From the NCBI RefSeq assembly GCF_000407445.1, contig NZ_ASWB01000003.1, positions 558,001 through 622,000 of the forward strand: a stretch of 64,000 nt of DNA, in the 5' to 3' direction. The first letter of the stretch is position 1; each line of letters opens with the position of its first letter. Origin of the DNA: Enterococcus moraviensis ATCC BAA-383. GTDB taxonomy: Bacteria > Bacillota > Bacilli > Lactobacillales > Enterococcaceae. Under the pieces are notes generated by a model. The model did no database searches and was not told the origin of the DNA. It was given only the letters and a program-made list of their open reading frames with translations. This document shows positions 1 through 64,000 of this stretch, piece after piece. The position numbers and the translations under genes were made by a program.

Positions 1-186
1 CAAGAAAAATACAGTTTGGATTTAAACACAGCTGGATTTTATAAACAGGGTTATCAACAGACTTATCCACAGGTGTGGATAACTGAATTAGCAATCAAAT
101 CAGCGATTCCTTTTGTCTATGGATCTGATACACATTCATTGGACAATGTCGGGCAAGGTTATGAAAAGATTCAGCACTGGCTTTAA
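1..186 (+). CDS. C-terminal end of a PHP-domain phosphatase (histidinol-phosphatase type), partial
   Basis: The window opens inside an open frame that runs from base 1 to a TAA at 184-186 (61 codons). The translated end contains GSDTHS, matching the GSDAHS-type metal-binding motif near the C-terminus of PHP-domain histidinol phosphatases (HisJ/HisK), followed by a short tail ending in QHWL. The 5' part lies outside the window, so the substrate cannot be judged; histidinol phosphate is the family default. An intrinsic terminator follows at once. The coding sequence also contains DnaA-box-like 9-mers (see the separate feature). Confidence 0.6.
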   Translation, partial: QEKYSLDLNTAGFYKQGYQQTYPQVWITELAIKSAIPFVYGSDTHSLDNVGQGYEKIQHWL

Positions 187-396
187 CACGACTACGATTC
201 TTGAAGGCTTACTTCTTCGAATCGTAGTTTTTTTATATTTAAAATAAGCTATTATTTCGTTATTCTACTTAAATTCTATAAAATGAATTTGCGATTCTCT
301 GTTATCCGAACTTTTGGATTTACACGACGCAACACTCTAAATTGTGGATAACAGTTAAAGCAAATTTGTTTTCCACATTATTGTTTCTGTGGATAT
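51..396. promoter_or_regulatory. Cluster of DnaA-box-like 9-mers
   Basis: Exact TTATCCACA occurs at 63-71 and its complement TGTGGATAA at 74-82 and 343-351. One-mismatch forms lie at 51-59 (TTATCAACA), 369-377 (TTTTCCACA) and 388-396 (TGTGGATAT), with a weaker one at 302-310. The 63-82 pair forms a near-perfect inverted repeat. The cluster covers the end of the PHP gene and the roughly 350-base gap before the YfhO gene. A DnaA-binding role is inference from the consensus. Confidence 0.5.
191..234 (+). terminator. Intrinsic terminator after the PHP gene
   Basis: Arms actacgattc (191-200) and gaatcgtagt (219-228) pair perfectly and are followed by a run of seven T residues. Confidence 0.85.
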
Positions 397-537
397 CTTA
401 TTTTGAAAAATCGTAAATGACATTTTTTTCTAATTTAATCGTTCACGATTTTCTTTAATTTTTTCTTTATAGCAATCAATTTCTCAATGGATATGCTAAA
501 CTATATATATTCTATTTATTATGTTGTGAGGTTGATT

Positions 538-3174
538 ATGAAGAAAAAAATACAAACATTTACTAAAGAAAATTGGCCGTATATGACCGCCAGCTTTTTC
601 ATTCCTTTTTTTGTAATGGTTATTATTTATTTAAGTATCGGAATTTATCCGGGCAGTAGCCGAAGTGTGATGGCGAGTGATTCTTTTTCACAGTTTTCTA
701 ACTTTCATGCTAGCTTTAATAATGTGCTCCACGGGAAACAAAGCATTTTTTATACTTGGAATGCATCGTTAGGACTCAACTATCTTTCGTTGATTTCCTA
801 TTATCTGGGTGGATTGTTCACACCTCTTGTTCTCTTTTTTAAAAATCAAAATATTCCAGATGCGCTCTATTTGATTACCTTATTAAAAATTGGTTCAGCA
901 GGTTTGGCTTTTTGGGTGTTTGCTAAGCATACATTTAAAATACCTAAATGGGGACATGTGATGCTAAGCGTTCCGTATGCGCTGATGTCTTTTGCAACTG
1001 CGCATTCTGAAATTATTATGTGGTTAGATGCTTTTACATATCTTCCACTCGTTATCTTAGGTATTCATCGGTTGATGGATGAACGAAAACCAACGTTATT
1101 GTTTGTCAGTTATTTACTGTTATTTATTTCAAATTTCTATATGGGCTTTATGATTGGTGTCTTTTCATTTCTATACTTTATCGTCCGAATGTTGTCGAAC
1201 TGGAAAGTATATAAAAAACGGATTATTCCTTATGGCATAACCTCTCTTTTAGCCGGAGGCGCTTCGATGATTTTGGTGTTACCTGCTGTTCTTGATTTAC
1301 GAGCAAATGGTGAGACGCTATCTCAAGTGACGCAATTCAAAACAGAAGCAACAGCCTTTTGGGATATCGTTATGAAAAACATGATTGGTGTTTACGATAC
1401 AACAAAATACGGCTCGATCCCTTTTATTTATGTAGGACTACTACCATTGATTTTCTGTGTTTTTTATTTTGTCACAAAAGAGATTCCTTTGAAAAACAAA
1501 TTGTTATTTGGTAGCTTGTTCGTCATTCTAACTGCCAGTTTCTATATCACACCGTTGAATTTATTCTGGCACGGTATGCATGCACCAAATATGTTCTTGT
1601 TCCGTTACAGTTTCTTATTTTCATTCTTAGTAGTAATGCTAGCAGGTTATGGATTTGAGAAATTCAAACGAGATGATCTGGGTCTATTAGTCGCTACTAC
1701 TATCATGATCATTGCAGTATTTGCTTTAGCAGAAGGAACAAAAGGCGCAACAAGTTATGATTACATCCCAATTACATCGTTTATTTTGACTGTTTTATTT
1801 TTAGCTTTGTATTTGGCAGGAATCGTTTTTTATCAATTGAAAAAGATACCGATGAATTATCTGATCATCTTGCTATTGTTGCTCGTTTCGGCAGAAGCAT
1901 TTATCAACACCAACGTTATGTTGAAGGGGATTTTGGATGATTGGAATTACGCTTCTCGCAGTCTTTACTCTGAACCGTATCCTTCTATCAAAAAACTGGT
2001 TGATAAAACGAAAAAAGAAAATGACTCTTTTTATCGTTTAGAGAACTTAAATCCAGTTTCATCTAACGATAGTATCAATTATGGTTATAGCGGTGTCAGC
2101 TTATTTTCTTCTATCAGAAATCGTCATTCATCTTCTTATCTAAATGACTTAGGTTTCCGTTCTAGAGGCACTGGCCTGAATATTCGCTACCCAAATAATA
2201 CCTTATTGATGGATTCTTTGGTTGGGATCAAATATAATATTTCTGAAAGTGACCCATTCAAATTTGGCTTTAACTCTATTGATAAAGCTGGGAAATTCTC
2301 ATTATATGAAAACAGTAATGCTTTGCCTTTAGGCTTTTTAGCGGATAAAGATATCTATAAAGTCAAACAACCCGCCAATGATAATTTAAGCAGCCAAACT
2401 AAATTGTTCAATGCCTTATCTGAACAAAAAGAAGACTATTTCAAATTTTACCAGCCAACGATTCTCAATAAAACAAATGTCAAGATTGAGCAAAATGCTG
2501 GCTCCGTAACCTATAGAGAATTGCAAAACAACGTGTCTAAAGATATCACTTGGACTGTAGATGTACCCGCAAATACTCAAGCTTACCTTAGCCTGTTTCC
2601 GACAGATTTCGGTCAGCTAGAAAGCTCAACTGCTACAATGTCGGTAAATGGAAGCAGTCAAAAATCACAAATCAACATTACCGGTCAATATTACAATATC
2701 GGTTATTATGATGAGCCAACTACCGTTACTTTCACTGTTAGTTTCTATGGCACAACTGCGGTCAGTTTCATGGAGCCAAAAGTAGTTGGATTAGATACAA
2801 AAGCGTTCGAGCGGTCCGTTCAAGCAATCCAAGAAAAAGGTGCTGATTTGACAGCGAAAGGACGGAAAGCAGTTGGAACAGTGCATGCTGAAAAAGACCA
2901 AGTTCTTTTGACCACAATTCCGTATGATAAAGGCTGGAAAGCTTATGTGGATGGGAAAAAAGTACCCGTACAATCGTTTAAAAAGGCCTTTGTTAGTATT
3001 CCCGTAACTAAAGGTGAACATACAATTGAATTTGTTTATCTACCAGAAGGTTTTGTCCCTGGTGTGATTTTATTTATTGTCTGTATTGGTGGTTTTGTAG
3101 TTTATGTAAAAATGACCAATAAACCTAAGTTAGCATTAGTAAAACCTAAAACAAAAAAACGGAAAAGAAAATAA
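538..3174 (+). CDS. YfhO family polytopic membrane protein (probable cell-envelope glycosyltransferase)
   Basis: This is an 878-residue protein of the YfhO family. In Bacillus subtilis YfhO is involved in glycosylation of lipoteichoic acid; by analogy this is a membrane glycosyltransferase-like protein acting outside the membrane. Roughly residues 15-460 hold a dozen hydrophobic segments. A polar extracytoplasmic region follows (about 470-835), then a last membrane segment (about 842-862) and a basic tail rich in Lys and Arg. An upstream in-frame ATG at 487 exists, but ATG 538 is preceded by a good ribosome site (gtgagg, six bases away) and starts with MKKKIQTF, so I chose it. It stands alone and ends at the terminator inside the first 123-bp repeat. 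The donor and acceptor sugars cannot be read from the sequence. Confidence 0.8.
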   Translation: MKKKIQTFTKENWPYMTASFFIPFFVMVIIYLSIGIYPGSSRSVMASDSFSQFSNFHASFNNVLHGKQSIFYTWNASLGLNYLSLISYYLGGLFTPLVLFFKNQNIPDALYLITLLKIGSAGLAFWVFAKHTFKIPKWGHVMLSVPYALMSFATAHSEIIMWLDAFTYLPLVILGIHRLMDERKPTLLFVSYLLLFISNFYMGFMIGVFSFLYFIVRMLSNWKVYKKRIIPYGITSLLAGGASMILVLPAVLDLRANGETLSQVTQFKTEATAFWDIVMKNMIGVYDTTKYGSIPFIYVGLLPLIFCVFYFVTKEIPLKNKLLFGSLFVILTASFYITPLNLFWHGMHAPNMFLFRYSFLFSFLVVMLAGYGFEKFKRDDLGLLVATTIMIIAVFALAEGTKGATSYDYIPITSFILTVLFLALYLAGIVFYQLKKIPMNYLIILLLLLVSAEAFINTNVMLKGILDDWNYASRSLYSEPYPSIKKLVDKTKKENDSFYRLENLNPVSSNDSINYGYSGVSLFSSIRNRHSSSYLNDLGFRSRGTGLNIRYPNNTLLMDSLVGIKYNISESDPFKFGFNSIDKAGKFSLYENSNALPLGFLADKDIYKVKQPANDNLSSQTKLFNALSEQKEDYFKFYQPTILNKTNVKIEQNAGSVTYRELQNNVSKDITWTVDVPANTQAYLSLFPTDFGQLESSTATMSVNGSSQKSQINITGQYYNIGYYDEPTTVTFTVSFYGTTAVSFMEPKVVGLDTKAFERSVQAIQEKGADLTAKGRKAVGTVHAEKDQVLLTTIPYDKGWKAYVDGKKVPVQSFKKAFVSIPVTKGEHTIEFVYLPEGFVPGVILFIVCIGGFVVYVKMTNKPKLALVKPKTKKRKRK

Positions 3175-3217
3175 ATAAGCATAGAATAAACGCGTTCAAC
3201 ATATTGGTTAAAAACTT

Positions 3218-3340
3218 GTTGCTTCTGCCTCTACGGTTCTCGTTTCACTCCGATCCTCGAAGCATCGAGGACCACTTGCTCCCACCATTTATTCTTATAC
3301 CAGGTGTCTGGGATATGACTCGCAGAGTTATGTCCCAGAC
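3218..3340 (+). repeat. 123-bp intergenic repeat, copy A (inverted partner at 4871-4993)
   Basis: The stretch matches the reverse complement of 4871-4993 at all but three of 123 positions. It includes a palindrome (TCCTCGAagcaTCGAGGA) and ends in a long hairpin that acts as the terminator of the YfhO gene. The TCTGGGAYATRACTC core resembles intergenic hairpin repeats common in enterococci. Together the copies bracket about 1.5 kb holding two genes. Confidence 0.85.
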
Positions 3341-3349
3341 ACCTTTTTT
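3303..3349 (+). terminator. Intrinsic terminator inside repeat copy A
   Basis: The arms 3303-3321 and 3325-3343 (ggtgtctggga... / ...tcccagacacc) form a 19-bp stem with few mismatches, followed by six T residues. Confidence 0.85.
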
Positions 3350-3383
3350 GTACAACAAATACTATCTTACTCTAAATAGGAAA

Positions 3384-4307
3384 TCAATCACATTTCCCGA
3401 TGGCTTCTAAAAACCAACGTCTAAACTCTTGCGTATTGATAGTCACACACACTCGACAATTGGTTTCTTTGCCTAAGTAGCCCTCTAAATCAACCAAAGT
3501 AGCGCCCGCAGTTAATGTCCCTTGGGTCTCAATTGCAACATAGGCTTCTTTTAATTCAAACATTTCAGGCTCTAACAAGTATGAAATCGCACACCCATCA
3601 TACATCTTCAATCCAGTCTCTAAACTTCCACCACGATAATTGCGAAATAAATGGTCGATCATATTGCCAGTTTTGTTCATTTTCTGAATTTGTTTTTGTT
3701 CTTTCGTTGAAATTAACGCCTTTTCCCCAACATCCATCCCAACCATCGTCAGGGGAATATGACTTTCAAAAACAATTTTTGCGGCTTCTGGGTCCGCTGC
3801 AATATTAAATTCCGATAATACGCCATAATTGCCTCTCCCTAAAGAACCGCCCATTATTACAAGTTCTTCGATTTTCTCTACAGCTTCTGGATATACTCTA
3901 AGTAATAATGCAATATTTGTCAGTGGTCCGATCCCAACGATCGTCGTCTTTTCTTTTGACTCCATCAATACTTTATACATTTCGATCACTGCATGATTTT
4001 TCGTCAATACATCGTATTTCGCTTCGGGAAAGTCGTAGCCATCCATCCCAGTACTTCCATGAATATCACTTGCATTGATTGCTTCACGAAGCAATGGACG
4101 ATCTGAACCAATCGCTACTGGAACATCTTTATTCCAAAAAGCGAGTAATTTAAGTAAGTTTTTGGTTACTTTATCTACGCTGACATTTCCAGAAACCGTT
4201 GTAAACAACTTAATATTAAGCCTCTCATCAAATAATGCAGCAGCGATCGCAACAGCATCATCGATTCCTGGATCGGTATCGATGATTATTCTTCTTGTTT
4301 TTTTCAT
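3384..4307 (-). CDS. Nucleoside hydrolase (RihC/IunH family)
   Basis: This 307-residue protein is an inosine/uridine-preferring nucleoside hydrolase, which splits the N-glycosidic bond of ribonucleosides to free base and ribose in the cytoplasm (purine/pyrimidine salvage). The Ca2+-binding signature DTDPGIDDA is at residues 10-18. A GIGPLTNIA block lies near 126, an MGG block near 152 and FNIAADPEAA near 168. The C-terminal metal-binding Asp is probably in KMYDGCAI near residue 240; a Tyr precedes it where His is frequent in the family, which may affect base preference. The start ATG has an aaggaagg ribosome site. The gene lies with the next small gene between the two inverted 123-bp repeats, and no transporter is adjacent. 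The precise Rih class is uncertain. Confidence 0.85.
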   Translation of the reverse strand: MKKTRRIIIDTDPGIDDAVAIAAALFDERLNIKLFTTVSGNVSVDKVTKNLLKLLAFWNKDVPVAIGSDRPLLREAINASDIHGSTGMDGYDFPEAKYDVLTKNHAVIEMYKVLMESKEKTTIVGIGPLTNIALLLRVYPEAVEKIEELVIMGGSLGRGNYGVLSEFNIAADPEAAKIVFESHIPLTMVGMDVGEKALISTKEQKQIQKMNKTGNMIDHLFRNYRGGSLETGLKMYDGCAISYLLEPEMFELKEAYVAIETQGTLTAGATLVDLEGYLGKETNCRVCVTINTQEFRRWFLEAIGKCD

Positions 4308-4400
4308 TTTACACTTTCCTTCCTTTAAACTTTTGCTTTACTGAATAAACGATTCTCCCATGTTCATCGTTCAAGCTAAAGTTACTCCTTTTCTACAAAA

Positions 4401-4440
4401 AGATGGGAAACAGAAAAATACCTGTTCCCCATATCTTTTA
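4401..4440 (-). terminator. Terminator after the 110-residue gene
   Basis: On the minus strand a ggggaacag / ctgtttccc stem around a short A/T-rich loop is followed by a T-rich stretch. It lies between the small gene and the nucleoside hydrolase. Confidence 0.65.
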
Positions 4441-4443
4441 TTA

Positions 4444-4776
4444 TTAATAGTCTAGTTGCTTCAAACGAAGCAAAAATGAGTCTTTCGTCAAACGCTTGAT
4501 TCTATATAAACGCTCAATTTGTTTACGGATTTTTTTATCTTCTTTTGTAGCCGGGTCGAAGACATCCAATAACTTATTAATGCCATATTCAAATAAAATA
4601 CCTGCACCAAGGCTCCCTACAGCAAAACCCAGCATATCTGTATCCTCTAATTGTCCTTTTTTAATTTCTGCTATATTTTGACTAAAATCACCTTCAACGA
4701 TGATCTCATCTGTCTTCTTATCTAGCTCTGCTTCTAATTCAACTTTGGTTGTTACAGTTACTTGTTCAATCGTCAT
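4444..4776 (-). CDS. Hypothetical small protein with one hydrophobic segment
   Basis: This 110-residue protein matches no family I recognise. An acidic N-terminal part (about 1-47, beta-prone, with VTVTTKVELEAEL) is followed by a glycine-rich hydrophobic stretch (about 49-68, LGFAVGSLGAGILFEYGI) that could be one membrane span. A basic helical tail (about 75-108) follows. The start ATG has a plausible GGGGGAATTTTCCG-like leader. It shares with the nucleoside hydrolase the segment enclosed by the inverted repeats. Nothing in it points to a substrate or partner. Confidence 0.6.
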   Translation of the reverse strand: MTIEQVTVTTKVELEAELDKKTDEIIVEGDFSQNIAEIKKGQLEDTDMLGFAVGSLGAGILFEYGINKLLDVFDPATKEDKKIRKQIERLYRIKRLTKDSFLLRLKQLDY

Positions 4777-4861
4777 CGGAAAATTCCCCCATTTATCCCT
4801 TTTACATTTATTATACGCTTTCTTTTGCCTTTTGCTAGTGGTACTTGAGACCTATCAAAAA

Positions 4862-4905
4862 AAGCGAAGGGTCTGGGACATAACTCTGCGAGTCATATCC
4901 CAGAC
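4862..4905 (-). terminator. mprF terminator inside repeat copy B
   Basis: Arms gtctgggacataactc and gagtcatatcccagac (4871-4886 and 4890-4905) pair nearly perfectly. On the minus strand a T-rich tract follows shortly after. Confidence 0.75.
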
Positions 4906-4993
4906 ACCTGGTATAAGAATAAACGGTGGGAGCAAATGGTCCTCGATGCTTCGAGGATTGGAGTGAAACGAGAACCGTAGAGGCAGAAGCAAC
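4871..4993 (-). repeat. 123-bp intergenic repeat, copy B (inverted relative to copy A)
   Basis: Read on the minus strand this is about 97.6% identical to 3218-3340 (three substitutions in 123). It lies just after the mprF stop codon, and its terminal hairpin serves as the mprF terminator. The pair could mediate inversion of, or recombination across, the 1.5-kb segment between them. Confidence 0.85.
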
Positions 4994-5011
4994 CTACTCG
5001 ACACTATCTTA

Positions 5012-7603
5012 TTATTCGCCAATCATCACTTCTTCTACTATTGAAGCTGCTTTTCCCTTTCCTCGTTCAATTAGTAACGCCAACTGAATAAATGCAAACA
5101 ATGTATTACTTTGTTTTGAGTAAGCAAAATACCTAGATTCCCAATTCGTTACATATCGCTCTTTTTCTTTTCTTGTATCTTTGAATCCGTATGCTTGATC
5201 ACCATATTTATAGAAAATATTGATCAAACGTTCATTCAAAAATGAATATTTCGTTTCACCAACATTAGACAATGGCGCTGTCCCCAAATCAATCGAAGTG
5301 TAGCCACGATTTTGATACTCTGCTATAAAATGTGTTAATAAAAAATCCGTAACATGCTCAGGTGCTTTGTCAGAATAACGCAGTAAATCATAAGACATTC
5401 TCTGGTTTTGAACAATTGGTTTTGCTGTAATAAACCCAATCACTTCATGATCTACATTACGCAAAATACCAATATCACTTAACGCTAGATATTCTTTATT
5501 AAAACAACCACCCACAAAATTCCGTTCTCGTTGAGACCCTAACCATTCTTCTGATACACGGGCCAACGACTGAAACAACTCATCTGAAACAGGTTCATGA
5601 TACATTGTAAAGGTGTAACCCAAATTGCTTAAATGTTTTAATTCCATACTATTCGTAGCGAAAGAAATTGGTGTCGCATCCATACGAGTAAAATCAACGA
5701 TTCCTTCTTCTCCAACTTTCATAAAGTTGAATCCTAAATCATGTAAAACCATCGTATAGGCTTCACTAATTCGATAAAAAGCAGCTTGATAGCCTAATAA
5801 ATCTGCTGCATCCATAAATGCTAACGTGGCTTCTGCCCATTTATCTTTATTCCCAATCGGATCAGCTAATAAAAAGCATTTATTTGCCTTGATTTGATAA
5901 GCAAACAAAACCTCATCCACATCGTTTTCTTGATAATAATAATAAGAATAATTTTTTAAATACAAGAGCTGACTACTTTGTGTCCCACCGTAATTGGCAA
6001 TCAATGCTGTCAAACGTGGTTCTTGATACGTTTCACCTAATTGTTTAGAGGTATCTGCTAAGTATTGATACAGTGTAATCAGACCAATCATTGAAATACC
6101 CAATCCTAGTAAGCCGGAGAACCACACATCATCCGATGGAAACAGTAAAAACATATGCGGGAGCGGCCCCGTTTTATCTGGATGCGAGCTATAATAGCCA
6201 GCAACCGCATAAATAATAAATAGGAAACTAAATAAAACACCGTCGACAGCTAACGCTCCCCAAGAATAAACAAATTTTTCTCGATAAAATTCTTTTCTAG
6301 CTAAAAAAACGGCTGAAAGAATCACAAGATACACCAAAATCAACTGCCATGAAGCTGTCCTAGAAATAGTATTCAAAATACCAAAAATCATTAAACCAAT
6401 GGTTGGCCAATAAGCCTTTTTTACTTTCATTGAAATTCCTCTAGCCAGTCCTAGTAGTAAAAATCCAATCAGCATATTAAATGTTTGATCTAAAAAGTCA
6501 AAAGAAAACGGCAATAGAAATTTAAACAATCGACTAACATTCGATAAATTCGTGATCGTAGACAGTAAAACCATCATGATACCCGCAAAATAAAGAGCTG
6601 CCACTAAAATAAAATGAGCCACTTTTTGTGAAAACATTCGCGGTAGATTATCAAGAAAGCGATTGATCTTGATACCTGTTTGATGAATAAATAAAATAAT
6701 TCCAGTAATAAATGGTAGCACATAATAAAATAAACGATAATAGATCAGCCAAACAACAGCTGTGGATTGTCCCACACCTAGCTGAGACAAGCCTAAAATC
6801 ATCAATACATCAAACGTTCCCATACCACCTGGCACCATCGTCAACATTCCAATCAACGTCGCAATCACAAACATTGGATAAACAGAAAGTAGCGATACAT
6901 CGACTTTCATCAACGCCCCAACACTTAAAAAGACAAACATCGCACCTAACCATTGACCGAGTGACGCCCCAAACAAAAGAAAAATACCTCTTGGGAAAAA
7001 ATCTTTAAACAGTGTATATTTTTTTAATTGTGTAAATAATAATAACGCTGGTGCAATCAAACTACCTGCAAGCAACCAAACCCAATACTCTCGAAATAAG
7101 CTATCTGGTCGAATAAAAAAGACATCAATAAAGGCAATAAAAGACAATATAGACAACCCAGAGATCATGAATAAAGCAACTTTTGAAACGGTCGCAACTA
7201 CTTTTTTACGTGGTACATCTTTGCCATAGAAATTTGCTCGCAATGTGGCCCCGACGACACCACCAAAACCTGCAAGATTATTGATCGTATTTGTCACCCA
7301 CGCGGAAACAAACCAATCCCAACGATTCATTTTAGCTTTACCTTGTTCTTCAAGCACTCTTACCACAACCAAGTCATACAAAATCATCGGAAGCACACCA
7401 ATCAAACCTGCTAAAACCATTCCAATTATTCTAAAACGATTCTGTTGTCCCATGGTGTGAAAGACATCTTGCCAAGTCATGCCTTGTACGATATGGGTCA
7501 CTTGGTTTGCTACGAAAATCAAAACAGAACCGAGAAATATCAATTTCAATAATAAATTGTGTTCTTTCATCCAGTGAATTAATTGGTTTATTTTACTTTT
7601 CAT
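5012..7603 (-). CDS. mprF: MprF: phosphatidylglycerol lysyltransferase / lysyl-PG flippase
   Basis: This 863-residue protein has the full bifunctional MprF architecture. An N-terminal flippase of about 14 membrane segments (about 1-510) is followed by a cytoplasmic GNAT-like aminoacyl-phosphatidylglycerol synthase domain (about 530-850). MprF moves lysine (or another amino acid) from aminoacyl-tRNA to phosphatidylglycerol and flips the product outward, lowering surface negative charge and giving resistance to cationic peptides and daptomycin. The synthase part shows GGTQSSQLLYLKNY near 535 and SIDLGTAPLSNVG near 765. E. faecalis has two MprF paralogues; by its position near the PTS operon this one resembles the MprF1 locus, which is from memory. 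The ribosome site AAGGTGG lies upstream of ATG 7603. It is monocistronic, ending at the repeat-borne terminator. Confidence 0.93.
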   Translation of the reverse strand: MKSKINQLIHWMKEHNLLLKLIFLGSVLIFVANQVTHIVQGMTWQDVFHTMGQQNRFRIIGMVLAGLIGVLPMILYDLVVVRVLEEQGKAKMNRWDWFVSAWVTNTINNLAGFGGVVGATLRANFYGKDVPRKKVVATVSKVALFMISGLSILSFIAFIDVFFIRPDSLFREYWVWLLAGSLIAPALLLFTQLKKYTLFKDFFPRGIFLLFGASLGQWLGAMFVFLSVGALMKVDVSLLSVYPMFVIATLIGMLTMVPGGMGTFDVLMILGLSQLGVGQSTAVVWLIYYRLFYYVLPFITGIILFIHQTGIKINRFLDNLPRMFSQKVAHFILVAALYFAGIMMVLLSTITNLSNVSRLFKFLLPFSFDFLDQTFNMLIGFLLLGLARGISMKVKKAYWPTIGLMIFGILNTISRTASWQLILVYLVILSAVFLARKEFYREKFVYSWGALAVDGVLFSFLFIIYAVAGYYSSHPDKTGPLPHMFLLFPSDDVWFSGLLGLGISMIGLITLYQYLADTSKQLGETYQEPRLTALIANYGGTQSSQLLYLKNYSYYYYQENDVDEVLFAYQIKANKCFLLADPIGNKDKWAEATLAFMDAADLLGYQAAFYRISEAYTMVLHDLGFNFMKVGEEGIVDFTRMDATPISFATNSMELKHLSNLGYTFTMYHEPVSDELFQSLARVSEEWLGSQRERNFVGGCFNKEYLALSDIGILRNVDHEVIGFITAKPIVQNQRMSYDLLRYSDKAPEHVTDFLLTHFIAEYQNRGYTSIDLGTAPLSNVGETKYSFLNERLINIFYKYGDQAYGFKDTRKEKERYVTNWESRYFAYSKQSNTLFAFIQLALLIERGKGKAASIVEEVMIGE

Positions 7604-7702
7604 TCGCTCACCACCTTTATCCTTTTTTAGAGTTTTCTTTTATATGTTAGCGTATAACGGATTATTTTTCCAGTTTTGCTTGTAAGATCGCTTGTTTTCT
7701 AT

Positions 7703-7740
7703 AAAAAAAGGGACCCCTTTGAAATGAAAGGACCCGTCTT
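7703..7740 (-). terminator. Probable terminator of the type VII cargo locus
   Basis: On the minus strand a GGGTCCTTT / AAAGGGGTCCC imperfect stem is followed by seven T residues. It lies about 65 bases after the last gene of the locus. Confidence 0.6.
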
Positions 7741-7804
7741 CGACTATTGTTTCATGAAATTTTATTGGTTGAAATTGGTTTTGCCTTTACACATCAAGCA
7801 ACAT

Positions 7805-8065
7805 CTAAAACTTATCCAAGCTTTCGCTTTGTTTTTTAAAGGCTTTTTTTACTTTTTTTCCGAATTGTCCTTTAACAGAATTGCCCATACTCTCTGATAC
7901 GGTTGCCATATTTGTTTTAAGTTCGGACAGCTTTGTTTCTCCAGTTTGTTTCGCATTTTGTTTATTAGTTTGTATTTTCTGGTTCATAGAATGACCGATT
8001 GCTGAAGCAATGGCTTCTTTCTGTGCAGTTTTTTTTAGATCCTTTGTTACATCGTCTAACATCAA
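7805..8065 (-). CDS. Small helical protein of the type VII cargo locus
   Basis: This 86-residue protein (start ATG 8065, or the next ATG one codon later) is highly charged and helical. It has KKTAQKEAIASAIGHSMNQK near the start and a basic end (GKKVKKAFKKQSESLDKF). It is the last gene of the cargo operon, 26 bases after the 102-residue gene. In the staphylococcal TslA system, small helical proteins bind the C-terminal LXG-like half of a secreted lipase. This gene and its neighbour are candidates for such partners by position and predicted helicity only. I recognise no family motif, and an alternative role as an immunity or accessory protein is open. Confidence 0.55.
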   Translation of the reverse strand: MMLDDVTKDLKKTAQKEAIASAIGHSMNQKIQTNKQNAKQTGETKLSELKTNMATVSESMGNSVKGQFGKKVKKAFKKQSESLDKF

Positions 8066-8091
8066 AAATCACTCTCTTTCTTTTCTAATTT

Positions 8092-8400
8092 CTAATCAGA
8101 TAATGTACGAATATCACGATAGTAAGTATCATCTAATTCTTCTACTTTTCGCTCAATCTGCTTTCTATCCTGTTGTGCCGCTTCATAGACTTCTTCTTTC
8201 AGTCTATCCAATTTATGTACAGCTTGTATAATAAATTCTTGATCTGGAACGTAGTCTTTTAAATAATAGTGTGTCCGATCTGCAATTTCTTCTACAGCAC
8301 GTATTCCCTGGTCTCTTTGAAAAAGAATATCCTCTTCTTTTTCTTCAAATTGACGTTTTTTCTTTAGGTAATCTATTTTTATTGCTTCTTGTTGATCCAA
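8092..8400 (-). CDS. Helical LXG/WXG-associated partner candidate (chaperone-like)
   Basis: The frame is open further upstream, but the best start is TTG 8400: it is preceded by AGGAAGGAG seven bases away and follows the lipase stop codon by 16 bases. That gives 102 residues of almost pure amphipathic helix (DQQEAIKIDYLKKKRQFEEK, later EEVYEAAQQDRKQIERKVEE), probably a helical hairpin. Type VII LXG toxins are normally encoded with such small helical targeting partners, which bind the toxin's helical domain before export. Its position directly behind the lipase supports that role. I cannot name the exact DUF family. Using the upstream ATG at 8508 instead would overlap the lipase by 92 bases with no ribosome site. 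Confidence 0.6.
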   Translation of the reverse strand: MDQQEAIKIDYLKKKRQFEEKEEDILFQRDQGIRAVEEIADRTHYYLKDYVPDQEFIIQAVHKLDRLKEEVYEAAQQDRKQIERKVEELDDTYYRDIRTLSD

Positions 8401-8416
8401 CTGAATACTCCTTCCT

Positions 8417-9553
8417 CTAAAAAAGTTGACTGGATAACTCTTTATCACTTTGAACAAGTTTATCAATCCCCGCTTTAATTTCAGAAACAAGGCTATCAAA
8501 GCTTTCACCTAGCTGTTTTGCTTTCGCTATTTGTTCTTCATAAAAGGTTGTAGGTTCTGTAACAATACTGGCTTCTGTTGCTCCAACTGAAGCCAATGCA
8601 TCCATTATTTCAGAGTCATTCAGTTCTGTTCCGATTGAACGAGCAAGTTGGAGTCCTTCTGTCCAAACTTCATTTGCCTCTGTAATCGCATCTTGATAGA
8701 TCATGATTACGTCAATTAATCCGTCTTTCATTGTCTGCGAGGCGGTTGTCACAGCCAATAAAGCTTCACTGTTATCTAAATAGATTTCTTCATTCTTTGA
8801 TAAGCCACCACCACTGGATTTTAGTTTTTTTCTCAATTTTTTTAGTTCTGAAAGATCAAGTATCTTATAAGCTCCATATAGTTTTAAATACTCTTTTACG
8901 CGAGCTTTGGCTTCCGCATCGTCTCCCGTCCAGAATTTTTTATCCCCATTTTTTTTCGCCCAATTTTTGGCAGCTAGTTCTACTTGCGCTTTGGTCATGC
9001 CAGGAGCAAAGATACCATCTTTTGCTAAACGATCTAAATTTAATGTGTCCCCGTCAAAGTATTTAGCAAGGGTGTTGTGTCCATTGAACCCTATTCCTTC
9101 AATACGTGACACAGTTCCATACATATGATCACGTCCTGAAAGATTCGCCCAAGAATCATTTTGATACCGTCGCAACATTTCAGGATTATTTTTTAGCCAT
9201 TTCTGTTGATCATCTGTGAGCGTTCCAAACTGATCTCGTCCCCAGTCATCAAAACTTGTTGTTTGAAAGCCCATTTCTTTACCATGTTCTGCGGCCATTT
9301 TCATCATATAGCCACCAGATTGGCTAAAGCCAGCAACGTCCGTAATCGACCCGTTATGTTTCGCTATTTTATCTTGTGTTTTGTTTAAAAAAGCTTGTGC
9401 CCCCTCATATTCCCCTGAAAGACCACCGGTAGCAGCTCCTCCTGCAGTAATATAACCGTTGGTTCCTGTTTCCTTATGTGTGTTGGTTCCAGCATAAACA
9501 ACAGCTACATTGTTATAGTCAGGTTTCCCATTGACTATTGGGGCAATAGCCAT
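8417..9553 (-). CDS. Type VII-exported lipase-like effector with reversed domain order (main open part)
   Basis: The open frame encodes 378 residues starting at an internal Met (MAIAPIVNG). An alpha/beta-hydrolase domain fills about residues 1-190. Its nucleophile elbow GFSQSGG has the candidate catalytic Ser at 77, with VAVVYAGTN before it. A helical C-terminal part (about 225-378) resembles the elongated LXG-like targeting domains of type VII substrates. This order (enzyme first, targeting helices last) is that of the staphylococcal lipase toxin TslA. The gene properly starts further upstream at 9723: 57 more codons, collinear with the intact reading frame of the partial copy at 10456-10659, precede this Met but are displaced by one base at an A7 run. 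No ribosome site precedes Met 9553, so the product may not be made unless the frame is restored. A flanking WXG100 gene supports type VII export. Substrate lipid and toxicity are inference. Confidence 0.7.
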   Translation of the reverse strand: MAIAPIVNGKPDYNNVAVVYAGTNTHKETGTNGYITAGGAATGGLSGEYEGAQAFLNKTQDKIAKHNGSITDVAGFSQSGGYMMKMAAEHGKEMGFQTTSFDDWGRDQFGTLTDDQQKWLKNNPEMLRRYQNDSWANLSGRDHMYGTVSRIEGIGFNGHNTLAKYFDGDTLNLDRLAKDGIFAPGMTKAQVELAAKNWAKKNGDKKFWTGDDAEAKARVKEYLKLYGAYKILDLSELKKLRKKLKSSGGGLSKNEEIYLDNSEALLAVTTASQTMKDGLIDVIMIYQDAITEANEVWTEGLQLARSIGTELNDSEIMDALASVGATEASIVTEPTTFYEEQIAKAKQLGESFDSLVSEIKAGIDKLVQSDKELSSQLF

Positions 9554-9723
9554 TGCATTTAGTTGGCTATCTTCATCACTAGCTACTTTGTTTATGATTT
9601 GGTAATCTTGTTTACCATGTTCAACCTTTAAACTAAGTGTGTCTCCAATTTTTTTATCTTGAACAGTTTTTTTGTTTTATCTATTGCTTTAGCCAAGACT
9701 TCTGTTGTAATTTCAATACTCAT
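9554..9723 (-). pseudogene. Frameshifted 5' end of the type VII lipase gene
   Basis: ATG 9723 follows AAGGGAG at good spacing and starts MSIEITTEVLAKAID, matching the paralogous start at 10659 (MNNEITTEVLAKAID). At 9667-9673 the coding strand has seven A residues where the paralogue keeps frame. Adding one A restores reading through KIGD...DYQIINK...DSQLNAMAIAPIVNG into the main lipase frame (435 residues in all). As given, translation stops soon after the run. This could be a true mutation, a slippage-based switch or a sequencing error. Confidence 0.75.
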
Positions 9724-9751
9724 AGCCTATCTCCCTTCTTAATAAGTCAAT

Positions 9752-10288
9752 TCAATAAGTCAATTCATGAATATCTAAATTTAAAATAATTTGAGCATTG
9801 GGGCTACCTTTGTCAGATTTTTTTATCTTTTTAAATCTAAGCTTATCTTTTTCACTCAATTCTCTAGTGGAATTTCCTATCTCCATTTCAACGGTTGACT
9901 CCAAATTACTAGGATTCATGTAATCTGTTAAAACGTATTTTTTTAAATTCTGATCATACTCCATCTCCTCAGTTAGAGTAAAATCCATAGTGAAAAATTT
10001 ATCACTAGAAACAAAAACTTTGACATCACTAACCACATAATTCCCCAAAATAGACCCACCAAAAACAGGAGAACTTCGCCATTCTACACCTACACCTTGC
10101 CACTCAATTTTTTCAATACCTTCATAATTTTTAACCAAATAATCTGTTACATAGTTTTGAATGAGTTCAATCCCATCTTGATAGCTTTTTTCTACAGCTT
10201 TCTTATCCATATATTTTTTTCCTCCTATACATATAATGAAGAGCAGAACCATTCCTAGTAATGTTGCTAAAATCCATTTCTTTTTCAT
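9752..10288 (-). CDS. Membrane-anchored candidate immunity protein, copy 1
   Basis: This 178-residue protein starts with a short basic N-terminus and one hydrophobic segment (about 5-23, WILATLLGMVLLFIICIGG), so it is anchored with the bulk outside. It then reads KKYMDKKAVEKSYQDGIELI and a beta-rich domain. It is about two-thirds identical to the 180-residue protein at 10673-11215. Each copy directly precedes a copy of the lipase 5' end, 28 bases away here. A membrane-anchored extracellular protein next to a type VII lipase toxin is where an immunity protein is expected; the assignment is positional. There is no lipobox cysteine, unlike the lipoprotein immunity partner of TslA. Its 3' end has a tandem 13-base duplication (aataagtcaattc twice). 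Confidence 0.6.
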   Translation of the reverse strand: MKKKWILATLLGMVLLFIICIGGKKYMDKKAVEKSYQDGIELIQNYVTDYLVKNYEGIEKIEWQGVGVEWRSSPVFGGSILGNYVVSDVKVFVSSDKFFTMDFTLTEEMEYDQNLKKYVLTDYMNPSNLESTVEMEIGNSTRELSEKDKLRFKKIKKSDKGSPNAQIILNLDIHELTY

Positions 10289-10394
10289 TTCTTCACCACC
10301 TAAATTAATGCCCTGTTCTTATGTAAGAATAACAATACGATTGACATATAGCAATCTTTTCTGTACATCCCTTTCTTGACTGTCTATGTAACTT

Positions 10395-10659
10395 ATTTTC
10401 TTCTATCTTATTATATCCGTTGCTTCCAGCATAGACGACGGCTACATTATTATAATCAGGTACCATTGACTATCGGAGCGATAGCCATTGCGTTTAGTTG
10501 GCTATCTTCATCACTGGCTGCTTTGTTTATGATTTGGTAGTCTTGTTTCTTATTTGATATATCTAATCTAAGTTTACTGCCAATATTTTTATTTTGAACA
10601 GTATCTTTTGTCTCATCAATTGCTTTAGCTAAAACTTCTGTTGTAATTTCATTATTCAC
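10395..10659 (-). pseudogene. Decayed 5' fragment of a second type VII lipase gene
   Basis: A 67-codon frame from ATG 10659 (MNNEITTEVLAKAIDETK) matches the lipase N-terminus and ends at ...AMAIAPIVNGT. Directly after GTCAATGG the sequence loses two bases relative to the lipase, giving a TGA. Beyond the shift, the next triplets still spell PDYNNVAVVYAG, as in the lipase, before homology ends. The rest of the gene is gone. It records duplication of an immunity-toxin pair followed by loss of the second toxin. Confidence 0.75.
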
Positions 10660-10672
10660 AGACTATTCCCTC

Positions 10673-11215
10673 CTAATATTCTAGCTCATGAATTTCCAGA
10701 TTATAAATAATTTTAGCCTTAGGGCTACCTTCTCTAGATTTTTTTATTTTTTTAGAACCTAATTGATCTAGCTTGTCTCCTATATTAAAATTTCCAACAG
10801 CATTCTCTATCTCTAATTCAAGGAGAGAATCTATATTATTAGGATTCAAAGAATGCTTTAGAATATATTTGTTTAAATCACCATCATATTCTGCTTCGTC
10901 AGTTAATGTGAACCGTACAGTAAAGAATTTATCTGAAGAAACAAATATTTTAGCTTTACTATTCACGTAATTTCCTAAAATAGAACTTCCCAAAATAGGT
11001 GAACTACGCCATTCAACTCCTACACCTTGCCACTCAATTTTTTCAATGCTTTCATAGTTTTTGACTAAATAATCGGTTACATAATTTTGTATCAGTTCAA
11101 TCCCATCTTGATAACTTTTTTCTACTGCTTTTTTATCCATATATTTTTTTCCTATAAATAAAAGAATGAGTACTATCATTCCTGTTATTATTGCTAAAAT
11201 TAGTTTTCGTTTCAC
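10673..11215 (-). CDS. Membrane-anchored candidate immunity protein, copy 2
   Basis: This 180-residue paralogue of the protein at 9752-10288 has the same plan: a short basic start, one membrane segment (about 4-20), the shared block DKKAVEKSYQDGIELIQNYV and a beta-rich outer domain ending IHELEY. The start is GTG 11215, with AGGCGGTGAAACA upstream. Divergence is greatest in the last third (about 110-165), as expected if copies protect against different toxin variants. Its partner toxin is only a fragment, so this may be an orphan immunity gene. The function is inferred from context. Confidence 0.6.
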   Translation of the reverse strand: MKRKLILAIITGMIVLILLFIGKKYMDKKAVEKSYQDGIELIQNYVTDYLVKNYESIEKIEWQGVGVEWRSSPILGSSILGNYVNSKAKIFVSSDKFFTVRFTLTDEAEYDGDLNKYILKHSLNPNNIDSLLELEIENAVGNFNIGDKLDQLGSKKIKKSREGSPKAKIIYNLEIHELEY

Positions 11216-11333
11216 TGTTTCACCGCCTATTTAATACTATATTCTTATTAAGAATATCAACACTATAAACATATAGCCAATGTTTTTCTCGCTTCCATTT
11301 ACTTATGTCATAAAAGTTTTTTTCAATTAATTT

Positions 11334-11378
11334 AAAAAAACAGACTGAGATATAACTCTGAAAGTTATATCTCAGTCT
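11334..11378 (-). terminator. Terminator after the WXG100 gene
   Basis: A near-perfect hairpin (agactgagatataact / agttatatctcagtct, 11342-11378) is followed on the minus strand by seven T residues. It separates the WXG100 gene from the lipase cassette. Confidence 0.85.
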
Positions 11379-11437
11379 CTTGAAATCAGAATAAACAGCA
11401 GAAGTAATCGTAACTTCTTTTATCTTCGCTATACTTT

Positions 11438-11740
11438 TTACAAGCCACGACCAATTGCAGAAGAAATATTTTGATCCGTTTCTTCCACGATGTTTGCAAC
11501 TTCGTTTAATTGCTTGTTAATTTGCTCCAGTAGTTCAGCAAATTCAGATACTTTTGGCTTTAATGCAGTGAATTGATCATTAAAGCTATCAAATCCTGAT
11601 CCTTCCCAATTACCTTGAATAGTGTCTTGTTCAGATTGTAGTTTTTGTAAAATGTCATTTACTTGATTTGATCCATCCGTGTATTTTGTAGCAGACGTGC
11701 GTAGTTCTTGTGGGGATAATTTAATGCGATCTCCAGCCAT
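11438..11740 (-). CDS. WXG100 family type VII secretion protein (EsxA-like)
   Basis: This 100-residue protein has the WXG100 fold signature: two helices around a W-x-G turn (WEG at residues 45-47 in GNWEGSGFDSF), with MAGDRIKLSPQEL at the start. WXG100 proteins are small helical-hairpin dimers secreted by the ESX/type VII system in Firmicutes and often act as core substrates or partners. The ribosome site AAAAGGAG lies nine bases before ATG 11740. No EssC ATPase or other secretion machinery is in the window, so the apparatus must be elsewhere if the protein is exported. It has its own terminator and lies just upstream of the lipase cassette. Confidence 0.85.
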   Translation of the reverse strand: MAGDRIKLSPQELRTSATKYTDGSNQVNDILQKLQSEQDTIQGNWEGSGFDSFNDQFTALKPKVSEFAELLEQINKQLNEVANIVEETDQNISSAIGRGL

Positions 11741-12086
11741 GTTTAATTGCTCCTTTTCTAATTAAGTATTTACTATATAATCTTAGCACAAAAAGAAATT
11801 TATTTTTATCAATTTATTAACAAAAACTCTATATTTCTGATAAAAACTATCTTATTGATTTAATCGATTGTGCTTCAAATCAACGAATGGATATCTTGTT
11901 ATCCTTACAGTGAAATAGTAAGGTGGAAATCCAACCCTCTCTTGAAATAAACAAAAAAGCCAAAAGAAGACGATCCTTTGGCTTTTCAATCGATATAGAA
12001 TTCAAGTTATTATGGACTAGCCTTGTTCTATTTACGTAATAGACACGTTGATTCACTTTATTTTGACTTCGATGGAACCATTATAA
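11741..12086. other. Intergenic region without a gene
   Basis: These 346 bases are A/T-rich and hold the promoter region of the WXG100 gene and the terminator of the gldA operon at 11953-11985. I see no open frame with a ribosome site. Confidence 0.6.
11953..11985 (-). terminator. Terminator of the dha-gldA operon
   Basis: AAAAGCCAAAG and CTTTGGCTTTT form an 11-bp stem, with T residues on the minus-strand side. A-rich flanks could let it work in both directions. Confidence 0.8.
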
Positions 12087-13217
12087 TTACTTATGATTTT
12101 TATACTCAGTTCCGATTTTGTCTGCCACAATAATCGCTGCTTTGACTTGATCCACAGTAATTGGAAATGGCATTGAATGAATCGATTCTTCTGGGATGCA
12201 TGATTTTTCAGCAACTTCTATCAGTTCAGCATCTGAAATTTCTTTCACACCTAAATCCGCCAAGCATACTGGTAAACCGATCGATAAAGCAAAATCTAAT
12301 ACTTCATATAATTCAGCTTTCGGCGCATTTTCTAAAACTAACTGGCAAATTGTACTAAATGCTACTTTTTCACCGTGAGTTGCCCCATGTGCATCATGTA
12401 AAACCGTCAAACCATCATGAATTGCATGGATTGCAGCCAGACCCGCACTTTCAAACCCTAATCCCGAAAGTAAGATATTGGCTTCAATGATGTTTTCCAA
12501 TGCAGGAGTTACCACATTATTATCTGAAGCTTCTTTGGCTTTTAACCCATCTTCTAGAATTGTTTCATAACATAATTTAGCTAAGGCCAACGCTGTATTT
12601 GTTCCTTTCGCTGGTGGACAGACACCTTCTCGTGCGCCACAAGGCAATCCAGCATTGACATTAGAATATGAATTATGGGTTGCTCTTGCTTCAAAATAAG
12701 TAGATAACGCATCGCCCATACCAGAAACCAAGAAACGTGTTGGCGCATTTGCAATTACCACTGTATCAATCAACACCACACTTGGACTTTGCACAAAATA
12801 AGCATAATCATCAAATTGACCATCTTCTGTATAAAGCACTGCTGAGTGACTGGTTGGCGCATCTGTCGCAACGATTGTAGGTACAATGATCAAGTTATGC
12901 CCTTCTGCCACACATTTTGCGGTATCGATCGCTTTACCGCCGCCAAGACCGATTACACAATCACATTCATTTTCTTCCGCCACTTTTTGCAAACGAGCCA
13001 CTTCAATTCGAGAGGCTTCTCCGTGGAAATTACTTTCTACAAAAGAAATATTAAAGGTTTCAGCCGTTTTATCTAATTTGTCTTTTACACGACTCACATC
13101 ATCAGCATGGGCAATCAACAAAGCTTTCTTGCCAAATGTTGTCACAAAGTAACCTAAATTCAATAACTCATCTTCACCTTGAACGTATTTCGTTGGACTA
13201 ATAAACGCTTTTCTCAT
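12087..13217 (-). CDS. gldA: Glycerol dehydrogenase (Zn, NAD-dependent)
   Basis: This 376-residue group III iron/zinc alcohol dehydrogenase oxidises glycerol to dihydroxyacetone with NAD+. The nucleotide-binding GLGGGKAIDTAK motif is near residues 94-105. Zinc ligands are visible as the Asp in GMGDALSTYFEA, the His in LAAIHAIHDGL and the His in HGATHGEKVAF. Downstream of dhaK-dhaL-dhaM in the same operon, it supplies dihydroxyacetone to the PTS-dependent kinase, which defines the oxygen-independent glycerol route. It starts at ATG 13217, 23 bases after dhaM. Expression should follow DhaS control of the operon. Confidence 0.93.
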   Translation of the reverse strand: MRKAFISPTKYVQGEDELLNLGYFVTTFGKKALLIAHADDVSRVKDKLDKTAETFNISFVESNFHGEASRIEVARLQKVAEENECDCVIGLGGGKAIDTAKCVAEGHNLIIVPTIVATDAPTSHSAVLYTEDGQFDDYAYFVQSPSVVLIDTVVIANAPTRFLVSGMGDALSTYFEARATHNSYSNVNAGLPCGAREGVCPPAKGTNTALALAKLCYETILEDGLKAKEASDNNVVTPALENIIEANILLSGLGFESAGLAAIHAIHDGLTVLHDAHGATHGEKVAFSTICQLVLENAPKAELYEVLDFALSIGLPVCLADLGVKEISDAELIEVAEKSCIPEESIHSMPFPITVDQVKAAIIVADKIGTEYKNHK

Positions 13218-13240
13218 GTGTACAAACTCCTATCCTAATC

Positions 13241-13609
13241 TTATTTTATTTTTAAAGGCGCTAATTGCTCCTTTATGACATCGATCGCTGTATCTACCTG
13301 CAGTAACGCAGCTGCTGTATAAGCGCTTTCTACTAAAGCCGTATCAAACAATAACACTTCTTTTTCCGTCATATCAATTGCCATTTCTAAATTCATTTTG
13401 GCACTACCTAAATCATAAAACGCAAATAATGTGTCACCCGAATTTTTCTCAAAGGCTTCCATGATTTTTTCAAAAGAAGTACCGACTGCACCATCTTCTA
13501 ACCCAGCAGCAACAGTTATCGGAACATCTTTTGCGACCTCTTTGATCAAACGGTCAACACCTTCGCCTATTTCCTTAACGTGGGATACGATCACTACACC
13601 ATTACGCAT
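13241..13609 (-). CDS. dhaM: PTS-dependent dihydroxyacetone kinase, phosphoryl donor subunit
   Basis: This EIIA-mannose-like protein takes phosphate from HPr and passes it to the ADP bound on DhaL. I start it at ATG 13609, giving 122 residues that begin MRNGVVIVSHV. The phosphorylated histidine is then His10, at the position expected for single-domain DhaM. An in-frame GTG three codons upstream (13618) is possible. The ATG overlaps the dhaL stop by eight bases, so translation is coupled. Length fits the short Lactococcus-type DhaM without fused HPr or EI domains. Confidence 0.92.
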   Translation of the reverse strand: MRNGVVIVSHVKEIGEGVDRLIKEVAKDVPITVAAGLEDGAVGTSFEKIMEAFEKNSGDTLFAFYDLGSAKMNLEMAIDMTEKEVLLFDTALVESAYTAAALLQVDTAIDVIKEQLAPLKIK

Positions 13610-14189
13610 CAAAGACACCTGCTTCCATCAACGATTGAAAGAAATACAGACTAGACATTGCGCCAGGATCAATGTGGCCGATTGAGCGTTCACCAACATA
13701 AGACGCACGTCCTTTAGTCGCAGTAATCTCTTTTGTCGCTTCTACAGCAGACTCTAGTGAGCCATCTGTCAACGTTCCATTTTTAATTGCTTCGATTGCT
13801 GGTGCCCATTCATCTAACATCGTTTTTTCCCCAGGTTTGCTATTTCCACGTTTTTCAATTCCTGCTAAGCCAGCTTCTAAAATAGGTAATACCTCTGAAG
13901 TTGTTGCAGCAGCTTTAGCCATTTCCATCATAGCTGTGCCATAAAGTGGACCTGAAGCTCCGCCGACTTTACTGATCAAAGCCATTGCAGTAAGCTTGAA
14001 GACATCTTGCACTGTTTGAGGCTCTTTACTTTGCAAACTTTCACTCACAGCTTCCATACCACGTGCCATATTATTTCCATGGTCACCATCACCGATTGGC
14101 GTATCCAACTCACTTAGGTAATCTTTGTTTTTATCGATTTTTTCTTTAAATAGTTGTAATGATTTTTTTAGATTATCTACTGTAAACAT
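13602..14189 (-). CDS. dhaL: Dihydroxyacetone kinase, ADP-binding subunit
   Basis: This 195-residue DhaL carries a permanently bound ADP that shuttles phosphate from DhaM to dihydroxyacetone on DhaK. The Mg-ADP site is plain in LDTPIGDGDHGNN (Asp29, Asp34, Asp36). GGASGPLYGTA (about 75-85) and the C-terminal ASYVGERSIGHIDPGA loop also belong to the nucleotide cap. Length is normal. It lies 56 bases after dhaK and overlaps dhaM. In Lactococcus-type systems regulation goes through DhaQ/DhaS rather than through DhaL itself. Confidence 0.94.
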   Translation of the reverse strand: MFTVDNLKKSLQLFKEKIDKNKDYLSELDTPIGDGDHGNNMARGMEAVSESLQSKEPQTVQDVFKLTAMALISKVGGASGPLYGTAMMEMAKAAATTSEVLPILEAGLAGIEKRGNSKPGEKTMLDEWAPAIEAIKNGTLTDGSLESAVEATKEITATKGRASYVGERSIGHIDPGAMSSLYFFQSLMEAGVFDA

Positions 14190-14245
14190 TAAAGTCCCCT
14201 CCGTTTTTCAAATTATACGTAACAATGCTCAATCTAGATTGACCT

Positions 14246-15229
14246 TTACCAAGCAACTGTATCAACGTCTTCATTCAGCGCTGCTACCCAATCCTCTTCT
14301 ACTTTCAATAACGTGACAGAAATTCCGTCCATTTCCAATGAAGTCATATAATTGCCAACTTTTGAAAATGAAACCTTCACACCTTCAACATCTAACAAAC
14401 TCATTACATCATCATAAAAAATGTATTGTTCCATCAAGGGCGTCCCACCTAAACCATTCACTAAAATAGCGAATTGATCTCCTTTACTCCATTGAAATGC
14501 TGCTGCTAATTTAGAAATCAATTCTTCTGCCATCTCCTTAGATGGTCTAATTTTTTCTCGTTTATACCCAGGTTCACCATGAATACCAACACCAAACTCA
14601 ATTTCATCATCTGCTAATACAAATCCCGGCTTTCCTACTTCAGGAACCGTTGCGCCTGTCAAAGCAACCCCGATTGTTTTTAGATTCTTAACCACGCGTT
14701 CTCCTAATGCAACTAATTCTTCTACTGATGCACCATTACGCGCTGCTGCGCCTAGAATCTTATGAACTAAAACAGTACCTGCTACCCCTCGTTTTCCTTG
14801 AGTATATGTGCTGTCTTCAACTGCGATATCATCATCTACAACCACTGTGCCCACTTTGATATCTTCCATTTCAGCTAAATCTTTTGCCATATCAAAGTTC
14901 ATAATATCCCCAGAATAGTTTTTTACAACCATCACAACACCTTGCCCTTGATCGACCGCTTTGATTCCTTCAAAAATTTGATCAGGAGTTGGTGATGTGA
15001 ATACCTGACCACAAACTGCTGCCTGCAACATACCCGAGCCGACAAATCCAGCATGAGCCGGTTCATGACCACTGCCACCACCACTGATCAATGCAACTTG
15101 TTTACCAATTTCCTTTTGTTTTAAAACAAATGTTTCTGGTACTTGTTCGATTGTCTCTTGATGAGCGCGGACAAATCCCTGCACCATTTCCGGAACTACA
15201 TTTTGAGCTTGATTGATAATTTTTTTCAT
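14246..15229 (-). CDS. dhaK: Dihydroxyacetone kinase, substrate-binding subunit
   Basis: This 327-residue DhaK binds dihydroxyacetone through a hemiaminal bond to a histidine, here His217 in GVGIHGEPGY. The substrate pocket is completed by SGGGSGHEPAHAGFVG (about 49-64) and KNYSGD (about 103-108). It is the first gene of dhaK-dhaL-dhaM-gldA. A strong candidate promoter lies about 260 bases upstream (15491-15519), so the mRNA has a long untranslated leader. The Dha kinase complex feeds dihydroxyacetone phosphate into glycolysis. Confidence 0.95.
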   Translation of the reverse strand: MKKIINQAQNVVPEMVQGFVRAHQETIEQVPETFVLKQKEIGKQVALISGGGSGHEPAHAGFVGSGMLQAAVCGQVFTSPTPDQIFEGIKAVDQGQGVVMVVKNYSGDIMNFDMAKDLAEMEDIKVGTVVVDDDIAVEDSTYTQGKRGVAGTVLVHKILGAAARNGASVEELVALGERVVKNLKTIGVALTGATVPEVGKPGFVLADDEIEFGVGIHGEPGYKREKIRPSKEMAEELISKLAAAFQWSKGDQFAILVNGLGGTPLMEQYIFYDDVMSLLDVEGVKVSFSKVGNYMTSLEMDGISVTLLKVEEDWVAALNEDVDTVAW

Positions 15230-15490
15230 GATATTCCCTCCTGTTTTTTCTGTTGTGGCTGAACGAGCTTGTTATGTTTTTATTTTATCTAGCTTCACAA
15301 GCTAGTCTCTCGGAAAAAAGATAAAATCTGAGTGAGGCAAAAAGCGCCACCTTCATATTTTCCTATTTTTCTGTCGGAGTTGGTCGATCCCGCTACGCTT
15401 TTCTTTGAAACACAGTAAGTACAATGAACTGATGTTGAAAGGTACAAGGTGTAGCAAAGCGAAACGTTGTTACCATCTTTGTATACGTTT
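15230..15490 (-). other. Long untranslated leader of the dha operon
   Basis: About 250 bases lie between the candidate dhaK promoter and the dhaK start. The stretch holds a perfect 7-bp inverted repeat (ctagctt-cac-aagctag, 15289-15305) and no open frame with a ribosome site and an ATG. The frame at 15295-15519 would start inside the -35 element and so is not transcribed. I recognise no known riboswitch. Confidence 0.45.
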
Positions 15491-15519
15491 ACAATACTCG
15501 CATATGAAAAAAGTTGCAA
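15480..15519 (-). promoter_or_regulatory. dhaK promoter with overlapping cre-like site
   Basis: On the minus strand TTGCAA (15514-15519) and TATTGT (15491-15496) are separated by 17 bases. TGTATACGTTTACA at 15480-15493 matches the catabolite-responsive element consensus with one deviation and overlaps the -10 end and start site, where CcpA would block transcription. Confidence 0.55.
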
Positions 15520-15520
15520 C

Positions 15521-15542
15521 GGACAAACTAGTTTATGTGTCC
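15521..15542. promoter_or_regulatory. DhaS operator
   Basis: The minus strand reads GGACACAT-N6-GTTTGTCC. This is the palindrome I recall for Lactococcus lactis DhaS (GGACACAT-N6-ATTTGTCC) with one change. It abuts the dhaK -35 box on its upstream side, where an activator is expected, and lies upstream of the divergent dhaQ promoter. Confidence 0.75.
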
Positions 15543-15570
15543 GCTTTCATTCCATTATCTATCCAAACTC

Positions 15571-15599
15571 TAGTTTTCACTCCAAAGACAGCGTATAAT
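15571..15599 (+). promoter_or_regulatory. dhaQ promoter
   Basis: A perfect TATAAT at 15594-15599 lies 37 bases before the dhaQ start; the -35 region (TAGTTT) is weak. The DhaS operator lies about 30 bases further upstream. Confidence 0.5.
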
Positions 15600-15635
15600 A
15601 GAAAACAGATAATATGAAAAAGGAGCGGAGGCTCA

Positions 15636-16628
15636 ATGAAGCAATTGATTAATTCCAGCGGGCATATACGTCAGCAATTACTAGCTGGACTTACTTATAC
15701 ATATGAGGATAAATTAAATTGGCAAAAAGGAACTGGTATTGTCACTAAAAAAAAGATTGCAGAAAATAAAGTGGTCTTGCTCAGCGGCGGTGGTTGTGGC
15801 CATGAACCTGCTCACATTGGTTATATTGGAGAAAATATGTTAGATTGCGCAGTGATGGGGGCTATTTTTGAACCGCCAGCAAGTAATGAAATTCTTCAAG
15901 CAATCGAACAAACCTATAATGGACATGGAACTTTGCTGATTATTAAAAATTTTGAAAAGGATTTAGTTCGTTTCTTAGATGCTGAAAAACAAGCACAGGC
16001 AAAAGGACTATTGATTTCTCATGTCATTGTAGACGACGATTGTTCTATTGAGAGTGGCACCTTCGAAAAAAGACGCCGCGGCGTTGCGGGTACTGTTTTT
16101 GTGCATAAAATTCTTGGTGCTGCCGCTGCTGTTGGAGCGACCTTAGACGAGTTACAGACGCTAGCCAAGCAAGTAATTCCTCTAATCAAAACGTTAGGCG
16201 TGGCATTTTCACCAGCCTCTCCTATAGGAATCGTCCCTCAGCAATATGAATTAGGAGAAGACGAAATGTATTTTGGCATTGGGATTCACGGCGAACCCGG
16301 TTATCGCATCGAAACCATGCAATCTTCAGAGAGAATCGCGATTGAGCTTGTTAATAAATTAAAACAACAATACAATCGAAATGAGTTAACAAAGGCAGCT
16401 GTTTTAGTGAACGGTTTAGGCAGCACTCCTTTACTTGAACTTAGTATTTTCATGAATGACGTTCAACAATTGCTAGAAATCGAAGATATAGAAATAACGT
16501 ATAAACGAATGGGTAATTTTTTGACAGCTTATAATACCAACGGCCTTTCTTTAACTTTGCTAATGCTTAAAGAGGACAAATGGTTAGACTACTTAAACGC
16601 TCCAACCGACGCTTTTGGCTGGGGATAA
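15636..16628 (+). CDS. dhaQ: DhaQ, dihydroxyacetone-binding coactivator
   Basis: This 330-residue DhaK paralogue keeps the substrate fold and the binding histidine (His218 in GIGIHGEPGY) and SGGGCGHEPAHIGYIG near 50-65. The KNYSGD loop of DhaK is replaced by KNFEKD. In Lactococcus lactis DhaQ binds dihydroxyacetone and, with the TetR-type protein DhaS, activates the dha operon. Divergence from dhaK and convergence with dhaS support the same role here. The ribosome site is ggagcggagg. It could in principle be a second kinase subunit, but the loop change and lack of its own dhaL argue for regulation. Confidence 0.85.
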   Translation: MKQLINSSGHIRQQLLAGLTYTYEDKLNWQKGTGIVTKKKIAENKVVLLSGGGCGHEPAHIGYIGENMLDCAVMGAIFEPPASNEILQAIEQTYNGHGTLLIIKNFEKDLVRFLDAEKQAQAKGLLISHVIVDDDCSIESGTFEKRRRGVAGTVFVHKILGAAAAVGATLDELQTLAKQVIPLIKTLGVAFSPASPIGIVPQQYELGEDEMYFGIGIHGEPGYRIETMQSSERIAIELVNKLKQQYNRNELTKAAVLVNGLGSTPLLELSIFMNDVQQLLEIEDIEITYKRMGNFLTAYNTNGLSLTLLMLKEDKWLDYLNAPTDAFGWG

Positions 16629-16683
16629 AAAAAGAATGAACAACAATGTCCTTTTCACTAAGACCTTGTTGTTCATTCTTTTT
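16629..16683. terminator. Bidirectional terminator between dhaQ and dhaS
   Basis: AAAGAATGAACAACAA pairs perfectly with TTGTTGTTCATTCTTT across a 19-base loop, with T runs on both strands. Its right arm includes the dhaS stop codon. Confidence 0.85.
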
Positions 16684-17221
16684 CTTCAAAGCTCATTAAA
16701 AATGCAAATCTCATTTGTTCTGCAAATTGATGGGACTCAATTTTACACCCTTTAATGATCCATTTCGTTGTTAAGGAGACAAATGCATTCGCATAAAATT
16801 CTTCTAAAAATAAGTGATCAGAATCATTCAACTCATTCTCTGCGTTCTTTTTAACGACAAGAACTTGATTGATCAAAACCTTTAAGTGTTGCGTATAATA
16901 TTCTTGAAACGAATTTTGCCCTTCAAAAAGCAAAACATTACGATAAAAAAGTTGGTTTTCCTCAAAATAAATAAACAAATTTTCTACAATGACCTGCCAA
17001 CCTTCATACGCCAGATTATCTTCAATTTTTTCAATAGCCTCTTGTTGAAAAATCCAATCCACCAAATCAAATTTGTCCTGAAAATGGTCATAAAACGTTT
17101 GGCGTCGCATATTACTTTCTTGCATGATTTTTGCGATCGTTACTTTTTCAAAGCCAATTTGTGCTACGAGCTTTTTAAATACCTTCGCGATTTTCTTTTT
17201 CGTAATCAATGATCCTGTCAT
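16673..17221 (-). CDS. dhaS: DhaS, TetR-type transcriptional activator of the dha operon
   Basis: This 182-residue protein has an N-terminal TetR helix-turn-helix (about 8-55, with FEKVTIAKIMQESNMRRQTFYDHF) and a helical C-terminal domain of the DhaS type. Unlike most TetR proteins, lactococcal DhaS activates, in complex with DhaQ loaded with dihydroxyacetone. A matching operator lies at 15521-15542. The gene converges on dhaQ and shares its terminator. The ribosome site AAAGGTG precedes ATG 17221. Confidence 0.85.
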   Translation of the reverse strand: MTGSLITKKKIAKVFKKLVAQIGFEKVTIAKIMQESNMRRQTFYDHFQDKFDLVDWIFQQEAIEKIEDNLAYEGWQVIVENLFIYFEENQLFYRNVLLFEGQNSFQEYYTQHLKVLINQVLVVKKNAENELNDSDHLFLEEFYANAFVSLTTKWIIKGCKIESHQFAEQMRFAFLMSFEEKE

Positions 17222-17353
17222 TTATCTGCACCTTTAATTTCTTTATTGCCTTTATTGTACCAGTTAATCGACAGTAAGAAAATCAATGCTCCTACGAATA
17301 AATAAAAAAGATAAAACTGACTTGATTTCCCAGTTTTATCTTTTGATCACTTT

Positions 17354-18115
17354 TTATAAATTTTGTCTTTCTAATGTTCTTAGCGAGATATAACCAAAAA
17401 CCACGATTGATATAAGCGTAAGGAACACTTGGAAAATATAACTTCCAGTTGAGCTAAAATCAAATGAGTAAGCTAACGATTTTAAAATCCCAATAATCAA
17501 ACTACTTAAAATATTGAAGCCAAAGAATAATAAGAAGGACAAATTTTTACCTTTCATTATAATACATGAAGTAGCAATGACCATCAGCATATTTAAATAA
17601 CCTAATAAAGAGTCAACCATAAATTTACCAAAACTCAAATCTGTATAATAAAACGCCGAATTAAATCCTTCCGCAAAACTATCCCATGAATCCAGTTGTA
17701 CCAATTTTATCATAAATAGAATCGTTGGAATCAGTGCAATCATCAACATCATCACAATTGTACAAATAAAAATCGCACCAATTTTTGCGAAAAATAATTT
17801 CCGTCTATTTACACCAGACGCAACCATCATTGCCATAACGTTATTCTTATAATCCATCGAAATCATGTGAAATGGATAGACATACGCAAAAATTATATTA
17901 GCCAAAACTACGATAAACCCAACTAGTACAATCGTTCCCACCATTGATGCAGTAGCACTTGATCCATAATATGAATCTGAATTGTCCGCTAATACATTCA
18001 ATGTAAGTATCGTTAAAATAATGTTCACTACCCCAATCACTCCAGCAGTGATCAAAAAGCTTTTATCTCGTAAAAATTTAAATAATTCCATTTTAAAAAT
18101 CAGTTTTCCAGTCAT
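17354..18115 (-). CDS. ABC transporter permease (ABC-2 type)
   Basis: This 253-residue membrane protein has six hydrophobic segments (about 18-40, 55-80, 105-135, 160-185, 190-212, 222-245) in the ABC-2 exporter pattern. It is encoded 11 bases after the ATPase at 18127-18993 with ribosome site AGGAGGGG, so the two form one exporter. Such two-gene systems often export peptides or protect against them. No adjacent regulator or precursor peptide reveals the substrate. Confidence 0.8.
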   Translation of the reverse strand: MTGKLIFKMELFKFLRDKSFLITAGVIGVVNIILTILTLNVLADNSDSYYGSSATASMVGTIVLVGFIVVLANIIFAYVYPFHMISMDYKNNVMAMMVASGVNRRKLFFAKIGAIFICTIVMMLMIALIPTILFMIKLVQLDSWDSFAEGFNSAFYYTDLSFGKFMVDSLLGYLNMLMVIATSCIIMKGKNLSFLLFFGFNILSSLIIGILKSLAYSFDFSSTGSYIFQVFLTLISIVVFGYISLRTLERQNL

Positions 18116-18126
18116 TATCGCCCCTC

Positions 18127-18993
18127 CTAATTCAATTTCTCATCTAAAATTTTCACTTTAGATAACTCAGAAATCTCAATTGCATCCTCTATCAAGCGTT
18201 GTTTCACAAGTGCCCAACGTTCATCAGAGATGTCCAATTTCACACCATCTTCAGCATCTACTTGATAATAATAATTCACTTCATCTAAAATTTCTTTTAG
18301 ACGAGTATTATTTGTTGTCTCGATACGGCGAATTTGTTTTTCCTTTTCAACATTGATATCAATCGTTTCTGCAATCCGACCACGATCGATCACATACACA
18401 ATATCACACAATGCTTCTAGGTCATTTTGGACATGACTAGAAATTACTAATGTTAATCCTTCTTCCGTCAATTGTTTTAAATATTTTTTAAACCACTTAA
18501 CGGTATCGATATCTAAGCCACGGAATGGCTCGTCTAAAATCAAAACTTCTGGTTTGTGCATCAACGCAATCAATAAAATCAATTTTTTCTGCATACCATA
18601 TGAATATGTTTTTACTTTTTGATCTAAAACAGCATACAGATCTAACTCTCTTGCTAAATCTCTCGCTTTTTCTTCATCAAAATTCCCACGTAAGCCTGAA
18701 AAATATTGAATGTTAAACCAACCTGAACGATTCGAATAAACAGACATACCATCTAACACGATCCCAACATTTAATAACACTTCATTATGTTGTTTGACCG
18801 AAATATCATCAATCAAAATTTCTCCTTGATAATTGGCAATAATGTTGGTCATACATTTAAAGAACGTTGTTTTACCAGCACCATTATGACCAACTAGACC
18901 ATACGAAGTGCCTTTTTCAAAGTCAAGTGAACGGATGTTCAAAACTTCAGCACGACCATAGCGCATAACTAAATCCCTTACTTTAATTTCCAT
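18127..18993 (-). CDS. ABC transporter ATP-binding protein
   Basis: This 288-residue ATPase has Walker A GHNGAGKTT (about 35-43), a variant signature YSYGMQKK (about 129) and Walker B VLILDEP (about 153). The switch His is in ISSHVQ. The signature reads SYGM rather than LSGGQ, as in several ABC-2 exporter families. A C-terminal extension of about 75 residues may be regulatory. First gene of a two-gene operon with the permease; the ribosome site is AAAGGAG. Confidence 0.88.
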   Translation of the reverse strand: MEIKVRDLVMRYGRAEVLNIRSLDFEKGTSYGLVGHNGAGKTTFFKCMTNIIANYQGEILIDDISVKQHNEVLLNVGIVLDGMSVYSNRSGWFNIQYFSGLRGNFDEEKARDLARELDLYAVLDQKVKTYSYGMQKKLILLIALMHKPEVLILDEPFRGLDIDTVKWFKKYLKQLTEEGLTLVISSHVQNDLEALCDIVYVIDRGRIAETIDINVEKEKQIRRIETTNNTRLKEILDEVNYYYQVDAEDGVKLDISDERWALVKQRLIEDAIEISELSKVKILDEKLN

Positions 18994-19096
18994 AGTAAAC
19001 TCCTTTAATTTTTTGTTTTTTTACTTCGTTCTACACCCTAAATAAAAATGTAACAATACTAGTTTATCATGTTTTTTAATGTATATGGAGAGAAAT

Positions 19097-19138
19097 TAAG
19101 AACTGAGAGTAACTTACATTCGTCACTCTCAGTTCTTA
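19097..19138 (-). terminator. Hairpin after the coiled-coil gene
   Basis: TAAGAACTGAGAGT pairs perfectly with ACTCTCAGTTCTTA across a 14-base loop, five bases after the stop codon. The T run is short. Confidence 0.65.
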
Positions 19139-19143
19139 CACCC

Positions 19144-21264
19144 TTACTGTCCTTCGTTTTGTCGCGCAAGATATATTTCTAAGTATTCACTCAACAGTTT
19201 ATACCCTTCCATCTTTTGCTCGACTTCTTTAGGACAATAAATCCATTTCCCCATGACTTTTCTTTTCTTAGATAATATGTTTACTTCTTCTAAAAAGTCA
19301 TTCAAATCATCAATCAATTTTTGCGTGCTTAATTCGTTGCCTAATAAAATATCTTTTTTCTCTCGCTCATAAACGGTTGCCCATAAATAAGGTAATACTT
19401 CAATACTGCGAATATTGGCATAAAAGTCATCTTTTGGCATCATTCCTTTATGCCCCATACCTCTTCCTAGTTGGAAAAGTGAATGGATATCCCACTCTAA
19501 TTTTTTCAGGCGACGTAATGAGGGTCCTTGTGCCTCTTCAGCAGAGCGATTATTTTGATCATACCCTTCTTCCAAAGCCCATGAACTTTTTGCCTCAGTC
19601 GTTTGAGGATGTTTCTCGGAAACTCGATCAAGCATTTCTTCGATCGCTAACGTCACAGTCGGTCTTTCTTCTCCCATGTCGGCCGTTGCTCTTGGTCGAT
19701 TTGCTTGCAGGAATGTCTCTTTTGACGGAAAACTTCTGCTTTCTTGTGTCACTGGTTTTGATGGGGCTGGAGCAGCCGGTCCTATCATTTGACTCGTTGA
19801 TTTTGCCACAGGTGCTTTTTGAACCGCTACCGCTGGTTCTTTCTTTACGATTGGAGCTGTTTGACTTTGACGCATTTTTTGTTCTAATTCAGCAATTTTT
19901 TGGTGCGCTTTGATCAATTGGATATCCACTTTCCCAACAGTTTGGGTTAATTTTATGATTTCTGTCGCATTTGATTTTAATTGTTCTTGGTCTTTTTGAT
20001 GTTGTTCAGCTAGTTTTATTGTAGAATCGCTTTTTGTCAGTTTTACGACAGGTATTTTTTTCTTTTCCGTTTTCACTGTTGCCAGTTCCGTTTCGACACT
20101 TTGCAATTTCTTCGTCAATTGATCGATCACTTGATTCAACTTAATCGTTTCTGATGCTGTTTCTTGTAATTGTCCATGATCTTTTTCGATTCGTGCCAAT
20201 GCTTCTGAATCTGGCTTTGTTTCTAAAACAGTTGATTCTACTGTACTTAATTTATTATTTATTTGTTGTAATTGCTGTGCAATACTCGTGACTTCTTCAC
20301 TAGTTGTTGCTAGTTTATCGGCTAAGAGATTTTGTTCATTATTTGTCTTCCTAGCTGTAGAAAAATTCAGTTTAGGTCTAGACGCTGGTTTATTTTTTTC
20401 AATGGTCTCGTTTAATGTTAAGACTTGTTGATCGGTTTGAGTCATTCTTTGCGTTAGCAAATCAATCTTCTTTAAGGCTTCTTCCAAACGGGTTTCTAAA
20501 GACGGCCCCGCTTCTTCCCCAGCGCCAAATGTAATCTTAAACTTAGGCGGCATTTTGGGTTTCGGCAGATTATTTAATTTATCCTCTACTTGCATTTTGA
20601 AAGATGCAAACTCTTTGATCAGCTGCGTTATTTTCGCATCTGTCGCCTTTAATTGTTTCGCATTTTCAGATTCCAATGCCTCTTTTGCTGCAACTTTACT
20701 TTGGACTACTTTCACTACTGGTGGTGTTTTCTTTCCTTTAACAGCTTGAACTTCCTTATAGATATCATTTAGATTTTCACTAAATTGATTCATCATTTCC
20801 GTTAGTAGTAAAACTTCACTATTTGTCTCCTGTAATCCTTTCATCATTTCAACAGGAACTTCTTCCGTAAAACTAGAGACATGTTCTAAAGGCAATTCAG
20901 GAACTTTTAAGCTACTAATCCACGTACGTAAATCGCTAATTTGCAACTTGCTAAGCGGGTGTGCTAAAGCAATTAATAGCGTAACATAAACCGCTTTTTG
21001 CGTTACTCGTACATAAAGATTTTTTGCAACGCAGTCTTCAAATTCCTGATTAAATTGTTCAGGAAGATCCGTTAAAAGTTCTTCAAATTGTTCTGGTTGT
21101 TCATAATCCGATGACCCCTCGAACTTCCTTAATAGGTAAACAGAATATTGACTCAACACTTCATCTGAGTATATCTCTTCTCCTAATCGGTTTGCTTCGA
21201 TTTCTTTTCTTAAAAAAACTTTTTTATTTTCTGTTGTATTTTTTGTGATAGTCAACTTTTCCAT
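19144..21264 (-). CDS. Large cytoplasmic coiled-coil protein, unknown function
   Basis: This 706-residue protein has no signal peptide or membrane segment. A helical N-terminal domain (about 1-150) is followed by heptad-rich coiled coils (about 150-465). These are broken by short basic Pro/Val linkers (PPVVKVVQSK, PPKFKITFGAG, RPKLNFSTARK, IPVVKLTKSD) that look like repeats of one linker type. A low-complexity Ala/Pro stretch (about 475-520) follows. The C-terminal domain (about 575-700) has conserved-looking WDIHSLFQLGRGMGHKGM and GKWIYCPKEVEQKMEGY. The layout suggests a scaffold or filament-forming protein. I recognise no family. It is a single gene with its own hairpin terminator. Confidence 0.7.
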   Translation of the reverse strand: MEKLTITKNTTENKKVFLRKEIEANRLGEEIYSDEVLSQYSVYLLRKFEGSSDYEQPEQFEELLTDLPEQFNQEFEDCVAKNLYVRVTQKAVYVTLLIALAHPLSKLQISDLRTWISSLKVPELPLEHVSSFTEEVPVEMMKGLQETNSEVLLLTEMMNQFSENLNDIYKEVQAVKGKKTPPVVKVVQSKVAAKEALESENAKQLKATDAKITQLIKEFASFKMQVEDKLNNLPKPKMPPKFKITFGAGEEAGPSLETRLEEALKKIDLLTQRMTQTDQQVLTLNETIEKNKPASRPKLNFSTARKTNNEQNLLADKLATTSEEVTSIAQQLQQINNKLSTVESTVLETKPDSEALARIEKDHGQLQETASETIKLNQVIDQLTKKLQSVETELATVKTEKKKIPVVKLTKSDSTIKLAEQHQKDQEQLKSNATEIIKLTQTVGKVDIQLIKAHQKIAELEQKMRQSQTAPIVKKEPAVAVQKAPVAKSTSQMIGPAAPAPSKPVTQESRSFPSKETFLQANRPRATADMGEERPTVTLAIEEMLDRVSEKHPQTTEAKSSWALEEGYDQNNRSAEEAQGPSLRRLKKLEWDIHSLFQLGRGMGHKGMMPKDDFYANIRSIEVLPYLWATVYEREKKDILLGNELSTQKLIDDLNDFLEEVNILSKKRKVMGKWIYCPKEVEQKMEGYKLLSEYLEIYLARQNEGQ

Positions 21265-21496
21265 ATGTACTAACGGCCCCTTTTTTACTTATACCTTGCC
21301 CTCTTATTAAGAAATATTTTTTATGGTTCTATATGTATCATGTCTTTTTTTTAAACAATCATCTTTAATTTTACCTTAAAAACCTATAGATTTGTTTTCA
21401 TAAAATGCGCTGATATAGTAAAAAAATGAGAATAACTATTTAAAAAGACACATTTATGTTCTTTTTTAATTAATTCATCATCGTGAAATCACACAA

Positions 21497-21538
21497 AAAA
21501 GACAACATAAAACGATGAATCGTTTTATGTTGTCTTTT
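21497..21538. terminator. Terminator after the TMEM175-like gene
   Basis: A perfect 20-bp stem (aaaagacaacataaaacgat / its complement) with a two-base loop is flanked by A and T runs, so it can act on both strands. Confidence 0.85.
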
Positions 21539-21539
21539 G

Positions 21540-22118
21540 TTATTCTTTATATTTTTTTTCAATTCGCCGATCTGGAATGATCCACATAATCAAAATCCCA
21601 ATATTCACAATCAATACAAAATAAGGATGGAGCAGAAAACCTAAAATCAATCCTACTATATTCATAATAATCGTAATATACGATTTATTATAGCGTTGAA
21701 ATAATTCACTTAATGTAGAATCCGAACCATTCACTCTTATCAGTTCTCTCGTTAATATCAGATATGAAATATTCGCTAATAGCGTCATTATACCGTAAGT
21801 TATCTGTGGAATTAAGCTATCAATGAAATCACCGACCCATGCTGTCGCAAACGGAACCAATGTTAAAGTAAAAATAAAAAAATTATTTGCCCAAAGTACC
21901 CGTCCATCGATTTTATGAACTAATTGGAACATGTGATGATGATTATTCCAATAAATTGCCAGCATGACAAAACTCACTATATAGATAAACAGTTTCCGTT
22001 CAATACCAGCTAAACCAGCTAATGTATCTGTCGTAGGCTGATGTAATTCTAAAACTAAGATAGTCATCACAATCGCAATGACGGCATCTGTAAAGGCTTC
22101 TAGTCTTGATTTCGACAT
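21540..22118 (-). CDS. TMEM175 (DUF1211) family potassium channel-like protein
   Basis: This 192-residue membrane protein begins MSKSRLEAFTDAVIAIVMTI, matching the RxxxFSDAVxAI signature in helix 1 of bacterial TMEM175 channels, with Thr for Ser. Six hydrophobic segments follow. Bacterial TMEM175 proteins are tetrameric K+-permeable channels without the usual selectivity filter. A His-rich turn (NNHHHMF, about 58-64) follows helix 2. No neighbours are related to ion homeostasis. Confidence 0.8.
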   Translation of the reverse strand: MSKSRLEAFTDAVIAIVMTILVLELHQPTTDTLAGLAGIERKLFIYIVSFVMLAIYWNNHHHMFQLVHKIDGRVLWANNFFIFTLTLVPFATAWVGDFIDSLIPQITYGIMTLLANISYLILTRELIRVNGSDSTLSELFQRYNKSYITIIMNIVGLILGFLLHPYFVLIVNIGILIMWIIPDRRIEKKYKE

Positions 22119-22284
22119 CTTTTTTCATCTCCTTATTTTTATTTTACGTTCTTTTTCAGTTTATGCAATCAATTTGACCCGCCTAAAGATGGAGAGAAAA
22201 TCAGCCTTTAGATGGATTCTTCACTGACAGATTCTTGCTATACTTTATTCATAGAGAACGAGAGAAAAAATGGAGGTTTTAAGA

Positions 22285-22482
22285 ATGAGACAACAATCGA
22301 TGATAATGAATATATTACTAGTAATTGGGTTATTTTTCGTTGGAAGCATTGTATTAAGTATTGTACTTGGTTTATTGAGTGGTCTGTTATGGCTTGCGAT
22401 CAAGATCATGATTCCTGTGGCTATCGCAGTTTGGTTGGTTCGTATGATTTCAAGTCCTTCAAACCGTCGTAGATATTACTAA
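22285..22482 (+). CDS. Small membrane protein, hypothetical
   Basis: Starting at ATG 22285 (ribosome site tggagg, eight bases away) the product is 65 residues. It has one long or two closely packed hydrophobic segments (about 7-50) rich in Leu, Ile, Val and Gly, and a basic Arg/Tyr end (NRRRYY). It is a single gene ending in a strong terminator, divergent from the TMEM175-like gene. No family is recognised. Confidence 0.6.
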   Translation: MRQQSMIMNILLVIGLFFVGSIVLSIVLGLLSGLLWLAIKIMIPVAIAVWLVRMISSPSNRRRYY

Positions 22483-22509
22483 ACACAACAAATAATTCAA
22501 CATAAATAA

Positions 22510-22543
22510 AAAAAAGAGCTGGATTAAATCCAGCTCTTTTTTT
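22510..22543. terminator. Bidirectional terminator
   Basis: AAAAAAGAGCTGGAT / ATCCAGCTCTTTTTT with a three-base loop separates the convergent small membrane protein and DUF5105-type lipoprotein genes. Confidence 0.9.
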
Positions 22544-22545
22544 GT

Positions 22546-23637
22546 TTATTTGCTTATATCACCACGAAAAGCTTGTTCAAAACTATCGAAGTAATTCATT
22601 GAACCTTTTGTTTGAATTTCCCATTTATCTTCTTTTTTCTTCATTACTACTTTAAAACCATCACTGTAGTTATCGATACTAACTGGTTTTGTATTTTTGA
22701 AAATCTCAGGTAATTTATCTAACACGGCCTTTTGAGCGGCTTTATTTCTCTCACTAAAATCTTGATCTCTATTCGCATCATAATATTCATCGTTTGCCGC
22801 ATCCATATCATCTCTCATTTCCTTAAAAGATAATGCTTCCACGTTAACTGTTACTTCCGCTACATCAGGGAAATAAGAAGTGATTTCATAGTCAACAGTC
22901 GCTACTTTAGCGTTATCTTCTCTAAATACTTTCGCCAAAGCCATGCCTTCTTCATCCGTTACTTTGTAGTCATAAAATTGTTTCTTGATTGCTTTAGTAA
23001 AGTTTTCATCAAAGTTTTTAACTGCTTCATCACGATCATTCGCTACAAGCTTGTTATAATCTTTATTTTCAGTCGCTAAAAAGACTTCGTCAATAAAAGC
23101 TGTTGCACTCTTAGTTGCATCTCCACTATGGTCTTTGTATTCAGATGTATCAACATCAAGAATAATTGGCTTAGGTTCTTCTTTCCCATCATAAATTCTT
23201 GGTTCAAAGTGTAACTTGTATTCTGCTTTTTTGTCTACTGGGAATACAATGTAGCCTGTTTTACTTTTTTTACCAGAAATTTTTTCATACGAAAGAATAG
23301 GCGTTTTGCTATCATCTAAAAAAAGGCTTAACGCTTCGATTTTACTATCATCTTCATCGTAAAGCATGATATCTGTCGCACTCATATCCAAACTTTTATC
23401 TGTTTCATTTTTGATTGTTACTTTTAATGCTAGAAAGCCTTCCCCATCTTCTGCTTCCTCATTTTTTGGAACAACGTATTCCCCTTCATCGATCGAAATA
23501 GAAGCAACTTTAGATTTTGATGCTTTCTTTTCTGTTTTAGTATCTTCTTCACTTTTCTTAGAAGAACCTGTCCCTCCGCATGCTGCTAATGAAATTATAG
23601 CAACTGCTGATAAAAATACTAACCCTAACTTCTTCAT
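22546..23637 (-). CDS. DUF5105-type lipoprotein
   Basis: This 363-residue protein has a lipoprotein signal peptide (basic start, hydrophobic core, lipobox SLAAC with Cys20). A charged linker (about 25-43) leads to an N-terminal immunoglobulin-like domain of the DUF4352 kind (about 44-165, FLALKVTIKNETDKSLDMS). A C-terminal DUF5105-like domain follows (about 175-355). Such proteins are membrane-anchored and exposed outside; their function is unknown. The minus-strand promoter TTGAGA-N17-TATAGT lies at 23680-23708. An unusual 14-bp inverted repeat spans the promoter spacer and the ribosome site. Confidence 0.8.
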   Translation of the reverse strand: MKKLGLVFLSAVAIISLAACGGTGSSKKSEEDTKTEKKASKSKVASISIDEGEYVVPKNEEAEDGEGFLALKVTIKNETDKSLDMSATDIMLYDEDDSKIEALSLFLDDSKTPILSYEKISGKKSKTGYIVFPVDKKAEYKLHFEPRIYDGKEEPKPIILDVDTSEYKDHSGDATKSATAFIDEVFLATENKDYNKLVANDRDEAVKNFDENFTKAIKKQFYDYKVTDEEGMALAKVFREDNAKVATVDYEITSYFPDVAEVTVNVEALSFKEMRDDMDAANDEYYDANRDQDFSERNKAAQKAVLDKLPEIFKNTKPVSIDNYSDGFKVVMKKKEDKWEIQTKGSMNYFDSFEQAFRGDISK

Positions 23638-23643
23638 TTCATT

Positions 23644-23708
23644 CTCCTTCTAACTATTTATTAGACACCATTCTATTTTACTATAGTTAGAAGGAGGATT
23701 TATCTCAA
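23644..23708 (-). promoter_or_regulatory. Promoter and 14-bp inverted repeat covering the ribosome site
   Basis: The minus strand has TTGAGA (23703-23708) and TATAGT (23680-23685) spaced by 17. CTCCTTCTAACTAT (complement of 23683-23696) and ATAGTTAGAAGGAG (complement of 23644-23657) are perfect inverted arms; the second contains the Shine-Dalgarno sequence. If transcription starts upstream of the first arm, the hairpin would hide the ribosome site. Confidence 0.5.
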
Positions 23709-23740
23709 TCTTATTGGGATTGTTTCAATTTTTTGAGAAT

Positions 23741-24538
23741 TTAAGATCCTTCGTTTATATCGCCTATATACATTTTATTTTTATGAAGAAATAGCTGTTG
23801 GTCTTTGATTGTGTCAATCGCTTCTACTGCGTACTCGATTCCTTTATGATAATCTTTATGCACTTGCTTTGAAACAGTCAAAAGGTTGCTTTCATGATCA
23901 CTCCCACCCTCTGATACAAAAACTAAATGATGAATTTCCATTTGTTGATTACTAGCAGGTATCCTAACACCAAACCGATTCGTTAGTGCTAAATCCTCTC
24001 CAGTTATTCTACAATAAAATCGATCTCTACTGGCAATTCTATAGGGCAATGTCGAAACACCGCGTTTGAAAAATGTAGTTTTACCGTAATTTCGACTACA
24101 AGTGTCTGAACAAAATGATTTACGTCGACCTTCTAAAGGTTGATTACACCATTTGCATAAGCGCTTATTTTCTCTAAAATCAATCGTTTTAAATCCTAAT
24201 TCTTCTCCAAAAGCTTTTTCGTATTCATAAAGACTTAACCATCGTCTTGTATAGGTATCTGTATTTTCTTCTAAACGTAGCTGACTGCCTTTGGCTTTAT
24301 ACTTATATTTATCTGGTATTTCTTCAACAATCTCTTGGATTTCCTTTTTCCTTTCTTTAGAAAAAGCAGAAAAATCATTTGCGGTCAATTCACCTACACC
24401 AAATTGACCAACGCTCTTACATTTAAAACAAATATAAAACTGCGGTAATTCTGACTTTTCTTCTGGAAAAAGCAATTCAACTTTTCTTGAACATTTTGGG
24501 CAATAAGCTTTAGGTAATTTAAATCGATGATAGCTCAT
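23741..24538 (-). CDS. HNH endonuclease domain protein with zinc ribbons
   Basis: This 265-residue protein has an N-terminal zinc ribbon (YCPKC and ICFKC, about 12-41), then a second cysteine cluster (LCKWC with CSDTC, about 127-148). A C-terminal HNH-like block follows: EIHHLVFVSEGG at about 200-211, Asn in SNLLTVS and His in VHKDYHK. The second cluster resembles the CxxC...FCSxxC motif common before HNH domains. It probably binds and may cleave nucleic acid. There is no adjacent methylase, phage terminase or intron, so it may be a stand-alone nuclease or defence protein. The catalytic layout is inferred from the motif only. Confidence 0.7.
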   Translation of the reverse strand: MSYHRFKLPKAYCPKCSRKVELLFPEEKSELPQFYICFKCKSVGQFGVGELTANDFSAFSKERKKEIQEIVEEIPDKYKYKAKGSQLRLEENTDTYTRRWLSLYEYEKAFGEELGFKTIDFRENKRLCKWCNQPLEGRRKSFCSDTCSRNYGKTTFFKRGVSTLPYRIASRDRFYCRITGEDLALTNRFGVRIPASNQQMEIHHLVFVSEGGSDHESNLLTVSKQVHKDYHKGIEYAVEAIDTIKDQQLFLHKNKMYIGDINEGS

Positions 24539-24591
24539 AAAGTCAGTCCTTTGTATTTTTTTCTATTATAACGTATTTTTCAATTTAAAAA

Positions 24592-24623
24592 GTAGAGGAT
24601 GGTTTGAAAAAACCATCCTCTAC
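24592..24623 (-). terminator. Terminator after the duplicated helical protein gene
   Basis: GTAGAGGATGGTTT / AAACCATCCTCTAC is a perfect 14-bp stem with a four-base loop, followed by T residues on the minus strand. Confidence 0.85.
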
Positions 24624-24644
24624 TTTCTTATTAAGAGTTAGACA

Positions 24645-25046
24645 TTACCCTAATTCTTCAGTTTTTTTAACGATTTTTTTAATTTCATGAATCGCCTTCT
24701 TTTGTTCTAAATAGCTTTTCACTTTATTTTCATCGCTATCGATTTTGCCTAAGGTTGTATCTAATTTATCGATTTCAGTGTTGATTTGATACACAAGTGA
24801 AGCTTGATCATCCATCCAATTTTCAGCATCTTCAACTGCTTTGTCTTGTGCTTTTTTCTCTTCTTTTTCAATCTTGTTTTCTTTGCGGATAATTGATTTT
24901 ACTTCATGCAAAGCCTTTTCTTGTTCGAAAAAATGTTTGATTTTGCTATCTGTCTCTTCCATTTTTCCAAGAGTAACATCTAGCTTGTCCATTTCTTTCC
25001 CTATTTTTTCTACTAACTTTGCTTCTTTTTCTGCGTAATTTTTCAT
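24645..25046 (-). CDS. Coiled-coil protein made of two internal repeats
   Basis: This 133-residue protein is a tandem duplication. Residues about 6-56 (KLVEKIGKEMDKLDVTLGKM...KALHEVKSIIRK) align with about 80-130 (SLVYQINTEIDKLDTTLGKI...KAIHEIKKIVKK). Both are joined by a charged linker. It is almost wholly helical, without signal or membrane segments. It is encoded 18 bases after the HdeD-like gene, so probably in the same operon, which suggests a stress-related role. No family is recognised. Confidence 0.65.
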   Translation of the reverse strand: MKNYAEKEAKLVEKIGKEMDKLDVTLGKMEETDSKIKHFFEQEKALHEVKSIIRKENKIEKEEKKAQDKAVEDAENWMDDQASLVYQINTEIDKLDTTLGKIDSDENKVKSYLEQKKAIHEIKKIVKKTEELG

Positions 25047-25064
25047 CGCTTGTTCCTCCTTGTT

Positions 25065-25592
25065 TTATCTAAATGCGTATACGATATGTGTGATACCAAA
25101 AAGCATAAAATAAAAGCCAACTAGAAAGCTCAATGTTAATGCTGAAGATAACGGGTTCATCAATAACATGACTCCTAAAATAATCCCTAAAATATCTACA
25201 ACTAATGTAAACCAAAAGTATCCAGGACTAACGGATTTTGCCAAATCTAACGCAAATAACCCGAATACAGAGTCTAAAATAAACCAGACTGCAAAAATAA
25301 ATGGTAATGCTGCAACGCCGATATTTAAGTTAAATAAGAAATAAACCCCAATAATGATATCGATCACACCTAAAATAATTGGTGCATAGGCCTTATATCC
25401 TGTTAATTCTTTTAATCTGTTGCGAACAAATATTTCGAAAATTCCTTTTAAAATCGCAAATAACGCAAATACCATCACAATCGCAATCAAATTGCCAGCT
25501 GGATCTTGAAATGATACTAATGCTGTTAAAACAAATAGAATTCCTAAAATCATAGAACCCCAGTCTATACCTCTTCTGCTTGTTTCCTTCAT
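25065..25592 (-). CDS. HdeD/DUF308 family membrane protein
   Basis: This 175-residue protein has six hydrophobic segments in three pairs, the DUF308 (HdeD) repeat pattern. HdeD in E. coli is linked to acid resistance at high cell density; in Firmicutes the role is not established. It starts at ATG 25592 and is followed by the duplicated coiled-coil gene. It is divergent from the PadR gene. Confidence 0.8.
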   Translation of the reverse strand: MKETSRRGIDWGSMILGILFVLTALVSFQDPAGNLIAIVMVFALFAILKGIFEIFVRNRLKELTGYKAYAPIILGVIDIIIGVYFLFNLNIGVAALPFIFAVWFILDSVFGLFALDLAKSVSPGYFWFTLVVDILGIILGVMLLMNPLSSALTLSFLVGFYFMLFGITHIVYAFR

Positions 25593-25786
25593 ACTATCTC
25601 GCTCCTTTTTAATTCTATCTACAATTTTATGGTACTCCTAAAAAATGACAAGGTCAAAGCAAAAGGTTTAAAAAAATAAGAAATACTATTACATCACCGA
25701 TAAATCATCCCACTATATTGCTTTACAACATAGTAGATTCTTGGTATATTGTATTACAAGTTACTCATTCAAAAGGAGGCGCTCAT

Positions 25787-26116
25787 TTGGATACTACCCA
25801 AATGCTAAAAGGATTACTCGAAGGTTGTATCTTAAAAATCATTCAAAAAAAGACAGTCTACGGATATGAAATGATTACTCTGTTATCAACCTATGGCTTA
25901 AATATGGTCAGCGAAGGAAGTATTTATCCAATTTTACTCAAGCTTCAAAAACAACAATTAATCTTAGGTGAAATGCGTCCTTCCTCAGAAGGGCCGAAAC
26001 GAAAATATTACACTTTAACGCCATCAGGCGAAGCTTATTTACAGCAATTTGAAAAACAATGGACTGTGATTTCCACAGGTGTAAACAATATTATTGAAAA
26101 AGAAAATGAGGGTTGA
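25787..26116 (+). CDS. PadR family transcriptional regulator
   Basis: I start it at TTG 25787, preceded by AAAGGAGG seven bases away, giving 109 residues. The frame is open further upstream but without a ribosome site. The winged helix-turn-helix shows TVYGYEMITLLSTYGLNMVSEGSIYPIL and KRKYYTLTPSGE. PadR proteins are dimeric repressors that usually control an adjacent membrane or efflux gene. Here the next gene (DUF1129) follows so closely that the stop codon lies just before its start. A TTGTATTACAA palindrome upstream is a candidate autoregulatory site. Confidence 0.85.
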   Translation: MDTTQMLKGLLEGCILKIIQKKTVYGYEMITLLSTYGLNMVSEGSIYPILLKLQKQQLILGEMRPSSEGPKRKYYTLTPSGEAYLQQFEKQWTVISTGVNNIIEKENEG

Positions 26117-26118
26117 AA

Positions 26119-26925
26119 ATGAATGCAAAAGAATTAGTCGAACAAAATAATCAGCTAAGAAAACAACTGAATCCAGAAAATAAAAAATACTATGAAGAGA
26201 TTTTAGTTTACATCCGAGTAAACATGAATAAGAAGGAAAAACAGACTGAAGAAATTCTCTTAGATATTTTACAAGATATTCTCGATGCCCAAAAAAACGG
26301 TACTTCAGCACACGTATTTTTCGGTAAAAATCCGAAAGAAATCAGTGATGCTATTTTAGCGGAATTACCAAACAATTCAGGCAAGGATTTAATGAAATTT
26401 GTCTTGATGGTTTTTATTTTGCTCCTTCAATTCAATTTATTTACACTTCTCTTGGAACCTGTGATCGTTGTCAGTTTCTTCAAAACAGGTCTTCCGATTT
26501 TATTATTGGCCCTAGCAATCGTTTTTATACTTGCCGCCGTGAAATACAGCAGTTTCTCAAAAAAAGCGAGTTATTCTTTCGCCTTATCAGCTTTTATGTG
26601 TTGGGTAGCGACTTTTCTAGTACCAGTCATCGATAATAAAATGAACGGAATAGGGAAAACAGTGATTCTTTCTCATCAACTGTTTGCTTTCATTCTACTG
26701 ATTTTTTCTGGAATCATTTTAGTAGGATACTATTTAGAAAAAACTAGTTTTTTAGATGCTGTCCCAACCGTTATTCTCGCCGTTTTTGAATTGACCATTT
26801 TAATAGGACTAGTCAATCCGACGACATTCTCTTTAGCTAGTAAAACTATTTTTTCCACACTATTATTGCTGTTGATGTTTGTCCTTCCTTCTGTTCAACT
26901 TTATATGCAGGAAAAAAAGAATTGA
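26119..26925 (+). CDS. DUF1129 family membrane protein
   Basis: This 268-residue protein has a soluble helical N-terminus (about 1-88), then six or so hydrophobic segments (about 90-262), the DUF1129 pattern. The N-terminal part contains NGTSAHVFFGKNPKEISDAI, a family hallmark. It is transcribed with the PadR regulator, two bases from its stop; such pairs are frequent in Lactobacillales. The function is unknown. ATG 26119 is preferred to the TTG two codons earlier because of the TGAGGG site. Confidence 0.8.
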   Translation: MNAKELVEQNNQLRKQLNPENKKYYEEILVYIRVNMNKKEKQTEEILLDILQDILDAQKNGTSAHVFFGKNPKEISDAILAELPNNSGKDLMKFVLMVFILLLQFNLFTLLLEPVIVVSFFKTGLPILLLALAIVFILAAVKYSSFSKKASYSFALSAFMCWVATFLVPVIDNKMNGIGKTVILSHQLFAFILLIFSGIILVGYYLEKTSFLDAVPTVILAVFELTILIGLVNPTTFSLASKTIFSTLLLLLMFVLPSVQLYMQEKKN

Positions 26926-26936
26926 TATAAAAAAAT

Positions 26937-26975
26937 ACAGGAGCCAAAAACAATAACGTTTTGGCTCCTATATTT
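26937..26975. terminator. Bidirectional terminator
   Basis: AGGAGCCAAAA / TTTTGGCTCCT with flanking A and T tracts lies between the convergent DUF1129 and DUF956 genes. Confidence 0.85.
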
Positions 26976-27350
26976 TTATTTTTTCTTCCCCATCGTTTTA
27001 AATGCTCGTTTGATGACATCAAAAAATCCTAATGACTGTACCATATGATCTGGTGCGACATATTCTTGCATTTCTCTTAGTACTTTTTTCGGTTGCTTAG
27101 AAGAAAAGGTAAACGTACCATTTTTCTTTGTCTGGATAGCGTAACGCGGAATCCATTTCCCTTTAAACATGACAGAAGCGATCACATAATCAACTTCTTC
27201 CCACGGAATTTGAACGAATTTTCGAGTATCACGAGAATTATAAAATTCAAAACCTTTATCGCCGATCATAATCTTCCCATAATCCGTAAGTCCCGTAAAA
27301 GCGGTGGCATCCGTTATGAAATCTACCTTAGTATTCAGTGATTGAACCAT
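26976..27350 (-). CDS. DUF956 family protein linked to the mannose PTS
   Basis: This is a small cytoplasmic protein that very often follows mannose-family PTS operons (called ManO in some lactobacilli). I prefer the start at ATG 27350 (MVQSLNTKVDF, ribosome site GGAG), giving 124 residues, the usual family length. An ATG at 27404 would add 18 residues. It contains GLTDYGKIMIGDKGFEFYN and PWEEVDYVIASV, and resembles a PH-like fold. It is last in the operon after a weak hairpin (27428-27459), so it may be expressed below the PTS genes. A regulatory role has been suggested for the family. Confidence 0.82.
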   Translation of the reverse strand: MVQSLNTKVDFITDATAFTGLTDYGKIMIGDKGFEFYNSRDTRKFVQIPWEEVDYVIASVMFKGKWIPRYAIQTKKNGTFTFSSKQPKKVLREMQEYVAPDHMVQSLGFFDVIKRAFKTMGKKK

Positions 27351-27427
27351 TCTATCTGCTCCATTTCTTCCGTGATCTATAGTCTCCATTATATGTGTTT
27401 TCACCCAATTAAGCTATGTAAATGAAA

Positions 27428-27459
27428 CTTGGGACAAAACCAACTGGCTTCATCCCAAG
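27428..27459 (-). terminator. Weak hairpin between PTS IID and DUF956
   Basis: CTTGGGA / TCCCAAG (7 bp, 18-base loop) lies in the gap after the IID gene. The following T run is short, so it probably reduces rather than stops transcription. Confidence 0.45.
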
Positions 27460-27478
27460 CATAAAACGCACAGACAAA

Positions 27479-28390
27479 TTATAGTAATCCGACTACGTGA
27501 CCTAACACGCCTACTACAAACAAACCAAGAATGATAACGATTGGAGAAACTTTTTTCTTCAATAACCACATACACAAGAATGTAAGTAATAACGCTGCTA
27601 AACCAGGAATCAATTGATCCAAGTTATTTTGTAATGTTGTGACTTTCATTGCAGAAAGAGCTTTACCTGAGCCAACTTCTTCAAAGGCTTTTTGTAGACC
27701 TTCGCCATTGATTGGCAGTTTGTCCCATTCAACATACGCGCCTTTATCTAACTTAACCGTAGAAACGATTGGGATAAACTTGATCGATACCCACCGCTGT
27801 ACTAAGGCTGCCAGGACGAACATACCGAGGATCGAAGCACCTTTTGTTACATCTTGCAATAATCCGCCTGAAAGGTCTTCTGTGATCTTAGAACCAGCTT
27901 TATAACCGAATTCTTGTGTATACCACATAAATGACCAACGAATTAAGTTCCAAGCGACGAAGAAAATGATTGGGCCTAAGATATTTCCACCAATTGCCAG
28001 TGAAGCACCTAGTGCACCTAACATCGGACGAACAGTAAACCAGAACACTGGATCACCTACACCAGCCAAAGGTCCCATCATCCCAACTTTAACCCCTTGA
28101 ATTGCTACATCATCAACAGGAGCGCCATTGGCACGTTCTTCTTCAAGAGCTAATGTTACACCAAGAATTGGGGAAGCAATGTATGGGTGTGTGTTAAAGA
28201 ACTCTAAGTGACGTTTTAGTGCAGACGCACGATCTTCTTTTGTTTTATATAATTTTTTGATCGCTGGGATCATTGAAAATGCCCAACCACCATTTTGCAT
28301 ACGTTCATAGTTCCAAGAACCTTGGATGAATGTAGAGCGCCATGCAACGGCTAAACGATCTTTTTTTGTTAATTCAATTTTTTCTGCCAT
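27479..28390 (-). CDS. Mannose-family PTS component IID
   Basis: This 303-residue IID subunit forms with IIC the membrane channel that takes up glucose, mannose and related hexoses. It shows the family features: SWNYERMQNGGWAFSMIPAIKKLY (here split across about 25-48), GPLAGVGDPVFWFTVRP, and C-terminal hydrophobic segments. In lactic acid bacteria the IIC/IID pair is also the receptor for class IIa bacteriocins. It is 22 bases after the IIC gene. The locus corresponds to the E. faecalis mpt operon by position and gene order (from memory). Confidence 0.93.
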   Translation of the reverse strand: MAEKIELTKKDRLAVAWRSTFIQGSWNYERMQNGGWAFSMIPAIKKLYKTKEDRASALKRHLEFFNTHPYIASPILGVTLALEEERANGAPVDDVAIQGVKVGMMGPLAGVGDPVFWFTVRPMLGALGASLAIGGNILGPIIFFVAWNLIRWSFMWYTQEFGYKAGSKITEDLSGGLLQDVTKGASILGMFVLAALVQRWVSIKFIPIVSTVKLDKGAYVEWDKLPINGEGLQKAFEEVGSGKALSAMKVTTLQNNLDQLIPGLAALLLTFLCMWLLKKKVSPIVIILGLFVVGVLGHVVGLL

Positions 28391-28412
28391 GTCTCTTTCT
28401 CCTCCTCTTGTT

Positions 28413-29219
28413 TTAATAGTCGTTCAAGATATCGCCCAGTGGATCACCAGTATTGCTTCCACCGCCGCTACCATTTGAAGAACCACCCATTTTAGAAAGG
28501 TTCAAGTAGATTAACGCTAAAGCTACACCTAAAGCACCAAGTGCGATCAATGTTAATTGAGAAATTGCTGCTACAACGAAACCAATGATAAAGAATGGCC
28601 ATACTTCTTTGGTTGCCATCATGTTGATTACTAATGCGTAACCTACAGCTACGACCATACCACCACCGATTGCCATACCTTCAGTTAACCATGCTGGCAT
28701 TGATTCTAATGCTGATTGCACTGTTTCTGCTGGAATGAATAAAAGAGCTGCTGCTGGAATTGCAATACGAATCCCTTGCATACATACTGCTAAAATGTGC
28801 AACATTTCAATTTTTCTGATATCGCCTTTTTCAGCCGCTGCATCCATCATATGCACGATCGGTACAGCAAGTGTACGAACGATCATTGTTAAGAAAAGAC
28901 CTGCTACTGCAAGTGGTACCGCAATCGCGATTGCTGATGGAACACCTTTAACACCTTGTCCGCCTAATACTAAAATAATTGCTGATGCAACAGATGCTAA
29001 CGCTGCATCCGGTGCTACTGCGGCTCCGATGTTCGCCCAACCAAGTGCGATCATTTGCAATGTTCCGCCAAGAACGATCCCAGCTTCCAAGTTACCTGTT
29101 ACTAAACCGATTAAGGTACATGCCACTAACGGTTGGTGAAATTGAAATTCATCTAGAATTCCTTCCATACCAGCTAGAAAGGCAACTAAAATTACTAAAA
29201 TAATTGTTATAATAGACAT
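28413..29219 (-). CDS. Mannose-family PTS component IIC
   Basis: This 268-residue integral membrane permease has about eight hydrophobic segments and the GGTLQMIALGWANIGAAVAP block (about 51-70). That loop is characteristic of Man-PTS IIC and has been mapped as important for class IIa bacteriocin sensitivity. A Gly/Ser-rich hydrophilic tail (SSNGSGGGSNTGDP) ends the protein. It lies 33 bases after the IIAB gene in the operon. Confidence 0.93.
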   Translation of the reverse strand: MSIITIILVILVAFLAGMEGILDEFQFHQPLVACTLIGLVTGNLEAGIVLGGTLQMIALGWANIGAAVAPDAALASVASAIILVLGGQGVKGVPSAIAIAVPLAVAGLFLTMIVRTLAVPIVHMMDAAAEKGDIRKIEMLHILAVCMQGIRIAIPAAALLFIPAETVQSALESMPAWLTEGMAIGGGMVVAVGYALVINMMATKEVWPFFIIGFVVAAISQLTLIALGALGVALALIYLNLSKMGGSSNGSGGGSNTGDPLGDILNDY

Positions 29220-29252
29220 GATAAGCCTCCTATTTTCATTTGAATTTTTGAA

Positions 29253-30251
29253 TTATTTTGAGTGTGCTTCTGCTAACTCATGTTTCGCTTTTTTAAGAAT
29301 TTCATCCATATTAGCCTTAGAATCATTTGGAACTTTACGAACGTCAAATTTAATACCTAGATCTTCTAATTTCTCAAAAGCTTCAACGTCTTCTTGTCCC
29401 ATTGATAATACTTTACTTACGACTACTTTACCGACTGAATGTGCCATAGAACCAACGTTTACTTCTTTGATATCTACGCCTGCTTCAACTACTTTTACCA
29501 CATCTTCTGGATTTTCAAATAGCAATAATGCTTTTGTATTCCCAAAACGTGGATCTTTTGAAATTTCAATCATTTTACTAATCGGAATAACGTTCGCTTT
29601 TACGCCTGGAGGAGCGGCTTGTTCAATCAATTTTTTACGAAGATCATCTTTAGAAACAGCATCTGATACAACGATAATTCGATTTGGTAAAACTGATTTT
29701 GTCCAAGCTGTTGCTACTTGACCATGTAGTAAACGAGAATCGACACGAGCTAAAACGAATTTGATTTTGCCGTCACCGACAACTGTACCTTCAGGTAATG
29801 CACCTTTTGGCTGAGTATCTTCTACAACAGCTTTTGGTGCTTCAGCAGGTTCTAACTCTTCAGGTTTGATTCTTACGCCTTCTTTAGCTGTTTCAAGAAT
29901 ATGTGTTGCGATTTCTTGAGCAGAATTCATTGAGAAACGAGACGCATAGGCTTCGATCAACATTGGCAAGTTCAAACCACTAACGATTGCCCATTTGTCT
30001 TTATGTTCTTCAAACAAACTGTTTGCTTGGTTAAACGGTGTTCCTCCCCATAAATCGACTAAGAACAATACTTCGTCTTCTTCTTCAAACGTTGCGATTG
30101 CTGCTTTTAATTTGGCTTTTAAATCATCTGGGCCTTCGCTAGGCATCAATACAACTGCTTGTACTTTTTCCTGTTCGCCAAAAATCATGGAACCGGATTG
30201 TAAAATGCCTTGAGCAAACTCCCCATGGCTAGCAATAATAATTCCTACCAT
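29253..30251 (-). CDS. Mannose-family PTS component IIAB
   Basis: This 332-residue cytoplasmic protein is a IIA-IIB fusion. The IIA domain (about 1-130) has the phosphorylated His in IIASHGEFA (His9). A linker rich in Ala, Pro and Glu (about 130-160) leads to the IIB domain (about 162-325), with its phospho-His in [10 protein letters not shown]. Phosphate passes from HPr to IIA, then IIB, then the sugar. A separate IIB gene lies upstream at 30536-31030. Confidence 0.94.
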
Positions 30252-30535
30252 AATTTGATACCTCCTATATTTTTTTCAATTACTTTTCACCACAACCAGC
30301 TTCACAGATGAAAACACATACTAGAAAATATAAAAAGAAAAAATGCGTTACTCAGCTTGTGTTCTCAATCGCTTCTTACGATCTGTTAGATGATTTTTGA
30401 TGAGTACTTACTACTAAACGACCACTACATGTATCAACTTTGATCGATTGGATCACTCCTTCCAATTCTATCCACAAGTTACGACATTTAACATTGAGTC
30501 AGTCATTTTCATTTATATAGAATCTGAAAAAAGAA
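30252..30535 (-). other. Gap inside the PTS operon
   Basis: These 284 bases separate the stand-alone IIB from the IIAB gene. I see no convincing open frame, terminator or known riboswitch. A CTATCCACA 9-mer (one change from a DnaA box) lies near 30470. A post-transcriptional or processing role is possible but unsupported. Confidence 0.4.
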
Positions 30536-31030
30536 TCATACTAACTGCTCTTTTTTCAGCAATTCCATCAAATCTACTTGGTTGTCCGCAACCACTTTCC
30601 GGATTTCTAACGCAATCCCTTGATGATGTAAATAATTGAATGCATCAATATCCTCTTGATTAACCGCAACTGCATTTGTGATCATCCGTTTGCCACTCGT
30701 AAAACTCATTCCACCAATATTTACAGAGTTAAATACGACGTGACCTTCAACCACTCGTTGTACATCTTTTGGGTTTGTGAACAACAACATTACCTTTAAG
30801 CTGTCAAAACGATCATCTGAAAAAATATCGATCATCTTTTCAACAGTAATGACATTTACTTTTACACCAGGCGGCGCTGCTTGTACTAATAACGCCTTTC
30901 TTAGTGTATCGTGCGCAACGGCATCACTAATGACTAAAATCCGGTTTACATTGGTACTTTTGGTCCAGACAGTCGCTACTTGACCATGGATCAAACGGTC
31001 ATCTATTCGTACCAAACGAATATCCATCAT
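30536..31030 (-). CDS. Mannose-family PTS component IIB (stand-alone)
   Basis: This 164-residue IIB protein carries the phospho-His in DRLIHGQVATVWT (His15) and the typical [17 protein letters not shown] block. It resembles the IIB half of the following IIAB protein, so the operon has two IIB domains. It is the first gene after the sigma-54 promoter. The ribosome site GGAGAAC precedes ATGATG. Confidence 0.92.
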   Translation of the reverse strand: MMDIRLVRIDDRLIHGQVATVWTKSTNVNRILVISDAVAHDTLRKALLVQAAPPGVKVNVITVEKMIDIFSDDRFDSLKVMLLFTNPKDVQRVVEGHVVFNSVNIGGMSFTSGKRMITNAVAVNQEDIDAFNYLHHQGIALEIRKVVADNQVDLMELLKKEQLV

Positions 31031-31197
31031 GTATTGTTCTCCTTCTTATCATTACTCTGATCCGTAAATTCTCACTATATTAGTAATAAAATACTACGAT
31101 TAACTTTTTTTTACCAAAATAAAGACTATAGAATCGACTAAATCAGGAAAGTTGAGCAATTGAACAATAGGCAGATTTCACCTACTGACTTATTTAA

Positions 31198-31213
31198 AGC
31201 AATTATCGTGCCA
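31198..31213 (-). promoter_or_regulatory. Sigma-54 (-12/-24) promoter of the PTS operon
   Basis: The minus strand reads TGGCAC-N5-TTGCT, a perfect match to the sigma-54 consensus. It lies about 170 bases upstream of the IIB start and downstream of the gene for a sigma-54 activator. A TTGTTAAAACAA inverted repeat at 31224-31235 and a TAGTGTAT motif nearby are candidate activator sites. Confidence 0.9.
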
Positions 31214-31264
31214 AAAATAGTGTATTGTTAAAACAACAGAAAAACTAAGGACTTTTTTAAGAAA

Positions 31265-31309
31265 ATACAGAAAGAAGATACACTAAAATAGTGTATCTTC
31301 TTTCTGTAT
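31265..31309 (-). terminator. Perfect 21-bp hairpin at the end of the activator gene
   Basis: ATACAGAAAGAAGATACACTA pairs with its exact complement across an AAA loop. It includes the last codons and stop of the activator gene. A short T run follows on the minus strand. Confidence 0.75.
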
Positions 31310-34180
31310 TGCTTCTAGTGTATCTTCTGTATTTTGTATTTGATTCAATTGCGTATTCTTGATCAGTTGGATGATATAATACACTTCCTCCATCGGCAAT
31401 TCTAGTTTGAATACTTGCTTGAGGTATAAAGCTGCTTTCATGACAATTTCATAGCTAGGTTCAGCTGTTATTTGCTTCAATTCCTCTTCTGTCAGCGATA
31501 ATGTATCGTGTTGCAGTACCCTTTCCAACATCCCCGCCAAATGCATAACTAGATTAACATAAAAAGAATAGTCTAACTGAAGGTCTAACTTTGTTCGGAT
31601 GATGTCTGTAAATTCCCAAAGAGGATCAATCACTTTTTTGGGATTGATAAAGGTAAAACTTTCTTCCATGTAATCGATACAGAGTTTTTTAGCTGCCACT
31701 TCATCCAATTCACTTGCTTCTACATAAACGTCACTGTCTATCAATAACTGATTGATCACAGATTCTGCTTCACCAGAGAAGAAAGTTTCCATTGGAATAA
31801 AAGGTGCTGCAATTTTAGGATCGGTGATCCCAGTTGTTGCAATCACACGATATTCTTCTTGAATCGTAACAAGTTGCTCTTTCATATCAATAATGGATAA
31901 AGGCAACACTTCCAACTCCAAACCAATTTGTGGTGTCACAGCTGCTTCGATCATTTCTTTCATTCGTCTAGCCGTTCCTTCTCCAGATGCACAAATGGCT
32001 ATTATTACTCGTTTTTTCCAAGGATCTAAAGAATCAAGTTCTCTTTCTTGGTGGATGTCCGCATAACCTTGGAAGTTTTTCAACGACTCATACAACGTAT
32101 CTAATTGTGTATCGATCAGTGTTGTTTTTCGAGCTGTCTCTAGGACTATCGGTGTGGTGACCATATCAACTGTGCGCACCTCGATCCCTGTTTGACGGAT
32201 TATTTCGTCAGAAAATGTGGCCAATGACCCCATATCGACTAACAAGATCACACCGCTGTCTTCATTAACTTCTTTCACCACATTGACGATTTGGCGAAGT
32301 GCTTCTTTTGGCTGCATCTCTAAAGGCATATCGACCGCTCTTAGATTATCAACGTTCAACAGTTGAGATACTACTTGCACCATGCTTGTTGCTGTACTTT
32401 TCCCGTGAGCCGCAACCACGATCCCGATCCGTCCTGCATCTTTATTTTCTCTTAACGAAATCAGTAAAACCGCTAAGTAATACGTTTCAAATTCAGGTAT
32501 CTTCATTTGATAATTAATTTCGATGATCCGCTTGATTTCTTCGGCTGTCTCAAACTCTATGGGATAATCCAATACCATATTTCTGATATTTTCATTTAAT
32601 TGATGTTGCCGTTCTTCACCATTTTGAATTCGTTTTAAAAAGGAGCTGATATGTAAACTCATTGCATAAATAAAATTAGATTGAAAATTATAATTTAGTT
32701 TTTGCTTCGCGAAGTTATAGATTTCTTTTGTGACATCAATAATCCGCTGATCAACGATCTCGGCTAATTTATTTTCAGTATCAAACGTAAACCCATGATC
32801 CTTATAGAAGGACTTCAAATGTACATTGATATCTGTGGTAATAAAATTATTGATCACTTCTTGCTCTAGCCCATCTTCTTTTAATAAAGCCGCTTTATCT
32901 CCGATGATCTCATATAAATTATACGGTAACTCATATGAATCAGATTGAATTGTGACTAACGGTTCATTTGGTGTGACGATCATTTGTGGCTCTAAATATT
33001 TTGATAGCTCTGCCAGCGCCTCGCGATTGCTAGCGAGTTGCATCATGCCTTCTTTGATACTATCTGTTAGTTCATCAATGGTAATCCCTAGTTCCTCTTG
33101 ATCGATATGATTTAAAAATCCTCTAGCCGTTACGAGTTGAACATTCGATTTTAATTGACCGACATTTCCATAAGAAACACTTCCTATTAGAGCCTTTACA
33201 ACATCTTCTGATAAGGAGATTTTCTTTTGAATACGGGCTGCTTCCATTGAAATCATTACTCTTAATAAATCAATTTTTTCTTTCGCTGGTCGATCAATAA
33301 AATTAGGTAACTGAATGATGATTGGAATTCTGCGGACAAACGTATTTAGCAAAGAAGAGGTTGGATTTTCAGTGGTTGCACAAATAATGCGGACATCTGC
33401 TCGACGATTTTTGACCGTTTCCCCTAATCTTGAATACGTTCCGTGATCCATGAAATAAAAGACCATTTCTTGTCCTTCTGGCGGTAAGCGATGAACTTCA
33501 TCTAAAAATAAAATACTGCCATCTGCTTCGTGGATGATCCCTTCCTTAGCCTTTGTCGCACCAGTAAAGGCTCCTTCAGCATACCCAAACAAGTGAGACA
33601 TCAACAATTCTGGATTATGTGCATAGTCCGCACAATTAAAAACAACTAACTTTTTATCAGGCGCAACCACATGGTTCAATAATGCAAACTGAAACATTGC
33701 ATGTGCAAAATAGGTTTTTCCAGAACCAGTCGGTCCTGTAATCAAACAATTTAATCCTTTGGGCGGGTACAATATTGCAGCTTTTGCTTGTTCCACAGGT
33801 GTTCTCATACTGCCTGTTGAACCAATCATACCTTTAAAAATATCTTCCCCAGCAAATTTTTTTGATGGTTTATGTATATGGTCCATACGTGCTGCATGAT
33901 CCTCAACTAGACTATGTTCCCGGTAGCTTTTAACTGGCTTGGTTAACGGTTCATATTTAAAAATAGCTTTGTCGACATATTTGACTGGTCGTCCTTCCGT
34001 CTTGTCTAATAATCCTTCTCGAACAAGTTGATTTAAGTCTTTACTAGCATTGGTTCTTTGGATATCTAAAGCATCTGAAACATCGCCTGTTGTCACACCG
34101 CTACCTAAAGAAACATCACTAGGCGTTAAATTTTCCGTCTGCTCTTTTACATAAAGATAAATTCGTTCGATGCGTTTCAT
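31283..34180 (-). CDS. mptR: LevR/MptR-type sigma-54-dependent transcriptional activator
   Basis: Starting at ATG 34180 (AAAGGAG site; an ATG 17 codons earlier lacks one) the product is 965 residues. Order of domains: N-terminal winged helix (about 1-75); AAA+ sigma-54 activation domain (about 110-340) with Walker A TGPTGSGKTYFAH and the sigma-54 contact loop GAFTGA; PRD1 (about 445-555); EIIA-mannose-like domain (about 570-690, VVAAHGKST); EIIB-like domain (about 715-800); PRD2 (about 850-945). PTS components phosphorylate the PRDs and EII-like domains to tune activity. It should drive the sigma-54 promoter at 31198-31213. The symbol follows E. faecalis usage. Confidence 0.92.
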   Translation of the reverse strand: MKRIERIYLYVKEQTENLTPSDVSLGSGVTTGDVSDALDIQRTNASKDLNQLVREGLLDKTEGRPVKYVDKAIFKYEPLTKPVKSYREHSLVEDHAARMDHIHKPSKKFAGEDIFKGMIGSTGSMRTPVEQAKAAILYPPKGLNCLITGPTGSGKTYFAHAMFQFALLNHVVAPDKKLVVFNCADYAHNPELLMSHLFGYAEGAFTGATKAKEGIIHEADGSILFLDEVHRLPPEGQEMVFYFMDHGTYSRLGETVKNRRADVRIICATTENPTSSLLNTFVRRIPIIIQLPNFIDRPAKEKIDLLRVMISMEAARIQKKISLSEDVVKALIGSVSYGNVGQLKSNVQLVTARGFLNHIDQEELGITIDELTDSIKEGMMQLASNREALAELSKYLEPQMIVTPNEPLVTIQSDSYELPYNLYEIIGDKAALLKEDGLEQEVINNFITTDINVHLKSFYKDHGFTFDTENKLAEIVDQRIIDVTKEIYNFAKQKLNYNFQSNFIYAMSLHISSFLKRIQNGEERQHQLNENIRNMVLDYPIEFETAEEIKRIIEINYQMKIPEFETYYLAVLLISLRENKDAGRIGIVVAAHGKSTATSMVQVVSQLLNVDNLRAVDMPLEMQPKEALRQIVNVVKEVNEDSGVILLVDMGSLATFSDEIIRQTGIEVRTVDMVTTPIVLETARKTTLIDTQLDTLYESLKNFQGYADIHQERELDSLDPWKKRVIIAICASGEGTARRMKEMIEAAVTPQIGLELEVLPLSIIDMKEQLVTIQEEYRVIATTGITDPKIAAPFIPMETFFSGEAESVINQLLIDSDVYVEASELDEVAAKKLCIDYMEESFTFINPKKVIDPLWEFTDIIRTKLDLQLDYSFYVNLVMHLAGMLERVLQHDTLSLTEEELKQITAEPSYEIVMKAALYLKQVFKLELPMEEVYYIIQLIKNTQLNQIQNTEDTLEAIQKEDTLF

Positions 34181-34205
34181 CTGTATCTCTCCTTTCAAAC
34201 TCAAA

Positions 34206-34258
34206 CGATACACTAATTTCATGTGTATCATACAGTGTATCGCTAAAAAAGTACACTA
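34206..34258. promoter_or_regulatory. Inverted GATACACT motifs upstream of mptR
   Basis: CGATACACTA (34206-34215) is inverted in CAGTGTATCG (34233-34242), with further partial copies at 34223-34229 and 34251-34258. The same core recurs as GATACACTAAAATAGTGTATC in the hairpin at the other end of the gene. An autoregulatory operator is possible. Confidence 0.4.
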
Positions 34259-34360
34259 ATTGCTCTTTCATTAGAATGTTCCACATGAAACACTCTATTT
34301 TCTAAAGTAGCTTCATTTTAGTAAAAACTATAAGGTATTTCTGAAAAAGTCTGAAATTCC

Positions 34361-34389
34361 TTGAAAAATATGGGTTTCCTCGCTATAAT
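34361..34389 (+). promoter_or_regulatory. Sigma-70-type promoter of the ABC-F gene
   Basis: TTGAAA (34361-34366) and TATAAT (34384-34389) are separated by 17 bases, about 40 bases before the TTG start. Confidence 0.85.
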
Positions 34390-34430
34390 GCAGAGAGGTT
34401 TAACTATTCTATATGAAGTGAGGAAAACAA

Positions 34431-36062
34431 TTGATTACTGTAAATGATGTAAGTTTGCTATTTTCAGACCGCAAACTTTTTGATGATGTAAATATTAAAT
34501 TCACGCCTGGTAACTGTTACGGTTTAATTGGGGCTAATGGCGCTGGTAAATCAACATTCTTAAAGATTTTATCTGGTGATATCCAACCAACAACTGGAAA
34601 TGTTGCTTTAGGTCCTGATGAACGTTTAGCTATTTTGAAACAAAATCACTTTGACTTTGAAGAGAATACAGTTTTAGAAACAGTTATCATGGGTCACAAA
34701 CGCTTGTATGAAGTAATGAAAGAAAAAGATGCTGTTTACATGAAAGAAGATTTCACTGATGAAGATGGGATCAAAGCAGCTGAGCTTGAAGGGGAATTTG
34801 CTGAGTTAGATGGTTGGGAAGCTGAACCTGAAGCAGCTGTTTTACTACAAGGATTGAACATCCCTGAAAGTCTACATGACCAAAAAATGAGTGAATTGAC
34901 AGCGGGTCAAAAAGTCAAAGTATTACTTGCTCAATCACTATTTGGTAAACCTGATGTTTTACTATTAGACGAGCCGACCAATGGTTTGGACACTCGTTCA
35001 ATCAACTGGTTAGAAGAATTTTTGATCAACTTTGAAAATACCGTTATCGTCGTTTCCCATGACCGTCACTTTTTAAATAAAGTATGTACGCATATGGCCG
35101 ATCTTGATTTCGGAAAAATTAAATTATATGTTGGTAACTATGACTTTTGGTTGGAATCAAGCCAATTAGCTGCGAAATTACAATCAAATGCTAACGCAAA
35201 AAAAGAAGAACAAATCAAAGAGTTGCAAGACTTTATCGCTCGTTTCAGTGCCAATGCATCGAAATCAAAACAAGCAACTTCTCGTAAAAAAATGTTGGAC
35301 AAAATTACCTTAGATGATATTCAACCATCATCACGCCGCTACCCATTTGTTGGTTTCACTCCAGATAGAGAAATCGGAAATGATCTACTACACGTAGAAA
35401 ATGTTTCTGTAACGATCGATGGTAAAAAGATTTTAGATAATATTTCTTTCTCTCTAAATAACGTAGATAAGGTAGCGTTCATTGCAGATAATGATATCGT
35501 TACAACAACGTTATTCAAAGTCATCATGGGTGAAATTACACCTGATACTGGTAGCGTTCGTTGGGGTGTTACAACAACCCAAGCATACTTACCGAAAGAC
35601 AATAGCAAAGACTTCGATACTGATTTGACGATTTTAGATTGGTTACGCCAATTTGCAAGTAAAGAAGAAGATGATAATACGTTCTTACGTGGATTCTTAG
35701 GAAGAATGTTATTCTCTGGGGAAGACGTACTGAAATCAGTTAACGTGCTTTCTGGGGGCGAAAAAGTTCGTGTAATGTTATCTAAATTGATGCTGTCTAA
35801 ATCAAATGTCCTTGTTTTAGATGATCCAACGAATCACTTAGATTTAGAATCGATTACTGCTTTGAATGATGGTTTGATGGCCTTCACTGGTGCAATTCTA
35901 TTTGCATCACATGACCACCAATTTATTCAAACATTAGCAAATCGTATCATCGCCGTTTCTGACAAAGGTGTTGTCGATCGTGCAGACACAACATATGACG
36001 AATTCTTGGAAAATAAAGACGTTCAAAAACAATTGGATGAACTGTTTTCTGGTGAATATTAA
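34431..36062 (+). CDS. ABC-F family ATPase (YbiT/YkpA-like)
   Basis: This 543-residue protein has two ATP-binding cassettes on one chain and no membrane part, the ABC-F pattern. ABC-F proteins act on the ribosome as translation factors or antibiotic-protection factors. Walker A is GANGAGKST (about 34-42); the second site has ADNDIVTTT in its place, a strongly altered P-loop, as I recall for the YbiT subgroup. The signatures are LTAGQKVKV (about 155) and LSGGEKVRV (about 440). Walker B motifs VLLLDEPT and VLVLDDPT precede the switch His. TTG start 34431 follows gtgaggaaaa. It is monocistronic. A specific drug-resistance role is not supported. Confidence 0.88.
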   Translation: MITVNDVSLLFSDRKLFDDVNIKFTPGNCYGLIGANGAGKSTFLKILSGDIQPTTGNVALGPDERLAILKQNHFDFEENTVLETVIMGHKRLYEVMKEKDAVYMKEDFTDEDGIKAAELEGEFAELDGWEAEPEAAVLLQGLNIPESLHDQKMSELTAGQKVKVLLAQSLFGKPDVLLLDEPTNGLDTRSINWLEEFLINFENTVIVVSHDRHFLNKVCTHMADLDFGKIKLYVGNYDFWLESSQLAAKLQSNANAKKEEQIKELQDFIARFSANASKSKQATSRKKMLDKITLDDIQPSSRRYPFVGFTPDREIGNDLLHVENVSVTIDGKKILDNISFSLNNVDKVAFIADNDIVTTTLFKVIMGEITPDTGSVRWGVTTTQAYLPKDNSKDFDTDLTILDWLRQFASKEEDDNTFLRGFLGRMLFSGEDVLKSVNVLSGGEKVRVMLSKLMLSKSNVLVLDDPTNHLDLESITALNDGLMAFTGAILFASHDHQFIQTLANRIIAVSDKGVVDRADTTYDEFLENKDVQKQLDELFSGEY

Positions 36063-36073
36063 TTTTTAAATGT

Positions 36074-36121
36074 CTATAAAGAGGATAGAGTCACACTCAT
36101 CTCCTCTTTATAGCTTTTTTG
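36074..36121. terminator. Terminator between ABC-F and ImmA-like genes
   Basis: CTATAAAGAGGA / TCCTCTTTATAG is a perfect 12-bp stem followed by six T residues on the plus strand. It also lies after the convergent ImmA-like gene. Confidence 0.85.
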
Positions 36122-36126
36122 TTATT

Positions 36127-36792
36127 TTAAACTATTTCAGTAAAATAGTTTGGCCTTTCTATTTGGTACTCTAACTTCGTAGCAAGTTGAACTGAGGTCA
36201 CCCTTCCTGTACCACAGAATAGATCAGTATGTTTTTTCGCAGTTCTAAATGATAAGCCTAAATTTGCCTGCATCATCTGAATCAAACGCATAACTAAATG
36301 GTCCTCTGAGATGCCGAAACTATCAGATATTTGCGAAAGATCCCAGCCTTTTTTTAAAGAATAGAATAATACTCTATCTGGAACCAAAATTATAGAGGCA
36401 CCTATGTTGGCTTGAAATTCCTGTAGTTGCTTGTGCTCACATGATCGTATGTCCCTCACTGTATCATAAAAAAGCTGATTTTGTTTATCCATATGAAACA
36501 AATAATGGGTAATTTCATGACTAATTATAAAATTTTTACTTTTTTCATCTAGCTCTCGATTGAATCCGATTGTGGTTTCTAATGGATCTTGTATGAGTAG
36601 CCCGGCGATCTGCTCACTTGCGATATCATTAAATTGAAACCCTCTGATTACTGCTCCTTGAGATTGCATCAGCTTCCATATGCGAGAATAATTGTAACTC
36701 TCACAACTTATCTCATTATCTAACATAATCGTTGAAATATAATCATTTACTCTAACAGAAAAATCAACATATTCTTTCAAGTATTTGAACAT
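36127..36792 (-). CDS. ImmA/IrrE family metallopeptidase
   Basis: This 221-residue protein has the zinc peptidase motif HEITHYLFH (about 91-99) and a downstream Glu-containing helix (LQEFQANIGASIIL, about 123-136) typical of ImmA/IrrE. Family members cleave or inactivate a partner repressor, as ImmA does to ImmR in ICEBs1 and several prophages. It lies at the leftward end of the tail cluster, 230 bases past the last fibre, in the same direction. No XRE-type repressor is encoded anywhere in the cluster, so its target is unknown. The ribosome site is AAGGTGGGG. It may control tail expression or be an unrelated chromosomal gene. Confidence 0.8.
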   Translation of the reverse strand: MFKYLKEYVDFSVRVNDYISTIMLDNEISCESYNYSRIWKLMQSQGAVIRGFQFNDIASEQIAGLLIQDPLETTIGFNRELDEKSKNFIISHEITHYLFHMDKQNQLFYDTVRDIRSCEHKQLQEFQANIGASIILVPDRVLFYSLKKGWDLSQISDSFGISEDHLVMRLIQMMQANLGLSFRTAKKHTDLFCGTGRVTSVQLATKLEYQIERPNYFTEIV

Positions 36793-37021
36793 CTACCATC
36801 CCCACCTTATTCCTTATTCTTCACCTTGTGCTTTATCACTTACACATTTTACTTTTATAAATTCCTTTTTGTAAATCAATCGTAATCTATTTGTAATATT
36901 TCTGTAATCAGACCTAAGACCTATTTTTGTTTCTTATTATGATAAATTCTATTAAAAAATAACGATTTTTTCTAAATATCACGTTTTTTATCTTTAAATT
37001 TTCTTAATCTCTCTACCGATT

Positions 37022-37843
37022 TTATACAGTAACATAAGTCAAATTAATTAAATGGGTATTTCCAAATCGAAAATTGTAAGCAGAGCCGATTCCAACGTCG
37101 GATGTGTTCACTAACATAATATCGCCATTTTTCTCAATGGTAATGGCCGTGTTAGCATAAATTGCTGTACTTGGGTTTTCTGTTACCATATTGACAGCCA
37201 ATCTAGTCTTTGGAAACAGATCTGGATCTATTAATTTGCCGATTTTAAACTTAGCATTTCTTGGAAATGAAAATGCTAAGATACTGATTAAATTCACACT
37301 AAAGTAAACAGTTTGATTTTGTTTGATAACATTACTATCTTCAATAGCAAAAAATCCTGTCTCGTCAAATAAGACCGCGTCTGATTTATTTATATAGTTA
37401 GAATCGTCGCTAAGAACCGTCAGAGTTCCTGCTTCATCCACTGTAATCGTACGATTATCTGGCTTTACAATTCCTACAGCTTTGTCTGTCGCAATTTTAA
37501 TTTGGGGAATCTCTACCTTTTCTTTGACCAGTTCAACAACTTTTTCTGTGTTTAAATCTGTCGTAACATTATACGTACCACTGCCACTGATATGCAGATA
37601 ACCATCTGTATTATTGAATTGTGTTGGTTGAGTGTTACCATTGCCCCCACTATTGATTGTAGTAAATGTCTTTCCATCATGCGATAATACCCAAACTGAG
37701 TTATCTGGTAAAATATACGCATGGTCTCGGTTTGGCTCTTTGATATCTGATAAGTTTTTTACAGGAACTTCCCAGTCACCAAAATCACAAAAATCTGGGA
37801 CTGAGGGCTGTTTATCATTATTGTTACAAATTTTTGGTTTCAT
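37022..37843 (-). CDS. Tail fibre / receptor-binding protein, short version
   Basis: The 273-residue product shares its first ~75 residues almost exactly with the 576-residue protein upstream: KPKICN...QPSVPDFCDFGDW, VPVKNLSDIKEPNRDHAYIL, PDNSVWVLSHDGK. After that the sequences differ. The middle part is beta-rich with IKIATDKAVGIVKPDNRTITVD, a type of repeat seen in phage fibre and baseplate proteins. The C-terminal ~110 residues (GFFAIEDSNVIKQNQTVYFS...) probably form a distinct receptor-binding head. The ribosome site AAAGGAGG precedes ATG 37843. It is the last tail gene. Host receptor unknown. Confidence 0.7.
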   Translation of the reverse strand: MKPKICNNNDKQPSVPDFCDFGDWEVPVKNLSDIKEPNRDHAYILPDNSVWVLSHDGKTFTTINSGGNGNTQPTQFNNTDGYLHISGSGTYNVTTDLNTEKVVELVKEKVEIPQIKIATDKAVGIVKPDNRTITVDEAGTLTVLSDDSNYINKSDAVLFDETGFFAIEDSNVIKQNQTVYFSVNLISILAFSFPRNAKFKIGKLIDPDLFPKTRLAVNMVTENPSTAIYANTAITIEKNGDIMLVNTSDVGIGSAYNFRFGNTHLINLTYVTV

Positions 37844-37905
37844 TTTTTTCCTCCTTTAGTAGTACCTTTATATTATCTAGTACCAGTAGTATTTTTCCAT
37901 TTATA

Positions 37906-39636
37906 CTATAAAAATACTGTTTTTTGTCTCACAACAAACTCATACTCTTTACCAACATATGAGGTGGAAAAAACATTATTTTTATCGCTTAAAATTGAAT
38001 TATCTGTATTAGGTATATCCGCCATCCAATCAAACATACCAGTCAGCACTAAGCTAAAATCATAGCTGTCATCTGCTGTATTTTTTATCATTTGATAGTA
38101 ACCGGTAATTGTATAATTTTTGTACTCTCCACCGCCATTGCCAGGATCACCCTTAGCAGCGACGTCAAAAGCAAAGGACTCTTTTAATCCCCTAGTTATT
38201 TGTGGTCTATTTTTGAAATTTTGTGTCCTTACAATGCTTCCCTTTTTAGGTTCAAAGTAAAATCCTCCCTCAACTCTGAGCTTAATAGTAAAGAAGTTCA
38301 GACTTTGAATGATAAAATACGAAAAATCACTTGATAAAGTACCTAAATTTAAGCTATTCGTGGACAAACCTAGTACCTTCTCAGTGTTGGTCGTCGTTGT
38401 TAAACCGCCATACGTGAGAATTTTTTTATTTTTTAGTTTCACTATATTGATATCATTTTCTAGGTTGTACTCATAATCTATTCGTTTTTTATTAACATCA
38501 CGATAGACGACAAGATTAGAGATAATATCAGCTTTTGCAAGATCAAAATCTATATACCAATAAGTGGTATCAAATTCCTCTTCGTATCTCCCTCCACCAG
38601 CATAGTATTTCCCCGCAAGGTAAAGCACTCTATTCGTCTTATCTCCAATCGCACTTACATTTATTTGTGTATAAGCTGCATTAAAGCTTACCCAATATTG
38701 AGTATCTGACACTGAATCAATAGTTGATCCTGACTTGTTCCATTCACCAACCCACTTTCCAGCAGAAATAGCTCTCGAATAATGAATGCCATCTTCAGAC
38801 AGACCAATAAAGTTTCCTGAAGTTGATGAATTCATAAGTGCCGTACCTCGCAAAGCTTGATTTGTAGGATTATCTGTCGCAGAGGGGGCTGCTGAAATAG
38901 CACGAAATCCGATTCCTTGCCCCAATATCGTTTGTAATAGTGTGACATTCCCACCAGCGGTAACAACTTGAGCACCAGTGTCTTTAGTAACTTTAATCAT
39001 TTGAGCCAAATCAACTCGAGCAAACTGTCGCCAATCTGCGGAGGACCATTTATTGGACGATATCATCCGACTGTATACATTACCAGATTTATCCAGTGCT
39101 ATAACACTGCCTCCATCTGATTGGATCATACTTGATAAAAATCTTATTTCTCCATCCACTGTTGGTGCATCTGCTACTGCTGGATTGGCAAAACCAGTTT
39201 TAAACCCTGCCCCCGCAGTTACAACTTTACCTAATATAGTTTCTGGTGCAGTTACAACAAGCTCTGCAGACCCATCATCTGCAGTAATTTTGCTCACTTG
39301 AAATTCAGGTTTTAACGTTTCAGTAACTTTTTTCATATCCAAATCGACCGAAACATCATACGTTCCGCTTCTATCAACAGAAATAAATCCATCATTATTT
39401 TCAATTTGAGTTGGTTGGCTATCGCCAGATCCTTCTCCAAGGTTTATCTGGATAAAATTCTTACCATCATGAGACAATACCCAAACAGAATTATCTGGTA
39501 AAATATACGCATGGTCTCGGTTTGGTTCTTTGATATCTGATAAATTTTTTACAGGAACTTCCCAGTCTCCAAAATCGCAAAAATCTTGGACTGAGGGCTG
39601 TTTCTTGTTGTCGTTACAAATTTTAGGTTTCGTCAA
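37906..39636 (-). CDS. Tail fibre / receptor-binding protein, long version
   Basis: This 576-residue product starts at TTG 39636 (ribosome site AGGAGG), overlapping the preceding gene by 14 bases. Residues 1-75 are the attachment module shared with the short fibre, with its two cysteines (ICND..., DFCDF). Two knob-like repeats follow at about 130-215 and 216-300 (ETILGKVVTAGAGFKTGF... and QTILGQGIGFRAISAAP...), each with a YSRxIS-N/A-KW core, resembling pyocin-knob repeats. The C-terminal half (about 310-576) is unique and contains an Asp/Asn-rich outer domain. Fits a trimeric host-recognition fibre. The binding target is unknown. Confidence 0.72.
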   Translation of the reverse strand: MTKPKICNDNKKQPSVQDFCDFGDWEVPVKNLSDIKEPNRDHAYILPDNSVWVLSHDGKNFIQINLGEGSGDSQPTQIENNDGFISVDRSGTYDVSVDLDMKKVTETLKPEFQVSKITADDGSAELVVTAPETILGKVVTAGAGFKTGFANPAVADAPTVDGEIRFLSSMIQSDGGSVIALDKSGNVYSRMISSNKWSSADWRQFARVDLAQMIKVTKDTGAQVVTAGGNVTLLQTILGQGIGFRAISAAPSATDNPTNQALRGTALMNSSTSGNFIGLSEDGIHYSRAISAGKWVGEWNKSGSTIDSVSDTQYWVSFNAAYTQINVSAIGDKTNRVLYLAGKYYAGGGRYEEEFDTTYWYIDFDLAKADIISNLVVYRDVNKKRIDYEYNLENDINIVKLKNKKILTYGGLTTTTNTEKVLGLSTNSLNLGTLSSDFSYFIIQSLNFFTIKLRVEGGFYFEPKKGSIVRTQNFKNRPQITRGLKESFAFDVAAKGDPGNGGGEYKNYTITGYYQMIKNTADDSYDFSLVLTGMFDWMADIPNTDNSILSDKNNVFSTSYVGKEYEFVVRQKTVFL

Positions 39637-40105
39637 CGTTTTCTCCTCCTTTTATAATATCTGCAAAGCATGCAGCACATTCTGTTATTTCAACGCCTAA
39701 AAATTGAGTTATAGCTTTTATGAATAATTTGTTTTTAGTTAATGCAGCGGATAATAACACTTCATCATGATCACTTGCTTGCCACGCTTCAAACGCTGTC
39801 ATCATCGCCATTGCCAAATGTTTTACTGTACACCATTTCTCTTTATCCCCACGACTTCCATATAGTTCAAAAAGGTAGAGCATGTCCGTTCGCCTTACTT
39901 CAGCTAAGGTGATGATTTCTTCTTTAAAGTCAGCGATTTTTTGTAATTGTGACTCAAGATCTGTTTCTAAATCTATCAACCCATTTTCTAATTCTGACAC
40001 TCGTTTTTCCAGTAAGGTTTTGGCATGCATTTCGGCACTTGCAACTTGAACAAAGCTTCTGATCAGATCTTCTGCGATACCGTCCGTTGAATGTTTATTT
40101 TCCAT
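39623..40105 (-). CDS. Tail-cluster coiled-coil protein, unknown
   Basis: Starting at ATG 40105 (ribosome site GGGG, overlapping the previous gene by 11 bases) the product is 160 residues. An N-terminal coiled coil (about 15-65, with VSELENGLIDLETDLESQLQ) leads to a helical C-terminal domain. That domain ends with ITECAACFADIIKGGE, one more CxxC in this cluster. Position between the tip protein and the fibres suggests a fibre adaptor or chaperone. No family is recognised. Confidence 0.6.
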   Translation of the reverse strand: MENKHSTDGIAEDLIRSFVQVASAEMHAKTLLEKRVSELENGLIDLETDLESQLQKIADFKEEIITLAEVRRTDMLYLFELYGSRGDKEKWCTVKHLAMAMMTAFEAWQASDHDEVLLSAALTKNKLFIKAITQFLGVEITECAACFADIIKGGENVDET

Positions 40106-40286
40106 GAGAATCCCCTTTTTTCTGATATTTTGCAATCTCTTTTAGCATAAGATGTTTACTTTGTTGTTGTTCATAGAAAATAGCGTCACTTTCGACTTTA
40201 AAAAGACTGATTACTGTTTGATAATCTTTAGGATGGTGTTGTAAATGGTTCTTCATTTTTTGCGCTTGTTGCTCATATTTATTCAT
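40095..40286 (-). CDS. Small tail-cluster protein, hypothetical
   Basis: This 63-residue, Gln/Lys/His-rich helical protein lies between the tip protein (its start follows that stop codon by four bases) and the coiled-coil protein, which it overlaps. Compact overlap on both sides supports translation. It is in the position where siphophages often carry an XkdX-like or other small gene, but no motif is visible. Confidence 0.5.
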   Translation of the reverse strand: MNKYEQQAQKMKNHLQHHPKDYQTVISLFKVESDAIFYEQQQSKHLMLKEIAKYQKKGDSHGK

Positions 40287-40290
40287 ATCA

Positions 40291-40953
40291 TCACCGATTT
40301 ACATGGGAATACTTTAAATAGTTCACTAACGTTGCATTGAAAATCCCAGTCCCTTTCAGTTCTACTTTTTTATAACCAGGTGTTAAAATAGCGCCCCGTT
40401 GCCAAGTTGGCATAAACCCCACGGCTTTCAGCAAATCATAGTTAGACAAGCCTTTACTTGGGAATACCCCTTCTCCTTCGATCCATGAACCATTGTATTG
40501 TGCCTTCAAATAAGGTGTAACATCGATTCCTTCGATCCAAACTTCAAAATCAGACACGCTACTAGTAAATAAAGAGATACCTGCACTCAGTGAATGGTTA
40601 TGAGGCTCTGTCGTATGTTTATGAGGATTGGGACTAATGGTATTTGGGTTTACCGTTAAGCTTGTCTCACCAACCTGAACAACTGTTGAGCCTGTTGCAC
40701 CACCTGAACCAACCGGCATAGCAAACGGCTGGATAATGATTTTGAATTCAAATCGTTCATAATAAATCAAGTCTGGGCTAACAGAGATATAAAAAGTGGC
40801 AGGATGATCGGTATCACCCTGCCGCGTAAATTCCATTCCGTAAATATCGACTACTTGATTTCGTCGTTGAAGCTGACCTTGTCTACTTTCACTTGTTCGA
40901 TCAGCGATTCGTTCAGCCATCTTATTCAGAGCTGAATCATATGACATTTGCAT
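40291..40953 (-). CDS. Tail tip protein with His-rich HxH segment
   Basis: This 220-residue protein overlaps the stop codon of the tail lysin by one base (TAATG). N-terminal part: a beta-rich domain with DIYGMEFTRQGDTDHPATFY. Middle (about 85-120): a Gly/Ser/Thr/Asn-rich stretch leading to NPHKHTTEPHNHS, two HxH motifs. HxH pairs coordinate iron in needle-like tips and fibres of T4-type phages, so a metal-stabilised trimer is plausible. The C-terminal part (about 120-220) is beta-rich with VWIEGIDVTPYL. Position suggests a tip or short central fibre. Confidence 0.6.
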   Translation of the reverse strand: MQMSYDSALNKMAERIADRTSESRQGQLQRRNQVVDIYGMEFTRQGDTDHPATFYISVSPDLIYYERFEFKIIIQPFAMPVGSGGATGSTVVQVGETSLTVNPNTISPNPHKHTTEPHNHSLSAGISLFTSSVSDFEVWIEGIDVTPYLKAQYNGSWIEGEGVFPSKGLSNYDLLKAVGFMPTWQRGAILTPGYKKVELKGTGIFNATLVNYLKYSHVNR

Positions 40954-43529
40954 TACTGACCACCCTCCCTATCTACTTTTAAGAATTTCTCCAAAACAAC
41001 ACTATTCGTCTCTACACCACTTTGATCGATTGAATAATTGATACTTGTAATGTAAAACCAGTCATCCATTTTCAGGATTTTTTTCATATAATTTGAACAT
41101 TCCTCAATCATTAATAATTGGTTATCATACAGTAAGCGAATTTTATCACCAACATTGATTTCTTCTGGAAGCTCTTCTACTGTCAACTCAATTTGGTAGG
41201 TACGTCTGGACTGTTTCAATTTTTTCACTGCTGCATCATAAGCAGTTTTAGCCGCTTTGGCACGATCTTCATCTGTAATCGTCTCTTCACTTGTATTAAA
41301 CGGAGCCAGATCGTTGAATGAAAAGGATCCTTCGATTACTTTAGCTGATTCTAAGGCAATACTTTCTGTGTCGATCACCGAATACTCGATATTACCGTTC
41401 GGAGCTAATTTTGAAAACTGAATATAATCATATCCTCGTTCATTGTTGATTCCTTTTCTTAAAATCAAGACTGGAAATTTAGGATCTTGACTTGCGCTAT
41501 TTTCATATATTTCTCTCAAACTCATACTCGACATCCCTGAATCTGATTTTTCTCCATACACTGTAGCAATATTGATAACATGATCAAAACTATGTGCAAT
41601 CGTGGGTTCAGCAATGATACGAATATTTTGTTTGCTACTAGGTTTTGTAGAAAATAGATACGATTTCTTTTCACCAAAAGAACCGATTTCCAGCCCCCGA
41701 CCAAAATGAAACCCAACACGCCAAAAAAGATCTGGCGTCAACTCACATGTTTTCGTCAAACCTTCTAATTTATTCTGTCGACTGTAGACATAATCGATCA
41801 CACGCATCGCTGAATCTTGTCTATAATTCACATTCCAGCCTGGATAGCGGAAATCCAACGTACTATAGATATCATTGACTGTTCGATTTTTAGCAGCTAA
41901 ATTGGTTGAAATTTGGCGGTACTCCCATTCAGAAATCACATGGGCCAAATCGATAGATAACGTTTCATTTTCTTTGTCCAATGTATAACCAGTCACAATT
42001 CCATGAAATACTTTTTTGTTGATATATAGTTTGATTTCCTCACGTCCATTGATCCATTCCGTATATTCTATCGGCAAAACGATTTGCGTTGTCGGTACAT
42101 ACATCAATTCATTACTCCAACTAAGCGTATTAAGGATTTTAGTCCCACGTTTGATGACTTTTCCGCCCTCTAAAATTTCAAAAAAGAATTTAGTATTTCC
42201 TTTCGCATAGGGATCGATTTCAACATCAAAGGCTTGTTCAAAAATGATAATCTTATCAAAAATCAGTTCATCTACTGCTGTTCCATTCGTCCGAATTCCT
42301 TTAACATAGACGGCAGTTCCATTGGCTACTTTAAACTTCACTTCAAAGCCTGATTGATCTACGCCAATAACTTTGGGATATGCTTCTTTAACATCGGGAC
42401 GGTTGATAGGTTCGGCTTTGATTCGACCTAATTCTTGATCTGTTTCAGCATTAATAAACGCGATATATTGCTCCCCTTTATCTGAGCTAAAATGCCAGCC
42501 AGACGCGTGGATTTCCCCTTCTTTGATTCCTAAAAAGTCCAATGATCCAACATTTGTCATTGTTTCGAATGTTTCAAAATCACCTAGGTCAGATGGCAAC
42601 TTATTCAAAAAATCATGCCAACGTTTCGCTGCATCTACTCTTCTTTGAAAATGTTCTGTCCCCGCTCGTTCAAAATTTTTAAGAAACGCCAGTGTTGCTT
42701 GTTCAACATCTGTAGCATTTTTAAATGCTTCCACAGATTTAGGCTCAACAACACCGATCCATTGTCCATTGAACATGCACCAATCAATCAAACGAGTTTG
42801 GACTTCTACACTTGTATAGTTTCCGTTTATACCTGCATGAGCGAGTATACGCTGGACATATTCTCGGCCGTTAGAAGTTGGGCTGCCTATTAATGGATAG
42901 GCAGAGCCATCCCATTGAACTAGTCCATAAGCTGGACCCCCATGTGTTTGATCCGTATCAGGATTCATTGATCCACCTGTTTCAACGTCAATATTTCCCA
43001 ATAAACCCGCAATCGAAATCATATTATAACCAGATTTATTTAGGAGCTGTGCAATCGACCAAGCTCTCCGCTCTTCCTCTGATGTTATTTCTGGTGCTGG
43101 AGTGGACCCGCTAGAACCTTTGGGATTGCGGTAAAAAGTCGTTGGTGGATTCCCATTATAACTGAGTCTAGATGCATGATTATCAATTGATATCCCATTT
43201 GCAAACGCATTGCAATGAATAATAGAGGTAGTATCAACAAATATTCCTGCATGCCCATTGTCACCACCAGAAGCGCCTCTTACACCCCATATAAAAACAT
43301 CTCCTCGCTGTGGATTACTTACTTGCTGCCAGCCAACGCCTTCAAGGTGTCCAAATAGAGTATCTGTATTTCCCATTGTACCGACAGTAAATACGCCAGC
43401 TGCGATCAACGCATAATAAACAGCTGAACTACAATCGTAACTATTTGGACCTAATCTAGCCCCTTGACTGTAGGATACTTTCCCTTTGCGTTGATCCATC
43501 CAATTAATTGCTGTTTCAATGCTTGACAT
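40953..43529 (-). CDS. Tail-associated lysin / hub: two peptidoglycan hydrolase domains plus siphophage Tal-like domain
   Basis: This 858-residue protein is modular. Residues ~1-135: phage peptidoglycan amidohydrolase of the Amidase_5 (NlpC/P60-like) type, with catalytic Cys in GPNSYDCSSAVYYAL (Cys33) and His in DNGHAGIFVD. Residues ~150-315: phage tail lysozyme domain (LLNKSGYNMISIAGLLGNID followed by VETGG, with Glu). Residues ~330-858: a beta-rich hub region of the siphophage ReqiPepy6 Gp37/prophage endopeptidase tail type (YINKKVFHGIVTGYTLDKEN). It would form the tail tip and pierce the cell wall locally. ATG 43529 follows GGGGGG. It is the only lytic enzyme in the cluster. Confidence 0.85.
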   Translation of the reverse strand: MSSIETAINWMDQRKGKVSYSQGARLGPNSYDCSSAVYYALIAAGVFTVGTMGNTDTLFGHLEGVGWQQVSNPQRGDVFIWGVRGASGGDNGHAGIFVDTTSIIHCNAFANGISIDNHASRLSYNGNPPTTFYRNPKGSSGSTPAPEITSEEERRAWSIAQLLNKSGYNMISIAGLLGNIDVETGGSMNPDTDQTHGGPAYGLVQWDGSAYPLIGSPTSNGREYVQRILAHAGINGNYTSVEVQTRLIDWCMFNGQWIGVVEPKSVEAFKNATDVEQATLAFLKNFERAGTEHFQRRVDAAKRWHDFLNKLPSDLGDFETFETMTNVGSLDFLGIKEGEIHASGWHFSSDKGEQYIAFINAETDQELGRIKAEPINRPDVKEAYPKVIGVDQSGFEVKFKVANGTAVYVKGIRTNGTAVDELIFDKIIIFEQAFDVEIDPYAKGNTKFFFEILEGGKVIKRGTKILNTLSWSNELMYVPTTQIVLPIEYTEWINGREEIKLYINKKVFHGIVTGYTLDKENETLSIDLAHVISEWEYRQISTNLAAKNRTVNDIYSTLDFRYPGWNVNYRQDSAMRVIDYVYSRQNKLEGLTKTCELTPDLFWRVGFHFGRGLEIGSFGEKKSYLFSTKPSSKQNIRIIAEPTIAHSFDHVINIATVYGEKSDSGMSSMSLREIYENSASQDPKFPVLILRKGINNERGYDYIQFSKLAPNGNIEYSVIDTESIALESAKVIEGSFSFNDLAPFNTSEETITDEDRAKAAKTAYDAAVKKLKQSRRTYQIELTVEELPEEINVGDKIRLLYDNQLLMIEECSNYMKKILKMDDWFYITSINYSIDQSGVETNSVVLEKFLKVDREGGQ

Positions 43530-43533
43530 CTAT

Positions 43534-44319
43534 TTACCCCCCTATTTTACTTTGTGCTTTCCATGTTCCACTTTTGCGAATTTGATTCGCACTTTTGTTT
43601 GGCTTACCATCATCACTAAATGACGTTTTCGGAACATCGATCCACTTTCCTGACTTGCGAATCTGCCAAAATCCACCTGTGTTGTCGAGAGATTTCCACG
43701 CACCATTTTTCCGAATCGCCATTGGTCGGTAGTCATCAATAATATCTTTAAATTGGATATAGCTATATGCTAGAGGAAATGTATCATCCCCATAAATCGT
43801 TATTTTTAACCAAGTAATATTAGTTGCATCAAACGTATTTTTCGTAACATCGTTGTACCATGTTCCTCCAGAACTAGTTGCAGAATGTGGATTGTTCCAA
43901 CCAGCCATCGCATAAAGAGGCTGTGACCCATAATATCTCTGTTTCAATGGTTCTGTGAATGCATGTGTGTAAGGTGCACTCGCTGGATCTTCTGTTTGTA
44001 CAGTTGTTTTAGCCACAATCAATTGCCAGTCGTATTCAGCCCCTAAAGTACCTGCATAAACATAAGGTGTATAACTTCCTGTTGTCGCTCTAGTTCCATA
44101 AGCAACCAAGGAAAGACGTAATCTATACAAATTATCATTCACTTTTTCAGCTGTTATTCCTTCCCCATATCCACTTTCTTTAGGAAATCCTGGTGGATTT
44201 CCTGGCATTGCTTGAAACTGCGCTACGGTTGGCGCCCCAACAATATAAACATCTCCTGGAACGCCTGGATCATGACCCCAACTTCCTCGAATCGGAGCAT
44301 ATTTTTTTTCCGCCATCAT
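43534..44319 (-). CDS. Tail/baseplate protein with C-terminal IRKxGxW repeats
   Basis: This 261-residue protein starts at ATG 44319 or the next ATG; it overlaps the preceding gene's stop by one base and ends four bases before the lysin. The N-terminal part (about 1-190) is beta-rich and Tyr/Trp/Pro-rich. The C-terminal ~75 residues carry three short repeats: IRKNGAWKSLDN, IRKSGKWIDVPK and IRKSGTWKAQSK. Repeats of this type occur in phage tail proteins. A wall- or carbohydrate-binding role is a guess. No cysteines here, unlike its neighbours. Confidence 0.6.
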   Translation of the reverse strand: MMAEKKYAPIRGSWGHDPGVPGDVYIVGAPTVAQFQAMPGNPPGFPKESGYGEGITAEKVNDNLYRLRLSLVAYGTRATTGSYTPYVYAGTLGAEYDWQLIVAKTTVQTEDPASAPYTHAFTEPLKQRYYGSQPLYAMAGWNNPHSATSSGGTWYNDVTKNTFDATNITWLKITIYGDDTFPLAYSYIQFKDIIDDYRPMAIRKNGAWKSLDNTGGFWQIRKSGKWIDVPKTSFSDDGKPNKSANQIRKSGTWKAQSKIGG

Positions 44320-44900
44320 TATTCACCTTCTTTGAGTTCTTCTTTCAATTCTTCCTTCAATTCGGCTTTCAGCTGCTTCAATAATGCTGCATTGATTCCG
44401 CCAGCCAAATCATTTTCTGTTGATTTATTGTTAGTTCTAATATAATGAGCGCCATCTGGAGAGCCACCAAACAAGTTGATATTCCCACCAGCGATTCCTT
44501 TACCAGGAATAAATCCGCCTTCAAGGCCACCTTCCCAAACACCGATTTCTTTTAATTTTTCGATGATTTTTAGTAATGCATCTAGCATTTTCTCAATCAA
44601 TTCCCATTGTCCACATTCAGAGCAGATCAAGGCTTTATTCATCAATCGTTGATTATTTAAAAAATCCTGAATAAAGTCTTTAATATCGCACATATTAACT
44701 GCTGTAAGTTCTTCTCCTAAATAGCCTAACAAACAATCATTCATGTTATTTAAATCTTGGCAATTATTGTGTAAGACAGGTAATTTTGGATTCAATCCTG
44801 TATTTTTCTGTAGACTTTTACACTCTTTATCTGTGATCCCATGTAATACAAATTCTGGGCTGGTTGTTTTCAACTCTTCACACGCTTGGCAATCTGTCAT
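44319..44900 (-). CDS. Eight-cysteine tail-cluster protein, paralogue 3 (short)
   Basis: Starting at ATG 44900 (GAGAGG site) the product is 193 residues. The first ~105 residues repeat the eight-Cys domain of the two genes upstream: DCQAC, ITDKEC, LHNNC, MNDCL, VNMCD, CSECGQW. It then diverges: a Gly-rich region (about 120-165, EGGLEGGFIPGKGIAGGN) and a Glu/Lys helix (ELKEELKEELKEGE). The Gly-rich part resembles a fibre linker. The domain may fold around zinc or disulfides and join tail subunits. Confidence 0.65.
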   Translation of the reverse strand: MTDCQACEELKTTSPEFVLHGITDKECKSLQKNTGLNPKLPVLHNNCQDLNNMNDCLLGYLGEELTAVNMCDIKDFIQDFLNNQRLMNKALICSECGQWELIEKMLDALLKIIEKLKEIGVWEGGLEGGFIPGKGIAGGNINLFGGSPDGAHYIRTNNKSTENDLAGGINAALLKQLKAELKEELKEELKEGE

Positions 44901-44947
44901 TTTTTTCATCCTCTCTTTTGACTCTTCTTTTACATACCCCTAACTCT

Positions 44948-45868
44948 CTAAACATAGGGAGAAACGGGTGCTTTATTTTTATTAGCAAACTGAATTTTTA
45001 CATTGGCACGATCATCTAGCGAACTTGATACGCTATCGTTAAAGACTTCGAGAAATTGAATCCAACCACTGTCGCTACCTGGTGCAAGAACACCTTTCAT
45101 CCCAATATTGATTGTTTGGTTAATGCTCCATGTTTTATCCTCTGTCGTGTTATGTTTCACCTGAAATATGCGCGCTTCTTTATCACTTTTAACATATAAA
45201 TTGATCACAAATTCATTCACATCACTAACATGCTCGGATTTATATGTACAGTTATTCACTGTCACACTTCGTATTTGCCATTTCGCAGACAACCCACTTT
45301 CTTGTCCCATTCCAAAATTGACTTTGCCCGTTACACGACCTCGACCCAATCTTGTAGTGTAGGAACTATTTAACCAATCGGTCCAGTTAAAAACAAAATT
45401 CCCTGTACTTCTGTCAATCGAAACACTCATTTCTGGTGTGGAATAGTCGATTGTGTAAGTCGCATTTACCTCCCAATTTTGAGCGGCTAACGCGTCTAAA
45501 GCTGCCTCGACTTTTGCCATTTTTTTCCATAATTTATTGATTGAATCTTCCAGTTCATGAATTTTGAGCCACTGTCCACAATCACTACAAACCATTGCAT
45601 GATTCATCAATTGTAGGTTTGTCATTAATTGATCCATAAACTCTTTCCAATCACATACGCTCTGATCTGCTAAGGTATCCTTTAAAGCACCAATCAAGCA
45701 ATCGTTAAGATCATTTAAATCCTCACAGTTAGTATGCAGGACATCTAAATCAGGATTTAACCCTGTATCTTTTTTCAAACTGTTACATTCTTTTTCTGTA
45801 ATACCGTTTATGATAAAATTCGCTGCATAGTCTTTTAAATTGTCACATGCTGTACAATAATCAGCCAT
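44948..45868 (-). CDS. Eight-cysteine tail-cluster protein, paralogue 2
   Basis: ATG 45868 has the properly spaced AAGGAG; the ATG three codons earlier abuts it. The product is 306 residues. Eight-Cys helical domain (~1-105): YCTAC, ITEKEC, LHTNC, LNDCL, VCDWKEFM, CSDCGQW. A helix with HELEDSINKLWKKM follows. The C-terminal domain (~145-306) is beta-rich (VSIDRSTGNFVFNWTDW, LGRGRVTGKVNFGMGQESG) and has the same fold pattern as in paralogue 1, so both halves were duplicated. Suits a multi-copy ring or side-fibre of the tail tip. No known family. Confidence 0.68.
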   Translation of the reverse strand: MADYCTACDNLKDYAANFIINGITEKECNSLKKDTGLNPDLDVLHTNCEDLNDLNDCLIGALKDTLADQSVCDWKEFMDQLMTNLQLMNHAMVCSDCGQWLKIHELEDSINKLWKKMAKVEAALDALAAQNWEVNATYTIDYSTPEMSVSIDRSTGNFVFNWTDWLNSSYTTRLGRGRVTGKVNFGMGQESGLSAKWQIRSVTVNNCTYKSEHVSDVNEFVINLYVKSDKEARIFQVKHNTTEDKTWSINQTINIGMKGVLAPGSDSGWIQFLEVFNDSVSSSLDDRANVKIQFANKNKAPVSPYV

Positions 45869-45885
45869 TCTGTTCATCTCCTTTT

Positions 45886-46803
45886 CTAAATATAAGGTGG
45901 AACGGATGTCAGATTTTTATTGGAAAATCGAACCTGTCCGTCCACAATACTGCTCAACACTTTTCCTTGATCTTTAAAGGTAAAAATTTGTAACCAACCG
46001 CTATTTTGTCCAGAGTCTAAAACTCCTTTTAAATTGATAGGGATTGTTTTATTGATCTTATCCGTGAACGTTTCCAAGCTATTATGAGGACGCTCATATT
46101 CTAGCGTTCCACCTGAAATTGTTGGTACATAAAACTTAATGATGAATTCTAAGCTTCTGACATTCAATGATTGATATGTTACAGTATCCAAGGTCACACT
46201 TCTAACTTGCCATTTCGCATTCATCCCATTTTCTTGAGTCATGCCAAAATTGATTCTTCCGGTAAGTTTTCCTCGCCCCATTGGATTGGTGATAACAGAA
46301 CCGTTCATATCCCAATCAGTCCAGTTAAATTCAAAATATCCTGATCGATCAATATGAATCTTTAATTCTGGTACTTCAGATTGCACTAAACGGCGCACAT
46401 CAATTTCCCATTTTTGGGCAGCTAATGCATCTAATGCTGCTTCGACTTTCGCCATTTTTGCCCATAATTTATTGATTGAATCTTCAATTTCATGAAGTTT
46501 TGCCCATTGCCCACATTCACTACAGATCATGGCTTTTTGAATCGTGTATAAATTGTTCGTTAGTTCTTTCATGTACTCTTTCCAGTCACAAACAGTATAC
46601 GCAGGTAATTTGTCTTGTAACGAATGGAGTAAGCAATCCAACATATCATTGAGGTCTTCACAATTTTTATGCAATTCTTTCAAATCTGGGTTTAATCCCG
46701 TATCTTTTTGTAGGCTTTTACACTCTTTATCTGTGATGCCATTCTTCACAAAATTCGGTGCGTATTCTTTTAGAGCGCCGCAAGCTGTACAATAATCAGA
46801 CAT
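45886..46803 (-). CDS. Eight-cysteine tail-cluster protein, paralogue 1
   Basis: This 305-residue protein (start ATG 46803, AAAAAAGGAGGG upstream) has the eight-Cys helical domain (YCTAC at 4-8, ITDKEC, LHKNC, MLDCL, VCDWKEYM, CSECGQW near 98) and a helix HEIEDSINKLWAKMAKVEAA. The C-terminal beta domain (about 140-305) carries MGRGKLTGRINFGMTQENG. It is roughly half identical to paralogue 2, so the genes arose by tandem duplication. It follows the distal tail gene by 16 bases. I know of no assigned function; structural role in the tail tip is inferred from its place. Confidence 0.68.
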   Translation of the reverse strand: MSDYCTACGALKEYAPNFVKNGITDKECKSLQKDTGLNPDLKELHKNCEDLNDMLDCLLHSLQDKLPAYTVCDWKEYMKELTNNLYTIQKAMICSECGQWAKLHEIEDSINKLWAKMAKVEAALDALAAQKWEIDVRRLVQSEVPELKIHIDRSGYFEFNWTDWDMNGSVITNPMGRGKLTGRINFGMTQENGMNAKWQVRSVTLDTVTYQSLNVRSLEFIIKFYVPTISGGTLEYERPHNSLETFTDKINKTIPINLKGVLDSGQNSGWLQIFTFKDQGKVLSSIVDGQVRFSNKNLTSVPPYI

Positions 46804-46819
46804 GTATTTCCCTCCTTTT

Positions 46820-47902
46820 TTAAATCGTTAATCTGTCGACTTTGACATACACACAGGTCATTTCACAGCAATTATTGGTTTCGACGATGATGCCGTTCGT
46901 TCCATGATGAACACTAAAACCAAATGTACTGCCAATTGGTATCACTAATTGATTGATGTTGATGACTTTTTCTGAACAGCACTGATCTTCGAGATAATAA
47001 ATCTCACCGCTAGATGTCAAGGTCAATTTACCGTTATATTCGCCTAAAATTTGCATTGTGTTACCGTTCAAGGTAATCACTGGATCTTTCATCGCTCCGA
47101 TCAACGTGATTGTGAGCTTGTCACTATCCATGATCGTGTCACTGTAAAACTGTCCTGCAATAATATCTTTACATGGCTCTGCCTTACAGATTTTATGTCC
47201 AAGCATTTTTTCTTCAGACCAAATCTTTTTCCCTGCCTCACAGTTATAAATGATTTGATACGTATCACCACATTGGCTATAAAAAGCATTTGCGACGTCT
47301 TTTTTCAGTTCGCAAAGTGAGTTATCTCCAGTTAGAAAATCACATTCACAGACGCATTTTGGACACGGTTCATGTTTGGTTTGGGTGCACGAAATACAAC
47401 AATCTTGGCACTCATCGACTTCTTGAAAATCTAAACAGTCCATAAAATTACACGCTACATATGGTTTTAAGAAAACTTTTTTCGTGTCTGCTTTATGCCA
47501 AATTCCTTCGTATAAGACAAGATCGATATCAATATTGACAACATGTCGTTCCATTGAATAGGACTCACTGAAATCTTTGATAAAGGCATTCGTCCATAAA
47601 AGTTGTTCGCCTTCAATGGCCCATAACTTGCCTGCTTTGACGATATTCATGAAGACATAATCTTTGTAAAATTTCTTTTGATCACAACTCAATTTTCTTG
47701 TATCGAGTTTTAGCGTCATACTTAGTGACTGCTCCAGAGAAAACTGTTGCTTGGCTTTAAAATTGGCATAGCTTCCATGACCGAAGCTGTATTCTGTTGT
47801 ACCAGTTTTAAAACCGCCGCTAAGATCCGCTGATTGTAGCATTTCGTAGTTATCGATCACGAGATCGTTGAATTGGATGTACTTTCTGTTTAATATTGTC
47901 AT
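46820..47902 (-). CDS. Distal tail (Dit)-like protein with large cysteine-rich insert
   Basis: This 360-residue protein lies after the tape measure and before the tip genes, where siphophages encode Dit. The N-terminal ~140 residues look like a Dit/gp19.1-type domain (KYIQFNDLVIDNYEMLQSAD, a hexamer-forming beta fold). The C-terminal half is beta-rich, with GSTFGFSVHH. Between them (about 148-200) is a cysteine cluster: VACNFMDC, DECQDCCISC, EPCPKCVCECDF, SLC. I count 21 Cys in the whole protein, about 6%, far above typical structural proteins of this kind. ATG 47902 follows AAAGGAG. Metal binding or disulfide stapling is inference. Confidence 0.7.
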   Translation of the reverse strand: MTILNRKYIQFNDLVIDNYEMLQSADLSGGFKTGTTEYSFGHGSYANFKAKQQFSLEQSLSMTLKLDTRKLSCDQKKFYKDYVFMNIVKAGKLWAIEGEQLLWTNAFIKDFSESYSMERHVVNIDIDLVLYEGIWHKADTKKVFLKPYVACNFMDCLDFQEVDECQDCCISCTQTKHEPCPKCVCECDFLTGDNSLCELKKDVANAFYSQCGDTYQIIYNCEAGKKIWSEEKMLGHKICKAEPCKDIIAGQFYSDTIMDSDKLTITLIGAMKDPVITLNGNTMQILGEYNGKLTLTSSGEIYYLEDQCCSEKVININQLVIPIGSTFGFSVHHGTNGIIVETNNCCEMTCVYVKVDRLTI

Positions 47903-47943
47903 GATTTACTCCTTTCTTTGAGGTTGGTTAGATGTATAAAAAA

Positions 47944-47975
47944 GAACAAGAACAGCTGGGAGGCTGTTCTTGTTC
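47944..47975. terminator. Terminator inside the tail operon (after the lipoprotein remnant)
   Basis: GAACAAGAACAGC / GCTGTTCTTGTTC is a perfect 13-bp stem with a six-base loop and T residues on the minus strand. It would separate the tape-measure/lipoprotein genes from the Dit gene. Confidence 0.8.
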
Positions 47976-47977
47976 TT

Positions 47978-48150
47978 TTATTTATTGTTGTTGTAGTACC
48001 ATTGAGCAAACTCTAGAATTTCTTTGTCGGAATAGTCTAGGCTTTTCTCTCTAGTAAGATACACGTAGTTTCTTGATGTTATTTTTACACCTTGTTCTCC
48101 TAAATCTTCTTCCATTTTTTGATCTTCATTGTTAACTATATCTTCTGCAT
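47978..48150 (-). pseudogene. Remnant of a second copy of the tail-operon lipoprotein
   Basis: The frame ending at 47978-47980 encodes MEEDLGEQGVKI... then SLDYSDKEILEFAQWYYNNN, nearly identical to the C-terminus of the intact lipoprotein at 48163-48651 (SLDYSDKEILEFAQWYYNKN). The signal peptide and middle are missing, so it is a truncated tandem duplicate. Confidence 0.75.
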
Positions 48151-48162
48151 TTTTTTATTATT

Positions 48163-48651
48163 CTATTGATTTTTGTTATAGTACCATTGTGCAAACTCTA
48201 AGATTTCTTTGTCAGAATAGTCTAGACTTTTGAGAACTTTAGCCATGTCATTTATACTAGTATTGTCTACCGATGACTCAACTATCCTTCCTTTACTCAC
48301 TTCATAATATAGAGTATCTTTATCTTTCCCACTAATATTTCCCTTTAATCTGAGCATAATATTACGAATTTCATCTGGGTCATGTAACACATCAAACGTC
48401 ATATCAAAATAATCATAGTCTATTCCTTTTTCTCTAATAAAATATAAACTATCATCTATACTATTGATATTAATTTCTACGCCTTTTTCCTCTAAGTCCT
48501 CTTCCATTTGTTTCATCTGTTTATCTTTTTTTGTGGAAGAATCTTCTGTACTTACAGCTGTTTCTTTTTTTGGAGTTTTTTCTGTAGAACCACATGCGCT
48601 TAGTCCTAAAAGTGCTGTTAATGTTAATACGGATATTACTATTTTTTTCAT
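48163..48651 (-). CDS. Lipoprotein gene inserted between tape measure and Dit (moron-like)
   Basis: Starting at ATG 48651 (AGGAG) the product is 162 residues: signal peptide with lipobox GLSAC (Cys about 21), a charged linker (TPKKETAVSTEDSSTKKDKQ), then a domain with IREKGIDYDYFDMTFDVLHD and a helical end. The longer frame upstream has no ribosome site. A candidate promoter (TTAAAAT -10) lies just upstream, and a terminator follows, so it is an independent unit inside the tail operon. Some prophage lipoproteins next to tail genes, such as Ltp of phage TP-J34, block infection by acting on incoming tape measure; a similar role could protect the producer. That is analogy only. Confidence 0.72.
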   Translation of the reverse strand: MKKIVISVLTLTALLGLSACGSTEKTPKKETAVSTEDSSTKKDKQMKQMEEDLEEKGVEININSIDDSLYFIREKGIDYDYFDMTFDVLHDPDEIRNIMLRLKGNISGKDKDTLYYEVSKGRIVESSVDNTSINDMAKVLKSLDYSDKEILEFAQWYYNKNQ

Positions 48652-48759
48652 TTTCTCCTCATGTAACGTAAAAATAACTATTTGTATTTTAACATATATC
48701 ACTATAGAAAGAAACTCATTTTATGGTTAATATCTAGTATACGTTTATGCCTTAGATAC

Positions 48760-51700
48760 TTATCTTAAATAACGACTTGCTCGTTTCATAATATAATCAG
48801 CATTTCCACCAACTACATTTTGTGTTACTCTATTAGCATTATTTGTTGTATGGTTAATGTTATTGACGACGGTTGAAACTGCTGGAATAAGCATCGACTG
48901 AGTATTAAATCTACCCGTCAATGCGCTGAATGCTCCACGAACATCAAGATTATTTACTTTATTCATAAAATCAAGACCAAAGGTACTAACAGCGGCTCTA
49001 CGCTGAACAAATTCCCCTGGTGTTAACATGGCTGGTACAGTATCGGTACCTTTCTTTTTGAAAATACCCGCTAATCCACCAGAAGCATGAAACTCGACTT
49101 CACCACCTTGAGACTTAGTTGTTGCTGTTTTAACATTACTAAGCTCTTCGTTTATCGCCGTAGCCATTCCTCTGATTCCTTCTTTAAAACCATCAATTAA
49201 AGATGCACCTAGTGTATTTCCTAGTGTGTTAAGAGGTATTGAAAATTGTGCTTTAGATTCTTCTGTTGTAAGTTTGTTTATTGCATCTGTTAGTAGTGAG
49301 ATCATGTTTGCTACGCCCTCTGCAAAACCTGTTTTTAGGTTATTTCCATAGGTTTTACCGATCTCTGTAAACGTACTGTATTTTGCTTGAAGATTGGTAA
49401 TAAGTTGATTTATTTGCTCTAATATCTTTGTAGGAACCGCTACACCATTAAACCCTTGAAGAATTTGTTGACCATAACTTGTTCCAATTGGTAAAAATTG
49501 CCCTTCCAACCCTTGTAACATTGTTATCAACATATTGAATGATTGCAGTAAAGCATTGATTTGGTTAACTCCATCGGTAGCACTCTCAAGATTATTGATT
49601 TGGCCTACCGAGTTTGCAACATTTGCAATTGTTGTGTTTACAGCCTGAAAATCTACATTTTCAGCAGTAGTATTGAGATTGCCAAAACTACTTATAATTT
49701 GTATAAGGATATCAACAGCTGCTTTTATCTGTGATAACTCTTCAACCTTCAACATTTTTTCAAATATAGTTTTAAGACTGCCACTCCCTAAATTTTGGAT
49801 GATAAAATTAAGTTTCGAGATACGATCATTAATCATAACATCATTAAACTCATCTTTTACTAGACTATTCAATGATTCCATTAATGGAATCATTGCATCG
49901 ACAGAATTTTTAACTTCAGTCAACTCAGTTGTTTTTAGCATTTGACCAAACAGATCTAAAAGATTTGCTTTACCCATTTTTTCAATAGCTGCATTCACAT
50001 AGCCGATTTTTTCTGATACTCTATCTCCATCTAAAGGGATTTCCTGCAAAATAGCTAAATTTTTAGCTATTGCTACAACCTGTTGCATACTAGCCGCTGC
50101 TGTTTTTAAAGTAGATTCATCAATTTTACCATTAAATATACCCATTAAACCTGCAAATATACCTTTGTCTGAGTCTAGTAGCTCAATTGCTTTCTGAACG
50201 TCTGTAATTTTTTTTTCGATACTTGAATACGTAAATTTAAGTTTTTGTAATTGTGATAAGTTTTCTGCAATTTCTACTACTTTTTCTATTGAAGTAGCAG
50301 CTATTTTAAGATCTGAAGCTTCTATAACACTATCCAATAAATCTTCAAGAGTAGAGCCACTAAGTTCACCTAATACTTCCTTTATCTTTCTAATGGTTTC
50401 GCCTATCGTTTCAAAATTTAGTCCTTCAGTTACTTCATTTAGTTCTTTAAATTTACTACAAACTGTTATCAAAGAACCAATTGTACCAGTAACAATTTTT
50501 GTACTTGCCCATTCGTATAAATCATCAAGCAATTCGCCAAATGAAGCCCCTGTAAATAATGCTAATACACTCTTAATATTTTGAATTTTTTGAGAAATAG
50601 AAGCTAAAGCTGTTTCGTCTAATGCCTCGGCATCAAACTCTTTTAATTTTGTGGTTACAGATTTAAGTTGATCAATCAACATTATCAAAACTGTAGTATC
50701 AATAGCTTCTAATCCATGACCAAATAAATCTTTTAAACTAGCTCCTTTAAAAACTCCCAATACTTCTTTGATACTTTCTATTTTTATTTTAATTGCCTCA
50801 GTATCCAAAGGGATTCCTTGTAAAGTTGATAATGAATTAGCAATATCCACCATCTGAGTAACTATACCAGATAGTATCGATGTATTAATCGCTTCTGTAA
50901 AACTGTCAAATATCTCTCTTAATCCTACTCCGTCAAAAACAGTCAAAGCTTCTTGAATACTTCTTAGCTTTTGACTCACAGCCTCAGCATTAATTGGAAT
51001 ACCTTGCAACACATCAAAATCTAATGCAATGGCTACAAAACTGTCTACTGTACCAGATAGGGCACTACTGTCAGCAGATTTGAGTACACTTCCAAGCATT
51101 TCAGTAATACTACTACCTTTAATCATATCTAATACTTCTTGAATATTTTGAATTTTCTTTTTGATAACTTCAGATTGAATTTTCATTTTATTAAGCAACT
51201 CAAAATCTTTGGCAATATCAATAAATACTTTAATAGTCCTAGATACTACTTTTGTATTTAAAGATCCGAAAATATTCTTTATTAATGTTATCGGACTACC
51301 TAAAGAACTAAACTCTTTAATCACTTCAGCAATAACTTTTATCTTTTGCTTTACTTTATCAATATTCGTTGGTACTTTTTTATCAAGCTGACTAATAGCT
51401 TCAGAGACATGCATGAGTTCTGAGGCTAGTAAATAAACGGTTGCCAGACCAGCTCCTGCAATTAATGCTCCTACACCAGTTGCTACTAACGCTCCTACTG
51501 CAGCAACTATAATACCCATTCCACCAATAGCTATTCCAATACTAACCATTTTGGCAGTTACCTTCTCTAGATTTCCAGGAACTTTGTCATTAATTTGTTT
51601 TAATGCTTCTGCTGCTTTCATCAATAATTCTGTTATTGCCCATATTGACCCCAACCCAACTAGAGCCGCTACAGGATTTTTATCTGCAAGTTTACCCGCA

Positions 51701-52335
51701 ATGCCAACAAGAATACCCATTCCAGCTATTGCTATTCCCATGTTGAGTAGTTTAGGAGCTAAATTCTCTAAATTTGAGGGAACTTTATCATCTATCTGTT
51801 TTAACGCTTCTGCTGCTTCTCCTAGAAGTTTTGTGATGCCTCCAACGGTTTCAAGTCCTGCACTTGCTGTACCAGAAGACTTTCCTGCTAATTTACCAAC
51901 AATCCCAACAAGAATACCCATTCCCGTTATTGCAACCCCCATGTTAAGTAATTTAGGAAGTAATTTTCCTAAATTTGAAGGAACTTTATTGTTAATTTGT
52001 TCCATCGCTTCTGCCGTACTTCCTAACAACTGAACAATCTCACTAACTGCATCCATTCCTGTAACTAATACTCCTGAACCTCCTCCTGTCATTTCAGGAA
52101 CTTTATCACTGATACTTTCAAGAGCACCTGCTCCTTTTTGAATTGATTTAGCAGTATCACTTATAACGCTGAAACTTTTTACCTGATTTAATACCTTTTC
52201 AATTTTTTCAACATTAGGTTGAAAATTAGATTTGTCAATTTTCAACTGTTTTACTTTAGAGTAAAATTGAGATAGTTGCTGTTCTATGCCTTTTGCATTA
52301 CTTTTTATGTTTATCCCTATCTTTTCTATTGCCAC
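48760..52335 (-). CDS. Tape-measure protein
   Basis: This 1191-residue protein starts at GTG 52335 (AAAGGAGGC upstream). It shows the signs of a phage tape measure: long helical repeats of about 75-85 residues (for example VxGTVDSFVAIALDFDVLQGIPINAE, repeated with variation about ten times from 350 to 950), hydrophobic Gly/Ala-rich segments (about 135-310, e.g. LLNMGIAIAGMGILVGIAGKLA twice), and a C-terminal region with FKKKGTDTVPAMLTPGEFV, typical of tape-measure C-termini. At about 0.15 nm per residue it would set a tail near 180 nm. The highly regular repeats allow length change by recombination. There are no cysteines. Confidence 0.88.
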   Translation of the reverse strand: MAIEKIGINIKSNAKGIEQQLSQFYSKVKQLKIDKSNFQPNVEKIEKVLNQVKSFSVISDTAKSIQKGAGALESISDKVPEMTGGGSGVLVTGMDAVSEIVQLLGSTAEAMEQINNKVPSNLGKLLPKLLNMGVAITGMGILVGIVGKLAGKSSGTASAGLETVGGITKLLGEAAEALKQIDDKVPSNLENLAPKLLNMGIAIAGMGILVGIAGKLADKNPVAALVGLGSIWAITELLMKAAEALKQINDKVPGNLEKVTAKMVSIGIAIGGMGIIVAAVGALVATGVGALIAGAGLATVYLLASELMHVSEAISQLDKKVPTNIDKVKQKIKVIAEVIKEFSSLGSPITLIKNIFGSLNTKVVSRTIKVFIDIAKDFELLNKMKIQSEVIKKKIQNIQEVLDMIKGSSITEMLGSVLKSADSSALSGTVDSFVAIALDFDVLQGIPINAEAVSQKLRSIQEALTVFDGVGLREIFDSFTEAINTSILSGIVTQMVDIANSLSTLQGIPLDTEAIKIKIESIKEVLGVFKGASLKDLFGHGLEAIDTTVLIMLIDQLKSVTTKLKEFDAEALDETALASISQKIQNIKSVLALFTGASFGELLDDLYEWASTKIVTGTIGSLITVCSKFKELNEVTEGLNFETIGETIRKIKEVLGELSGSTLEDLLDSVIEASDLKIAATSIEKVVEIAENLSQLQKLKFTYSSIEKKITDVQKAIELLDSDKGIFAGLMGIFNGKIDESTLKTAAASMQQVVAIAKNLAILQEIPLDGDRVSEKIGYVNAAIEKMGKANLLDLFGQMLKTTELTEVKNSVDAMIPLMESLNSLVKDEFNDVMINDRISKLNFIIQNLGSGSLKTIFEKMLKVEELSQIKAAVDILIQIISSFGNLNTTAENVDFQAVNTTIANVANSVGQINNLESATDGVNQINALLQSFNMLITMLQGLEGQFLPIGTSYGQQILQGFNGVAVPTKILEQINQLITNLQAKYSTFTEIGKTYGNNLKTGFAEGVANMISLLTDAINKLTTEESKAQFSIPLNTLGNTLGASLIDGFKEGIRGMATAINEELSNVKTATTKSQGGEVEFHASGGLAGIFKKKGTDTVPAMLTPGEFVQRRAAVSTFGLDFMNKVNNLDVRGAFSALTGRFNTQSMLIPAVSTVVNNINHTTNNANRVTQNVVGGNADYIMKRASRYLR

Positions 52336-52486
52336 TTTTTTGCCTCCTTTCTAATTTCCTGCTAATAGAATAATAATGGTTCTAATCAACTGATAAAATA
52401 CTTCTAAAAAAACATCAATTGTTTACATTTTGATAACTATTATTCCGTAATCTAATTTTTAAGCTTTATAATAAAAAAAAACTATG

Positions 52487-52546
52487 CTATAATATATTCT
52501 ACTTTTTACTAAAATATTATGACATAAAAATAAGGAGAATTTTAAA
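52487..52546 (+). promoter_or_regulatory. Promoter region of the plus-strand lipoprotein
   Basis: TATAAT at 52487-52492 lies about 55 bases before the lipoprotein ATG; the -35 is weak. The ribosome site AAGGAG is at 52532-52537. The gene is read against the tail operon. Confidence 0.5.
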
Positions 52547-52984
52547 ATGAAAAAACTTTTTCTACTGGTAATTCCTGTTATATTATTAGCTGCTTGTGGC
52601 AGCTCAACCGACTCTGCTTCTCAGAAAAATGAGCAAAGTGCATCCTCTAGTTCTTCAGCACCAATTACAAATAATAGTTCTACAAAAACACTGACAGGTA
52701 GACTTACTGTAGGTAAAGATGGCGATTTAGAACCCGGAACTTATGATCTAAAAGCCGTTGATGACGGATATGGTACTGTCACCGCTAGAACTTCTGATGA
52801 TAAACCCATCCTTAGAGAACACATGGCTTCACTAAAAGGTAAAGAAAACTATAAAAAAAATTATGTTAAAGATGGAGATGACGACTCCGATCTATACCAT
52901 GAATCTGTAACCGGAATGGTAGTAAAAGAAGGTGACACTGTTCGAGTTTCTAAAGTCTCTGTAGAATTCACTAAAGTCGATTAA
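52547..52984 (+). CDS. Lipoprotein gene between chaperone and tape measure (opposite strand)
   Basis: This 145-residue protein has a lipoprotein signal peptide with lipobox LLAAC (Cys17), a Ser/Asn-rich linker (about 20-48), and a beta domain (about 49-145): RLTVGKDGDLEPGTYDLKAV, VTARTSDDKP, then DTVRVSKVSVEFTKVD. It has its own promoter and terminator and is oriented against the tail genes. It splits the chaperone and tape-measure genes, which are normally adjacent. A decayed copy follows. An anti-superinfection or self-protection role is a reasonable hypothesis by position; nothing in the sequence proves it. Confidence 0.75.
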   Translation: MKKLFLLVIPVILLAACGSSTDSASQKNEQSASSSSSAPITNNSSTKTLTGRLTVGKDGDLEPGTYDLKAVDDGYGTVTARTSDDKPILREHMASLKGKENYKKNYVKDGDDDSDLYHESVTGMVVKEGDTVRVSKVSVEFTKVD

Positions 52985-53011
52985 TTACTTTATACCGTTA
53001 AATCATCAAAC

Positions 53012-53037
53012 AAAAACCACATAAACATGTGGTTTTT
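53012..53037 (+). terminator. Terminator after the plus-strand lipoprotein
   Basis: AAAAACCACAT / ATGTGGTTTTT with a four-base loop and T run. Confidence 0.85.
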
Positions 53038-53290
53038 TTATTTTATACCTTTGATCCCTTTCTTAAATTGAACGTTAAACTAATTAATCATACTTGTTTA
53101 GAGAATAAACATTCCACGAAAATCTTTCTGTATTTCTCATGGAATTGTTCTATCACTCAATATTCTAACTATTTTCTTATAATAATATTCTATAGCAGAA
53201 TTCAGATCTAGAAATTTGAATATCATCCATAACTTAATGATTCTGACAAAGTCCAAGTAAACTTATCGCCATTAGAAAACTACCTTATCC

Positions 53291-53320
53291 TTTTATTGCC
53301 ACTCTGTTGCCTCCTTTTTT
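53291..53320 (-). repeat. Remnant copy of the tape-measure start region
   Basis: The minus strand has AAAAAAGGAGGCAACAGAG followed by GTGGCAATAAAAGG and a stop. It matches the ribosome site and first codons of the true tape-measure gene (AAAGGAGGC...GTGGCAATAGAAAAG at 52319-52347). It marks the edge of a tandem duplication of the lipoprotein module. Confidence 0.6.
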
Positions 53321-53484
53321 ATCTCTAAACAACTTCTTTTTTTGTGGTTACAAAGAAAAAACATGGGCTATCTGCTCATGCTTAAAATTTTTTAACATAT
53401 AATTTATTTACTCGATGACTGCTATTATATTGTTTATTACTTTATAGTATAAATATAGCAAACCCAACAAGGTGTGTTTCTATT

Positions 53485-53822
53485 AAGAAAATAGGTTTTA
53501 TTGGTAAAACTTATCATTTTAATGTCAGCTGGTAATAATTCTAGTTCTTCCACCAATTAGTCATCTGCCATCGGTAGCTCTAAAGTGTAAAAATCTGAAA
53601 AAAACTCTAAAACCTTAACTTGTTATTTTATTATTGGAAAAGACAGTGGTATTCTTCCAAGTGTTTAGGGCTTAACTGCTATCGATGATGGTTTTAGCAC
53701 AGTTAGCGTTAGAACAATCAGCGGTGAAAAAATACCTTTTTCGCCACTATATGGCTCCTACTAGGGTGACGAAGTTTATGTTCGTGACGCCACTGTTGAA
53801 TTTACTACCGTTAATTTAACAA
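53485..53822 (+). pseudogene. Decayed copy of the plus-strand lipoprotein gene
   Basis: In one frame, interrupted by stops, the stretch reads GKDSGILPSV*GLTAIDDGF, then STVSVRT, then EVYVRDATVEFTTVNL. This matches GKDGDLEPGTYDLKAVDDGY...TARTS...VRVSKVSVEFTKVD of the intact gene. A Ser/Asn-rich part (NNSSSSTN) also remains. The signal peptide is unrecognisable and several stops interrupt it. Confidence 0.7.
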
Positions 53823-53962
53823 TGAGGTTGTTGCTTACGAGCCAGTTCTTTAGTCATTGTCTTAACCATTCTTTCGATACTACCATCTTACAACGGAAAT
53901 CATATCTAAAAATTCGGATATCGTTCATACTGATTGATACTTTTTTAAAGTAGTAAACAAAA

Positions 53963-53985
53963 AAGAGACTCTGACAGAGTCTCTT
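53963..53985. terminator. Terminator directly after the tail chaperone frame
   Basis: AAGAGACTCTG / CAGAGTCTCTT with a one-base loop, followed by T residues on the minus strand. It should stop most transcription before the tape-measure gene unless antiterminated. Confidence 0.8.
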
Positions 53986-53998
53986 ATATTAAAAAAAA

Positions 53999-54310
53999 TT
54001 AATCCGCCAAATCATCATTCGTATAAAACAAGACCGCATACTCTTTTGGTTTCTTCACTTTGCGCTTCGTTTCATTCCCAAGCGATTTCCATTCTAGAAA
54101 ATTACTATAACTTTCTTCGTTTGCATATTGCCCGTAAGCCACTAATAATTCAGCAACGCCCCACTCATCTAAGATAATATTCGGGCGTTGCTTTAACACT
54201 TTGGCTACATAATGAGCCATGTACGTGTAAATATTCAAATTCGCAAAAAATGTTTCCGATTCTTTTTCTACTGAAGTCTCATTTTCACATGCTTGTCTGT
54301 AGATTAACCG
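53999..54310 (-). CDS. Tail assembly chaperone, -1 frame extension (GT-like)
   Basis: From the slippery site at 54310-54316 the -1 frame is open without a break to 53999, adding 103 residues (RLIYRQACENETSVEKESET then ...NIYTYMAHYVAKVLKQRPNI...). The stretch from TTG 54238 alone (79 residues) has no ribosome site, which supports expression by frameshifting only. The fusion product would be 287 residues. This is the arrangement of lambda G/GT and of many Firmicute siphophages, where the T part recruits tube subunits to the tape measure. Confidence 0.75.
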   Translation of the reverse strand, partial: RLIYRQACENETSVEKESETFFANLNIYTYMAHYVAKVLKQRPNIILDEWGVAELLVAYGQYANEESYSNFLEWKSLGNETKRKVKKPKEYAVLFYTNDDLAD

Positions 54311-54861
54311 AAAAAAACATCTGCTTCATTAAAGACTTCTGGATGATTTTCCATGATTTTGTTTAGGTTTTCGATCACAGAGAATGGCAGCATATACTCG
54401 CCCATCTGATCGTCGATCCCTAAGAATGTTGCAACTAAGTTGTAGATAGCTAAATGAATTTCATCACCTGCGCCTACAAAAACAGATAACAATTCTTCTT
54501 TGCTAAAGTCTTCCATATCGCCATTTTCTTTCAACTTATTGAAAAATGGGATAATTTTCATAATCGCATCAACAATTCTTAAATCTGAACGTGGTGTGAT
54601 CGTGATATCTCCAAATGCAACGCTAAACACATAATAAGATCCAACCTCTTTAGCACCTTCTGGTTTTTGCTCAAAATGAGTTTGAGGGACACGGAATCTC
54701 ACACTATAGTCTGCTTTTTTCACTTCAGTTTTATTTGCATCCCCGATCACTGATACCTCTTGATCTTTTACCACCGCAAAAGGAGTATCCTTTTCATTCG
54801 TTTTTTTCAAATTATTGCTAATCGCTAAAAAATCAGCGGCTTTCATGCCTTTTTCTTCCAT
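54304..54861 (-). CDS. Tail assembly chaperone (G-like)
   Basis: This 185-residue protein lies right after the tube gene, as tail chaperones do. It has a beta-rich N-terminal half (KKADYSVRFRVPQTHFEQKP) and helical acidic C-terminal half (ENGDMEDFSKEELLSVFVG). ATG 54861 follows AGGAGG. Its last codons GTT TTT TTC GGT TAA contain the heptamer T TTT TTC, a canonical -1 slippery site. The chaperone coats the tape measure during tube assembly and is not part of the finished particle. Confidence 0.8.
   Translation of the reverse strand: MEEKGMKAADFLAISNNLKKTNEKDTPFAVVKDQEVSVIGDANKTEVKKADYSVRFRVPQTHFEQKPEGAKEVGSYYVFSVAFGDITITPRSDLRIVDAIMKIIPFFNKLKENGDMEDFSKEELLSVFVGAGDEIHLAIYNLVATFLGIDDQMGEYMLPFSVIENLNKIMENHPEVFNEADVFFG
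54310..54316 (-). promoter_or_regulatory. Slippery heptamer for programmed -1 frameshifting
   Basis: The coding strand reads T-TTT-TTC in the zero frame, two codons before the TAA at 54304-54306. Slipping back one base enters the open frame that ends at 53999. A downstream stimulatory structure was not evident. Confidence 0.7.
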
Positions 54862-54930
54862 CTCTGTTCCTCCTAATTTTAAAAGCTAAACGGGCTCTAA
54901 ATACTAGCCCGTAAAGCTAAATGATTTATA

Positions 54931-56253
54931 TTACTCTGCTACACGGTACATTTCAAAGAAGTTACCGTTTTTATCGCGTTGTACTGAAATTGTAAACTCA
55001 AAAGTAGTTTCTTCGTTATTCACTGTTCCAGGGAATGAAGTGATCAAGACGTTATTATAAACATAGTTTTGTTTCACGCCATCTGTTTGTTCTTGTGTAA
55101 ATGACATACGTACTCGACGTGCATCTAATACATCTTCATTTCCAACAAAGTGCTCTACATCAACTTTTTTCGGATAACTGATTACTAGATCTTTCCCGAC
55201 TAATGATTTATGGAATAAGATTTTTCCATCAGCTAAAACGATAAATTGTTTTTCGTTGATTTCAACAACTGCGGGTGTATTAACACGATTCAATAGTGAC
55301 TCTGTTACATTACAGCTATCCGCGATTGCTGCTGATGTAAAGGCACATTCGTCCATATTCATATCAGCAAGTTGAACATAACCATAGTCCACGCCATCAA
55401 TTGTAGTAGCAGAAACTGCTTTATCTGCTGTTTGGATAATCCAACCGCTTGTTAATGTACCTTTAGACATCAATGGGTTCAATTTCCAGTAATTCGCTGT
55501 AGCGCTCTTACCAGTCAATGTTCTTTCGATTGCGATACTTGTTGCATCATATCCTGCACCAAAACAGCTTGCTTCCACTGGATCTACTGTTAATTCGCCC
55601 GCAAATTCATCGATACAGCCAATTTTAACAACATCATTGATTTCAAAATCTTCAATGCTGTTATAAACGTAAATTGAAGAAAAACCAACCGTTGAAATCG
55701 TTGTGCTATTTGGGATCACATCTACATGAATAATGATTCCATTTTCTCCAGCAGCCCAACCTGTACCCATTTCCATTGCTGGAAGTTTAGATAAATCAAT
55801 CACAACTGGATGGAAACCTGCCTCTTGTACCGTCACCAAGTTTTGATAAATATCTGAATTTAATTTATTTTGATCAGCAATATCAGAAATAGACGTTTCT
55901 ATACTGTAAACTCCAGCTGCAGGTAAATGAACGTAATACGTGATTACCCCTGCTGCAAATTCTGTTGCATCTGCATTTACTGCAAAAGATGCCCCAACTG
56001 AAGAGCCTGCAGTGTTCATGACAGTCAATGTCCCTGAGTTTTTACAGCCTTCTGCTAGACAGTTGAACATATCTTCTGGTGTGTTGTACACATTGTAGAC
56101 TGCACTCATTCCGTCATAGTTAATATAATTTTTTGTATTTACTTTGACACAACTGTCAATATCCGTTAATACAGCAAAATCAACTTCCATCAATTTATTT
56201 AATGATTTCATCCCGATTTTTGAAATTAGTGTATCATTGCTACATCTTGTCAT
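54931..56253 (-). CDS. Probable major tail tube protein (cysteine-containing)
   Basis: This 440-residue protein precedes the tail chaperones, where the tube protein is encoded. It is beta-rich and ends with VYNNVLITSFPGTVNNEETT and FEFTISVQRDKNGNFFEMY, a pattern seen in phage tail tube proteins. It is longer than most tube proteins (150-300), so it probably carries an added outer domain (about 90-330). It has eight cysteines (Cys4, 35, 65, 70 and four later), which could cross-link rings. It starts with MTRCSNDTLISKIGMKSLNKL. A contractile sheath is less likely: no separate tube gene is present and the length and ending fit a tube. ATG 56253 follows AGGGGG. Confidence 0.65.
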   Translation of the reverse strand: MTRCSNDTLISKIGMKSLNKLMEVDFAVLTDIDSCVKVNTKNYINYDGMSAVYNVYNTPEDMFNCLAEGCKNSGTLTVMNTAGSSVGASFAVNADATEFAAGVITYYVHLPAAGVYSIETSISDIADQNKLNSDIYQNLVTVQEAGFHPVVIDLSKLPAMEMGTGWAAGENGIIIHVDVIPNSTTISTVGFSSIYVYNSIEDFEINDVVKIGCIDEFAGELTVDPVEASCFGAGYDATSIAIERTLTGKSATANYWKLNPLMSKGTLTSGWIIQTADKAVSATTIDGVDYGYVQLADMNMDECAFTSAAIADSCNVTESLLNRVNTPAVVEINEKQFIVLADGKILFHKSLVGKDLVISYPKKVDVEHFVGNEDVLDARRVRMSFTQEQTDGVKQNYVYNNVLITSFPGTVNNEETTFEFTISVQRDKNGNFFEMYRVAE

Positions 56254-56268
56254 TTATATTTCCCCCTA

Positions 56269-56418
56269 TTATTGATTATTTTGAACGACACGTGTTGCAT
56301 CGCGCTCATATCTTCCGCCATTTTTTTGGTTTAATGTTTGTAATTTTCGTTGAATAAATACTTGTGCATCAACAGTATTTTTCTTCGAAACGTCTTTTGT
56401 CTTTTTCTCTTTAGTCAT
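56269..56418 (-). CDS. Small basic tail-cluster protein
   Basis: Starting at ATG 56418 (AGGAGG site) the product is 49 residues, very Lys-rich at the start (TKEKKTKDVSKKNTVD) and Gln/Arg/Asn-rich later. It lies between the CxxC protein and the tube gene. Role unknown. Confidence 0.5.
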   Translation of the reverse strand: MTKEKKTKDVSKKNTVDAQVFIQRKLQTLNQKNGGRYERDATRVVQNNQ

Positions 56419-56456
56419 TTTCTTTCCTCCTAATTTTAAAAGTGAAACACACTCAT

Positions 56457-56699
56457 TCATCCTAATTTAAACATTTTTACAGCTTGTCCATCTAAACTAT
56501 ATGTTTGTTCTAGTAAAAAATTCCCATCTTTCTCCATCACGTCATATAGTTCTCCAGCATAAAATGTTTTTGTTTGCCCACTTGGTAAAACCATGCGGGC
56601 TTCACGTTGAAACATGTGTTTTGACACTTGTCTGCTGCCGCATGATGAACAGCCAGATTTTTTAATTTGATTCTTGATCCCTAAAAATTGAATATTCAT
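56457..56699 (-). CDS. Small CxxC tail-cluster protein
   Basis: This 80-residue protein starts IQFLGIKNQIKKSGCSSCGS, with a CSSCG motif (about 17-21), then a beta-rich part (MVLPSGQTKTFYAGELYDVM). The motif could bind zinc or form a redox-active disulfide. The ribosome site TGGAGG precedes ATG 56699. Its place before the tube gene is where siphophages have head-tail joining or tail terminator genes; with no head present it could cap the tube. Confidence 0.55.
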   Translation of the reverse strand: MNIQFLGIKNQIKKSGCSSCGSRQVSKHMFQREARMVLPSGQTKTFYAGELYDVMEKDGNFLLEQTYSLDGQAVKMFKLG

Positions 56700-56738
56700 T
56701 ACACAGCCTCCAGTAATTGCCTTTTCGTAAAATAACGT

Positions 56739-57044
56739 TCATTCCTCAATAAATTCTATAGCAAAGTACGAGATTTTTTTGATACGGCCACCGCAAGATT
56801 TACAAAAACTTTCTGTGTAGTCGATATTTAAAGACGTCAATTCATTCACTAACTGTTGCGAATAGGGTCTTTCAATTTGAATATTCTTCAATGACTGACG
56901 AAATACTTTATCGTCCCCTAATTCATATCTTTCACCAGGTTTTAAACGAATGTGGCTATACGCTGTTACGCCCTCTTTTTGACTGGCAACATTTAATGTT
57001 GTTATTGTATCGATTGCATCAATCAATTTAAAATACTTGCTCAT
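56739..57044 (-). CDS. CxxCG tail-cluster protein
   Basis: This 101-residue protein (ribosome site GAGGAAGG) has LKPGERYELGDDKVFRQSLK in the middle and ends with ESFCKSCGGRIKKISYFAIE, a half zinc-ribbon-like CxxCG. It is the first structural-type gene of the cluster. Tube cap/terminator or adaptor is a guess from position; there is no recognised family. Confidence 0.55.
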   Translation of the reverse strand: MSKYFKLIDAIDTITTLNVASQKEGVTAYSHIRLKPGERYELGDDKVFRQSLKNIQIERPYSQQLVNELTSLNIDYTESFCKSCGGRIKKISYFAIEFIEE

Positions 57045-57541
57045 TGACCTTCCTCACTTTTTTCTCTTACTTGTAATAGAGTCTACTAATCAAATTACTA
57101 TGAAACTTAATTAGTCGTTGTATACAAATCTCATTTAGATATGCGATCGTCATATCTTGATCTATATAAACGTAGATAAATTTTGATCAGATCATACACT
57201 TCTCTGACCTTCACAAAAATCTACCTGCCGGAATTGTGATACATTGCCTAACACGATACTTTTGGTTATTAGAGCACATTTGACTGGAAGTAAGTTTATA
57301 ATTATTCTTTTGAGCTTCCGTCAGCCAGTGCATTTCATAACTCATTCTCGATAGGTTCATTTTATACCGAATGTTGCTTTTGAAAATTCGCATATCGTCC
57401 ATACTTGGTATTTCAATGGAACAATGGGTCTTCATCTATCAAAAAAATAGTTGTTCTAGTTATTTAAAAAACTGTAACTTTTTTTGATACTATCATCTTA
57501 CCGTGGAAATATACTTCAAAAATCCGACTATCGTTCGGACC
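57045..57541 (-). other. Leader region of the tail operon with degenerate repeats, no confident gene
   Basis: These ~500 bases separate the regulator from the tail genes and should hold the late promoter. A 74-codon frame (57211-57435) has no ribosome site and contains one copy of the degenerate SMxDIRIF-type repeat; another copy abuts the regulator stop at 57484-57541. I see no clear sigma-A promoter. Confidence 0.5.
57484..57541 (-). repeat. Degenerate repeat family copy (others at 57360-57405, 53870-53938, 53203-53232)
   Basis: The four stretches share a core that reads, on the minus strand, (T)ATGRACGATATNCGAATTTT, or variants of it. Three continue into TTTCCRYRGTAAGATGRTAGTATC or a similar sequence. 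Two copies flank the lipoprotein module (one after each lipoprotein copy) and two flank the start of the tail operon. They could be leftovers of one lost gene (encoded pattern SMNDIRIFR..FR.KM.VS) or a mobile/recombination element. Confidence 0.5.
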
Positions 57542-57961
57542 TTATATCGTTAAATTCAAATCTTTTGCTACCTGTAAAAAGAACCAATCTCTTAATTCAA
57601 AAGCTTTTGTTCGTCCAACAAAAATCAAATTATTTGTAATTAAACCTTGAATCGTATACTTGGGCATTCTCCGCATATACAGTTCTTGAATAATTGTTTT
57701 AGTATCTTCGCAACATTCTTCTAGTAGGTTAGATACAATACGTTTATTTCGTTCTAAGGCAGCTAGCCTTTGATCTTGTTCAATAGTAATCATTAAGCTA
57801 TCTTGAGCATTATATCCAGCCCCACTTCCTTTAATTCCTGAGTTTAAGTCATTTTCACGATAGGGGTATCTTAACTCTTCTTCGCGTTGTTTAATGTACT
57901 CCTCGATTCTTGGATAATCTGACAGAATCTCTTTAATGTAATTAAATGTTGATTTTCTCAT
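57542..57961 (-). CDS. RinA/ArpU-family phage late-gene regulator
   Basis: Starting at ATG 57961 (AAAGGAGGC site) the product is 139 residues and matches the ArpU/RinA pattern. It has an N-terminal helix with YIKEILSDYPRIEEYIKQRE, then EELRYPYRENDLNSGIKGSG, a central helix with RLAALERNKRIVSNLLEECC, and a C-terminal helix-turn-helix-like end (KYTIQGLITNNLIFVGRTKA). RinA-type proteins switch on phage late (structural) genes. It is encoded just upstream of the tail genes and is probably their activator. A TCGCTA-N12-TAGCGA inverted repeat at 57993-58016 in its own leader is a candidate operator. Confidence 0.8.
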   Translation of the reverse strand: MRKSTFNYIKEILSDYPRIEEYIKQREEELRYPYRENDLNSGIKGSGAGYNAQDSLMITIEQDQRLAALERNKRIVSNLLEECCEDTKTIIQELYMRRMPKYTIQGLITNNLIFVGRTKAFELRDWFFLQVAKDLNLTI

Positions 57962-58153
57962 CTTATTGCCTCCTTTTATTGATCGACCATTCTCGCTAAT
58001 ACAACCAATATAGCGACTCACTTTTAAGCTGATAACTGTATTTTATTCACTCAATAAGTACATCTTACTTTATATAAATTCTTTTTTACTTTCGAATTAC
58101 TGTCAATTGTCTCCCAAAAAAAATGACTGACTCCATCTCTCTTAATTAAGTCG

Positions 58154-58226
58154 AAAAAAATAGAGACATCCGTCTAAGCATTTTCAAAAAGTTAAACTTT
58201 CAAAAATGTTTAGACGGATGTCTCTA
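58154..58226 (-). terminator. degV terminator
   Basis: A long hairpin (TAGAGACATCCGTCTAA with one mismatch beyond, loop about 20) is followed by a TATTTTTTT tract on the minus strand. It isolates the tail cluster from degV. Confidence 0.9.
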
Positions 58227-58239
58227 ATATAGATTAACG

Positions 58240-59115
58240 TTATTTTATTTCTCTTTTTTTTCCTCTAGAAAAAACTGCAATACAACCATTTCCTGTATGA
58301 CTCGTGATTGTTGGACCTAATGGATGAACGCGAATCTCCTTTACTTCCACTTTTTCTTCAATCAGCGCTTTGACTTTCTCTGCACTTTCTAAATCTCCAG
58401 CATATGCAATGAATAGGGTTTGGTTTAATGGTTCAATCAATCCCTGAACCGTCTCATCTGCTAGTTTTTTCAACGCTTTGCCTCGTCCACGAACTTTGCT
58501 GATGTTTTGAAGTTTTCCTTGTTCATCTACTATAATGATTGGTTTAACATTCATCAAACCACCGATTGCAGCAGCTGCTTTTGAGATTCTTCCACCACGT
58601 TCTAAGTGTTTTAAATCATCGACCGTTACCCATGAATGAACAGTCATTGTATTTTCAGATAGCCATAATAAGATATCATCTAACGTATGTCCATCTTCTT
58701 TTAACTGGATGACTTCGCTGACAAGTAATCCTTCACCTAAACTTGCAGCTTTTGTATCAATCACGTAAATTTCCGTATCAGCGTACTCTTCTTTTAAGAT
58801 ATCAACAGCTTGCATCGCACTTTGATACGATCCACTTAAACCAGAGGAAAAGGCTAGGTATAAGATCGGCATCTTCTTTTCAACAAATGGTCTAAAAAAT
58901 TCAATATAGCGCCCAACATTTACCTGAGAAGTTGTCGGCATACCGCCCGTTTTAATTTCTTGTAAAAACCAGTTATAATCAAATGTCTTCCCCAAATCAT
59001 CGACTAATTCTTTTCCATTTAACTGAATCGTCATACTGATAAAATCAACATCGTTTGCTTCTAAATATGTATATGGCAAATCACAACATGAATCTGTCAT
59101 TAATTTAAATGTCAT
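58240..59115 (-). CDS. DegV family fatty-acid-binding protein
   Basis: This 291-residue protein has the DegV layout: TDSCCDLP (about 7-14), PTTSQVN (about 60-66), FSSGLSGSYQSA (about 90-101), VIDTKAASLG and HLERGGRISK. DegV/FakB proteins bind a fatty acid and can present it to FakA for phosphorylation. Several copies per genome are usual. It lies downstream of purA, apparently with its own promoter. Confidence 0.88.
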   Translation of the reverse strand: MTFKLMTDSCCDLPYTYLEANDVDFISMTIQLNGKELVDDLGKTFDYNWFLQEIKTGGMPTTSQVNVGRYIEFFRPFVEKKMPILYLAFSSGLSGSYQSAMQAVDILKEEYADTEIYVIDTKAASLGEGLLVSEVIQLKEDGHTLDDILLWLSENTMTVHSWVTVDDLKHLERGGRISKAAAAIGGLMNVKPIIIVDEQGKLQNISKVRGRGKALKKLADETVQGLIEPLNQTLFIAYAGDLESAEKVKALIEEKVEVKEIRVHPLGPTITSHTGNGCIAVFSRGKKREIK

Positions 59116-59224
59116 TTAAAATCTCCCCTAACTATTTTTCTATTTTAACACATAATTACTGTATACTCATACTTTATCCAAAGAGTAAACAACCAAAAAA
59201 GGCTTGTAATAGGAGAAAAATGAA

Positions 59225-59266
59225 AAAAAAGCAAAAGACAAATTTTCTATTGTCTTTTGCTTTTTT
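59225..59266. terminator. purA terminator
   Basis: AAAAAAGCAAAAGACAA / TTGTCTTTTGCTTTTTT is a 17-bp stem with an eight-base loop, with A and T runs on both sides. Confidence 0.9.
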
Positions 59267-59272
59267 AAAACT

Positions 59273-60565
59273 TTAAATTTGTGCCCAAACACTTTCCAAT
59301 ACATTTGTTTGGTTACGGTCTGGACCGACTGAAAATGTTGAAATACGCACGCCAACTAATTCAGAAATACGGTGTACATAGTTTCTTGCATTAGCTGGTA
59401 AATCTGCAAGTGTTTTACATCCAGTGATGTCTTCTGACCAACCTGGTAACTCTTCATAAACTGGTTTACAACGACTCAACTCTTTCAAACTAGCAGGATA
59501 ATGATAAATCATTTCTCCATCTAATTCATAGGCTGTACAGATTTTAACTGTGTCTAAGCCACTTAACACATCAATCGAATTCAATGATAAATTCGTGATT
59601 CCTGATACACGTTTTGAATGACGCATCACAACCGTATCAAACCAACCAACACGACGTGGACGACCTGTTGTAGTACCATATTCTTTCCCAACTTTACGAA
59701 TTGTTTCTCCTGTTTCATCAAACAATTCTGTAGGGAATGGTCCATCACCAACACGTGATGTGTAAGCTTTACATACACCGACGACTTTATTGATCTTAGA
59801 AGGACCTACACCGCTTCCGATTGTTACGCCTCCAGCAACTGGATTTGATGATGTCACGAATGGATACGTTCCTTGGTCGATATCTAACATAACGCCTTGG
59901 GCACCTTCAAACAAAACACGTTTTCCTGCGTCTAATGCGTCATTTAAAATAACAGAAGTGTCTGTTACGTATTGTTTGATTTGTTGACCATATTCATAAT
60001 ATTCTTCAAAAATGTCTTCAAAGGCGATAGGTTCGCTATCAAACATTTTGACGAATTGACGATTTTTTTCTTCTAAATTGATTTTTAGACGTTCTTCAAA
60101 GATTTCTTTATCTAATAAATCTGCCACACGAATCCCTACACGAGCTGCTTTATCCATGTATGCAGGACCGATCCCTTTGATCGTTGTACCGATTTTATTG
60201 TCGCCTTTAGCATCTTCTTGCAATTGATCCAATTGGATGTGATAAGGTAAAATGACATGCGCACGGTCTGAGATACGTAAATTATCTGTGGTTACATTAT
60301 TATCTTTTAAATATGCCAGTTCTTTTACTAATGATTTCGGATTAACGACAACGCCATTTCCGATCACACTGATTTTATCTTTGTAAAAGATACCTGAAGG
60401 AATCAAGTGTAGTTTATAAGTAACACCATCAAATTTAATGGTATGACCTGCATTATCTCCGCCTTGATAACGTGCGATGACCTCAGCATTCTCACTTAAG
60501 AAATCTGTGATCTTTCCTTTTCCTTCATCGCCCCACTGCGTTCCGACTACTACAACTGATGACAT
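59273..60565 (-). CDS. purA: Adenylosuccinate synthetase
   Basis: This 430-residue enzyme makes adenylosuccinate from IMP, GTP and aspartate. The N-terminal [14 protein letters not shown] loop (catalytic Asp13, P-loop), [11 protein letters not shown] (catalytic His41), [20 protein letters not shown] and [13 protein letters not shown] are intact. Length is normal. A promoter TTGAAA-N17-TACAAT lies 40-65 bases upstream. In enterococci purA follows dnaB near oriC, as here apart from one intervening acetyltransferase. Confidence 0.97.
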
Positions 60566-60601
60566 TCGAACACCTCGTTCTAAATTATTTTGTCCTGATT
60601 C

Positions 60602-60630
60602 ATTGTACCAATAAAACAGAACGCTTTCAA
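60602..60630 (-). promoter_or_regulatory. purA promoter
   Basis: On the minus strand TTGAAA (60625-60630) and TACAAT (60602-60607) are spaced by 17 bases. Confidence 0.8.
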
Positions 60631-60739
60631 GGAAAAATCGAATATTGTTTTTTTGAACACAAGAAAAGCGGGCAAAACACGAACATTATTTCATGAATTA
60701 TTTTTCATCAGATAAAAAAGCGAAAATTTATTTATTCTC

Positions 60740-60767
60740 TTGTAAAGAACTCTCGCTTTGTTATAAT
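60740..60767 (+). promoter_or_regulatory. Promoter of the acetyltransferase gene
   Basis: TTGTAA (60740-60745) and TATAAT (60762-60767) are spaced by 16 bases, 45 bases before the start. Confidence 0.75.
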
Positions 60768-60811
60768 CATAAACAATACACTATACACTTAATAGGAGGT
60801 CTATTCGGGAT

Positions 60812-61360
60812 ATGAAACATTCTTTTTGTTTGGAGATTGACGAATCTCTATCTTTAGTCCAGCCAACTCTCGAGATGGCTCAGGAACTTTTTGAAGTGGT
60901 TGATTCAGATCGGGAGCATTTGAGGAGATTCCTTGATTTTGTGGATTCTTCAACCTCTTTTGAACCACAGGAGCACTATATCAAAATGAAATTAGAAGGC
61001 TATGTCAAGGGGACTGACCGCTTATTTATCATTGCGTTTGGTCAGAAAATAATCGGCTGTATTGATTTACATTTTATTGACGCTGCTAATAAAAAGGCTG
61101 AGCTTGGTTACTGGCTTCATTCATCTCAAACCAATAAAGGTATTATGACAAAAGTAGTGAAAAAGGTTTGTGCAATTGGGTTTGAAGATATGGGATTAAA
61201 TAAATTAAGTATTCGAGCTGATACTGAAAATAAGGCAAGTAATGCCGTTGCGATTAAAAATGGTTTCTCTTTTGTTGGAACCGATAAAGCAGAAGTTATT
61301 ATGTATAATGAGTTTAGGGATTTAAATAAATATTCTCTTTTAAAAGCAGACTTCAATTAA
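60812..61360 (+). CDS. GNAT family N-acetyltransferase (RimL/RimJ-like)
   Basis: This 182-residue protein resembles ribosomal-protein-serine acetyltransferases of the RimL/YdaF type: AELGYWLHSSQTNKGIMTKV (acetyl-CoA motif A, Q-x-x-x-G form) and NKLSIRADTENKASNAVAIK (motif B). It transfers an acetyl group to an amino terminus or amine; the substrate is not evident. ATG 60812 follows TAGGAGG. It stands alone on the plus strand between purA and dnaB. Confidence 0.85.
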   Translation: MKHSFCLEIDESLSLVQPTLEMAQELFEVVDSDREHLRRFLDFVDSSTSFEPQEHYIKMKLEGYVKGTDRLFIIAFGQKIIGCIDLHFIDAANKKAELGYWLHSSQTNKGIMTKVVKKVCAIGFEDMGLNKLSIRADTENKASNAVAIKNGFSFVGTDKAEVIMYNEFRDLNKYSLLKADFN

Positions 61361-61409
61361 AAAGATAGCCCAAGTAAGTTTTCAGTAACTACTTACTTGG
61401 GCTATCTTT
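61361..61409. terminator. Bidirectional terminator between acetyltransferase and dnaB
   Basis: AAAGATAGCCCAAGTAAGT pairs perfectly with ACTTACTTGGGCTATCTTT across an 11-base loop. Confidence 0.9.
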
Positions 61410-61420
61410 CTATCTATTAT

Positions 61421-62791
61421 TTAGAATTCTTCTCTCGGTGATAGTGACGCAAATTTATTGAACTCTTTAATAAATAACAGTTCTACAGTTCCTCGAGCAC
61501 CACTCCGGTTTTTCTCGATAATCACTTCGATCACATTGTCGATTTCTGGTTCTTCACGAGCACCATCCTCGCCTTCTTCCCCGCGATCATAGTAATCATC
61601 ACGATAAAGAAAAGCTACGATATCCGCATCTTGCTCGATTGATCCAGACTCACGAATATCACTTAACACAGGACGTTTATCCTGACGTTGTTCCACACCA
61701 CGAGATAATTGAGATAAGGCGATAACAGGAACCTTTAATTCCTTTGCTAGCTTCTTCAATTGACGAGAAATTTCTGATACTTCTTGTTGGCGGCTTTCAC
61801 GACCAGTTCCTTCAATCAGTTGCAGGTAATCAATCAAAATCAAGCCTAGATTGCCACGCTCTTGTGCTAGTTTACGACATTTTGCTCGGATTTCGGTAAT
61901 TTTAATACCTGGTGTGTCATCGATATAAATTTGTGCTCTAGATAAACTTCCCATCGCAATGATCAGGTTTTGCCACTCTTCTTCTGATAGCTGACCTGTT
62001 CGTAAGTGTCCAGCTTCAATCGAACCTTCCGCACACAGCATCCGGTTAACTAATGATTCTGCACCCATTTCCAAACTGAAAATAGCAACAGAACGATCTG
62101 TTTTTGTTCCAATATTTTGGGCAATATTTAGGGCAAAAGCCGTTTTACCTACGGCTGGACGAGCCGCTAAAATAATCAATTCTTCCGCTTGTAGTCCTGC
62201 AGTCATTTTATCTAAGGCCGGATAGCCAGTTGGCAATCCTGTGATTTCTTCATCATTTTGATAAAGTTGATCAATATTTGCAATCGAGGTATTCAATACA
62301 TCTGCGATTGATAAAAAACCGCTTCGATTTCTTTTCTCTGAAACTTCTAAAATACTGCGTTCTGCATCGTCTAGTATTGTTTCAACATCTTCACCTTGTT
62401 CAAACCCTTTAGTCACAATTTCAGTAGCAGTCTGAATCAAGTTACGCAGTAATGATTTTTGTTCGACGATTTTTGCATAGTAAACAATATTCGCAGCAGT
62501 CGGTACAGCTAATGCTAAATCAGATAAATAGCTTAAACCGCCCACGTCTTCTAATAGGTTTTCTTGTTCCAAACGATCTTTGATCGTAATAACGTCAATC
62601 GCTTCATTTCGATCATTCAAGGTAAGCATAGTCTGAAAAATCAATTGATGATTACGGCGATAAAAATCTTTTGGTTCTATGTATTCTAAAGCATCGATAA
62701 TAACCTCAGCATCTAAAAAAACCGACCCTAAAACGGCCTGCTCTGCTTCCATACTTTGGGGCGGTACTCGATCTTGCCATACTTCATTCAT
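61421..62791 (-). CDS. dnaB: Replicative DNA helicase
   Basis: This 456-residue DnaB-family helicase has the N-terminal DnaB domain (about 9-110, PPQSMEAEQAVLGSVFLD), a linker and a RecA-like C-terminal domain. Walker A is AARPAVGKTAFALN (about 210), Walker B LILIDYLQL (about 318), and the arginine-finger region SRGVEQRQDKRP. It unwinds DNA ahead of the replisome as a hexamer. Gene symbol follows enterococcal usage (dnaC in B. subtilis). Confidence 0.96.
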   Translation of the reverse strand: MNEVWQDRVPPQSMEAEQAVLGSVFLDAEVIIDALEYIEPKDFYRRNHQLIFQTMLTLNDRNEAIDVITIKDRLEQENLLEDVGGLSYLSDLALAVPTAANIVYYAKIVEQKSLLRNLIQTATEIVTKGFEQGEDVETILDDAERSILEVSEKRNRSGFLSIADVLNTSIANIDQLYQNDEEITGLPTGYPALDKMTAGLQAEELIILAARPAVGKTAFALNIAQNIGTKTDRSVAIFSLEMGAESLVNRMLCAEGSIEAGHLRTGQLSEEEWQNLIIAMGSLSRAQIYIDDTPGIKITEIRAKCRKLAQERGNLGLILIDYLQLIEGTGRESRQQEVSEISRQLKKLAKELKVPVIALSQLSRGVEQRQDKRPVLSDIRESGSIEQDADIVAFLYRDDYYDRGEEGEDGAREEPEIDNVIEVIIEKNRSGARGTVELLFIKEFNKFASLSPREEF

Positions 62792-62900
62792 TTTTTTCTC
62801 TCCTATAGCTCAAATTACGCTTTTCAGTCTTTTCATTTTAACAAGAAATAACCGAAAAGTACAATGACAATATTATATCATTTTGGATTGAAGATAAGAA

Positions 62901-62926
62901 AAAACAGAGACTATGCTCTGTTTTTT
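62901..62926 (-). terminator. rplI terminator
   Basis: AACAGAG / CTCTGTT with a six-base loop is followed by T residues on the minus strand, between rplI and dnaB. Confidence 0.75.
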
Positions 62927-62930
62927 GACA

Positions 62931-63383
62931 TTATTCTTCTACAACATGAACTTTGATTGTTGCTGTTACTTCATGATGCAATTTAACTGGTACTTTTGTA
63001 AAGCCTAGTGAACGAATCGGTTGTGATAGTTCTAGCTTACGTTTGTCTAATTTGACCTTATATTGCTTGTTTAAGGCTTCTGCGATTTGTTTTGAAGGAA
63101 TAGATCCAAAGAGACGTCCATCCTCTCCAGCCTTCGCTTTAAGCTCTACAACAGTTTCTTCTTTTTCTAGAAATTCTTGCATTTTTTTCGCTTCTGCTAA
63201 AACTTCCGCTTCGTGTTTATCTTGTGCTTTCTTTTGTCCAGCTAAAGCACTGATACTCCCTTTATTCGCTTCTTGAGCGTACCCGTTTTTGATTAGAAAA
63301 TTTTGTGCGTATCCTGTAGGTACTTCTTTCACTTCCCCTTTTTTTCCTTTGCCTTTAACGTCTTGTAAAAAAATAACTTTCAT
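62931..63383 (-). CDS. rplI: 50S ribosomal protein L9
   Basis: Starting at ATG 63383 (AAGGAGG site) the product is 150 residues, the normal L9 length, beginning [20 protein letters not shown]. The longer open frame upstream (12 extra codons) has no ribosome site. Two-domain L9: RNA-binding N-domain ([16 protein letters not shown]), long helix, C-domain with [14 protein letters not shown]. It follows gdpP by about 60 bases. Confidence 0.97.
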
Positions 63384-63442
63384 ACTATTATTCCTCCTTG
63401 TATATAATGAATAATCCATAATTTCTTTTAAACTCTAGTTGT

Positions 63443-64000
63443 TTAAGGAGCCGGATCATACATTAAGTCTATATTTTGATGGATTACTTTCAGCAACTGC
63501 TCTTTTGTCTCAGATACTGTCATACCAGTTAATTGTACCGCAGCATTCGTGAAATGACCACCACCGCCTAAATTTTCCATAATTAGTTGGACGTTTATTG
63601 ATCCATTACTTCGTGCACTGATCCCAATCTGCTTGTCAGTTCTCTTAGTTATAACAAAGGCCGCATTGATTCCAACCATTGATAACAAGGTATCAGCTGT
63701 TTTAGCTGCAGTTACGCTGTCGTATTCCTTTTCTTCACTGCCAGTTACAATGACAGTATCTGGCGTAACATATTCACTTTGGGCAATTAAACTGTTCATT
63801 TCCAAATAACTGGTTAAATCTGAGCTTAATAAATATTGTACTAAAGATGAATCAGCGCCACAAGTTCTTAAATAACTGGCTACATCAAACGTACGTGCAG
63901 TCGTCCGAACACTAAAGCTCTTTGTGTCAACAACAATTCCAGCCAATAATAATGTGGCTTCAAGTTTATCCAACCGCTTTTGCGCATTACTCTGATATTC
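63443..64000 (-). CDS. gdpP: GdpP (YybT) cyclic-di-AMP phosphodiesterase, C-terminal part
   Basis: The frame is open to the window edge (185 codons seen). It shows the DHHA1 end of GdpP: IVVDTKSFSVRTTARTFDVA, the GISARSNGSINVQ block and GGGGHFTNAAVQL. GdpP hydrolyses the second messenger c-di-AMP at the membrane. The PAS, GGDEF-like and DHH parts are outside the window. In the ORI-proximal order gdpP-rplI-dnaB it is in its usual place. Confidence 0.93.
   Translation of the reverse strand, partial: EYQSNAQKRLDKLEATLLLAGIVVDTKSFSVRTTARTFDVASYLRTCGADSSLVQYLLSSDLTSYLEMNSLIAQSEYVTPDTVIVTGSEEKEYDSVTAAKTADTLLSMVGINAAFVITKRTDKQIGISARSNGSINVQLIMENLGGGGHFTNAAVQLTGMTVSETKEQLLKVIHQNIDLMYDPAP

Follow-up and report, generated by a model that had tools for sequence, protein, structure and literature searches.

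A 64,000-nucleotide stretch of the Enterococcus moraviensis ATCC BAA-383 chromosome (contig NZ_ASWB01000003.1, positions 558,001 to 622,000; hereafter the window) contains, at its positions 36127–58021, a complete non-contractile tail module that lacks recognizable head, packaging or integration genes. Judged by its genes, this cluster is likely to be a headless tail of the phage P087 type, fixed in the chromosome as a weapon resembling an F-type tailocin and accompanied by lipoproteins that would protect the producer. The lipoprotein family, which lies beside the tape-measure gene of the headless clusters, constitutes the more novel part of the finding.

The gene set, its siphophage order and its leftward strand (Table 1) had been described in an earlier note on this DNA and are borne out by matches to Pfam, PHROG and TIGR01636; in the same way, the cluster ORFs gave no Pfam or PHROG match to a sheath, baseplate ATPase, integrase, holin or free endolysin, all of which the note had reported as lacking. 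The siphophage-type tube, chaperones, tape measure protein (TMP), Dit and tip, without any match to a sheath family, are features of F-type tailocins. The tube role of the P087 gp70-type protein is suggested by position and family: phrog_14985 is annotated as 'virion structural protein', and a search against the sequences of solved structures in the PDB gave no match up to E 1. Phages AM6 and AM7 have a Dit homologue that is annotated as distal tail protein, and the lysozyme part of the tail-associated lysin matches Gp16 (PDB 9m7n). The parts list of the earlier note omits two lipoproteins, lipoA and lipoB, and the labels IRKxGxW and HxH are that note's own. The cluster is flanked by rplI-dnaB-purA-degV on one side and by ABC-F and PTS-type genes on the other, and dnaA would lie ~31 kb away, as judged from the spacing in E. 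caccae (~36 kb there).

Table 1 Features of the tail cluster, in window coordinates
Feature	Position	Strand	Match or remark
RinA/ArpU-type late regulator	57542..58021	-	TIGR01636 99.8 bits; phrog_36
Repeated element TTTCCACGGTAAGATGATAGTATCAAAA, candidate late promoter	57482..57509	-	downstream of rinA
Small CxxC protein Cys101	56739..57044	-	phrog_34060; precedes scaffold gene in head-bearing relatives
Small CxxC protein CysS80	56457..56699	-	phrog_34044; follows head-tail adaptor in head-bearing relatives
Small ORF, 62 aa, upstream of tube	56269..56460	-	similar ORF in several relatives; no Pfam match
Putative tail tube protein, P087 gp70 type, 8 Cys	54931..56253	-	phrog_14985, 356 bits; tblastn to P087
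Tail chaperone G	54304..54861	-	phrog_37229; dN/dS 0.01–0.07
Slippery site GTTTTTTTC	54310..54318	-	-1 shift would join G to T
Chaperone T part	53999..54238	-	phrog_36722; no Pfam match
lipoB, lipoprotein upstream of TMP, opposite strand	52547..52984	+	
Tape measure protein (TMP), mosaic	48760..52335	-	phrog_35723
lipoA, acidic lipoprotein, candidate immunity or exclusion factor	48163..48651	-	between TMP and Dit
Remnant of second lipoA copy	47978..48155	-	after lipoA
Terminator-like hairpin after lipoA unit	47940..47979	-	
Distal tail protein (Dit type), 21 Cys	46820..47902	-	phrog_16596, 334 bits
Cys1, Cys-rich N-terminus and BspA_v adhesin-like domain	45886..46803	-	PF18220 41.4 bits
Cys2, Cys-rich N-terminus and BspA_v adhesin-like domain	44948..45877	-	PF18220 30.2 bits
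Cys3, Cys-rich N-terminus and short C-terminus	44319..44909	-	phrog_35125
Baseplate-type protein (IRKxGxW repeats in the earlier note)	43534..44319	-	phrog_7782, unknown function
Tail-associated lysin, Amidase_5 and Phage_lysozyme2	40953..43529	-	PF05382, PF18013; phrog_35693, 1069 bits
Tail-module protein	40291..40953	-	phrog_34217, unknown function
Small ORF, conserved	40095..40286	-	
Tail-module protein	39623..40135	-	phrog_15722, unknown function; 42% to P087
Fiber A	37906..39636	-	58 of first 66 residues identical to fiber B
Fiber B	37022..37843	-	N-terminal identity with fiber A
M78 (IrrE/ImmA-like) metalloprotease, candidate anti-repressor	36127..36792	-	PF06114 42.3 bits

By homology, the ancestor of the cluster is identifiable as a tail of the type found in lactococcal phage P087 and in Enterococcus faecalis prophages. 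In tblastn searches of phages, tube and Dit found matches at E 4e-24 to 7e-26 over 84–94% of the query; the 15 phage records matched all belong to Lactococcus phages, including P087, and the homologous tube and Dit follow the P087 gene order. P087-type phage genomes also occur in enterococci. In head-bearing relatives, the scaffold, capsid and adaptor genes sit between Cys101 and CysS80, which are adjacent genes in the window, and this holds for the 13 head-bearing records in which both CxxC genes were recognized. Seven head-module proteins of an E. florum phage were used for homology searches: none matched an ORF of the window region, which agrees with the lack of terminase, portal and capsid claimed before, and the window cluster thus holds no P087-type gene for any of the three by this search. 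The score was likewise 0/7 in each of the 10 headless clusters, against at least 4/7 in every head-bearing record that has both TMP and Dit.

The cysteine-rich set, previously presented as a special feature of this cluster, occurs in head-bearing relatives with the same tail type. All 16 aligned tube sequences, of which nine come from head-bearing phages, share the eight cysteines without exception, and cysteine richness as a tailocin-specific trait was rejected because these relatives have the same cysteines; on this comparison, it came along with the P087-type phage tail. That most structural proteins carry cysteine is true of its presence, but not of enrichment: against a baseline of 0.57% in the 31 non-cluster window ORFs of at least 150 aa, only Dit (5.8%, P 7e-15), Cys3 (4.1%), Cys2 (2.9%), Cys1 (2.6%) and the tube (1.8%, P 0.004) are enriched, and no significant enrichment was found in the other cluster proteins tested. 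Chaperones G and T have no cysteine and the TMP has one.

Headless clusters are present in 9 of 22 congeneric genomes, the window copy included, and a further one in a genome of another genus brings the number to ten. A match in G076 (family search, E 1e-5) was left out because no other tail gene was recognized around it. The congeneric clusters lie at two chromosomal sites (five genomes versus four) whose flanking genes are common to different species; the cluster is missing from the remaining 13 congeners. An empty site is seen in other genomes, and the M78 gene alone occupies the site in G011 and G017. Comparison across related genomes, which the earlier note had named as a check, did not yield what that note would have taken as refutation: at the window's site, none of the five carriers has a homologue of capsid, terminase or portal, and the core structural frames are undisrupted in all nine congeneric clusters. 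Pairwise dN/dS is 0–0.10 for eleven structural genes (degV, 0.02–0.05; purA, 0.01–0.02) and higher, 0.11–0.43, for M78, Cys101 and s63. With intact core frames that purifying selection maintains at a fixed locus, another feature of F-type tailocins, the cluster is best described as a domesticated tail. The note's central reading, a domesticated, headless, F-type-like tail, is thereby supported, all nine congeneric copies being headless and having shared flanks.

A holin–endolysin cassette lies beside the tail genes in six of the nine congeneric clusters, and neither gene is present in the clusters of the window, G001 and G004. These three make up a single clade when the tail-gene tree is rooted on the second site, and purifying selection on the core structural genes holds also among them. 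PF04531, tried as the holin family, gave no matches, the right family being PF04688; Holin_SPP1 occurs in 6 of the 22 genomes, all six of which carry the cluster and have one copy next to it; two of them have an additional copy elsewhere. An endolysin gene linked to mnmG was considered as a lysis gene that might have moved there in the window lineage, because its distribution looked complementary in five genomes, and was rejected as specific because 71–84% identical homologues occur in 11 of the 13 congeners without the cluster. With the lysis genes gone from this lineage, release would require lysis from elsewhere or would not happen; for this reason, the window copy is likened to F-type tailocins in its mode of action and not counted as a full member.

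The element TTTCCACGGTAAGATGATAGTATCAAAA recurs at 53872–53899, in the chaperone–TMP interval, and is found in all nine congeneric clusters within ~40 bp after rinA with 20–28 of 28 positions matching; the slippery site GTTTTTTTC is kept in 9/9 as well. The M78 family, which we take to be the same as DUF955, is represented by a broken gene in G003, and an HTH–M78 gene pair lies upstream of the G002 and G006 clusters.

In 12 of 14 head-bearing records (three being near-duplicates), the TMP and Dit genes lie −22 to +16 bp apart, and in nine of ten headless clusters the distance is 392–19738 bp, in a count that keeps pBE65_2 and pBE65_3 despite their broken frames and leaves out L003 as too short to class. 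lipoA is found in eight of the nine carriers and in none of the 13 other congeners, with strong matches only within the cluster, and at the TMP–Dit position of the head-bearing relatives examined there is none. Weak lipoA-profile matches in 12 family genomes (open frames of 276–405 aa) were not counted as lipoA and probably reflect shared lipoprotein signal peptides. Headless clusters carry one to five copies, and one genome has at least 18, interleaved with partial TMP genes; many cassettes have their own terminator-like hairpin. The lipoA gene of G003 is disrupted and that of G008 is truncated. In G015 the tail module is intact and without lipoA, and the TMP–Dit gap is 14 bp; a lipobox pattern, which misses some known lipoproteins, detected no lipoprotein there. 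A lipoB-like protein occupies the same place in G002 and G008, and other lipoproteins do so in G003 and G004.

In the TMP itself, the last 100 aa are conserved and the segment just before them is hypervariable; no Pfam family scored above the cut-off, so no toxin domain was found. Hypervariability as a headless-only trait was rejected, since the segment is also variable in L083/L084, the sole informative head-bearing pair (tube 83%, segment 36%). The last 100 aa have a net charge of +6 to +9 in congeneric copies and of +4 and +5 in G028 and G093. LipoA combines a lipoprotein signal with an acidic mature domain, as Ltp-type proteins do, and the mean net charge of the mature protein is −13.5 (29 copies >110 aa). 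Ltp of phage TP-J34 is described, in the part of the source available, as an anti-phage exclusion lipoprotein with a negatively charged interaction surface that targets the positively charged TMP C-terminal region (PMC3952083), a charge rule that the lipoA and TMP values fit. A lipoA profile search of PDB sequences returned five weak matches up to E 1, none of them an exclusion protein by name. One clear co-transfer of TMP module and lipoA links the window and G003. Strict matching of TMP and lipoA is not supported in G016: there, the C-terminal 450 aa of two TMP copies are 94% identical, yet the lipoA copies behind them differ (core 63%).

From these data, the following course can be proposed. 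A P087-type siphophage or prophage would have shed the genes for head, packaging, replication and integration, leaving a tail module fixed in the chromosome of an Enterococcus group as a flexible, non-contractile weapon. A stress signal would relieve repression through the M78 protease, as in monocins, and RinA would turn on the structural operon; headless tails would then form around the tape measure, attach to a relative by means of the Cys-rich/BspA_v and fiber proteins and open its wall with the lysin, after which the tape measure would enter the target membrane and depolarize it. The lipoproteins encoded beside the TMP gene quite possibly provide self-immunity by blocking tape-measure insertion, like Ltp. 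The sparing of producers by tailocins is usually attributed to receptor differences and not to immunity proteins. More tentatively, this might be the first tailocin with a dedicated, diversifying self-immunity, in which acidic surface lipoproteins bind the TMP C-terminal region and block insertion, and TMP/lipoprotein cassettes are exchanged and stockpiled. Strains differing in the TMP/lipoprotein pair would then kill each other despite shared receptors. If lipoA protects against the tape measure, tailocin kin recognition would be encoded at the membrane-insertion step, and killing by F-type tails would become testable by genetics, by matching each TMP segment to the lipoprotein that blocks it.

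It is rather unlikely that lipoA and lipoB instead serve superinfection exclusion against free P087-type phages, with the cluster as a mere recombination-prone home. The model protein Ltp does act in phage exclusion (PMC3952083, as far as the available part goes), such phages are present in enterococci and the TMP segment varies in the head-bearing pair too; however, lipoA accompanies headless clusters only, and no head-bearing relative has it at the TMP–Dit place. Both functions, exclusion and self-immunity, would act through one and the same contact, and the readings therefore overlap.

Other explanations concern the tail rather than its lipoproteins. A decaying prophage remnant that keeps tail genes by chance, with the loss of lysis genes in the window lineage as its next step, would account for the three clusters without the cassette, the 13 congeners without a cluster, the solitary M78 genes, the broken lipoA copies and G003 M78, and the raised dN/dS of M78, Cys101 and s63; it is nevertheless improbable given intact core frames under purifying selection even within the lysis-less clade, and given that all copies are headless and not each decayed in its own way. 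That same clade, together with the BspA_v domains on two Cys-rich proteins, could point to a non-killing device for surface adhesion, DNA or protein transfer or wall remodeling that works without lysis, but six of nine clusters keep holin and endolysin and neither Pfam nor PHROG revealed an effector or cargo gene, which leaves this reading a small probability. Very improbable is a satellite or helper-dependent element using heads borrowed from a resident phage. In principle, a module with tail genes alone could be complemented in trans, but no terminase or integrase homologue was recognized, the sites are common to several species, and a search of the 22 congeneric genomes, a set without a positive control, found no E. 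florum-type capsid, although the same protein does detect homologues in head-bearing relatives (blastp).

The preferred reading, a domesticated F-type tailocin-like tail with lipoprotein protection, can be set against four known systems. P087 (Teubervirus) and P087-like E. faecalis prophages share with the cluster homologous tube (8-Cys), chaperone T and Dit, as well as the C-terminal part of the lysin and phr15722, all in the same order; they differ in carrying head and packaging genes, and in P087 the TMP gene is directly followed by Dit, with no lipoA homologue found. The clusters illustrate the domestication of a named phage tail type, including the place where the head genes were lost. 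Polymorphic toxin–immunity loci have a conserved end, a hypervariable segment and orphan copies interleaved with diversified small genes, and G016 resembles them in all three respects, its orphan copies being partial; here, by contrast, the variable protein is a tape measure, no toxin domain was found and no strict matching of partners is seen. The monocins of Listeria, F-type tailocins encoded by the ftb cluster, likewise have a headless siphophage-type tail and a regulatory module with the DUF955 metalloprotease MpaR, but are weakly homologous to phage A118 and have their own holin and endolysin genes, and the available parts of the sources mention no lipoprotein beside the tape measure (PMC6872733, PMC7076858). 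Unlike monocins, the window copy has neither lysis genes nor a repressor gene adjoining M78. F-type tailocins are called rare in the part of one account available, with F-pyocin and monocin named as the exceptions (PMC10811719), and no enterococcal tailocin is described in the titles and abstract openings among the literature matches listed. As to the fourth system, ltp is located in a lysogeny module. LipoA differs in that headless clusters carry it in arrays adjoining their TMP gene, and is like Ltp, as portrayed in the accessible part of its description, in being an acidic lipoprotein paired with a positively charged TMP C-terminus, the target of Ltp (PMC3952083).

The cluster is a tail module transcribed leftward, and the absence of head genes claimed in an earlier note was borne out. 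The HEADLESSNESS head-gene test used seven head-module proteins from the head-bearing Enterococcus florum locus as queries, of which portal and adaptor have strong, the neck protein moderate and the morphogenesis protein weak PHROGs support, whereas terminase, scaffold and capsid were assigned from position and size (the terminase having no Pfam or PHROG hit). Four or more of the seven find a match in every other head-bearing record, including the Lactococcus siphophage P087, whose portal is annotated independently; none matches in any of the ten headless clusters, nine of which are congeneric (including the window) and one of which lies in Enterococcus sp. PF1-24, from another genus. A capsid of the E. 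florum type was detected in none of the 22 congeneric genomes, a set without a positive control. Where both of the small CxxC genes, Cys101 and CysS80, are recognized in a head-bearing record (13 cases), the order is Cys101, scaffold, capsid, adaptor, CysS80, tube; P087 showed a recognizable CysS80 alone and the G035 locus neither gene. All nine congeners with a headless cluster have Cys101 directly beside CysS80, and the simplest reading is loss of the head cassette from between them, with both retained.

Features of the window cluster (window positions)
Feature	Position	Remarks
Tail module	36127-58021	transcribed leftward
RinA-type regulator		start of module
Two small CxxC proteins		between regulator and tube
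Tube, chaperone G/T, tape measure protein (TMP), distal tail protein (Dit)		in this order
Slippery site GTTTTTTTC	54310-54318	ahead of chaperone G stop
lipoB	52547-52984	opposite strand, before TMP; lipoprotein-type signal at start
lipoA	48163-48651	between TMP and Dit; lipoprotein-type signal at start
Three proteins with common Cys-rich N-terminus		after Dit; two with BspA_v adhesin-like C-terminus
Baseplate-type protein		after these three
Tail lysin		Amidase_5 and lysozyme domains
Further tail-module proteins		after tail lysin
Two fibres	37022-39636	N-termini nearly identical (58/66 residues)
Conserved non-coding stretch (AAATAGGTCTTAGGTCTGATTACA...)	36793-37021	upstream of M78; equivalents across the five site-1 clusters
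M78 protease		last gene listed

The slippery site is identical in all nine congeneric clusters. Many cluster proteins match phage families of 'unknown function' in PHROGs, often with high scores. The fibre sequences diverge beyond the N-terminus, as do those of relatives, which we read as swappable receptor ends.

Searched by tblastn against 50,697 phage records, tube and Dit each matched 15 (24.6–26.7% identity), P087 included and all from Lactococcus phages; those other than P087 presumably belong to the P087 group. Among plasmid records the tube has three matches, all in E. faecalis BE65 and all with head genes. The tail type is therefore already known, and its headless form is the subject examined here. 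The BE65 'plasmids' (CP110025, CP110026 and CP110027; loci L005–L007) carry P087-type tail genes together with homologues of portal, capsid and neck proteins. Many frames are broken in two of the three, and all three resemble phage genomes or fragments of prophages more than plasmids. The cysteine enrichment singled out in the earlier note is real for Dit, tube and the tail proteins Cys1-3, but it is not special to the headless cluster: each of the eight tube cysteines is conserved without exception in the 16 sequences aligned, nine of which are head-bearing, the P087 tube also has eight, and Dit has 19–22 in four head-bearing relatives and 9 in P087. Cysteine richness is thus a property of the phage type.

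The tube gene occurs in nine of 22 congeneric and 13 of 105 family genomes; outside the congeners it matches E. florum (G028, head-bearing), PF1-24 (G093, headless) and, weakly, G035, at a head-bearing locus. A weak match in G076 was dropped. Five clusters (window, E. caccae G001, E. crotali G003, G004 and G008) occupy site 1, between degV and ABC-F, which are directly adjacent in G009 and G012. In G011 and G017 (L059, L063) M78 stands alone between them without tail genes, either as a scar or as an older resident. At a second site (G002, E. larvae G006, G015 and G016) the same genes follow the cluster in all four (FtsW/RodA, ArsC-like and GcvH-like by Pfam in G002), and the left flank is similar in three. 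The left flank of G015 (L037) is unlike the other three; it holds large ORFs, one lysin-like (36% to the tail lysin), and is perhaps another phage element adjoining the cluster.

Pairwise Nei–Gojobori dN/dS between the window and four relatives is 0–0.10 for tube, both chaperone parts, Dit, Cys1-3, the baseplate-type IRKxGxW protein, lysin, phr34217 and phr15722, 0.09–0.11 for CysS80, 0.18–0.43 for Cys101 and the small ORF s63, and 0.11–0.31 for M78, with 0.02–0.05 for the flanking degV and 0.01–0.02 for purA. The values for TMP (0.22–0.41) and lipoA (0.20–0.73) are unreliable, with dS above 1 and one lipoA broken. Rooted on the second site, the tail-gene tree places window, G004 and G001 in one clade, whereas in flanking core genes G001 groups with G003; given this conflict, transfer or recombination of the cluster between species is probable. 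The earlier note had proposed a domesticated F-type tailocin or injection device. With the low dN/dS of the structural genes and the shared sites, there is good support for a domesticated P087-type tail without a head, and F-type tailocin function is likely, judging from sequence.

Holin and endolysin are absent from the window, G001 and G004 clusters and present in the other six congeneric ones. Purifying selection between the window and G001 and between the window and G004 suggests that the tails remained useful after this loss. Elsewhere in the window genome, contig C1:83000-102900 (L093) contains another siphophage tail and lysis region, conventional in appearance, with an Amidase_5 gene and, by eye, a 1107-aa TMP-like gene; it is a possible lysis donor. 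Beside mnmG on C3 (L090, 9697-10962), a 117-aa regulator-like protein without a Pfam hit, similar in kind to proteins encoded upstream of rinA in several clusters, precedes a 254-aa Amidase_5 endolysin. Matches to the regulator occur in 18 of the 22 congeners (12 at ≥67%, window included), and the endolysin has homologues of 71–84% in 11 of 13 congeners without a tail cluster.

A 28-base element just downstream of rinA in all nine congeneric clusters is a candidate RinA-dependent late promoter; a second copy lies in the chaperone–TMP interval of the window, of G008 and of G001, where it falls inside the ORF called as TMP, in its 5' portion. M78 is a family that we take to be DUF955. Upstream of the G002 and G006 clusters, an M78 gene has an HTH gene next to it (HTH_3 by Pfam for the one in G002), and no HTH repressor gene was found beside M78 in the window. 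The monocin anti-repressor MpaR is described as a DUF955 metalloprotease in PMC6872733.

Neither lipoA nor lipoB was in the earlier note's parts list. lipoA occurs in eight of nine carriers and in 0 of 13 other congeners, with strong matches inside the cluster only. The TMP–Dit distance is 392–19738 bp in nine of ten headless clusters and −22 to +16 bp in 12 of the 14 records with head genes, among which L080, L089 and pBE65_1 are near-duplicates, the exceptions being L004, with an HNH endonuclease in the gap, and pBE65_3, with a broken Dit frame. In PF1-24 the gap (L077, 17230-17901) is occupied by another kind of small protein, which has two CxxC pairs and a hydrophobic segment at its C-terminus and is accompanied by a broken second copy. 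Across the five clusters of site 1, tube and Dit are 90–97% identical and TMP 38–85%; the last 100 TMP residues are 82–100% identical and the preceding 100 only 30–61%, except between window and G003 (91%). In 25-aa windows, this pair shows 12–40% over residues 692–990 (window numbering) and then 84–96% to the end, and its DNA is 76–98% similar across the TMP end, lipoA and the next spacer, so that a joint exchange of the TMP end with lipoA, as a single piece, is probable, even though lipoA is disrupted in G003; the G001 and G004 spacers align poorly there.

The TMP–Dit interval of G016 holds 18 lipoA copies whose mature part exceeds 110 aa, together with four partial TMP genes (150, 945, 122 and 895 aa). 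Among nine copies compared, leaders exceed 88% nucleotide identity (93–100%) in 12 of 36 pairs, whose remainders are 67–81% identical in 11 and 99% in one, so the copies are mosaic. Hairpins that resemble one another and carry a T run lie among the lipoA copies, once each in the window, G001, G003, G004, G006 and G008, 16 times in G016 and five times in G002 (plus one dissimilar); none was found in G015, which lacks lipoA. The G002 array (L048, L034) contains a 426-aa transposase-like gene, IS110-like by eye.

We propose tape-measure-directed immunity as a role for the lipoproteins, an unusual but testable idea on which the evidence is mixed. Against it, a lipobox pattern search of the lipoA-less G015 cluster found no lipoprotein, and lipoA is disrupted in G003 and also damaged in G008, although both retain a lipoprotein at the lipoB place. 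The TMP segment varies, too, in a pair of head-bearing phages that lack lipoA, different lipoA copies follow two almost identical TMP ends in G016, and the basic TMP end occurs outside headless clusters as well. Nor was a toxin domain found, or a sequence link between lipoA and the superinfection-exclusion lipoprotein Ltp in the PDB set. The titles and abstract openings surfaced by a literature search describe no enterococcal tailocin and no array of lipoproteins next to a tape measure. Mature lipoA proteins are acidic, with a mean charge of −13.5 across 29 copies, and the end of TMP is basic, at +6 to +9 within the genus and +4 in head-bearing E. florum. This pairing matches the charge rule reported for Ltp of phage TP-J34 in PMC3952083.
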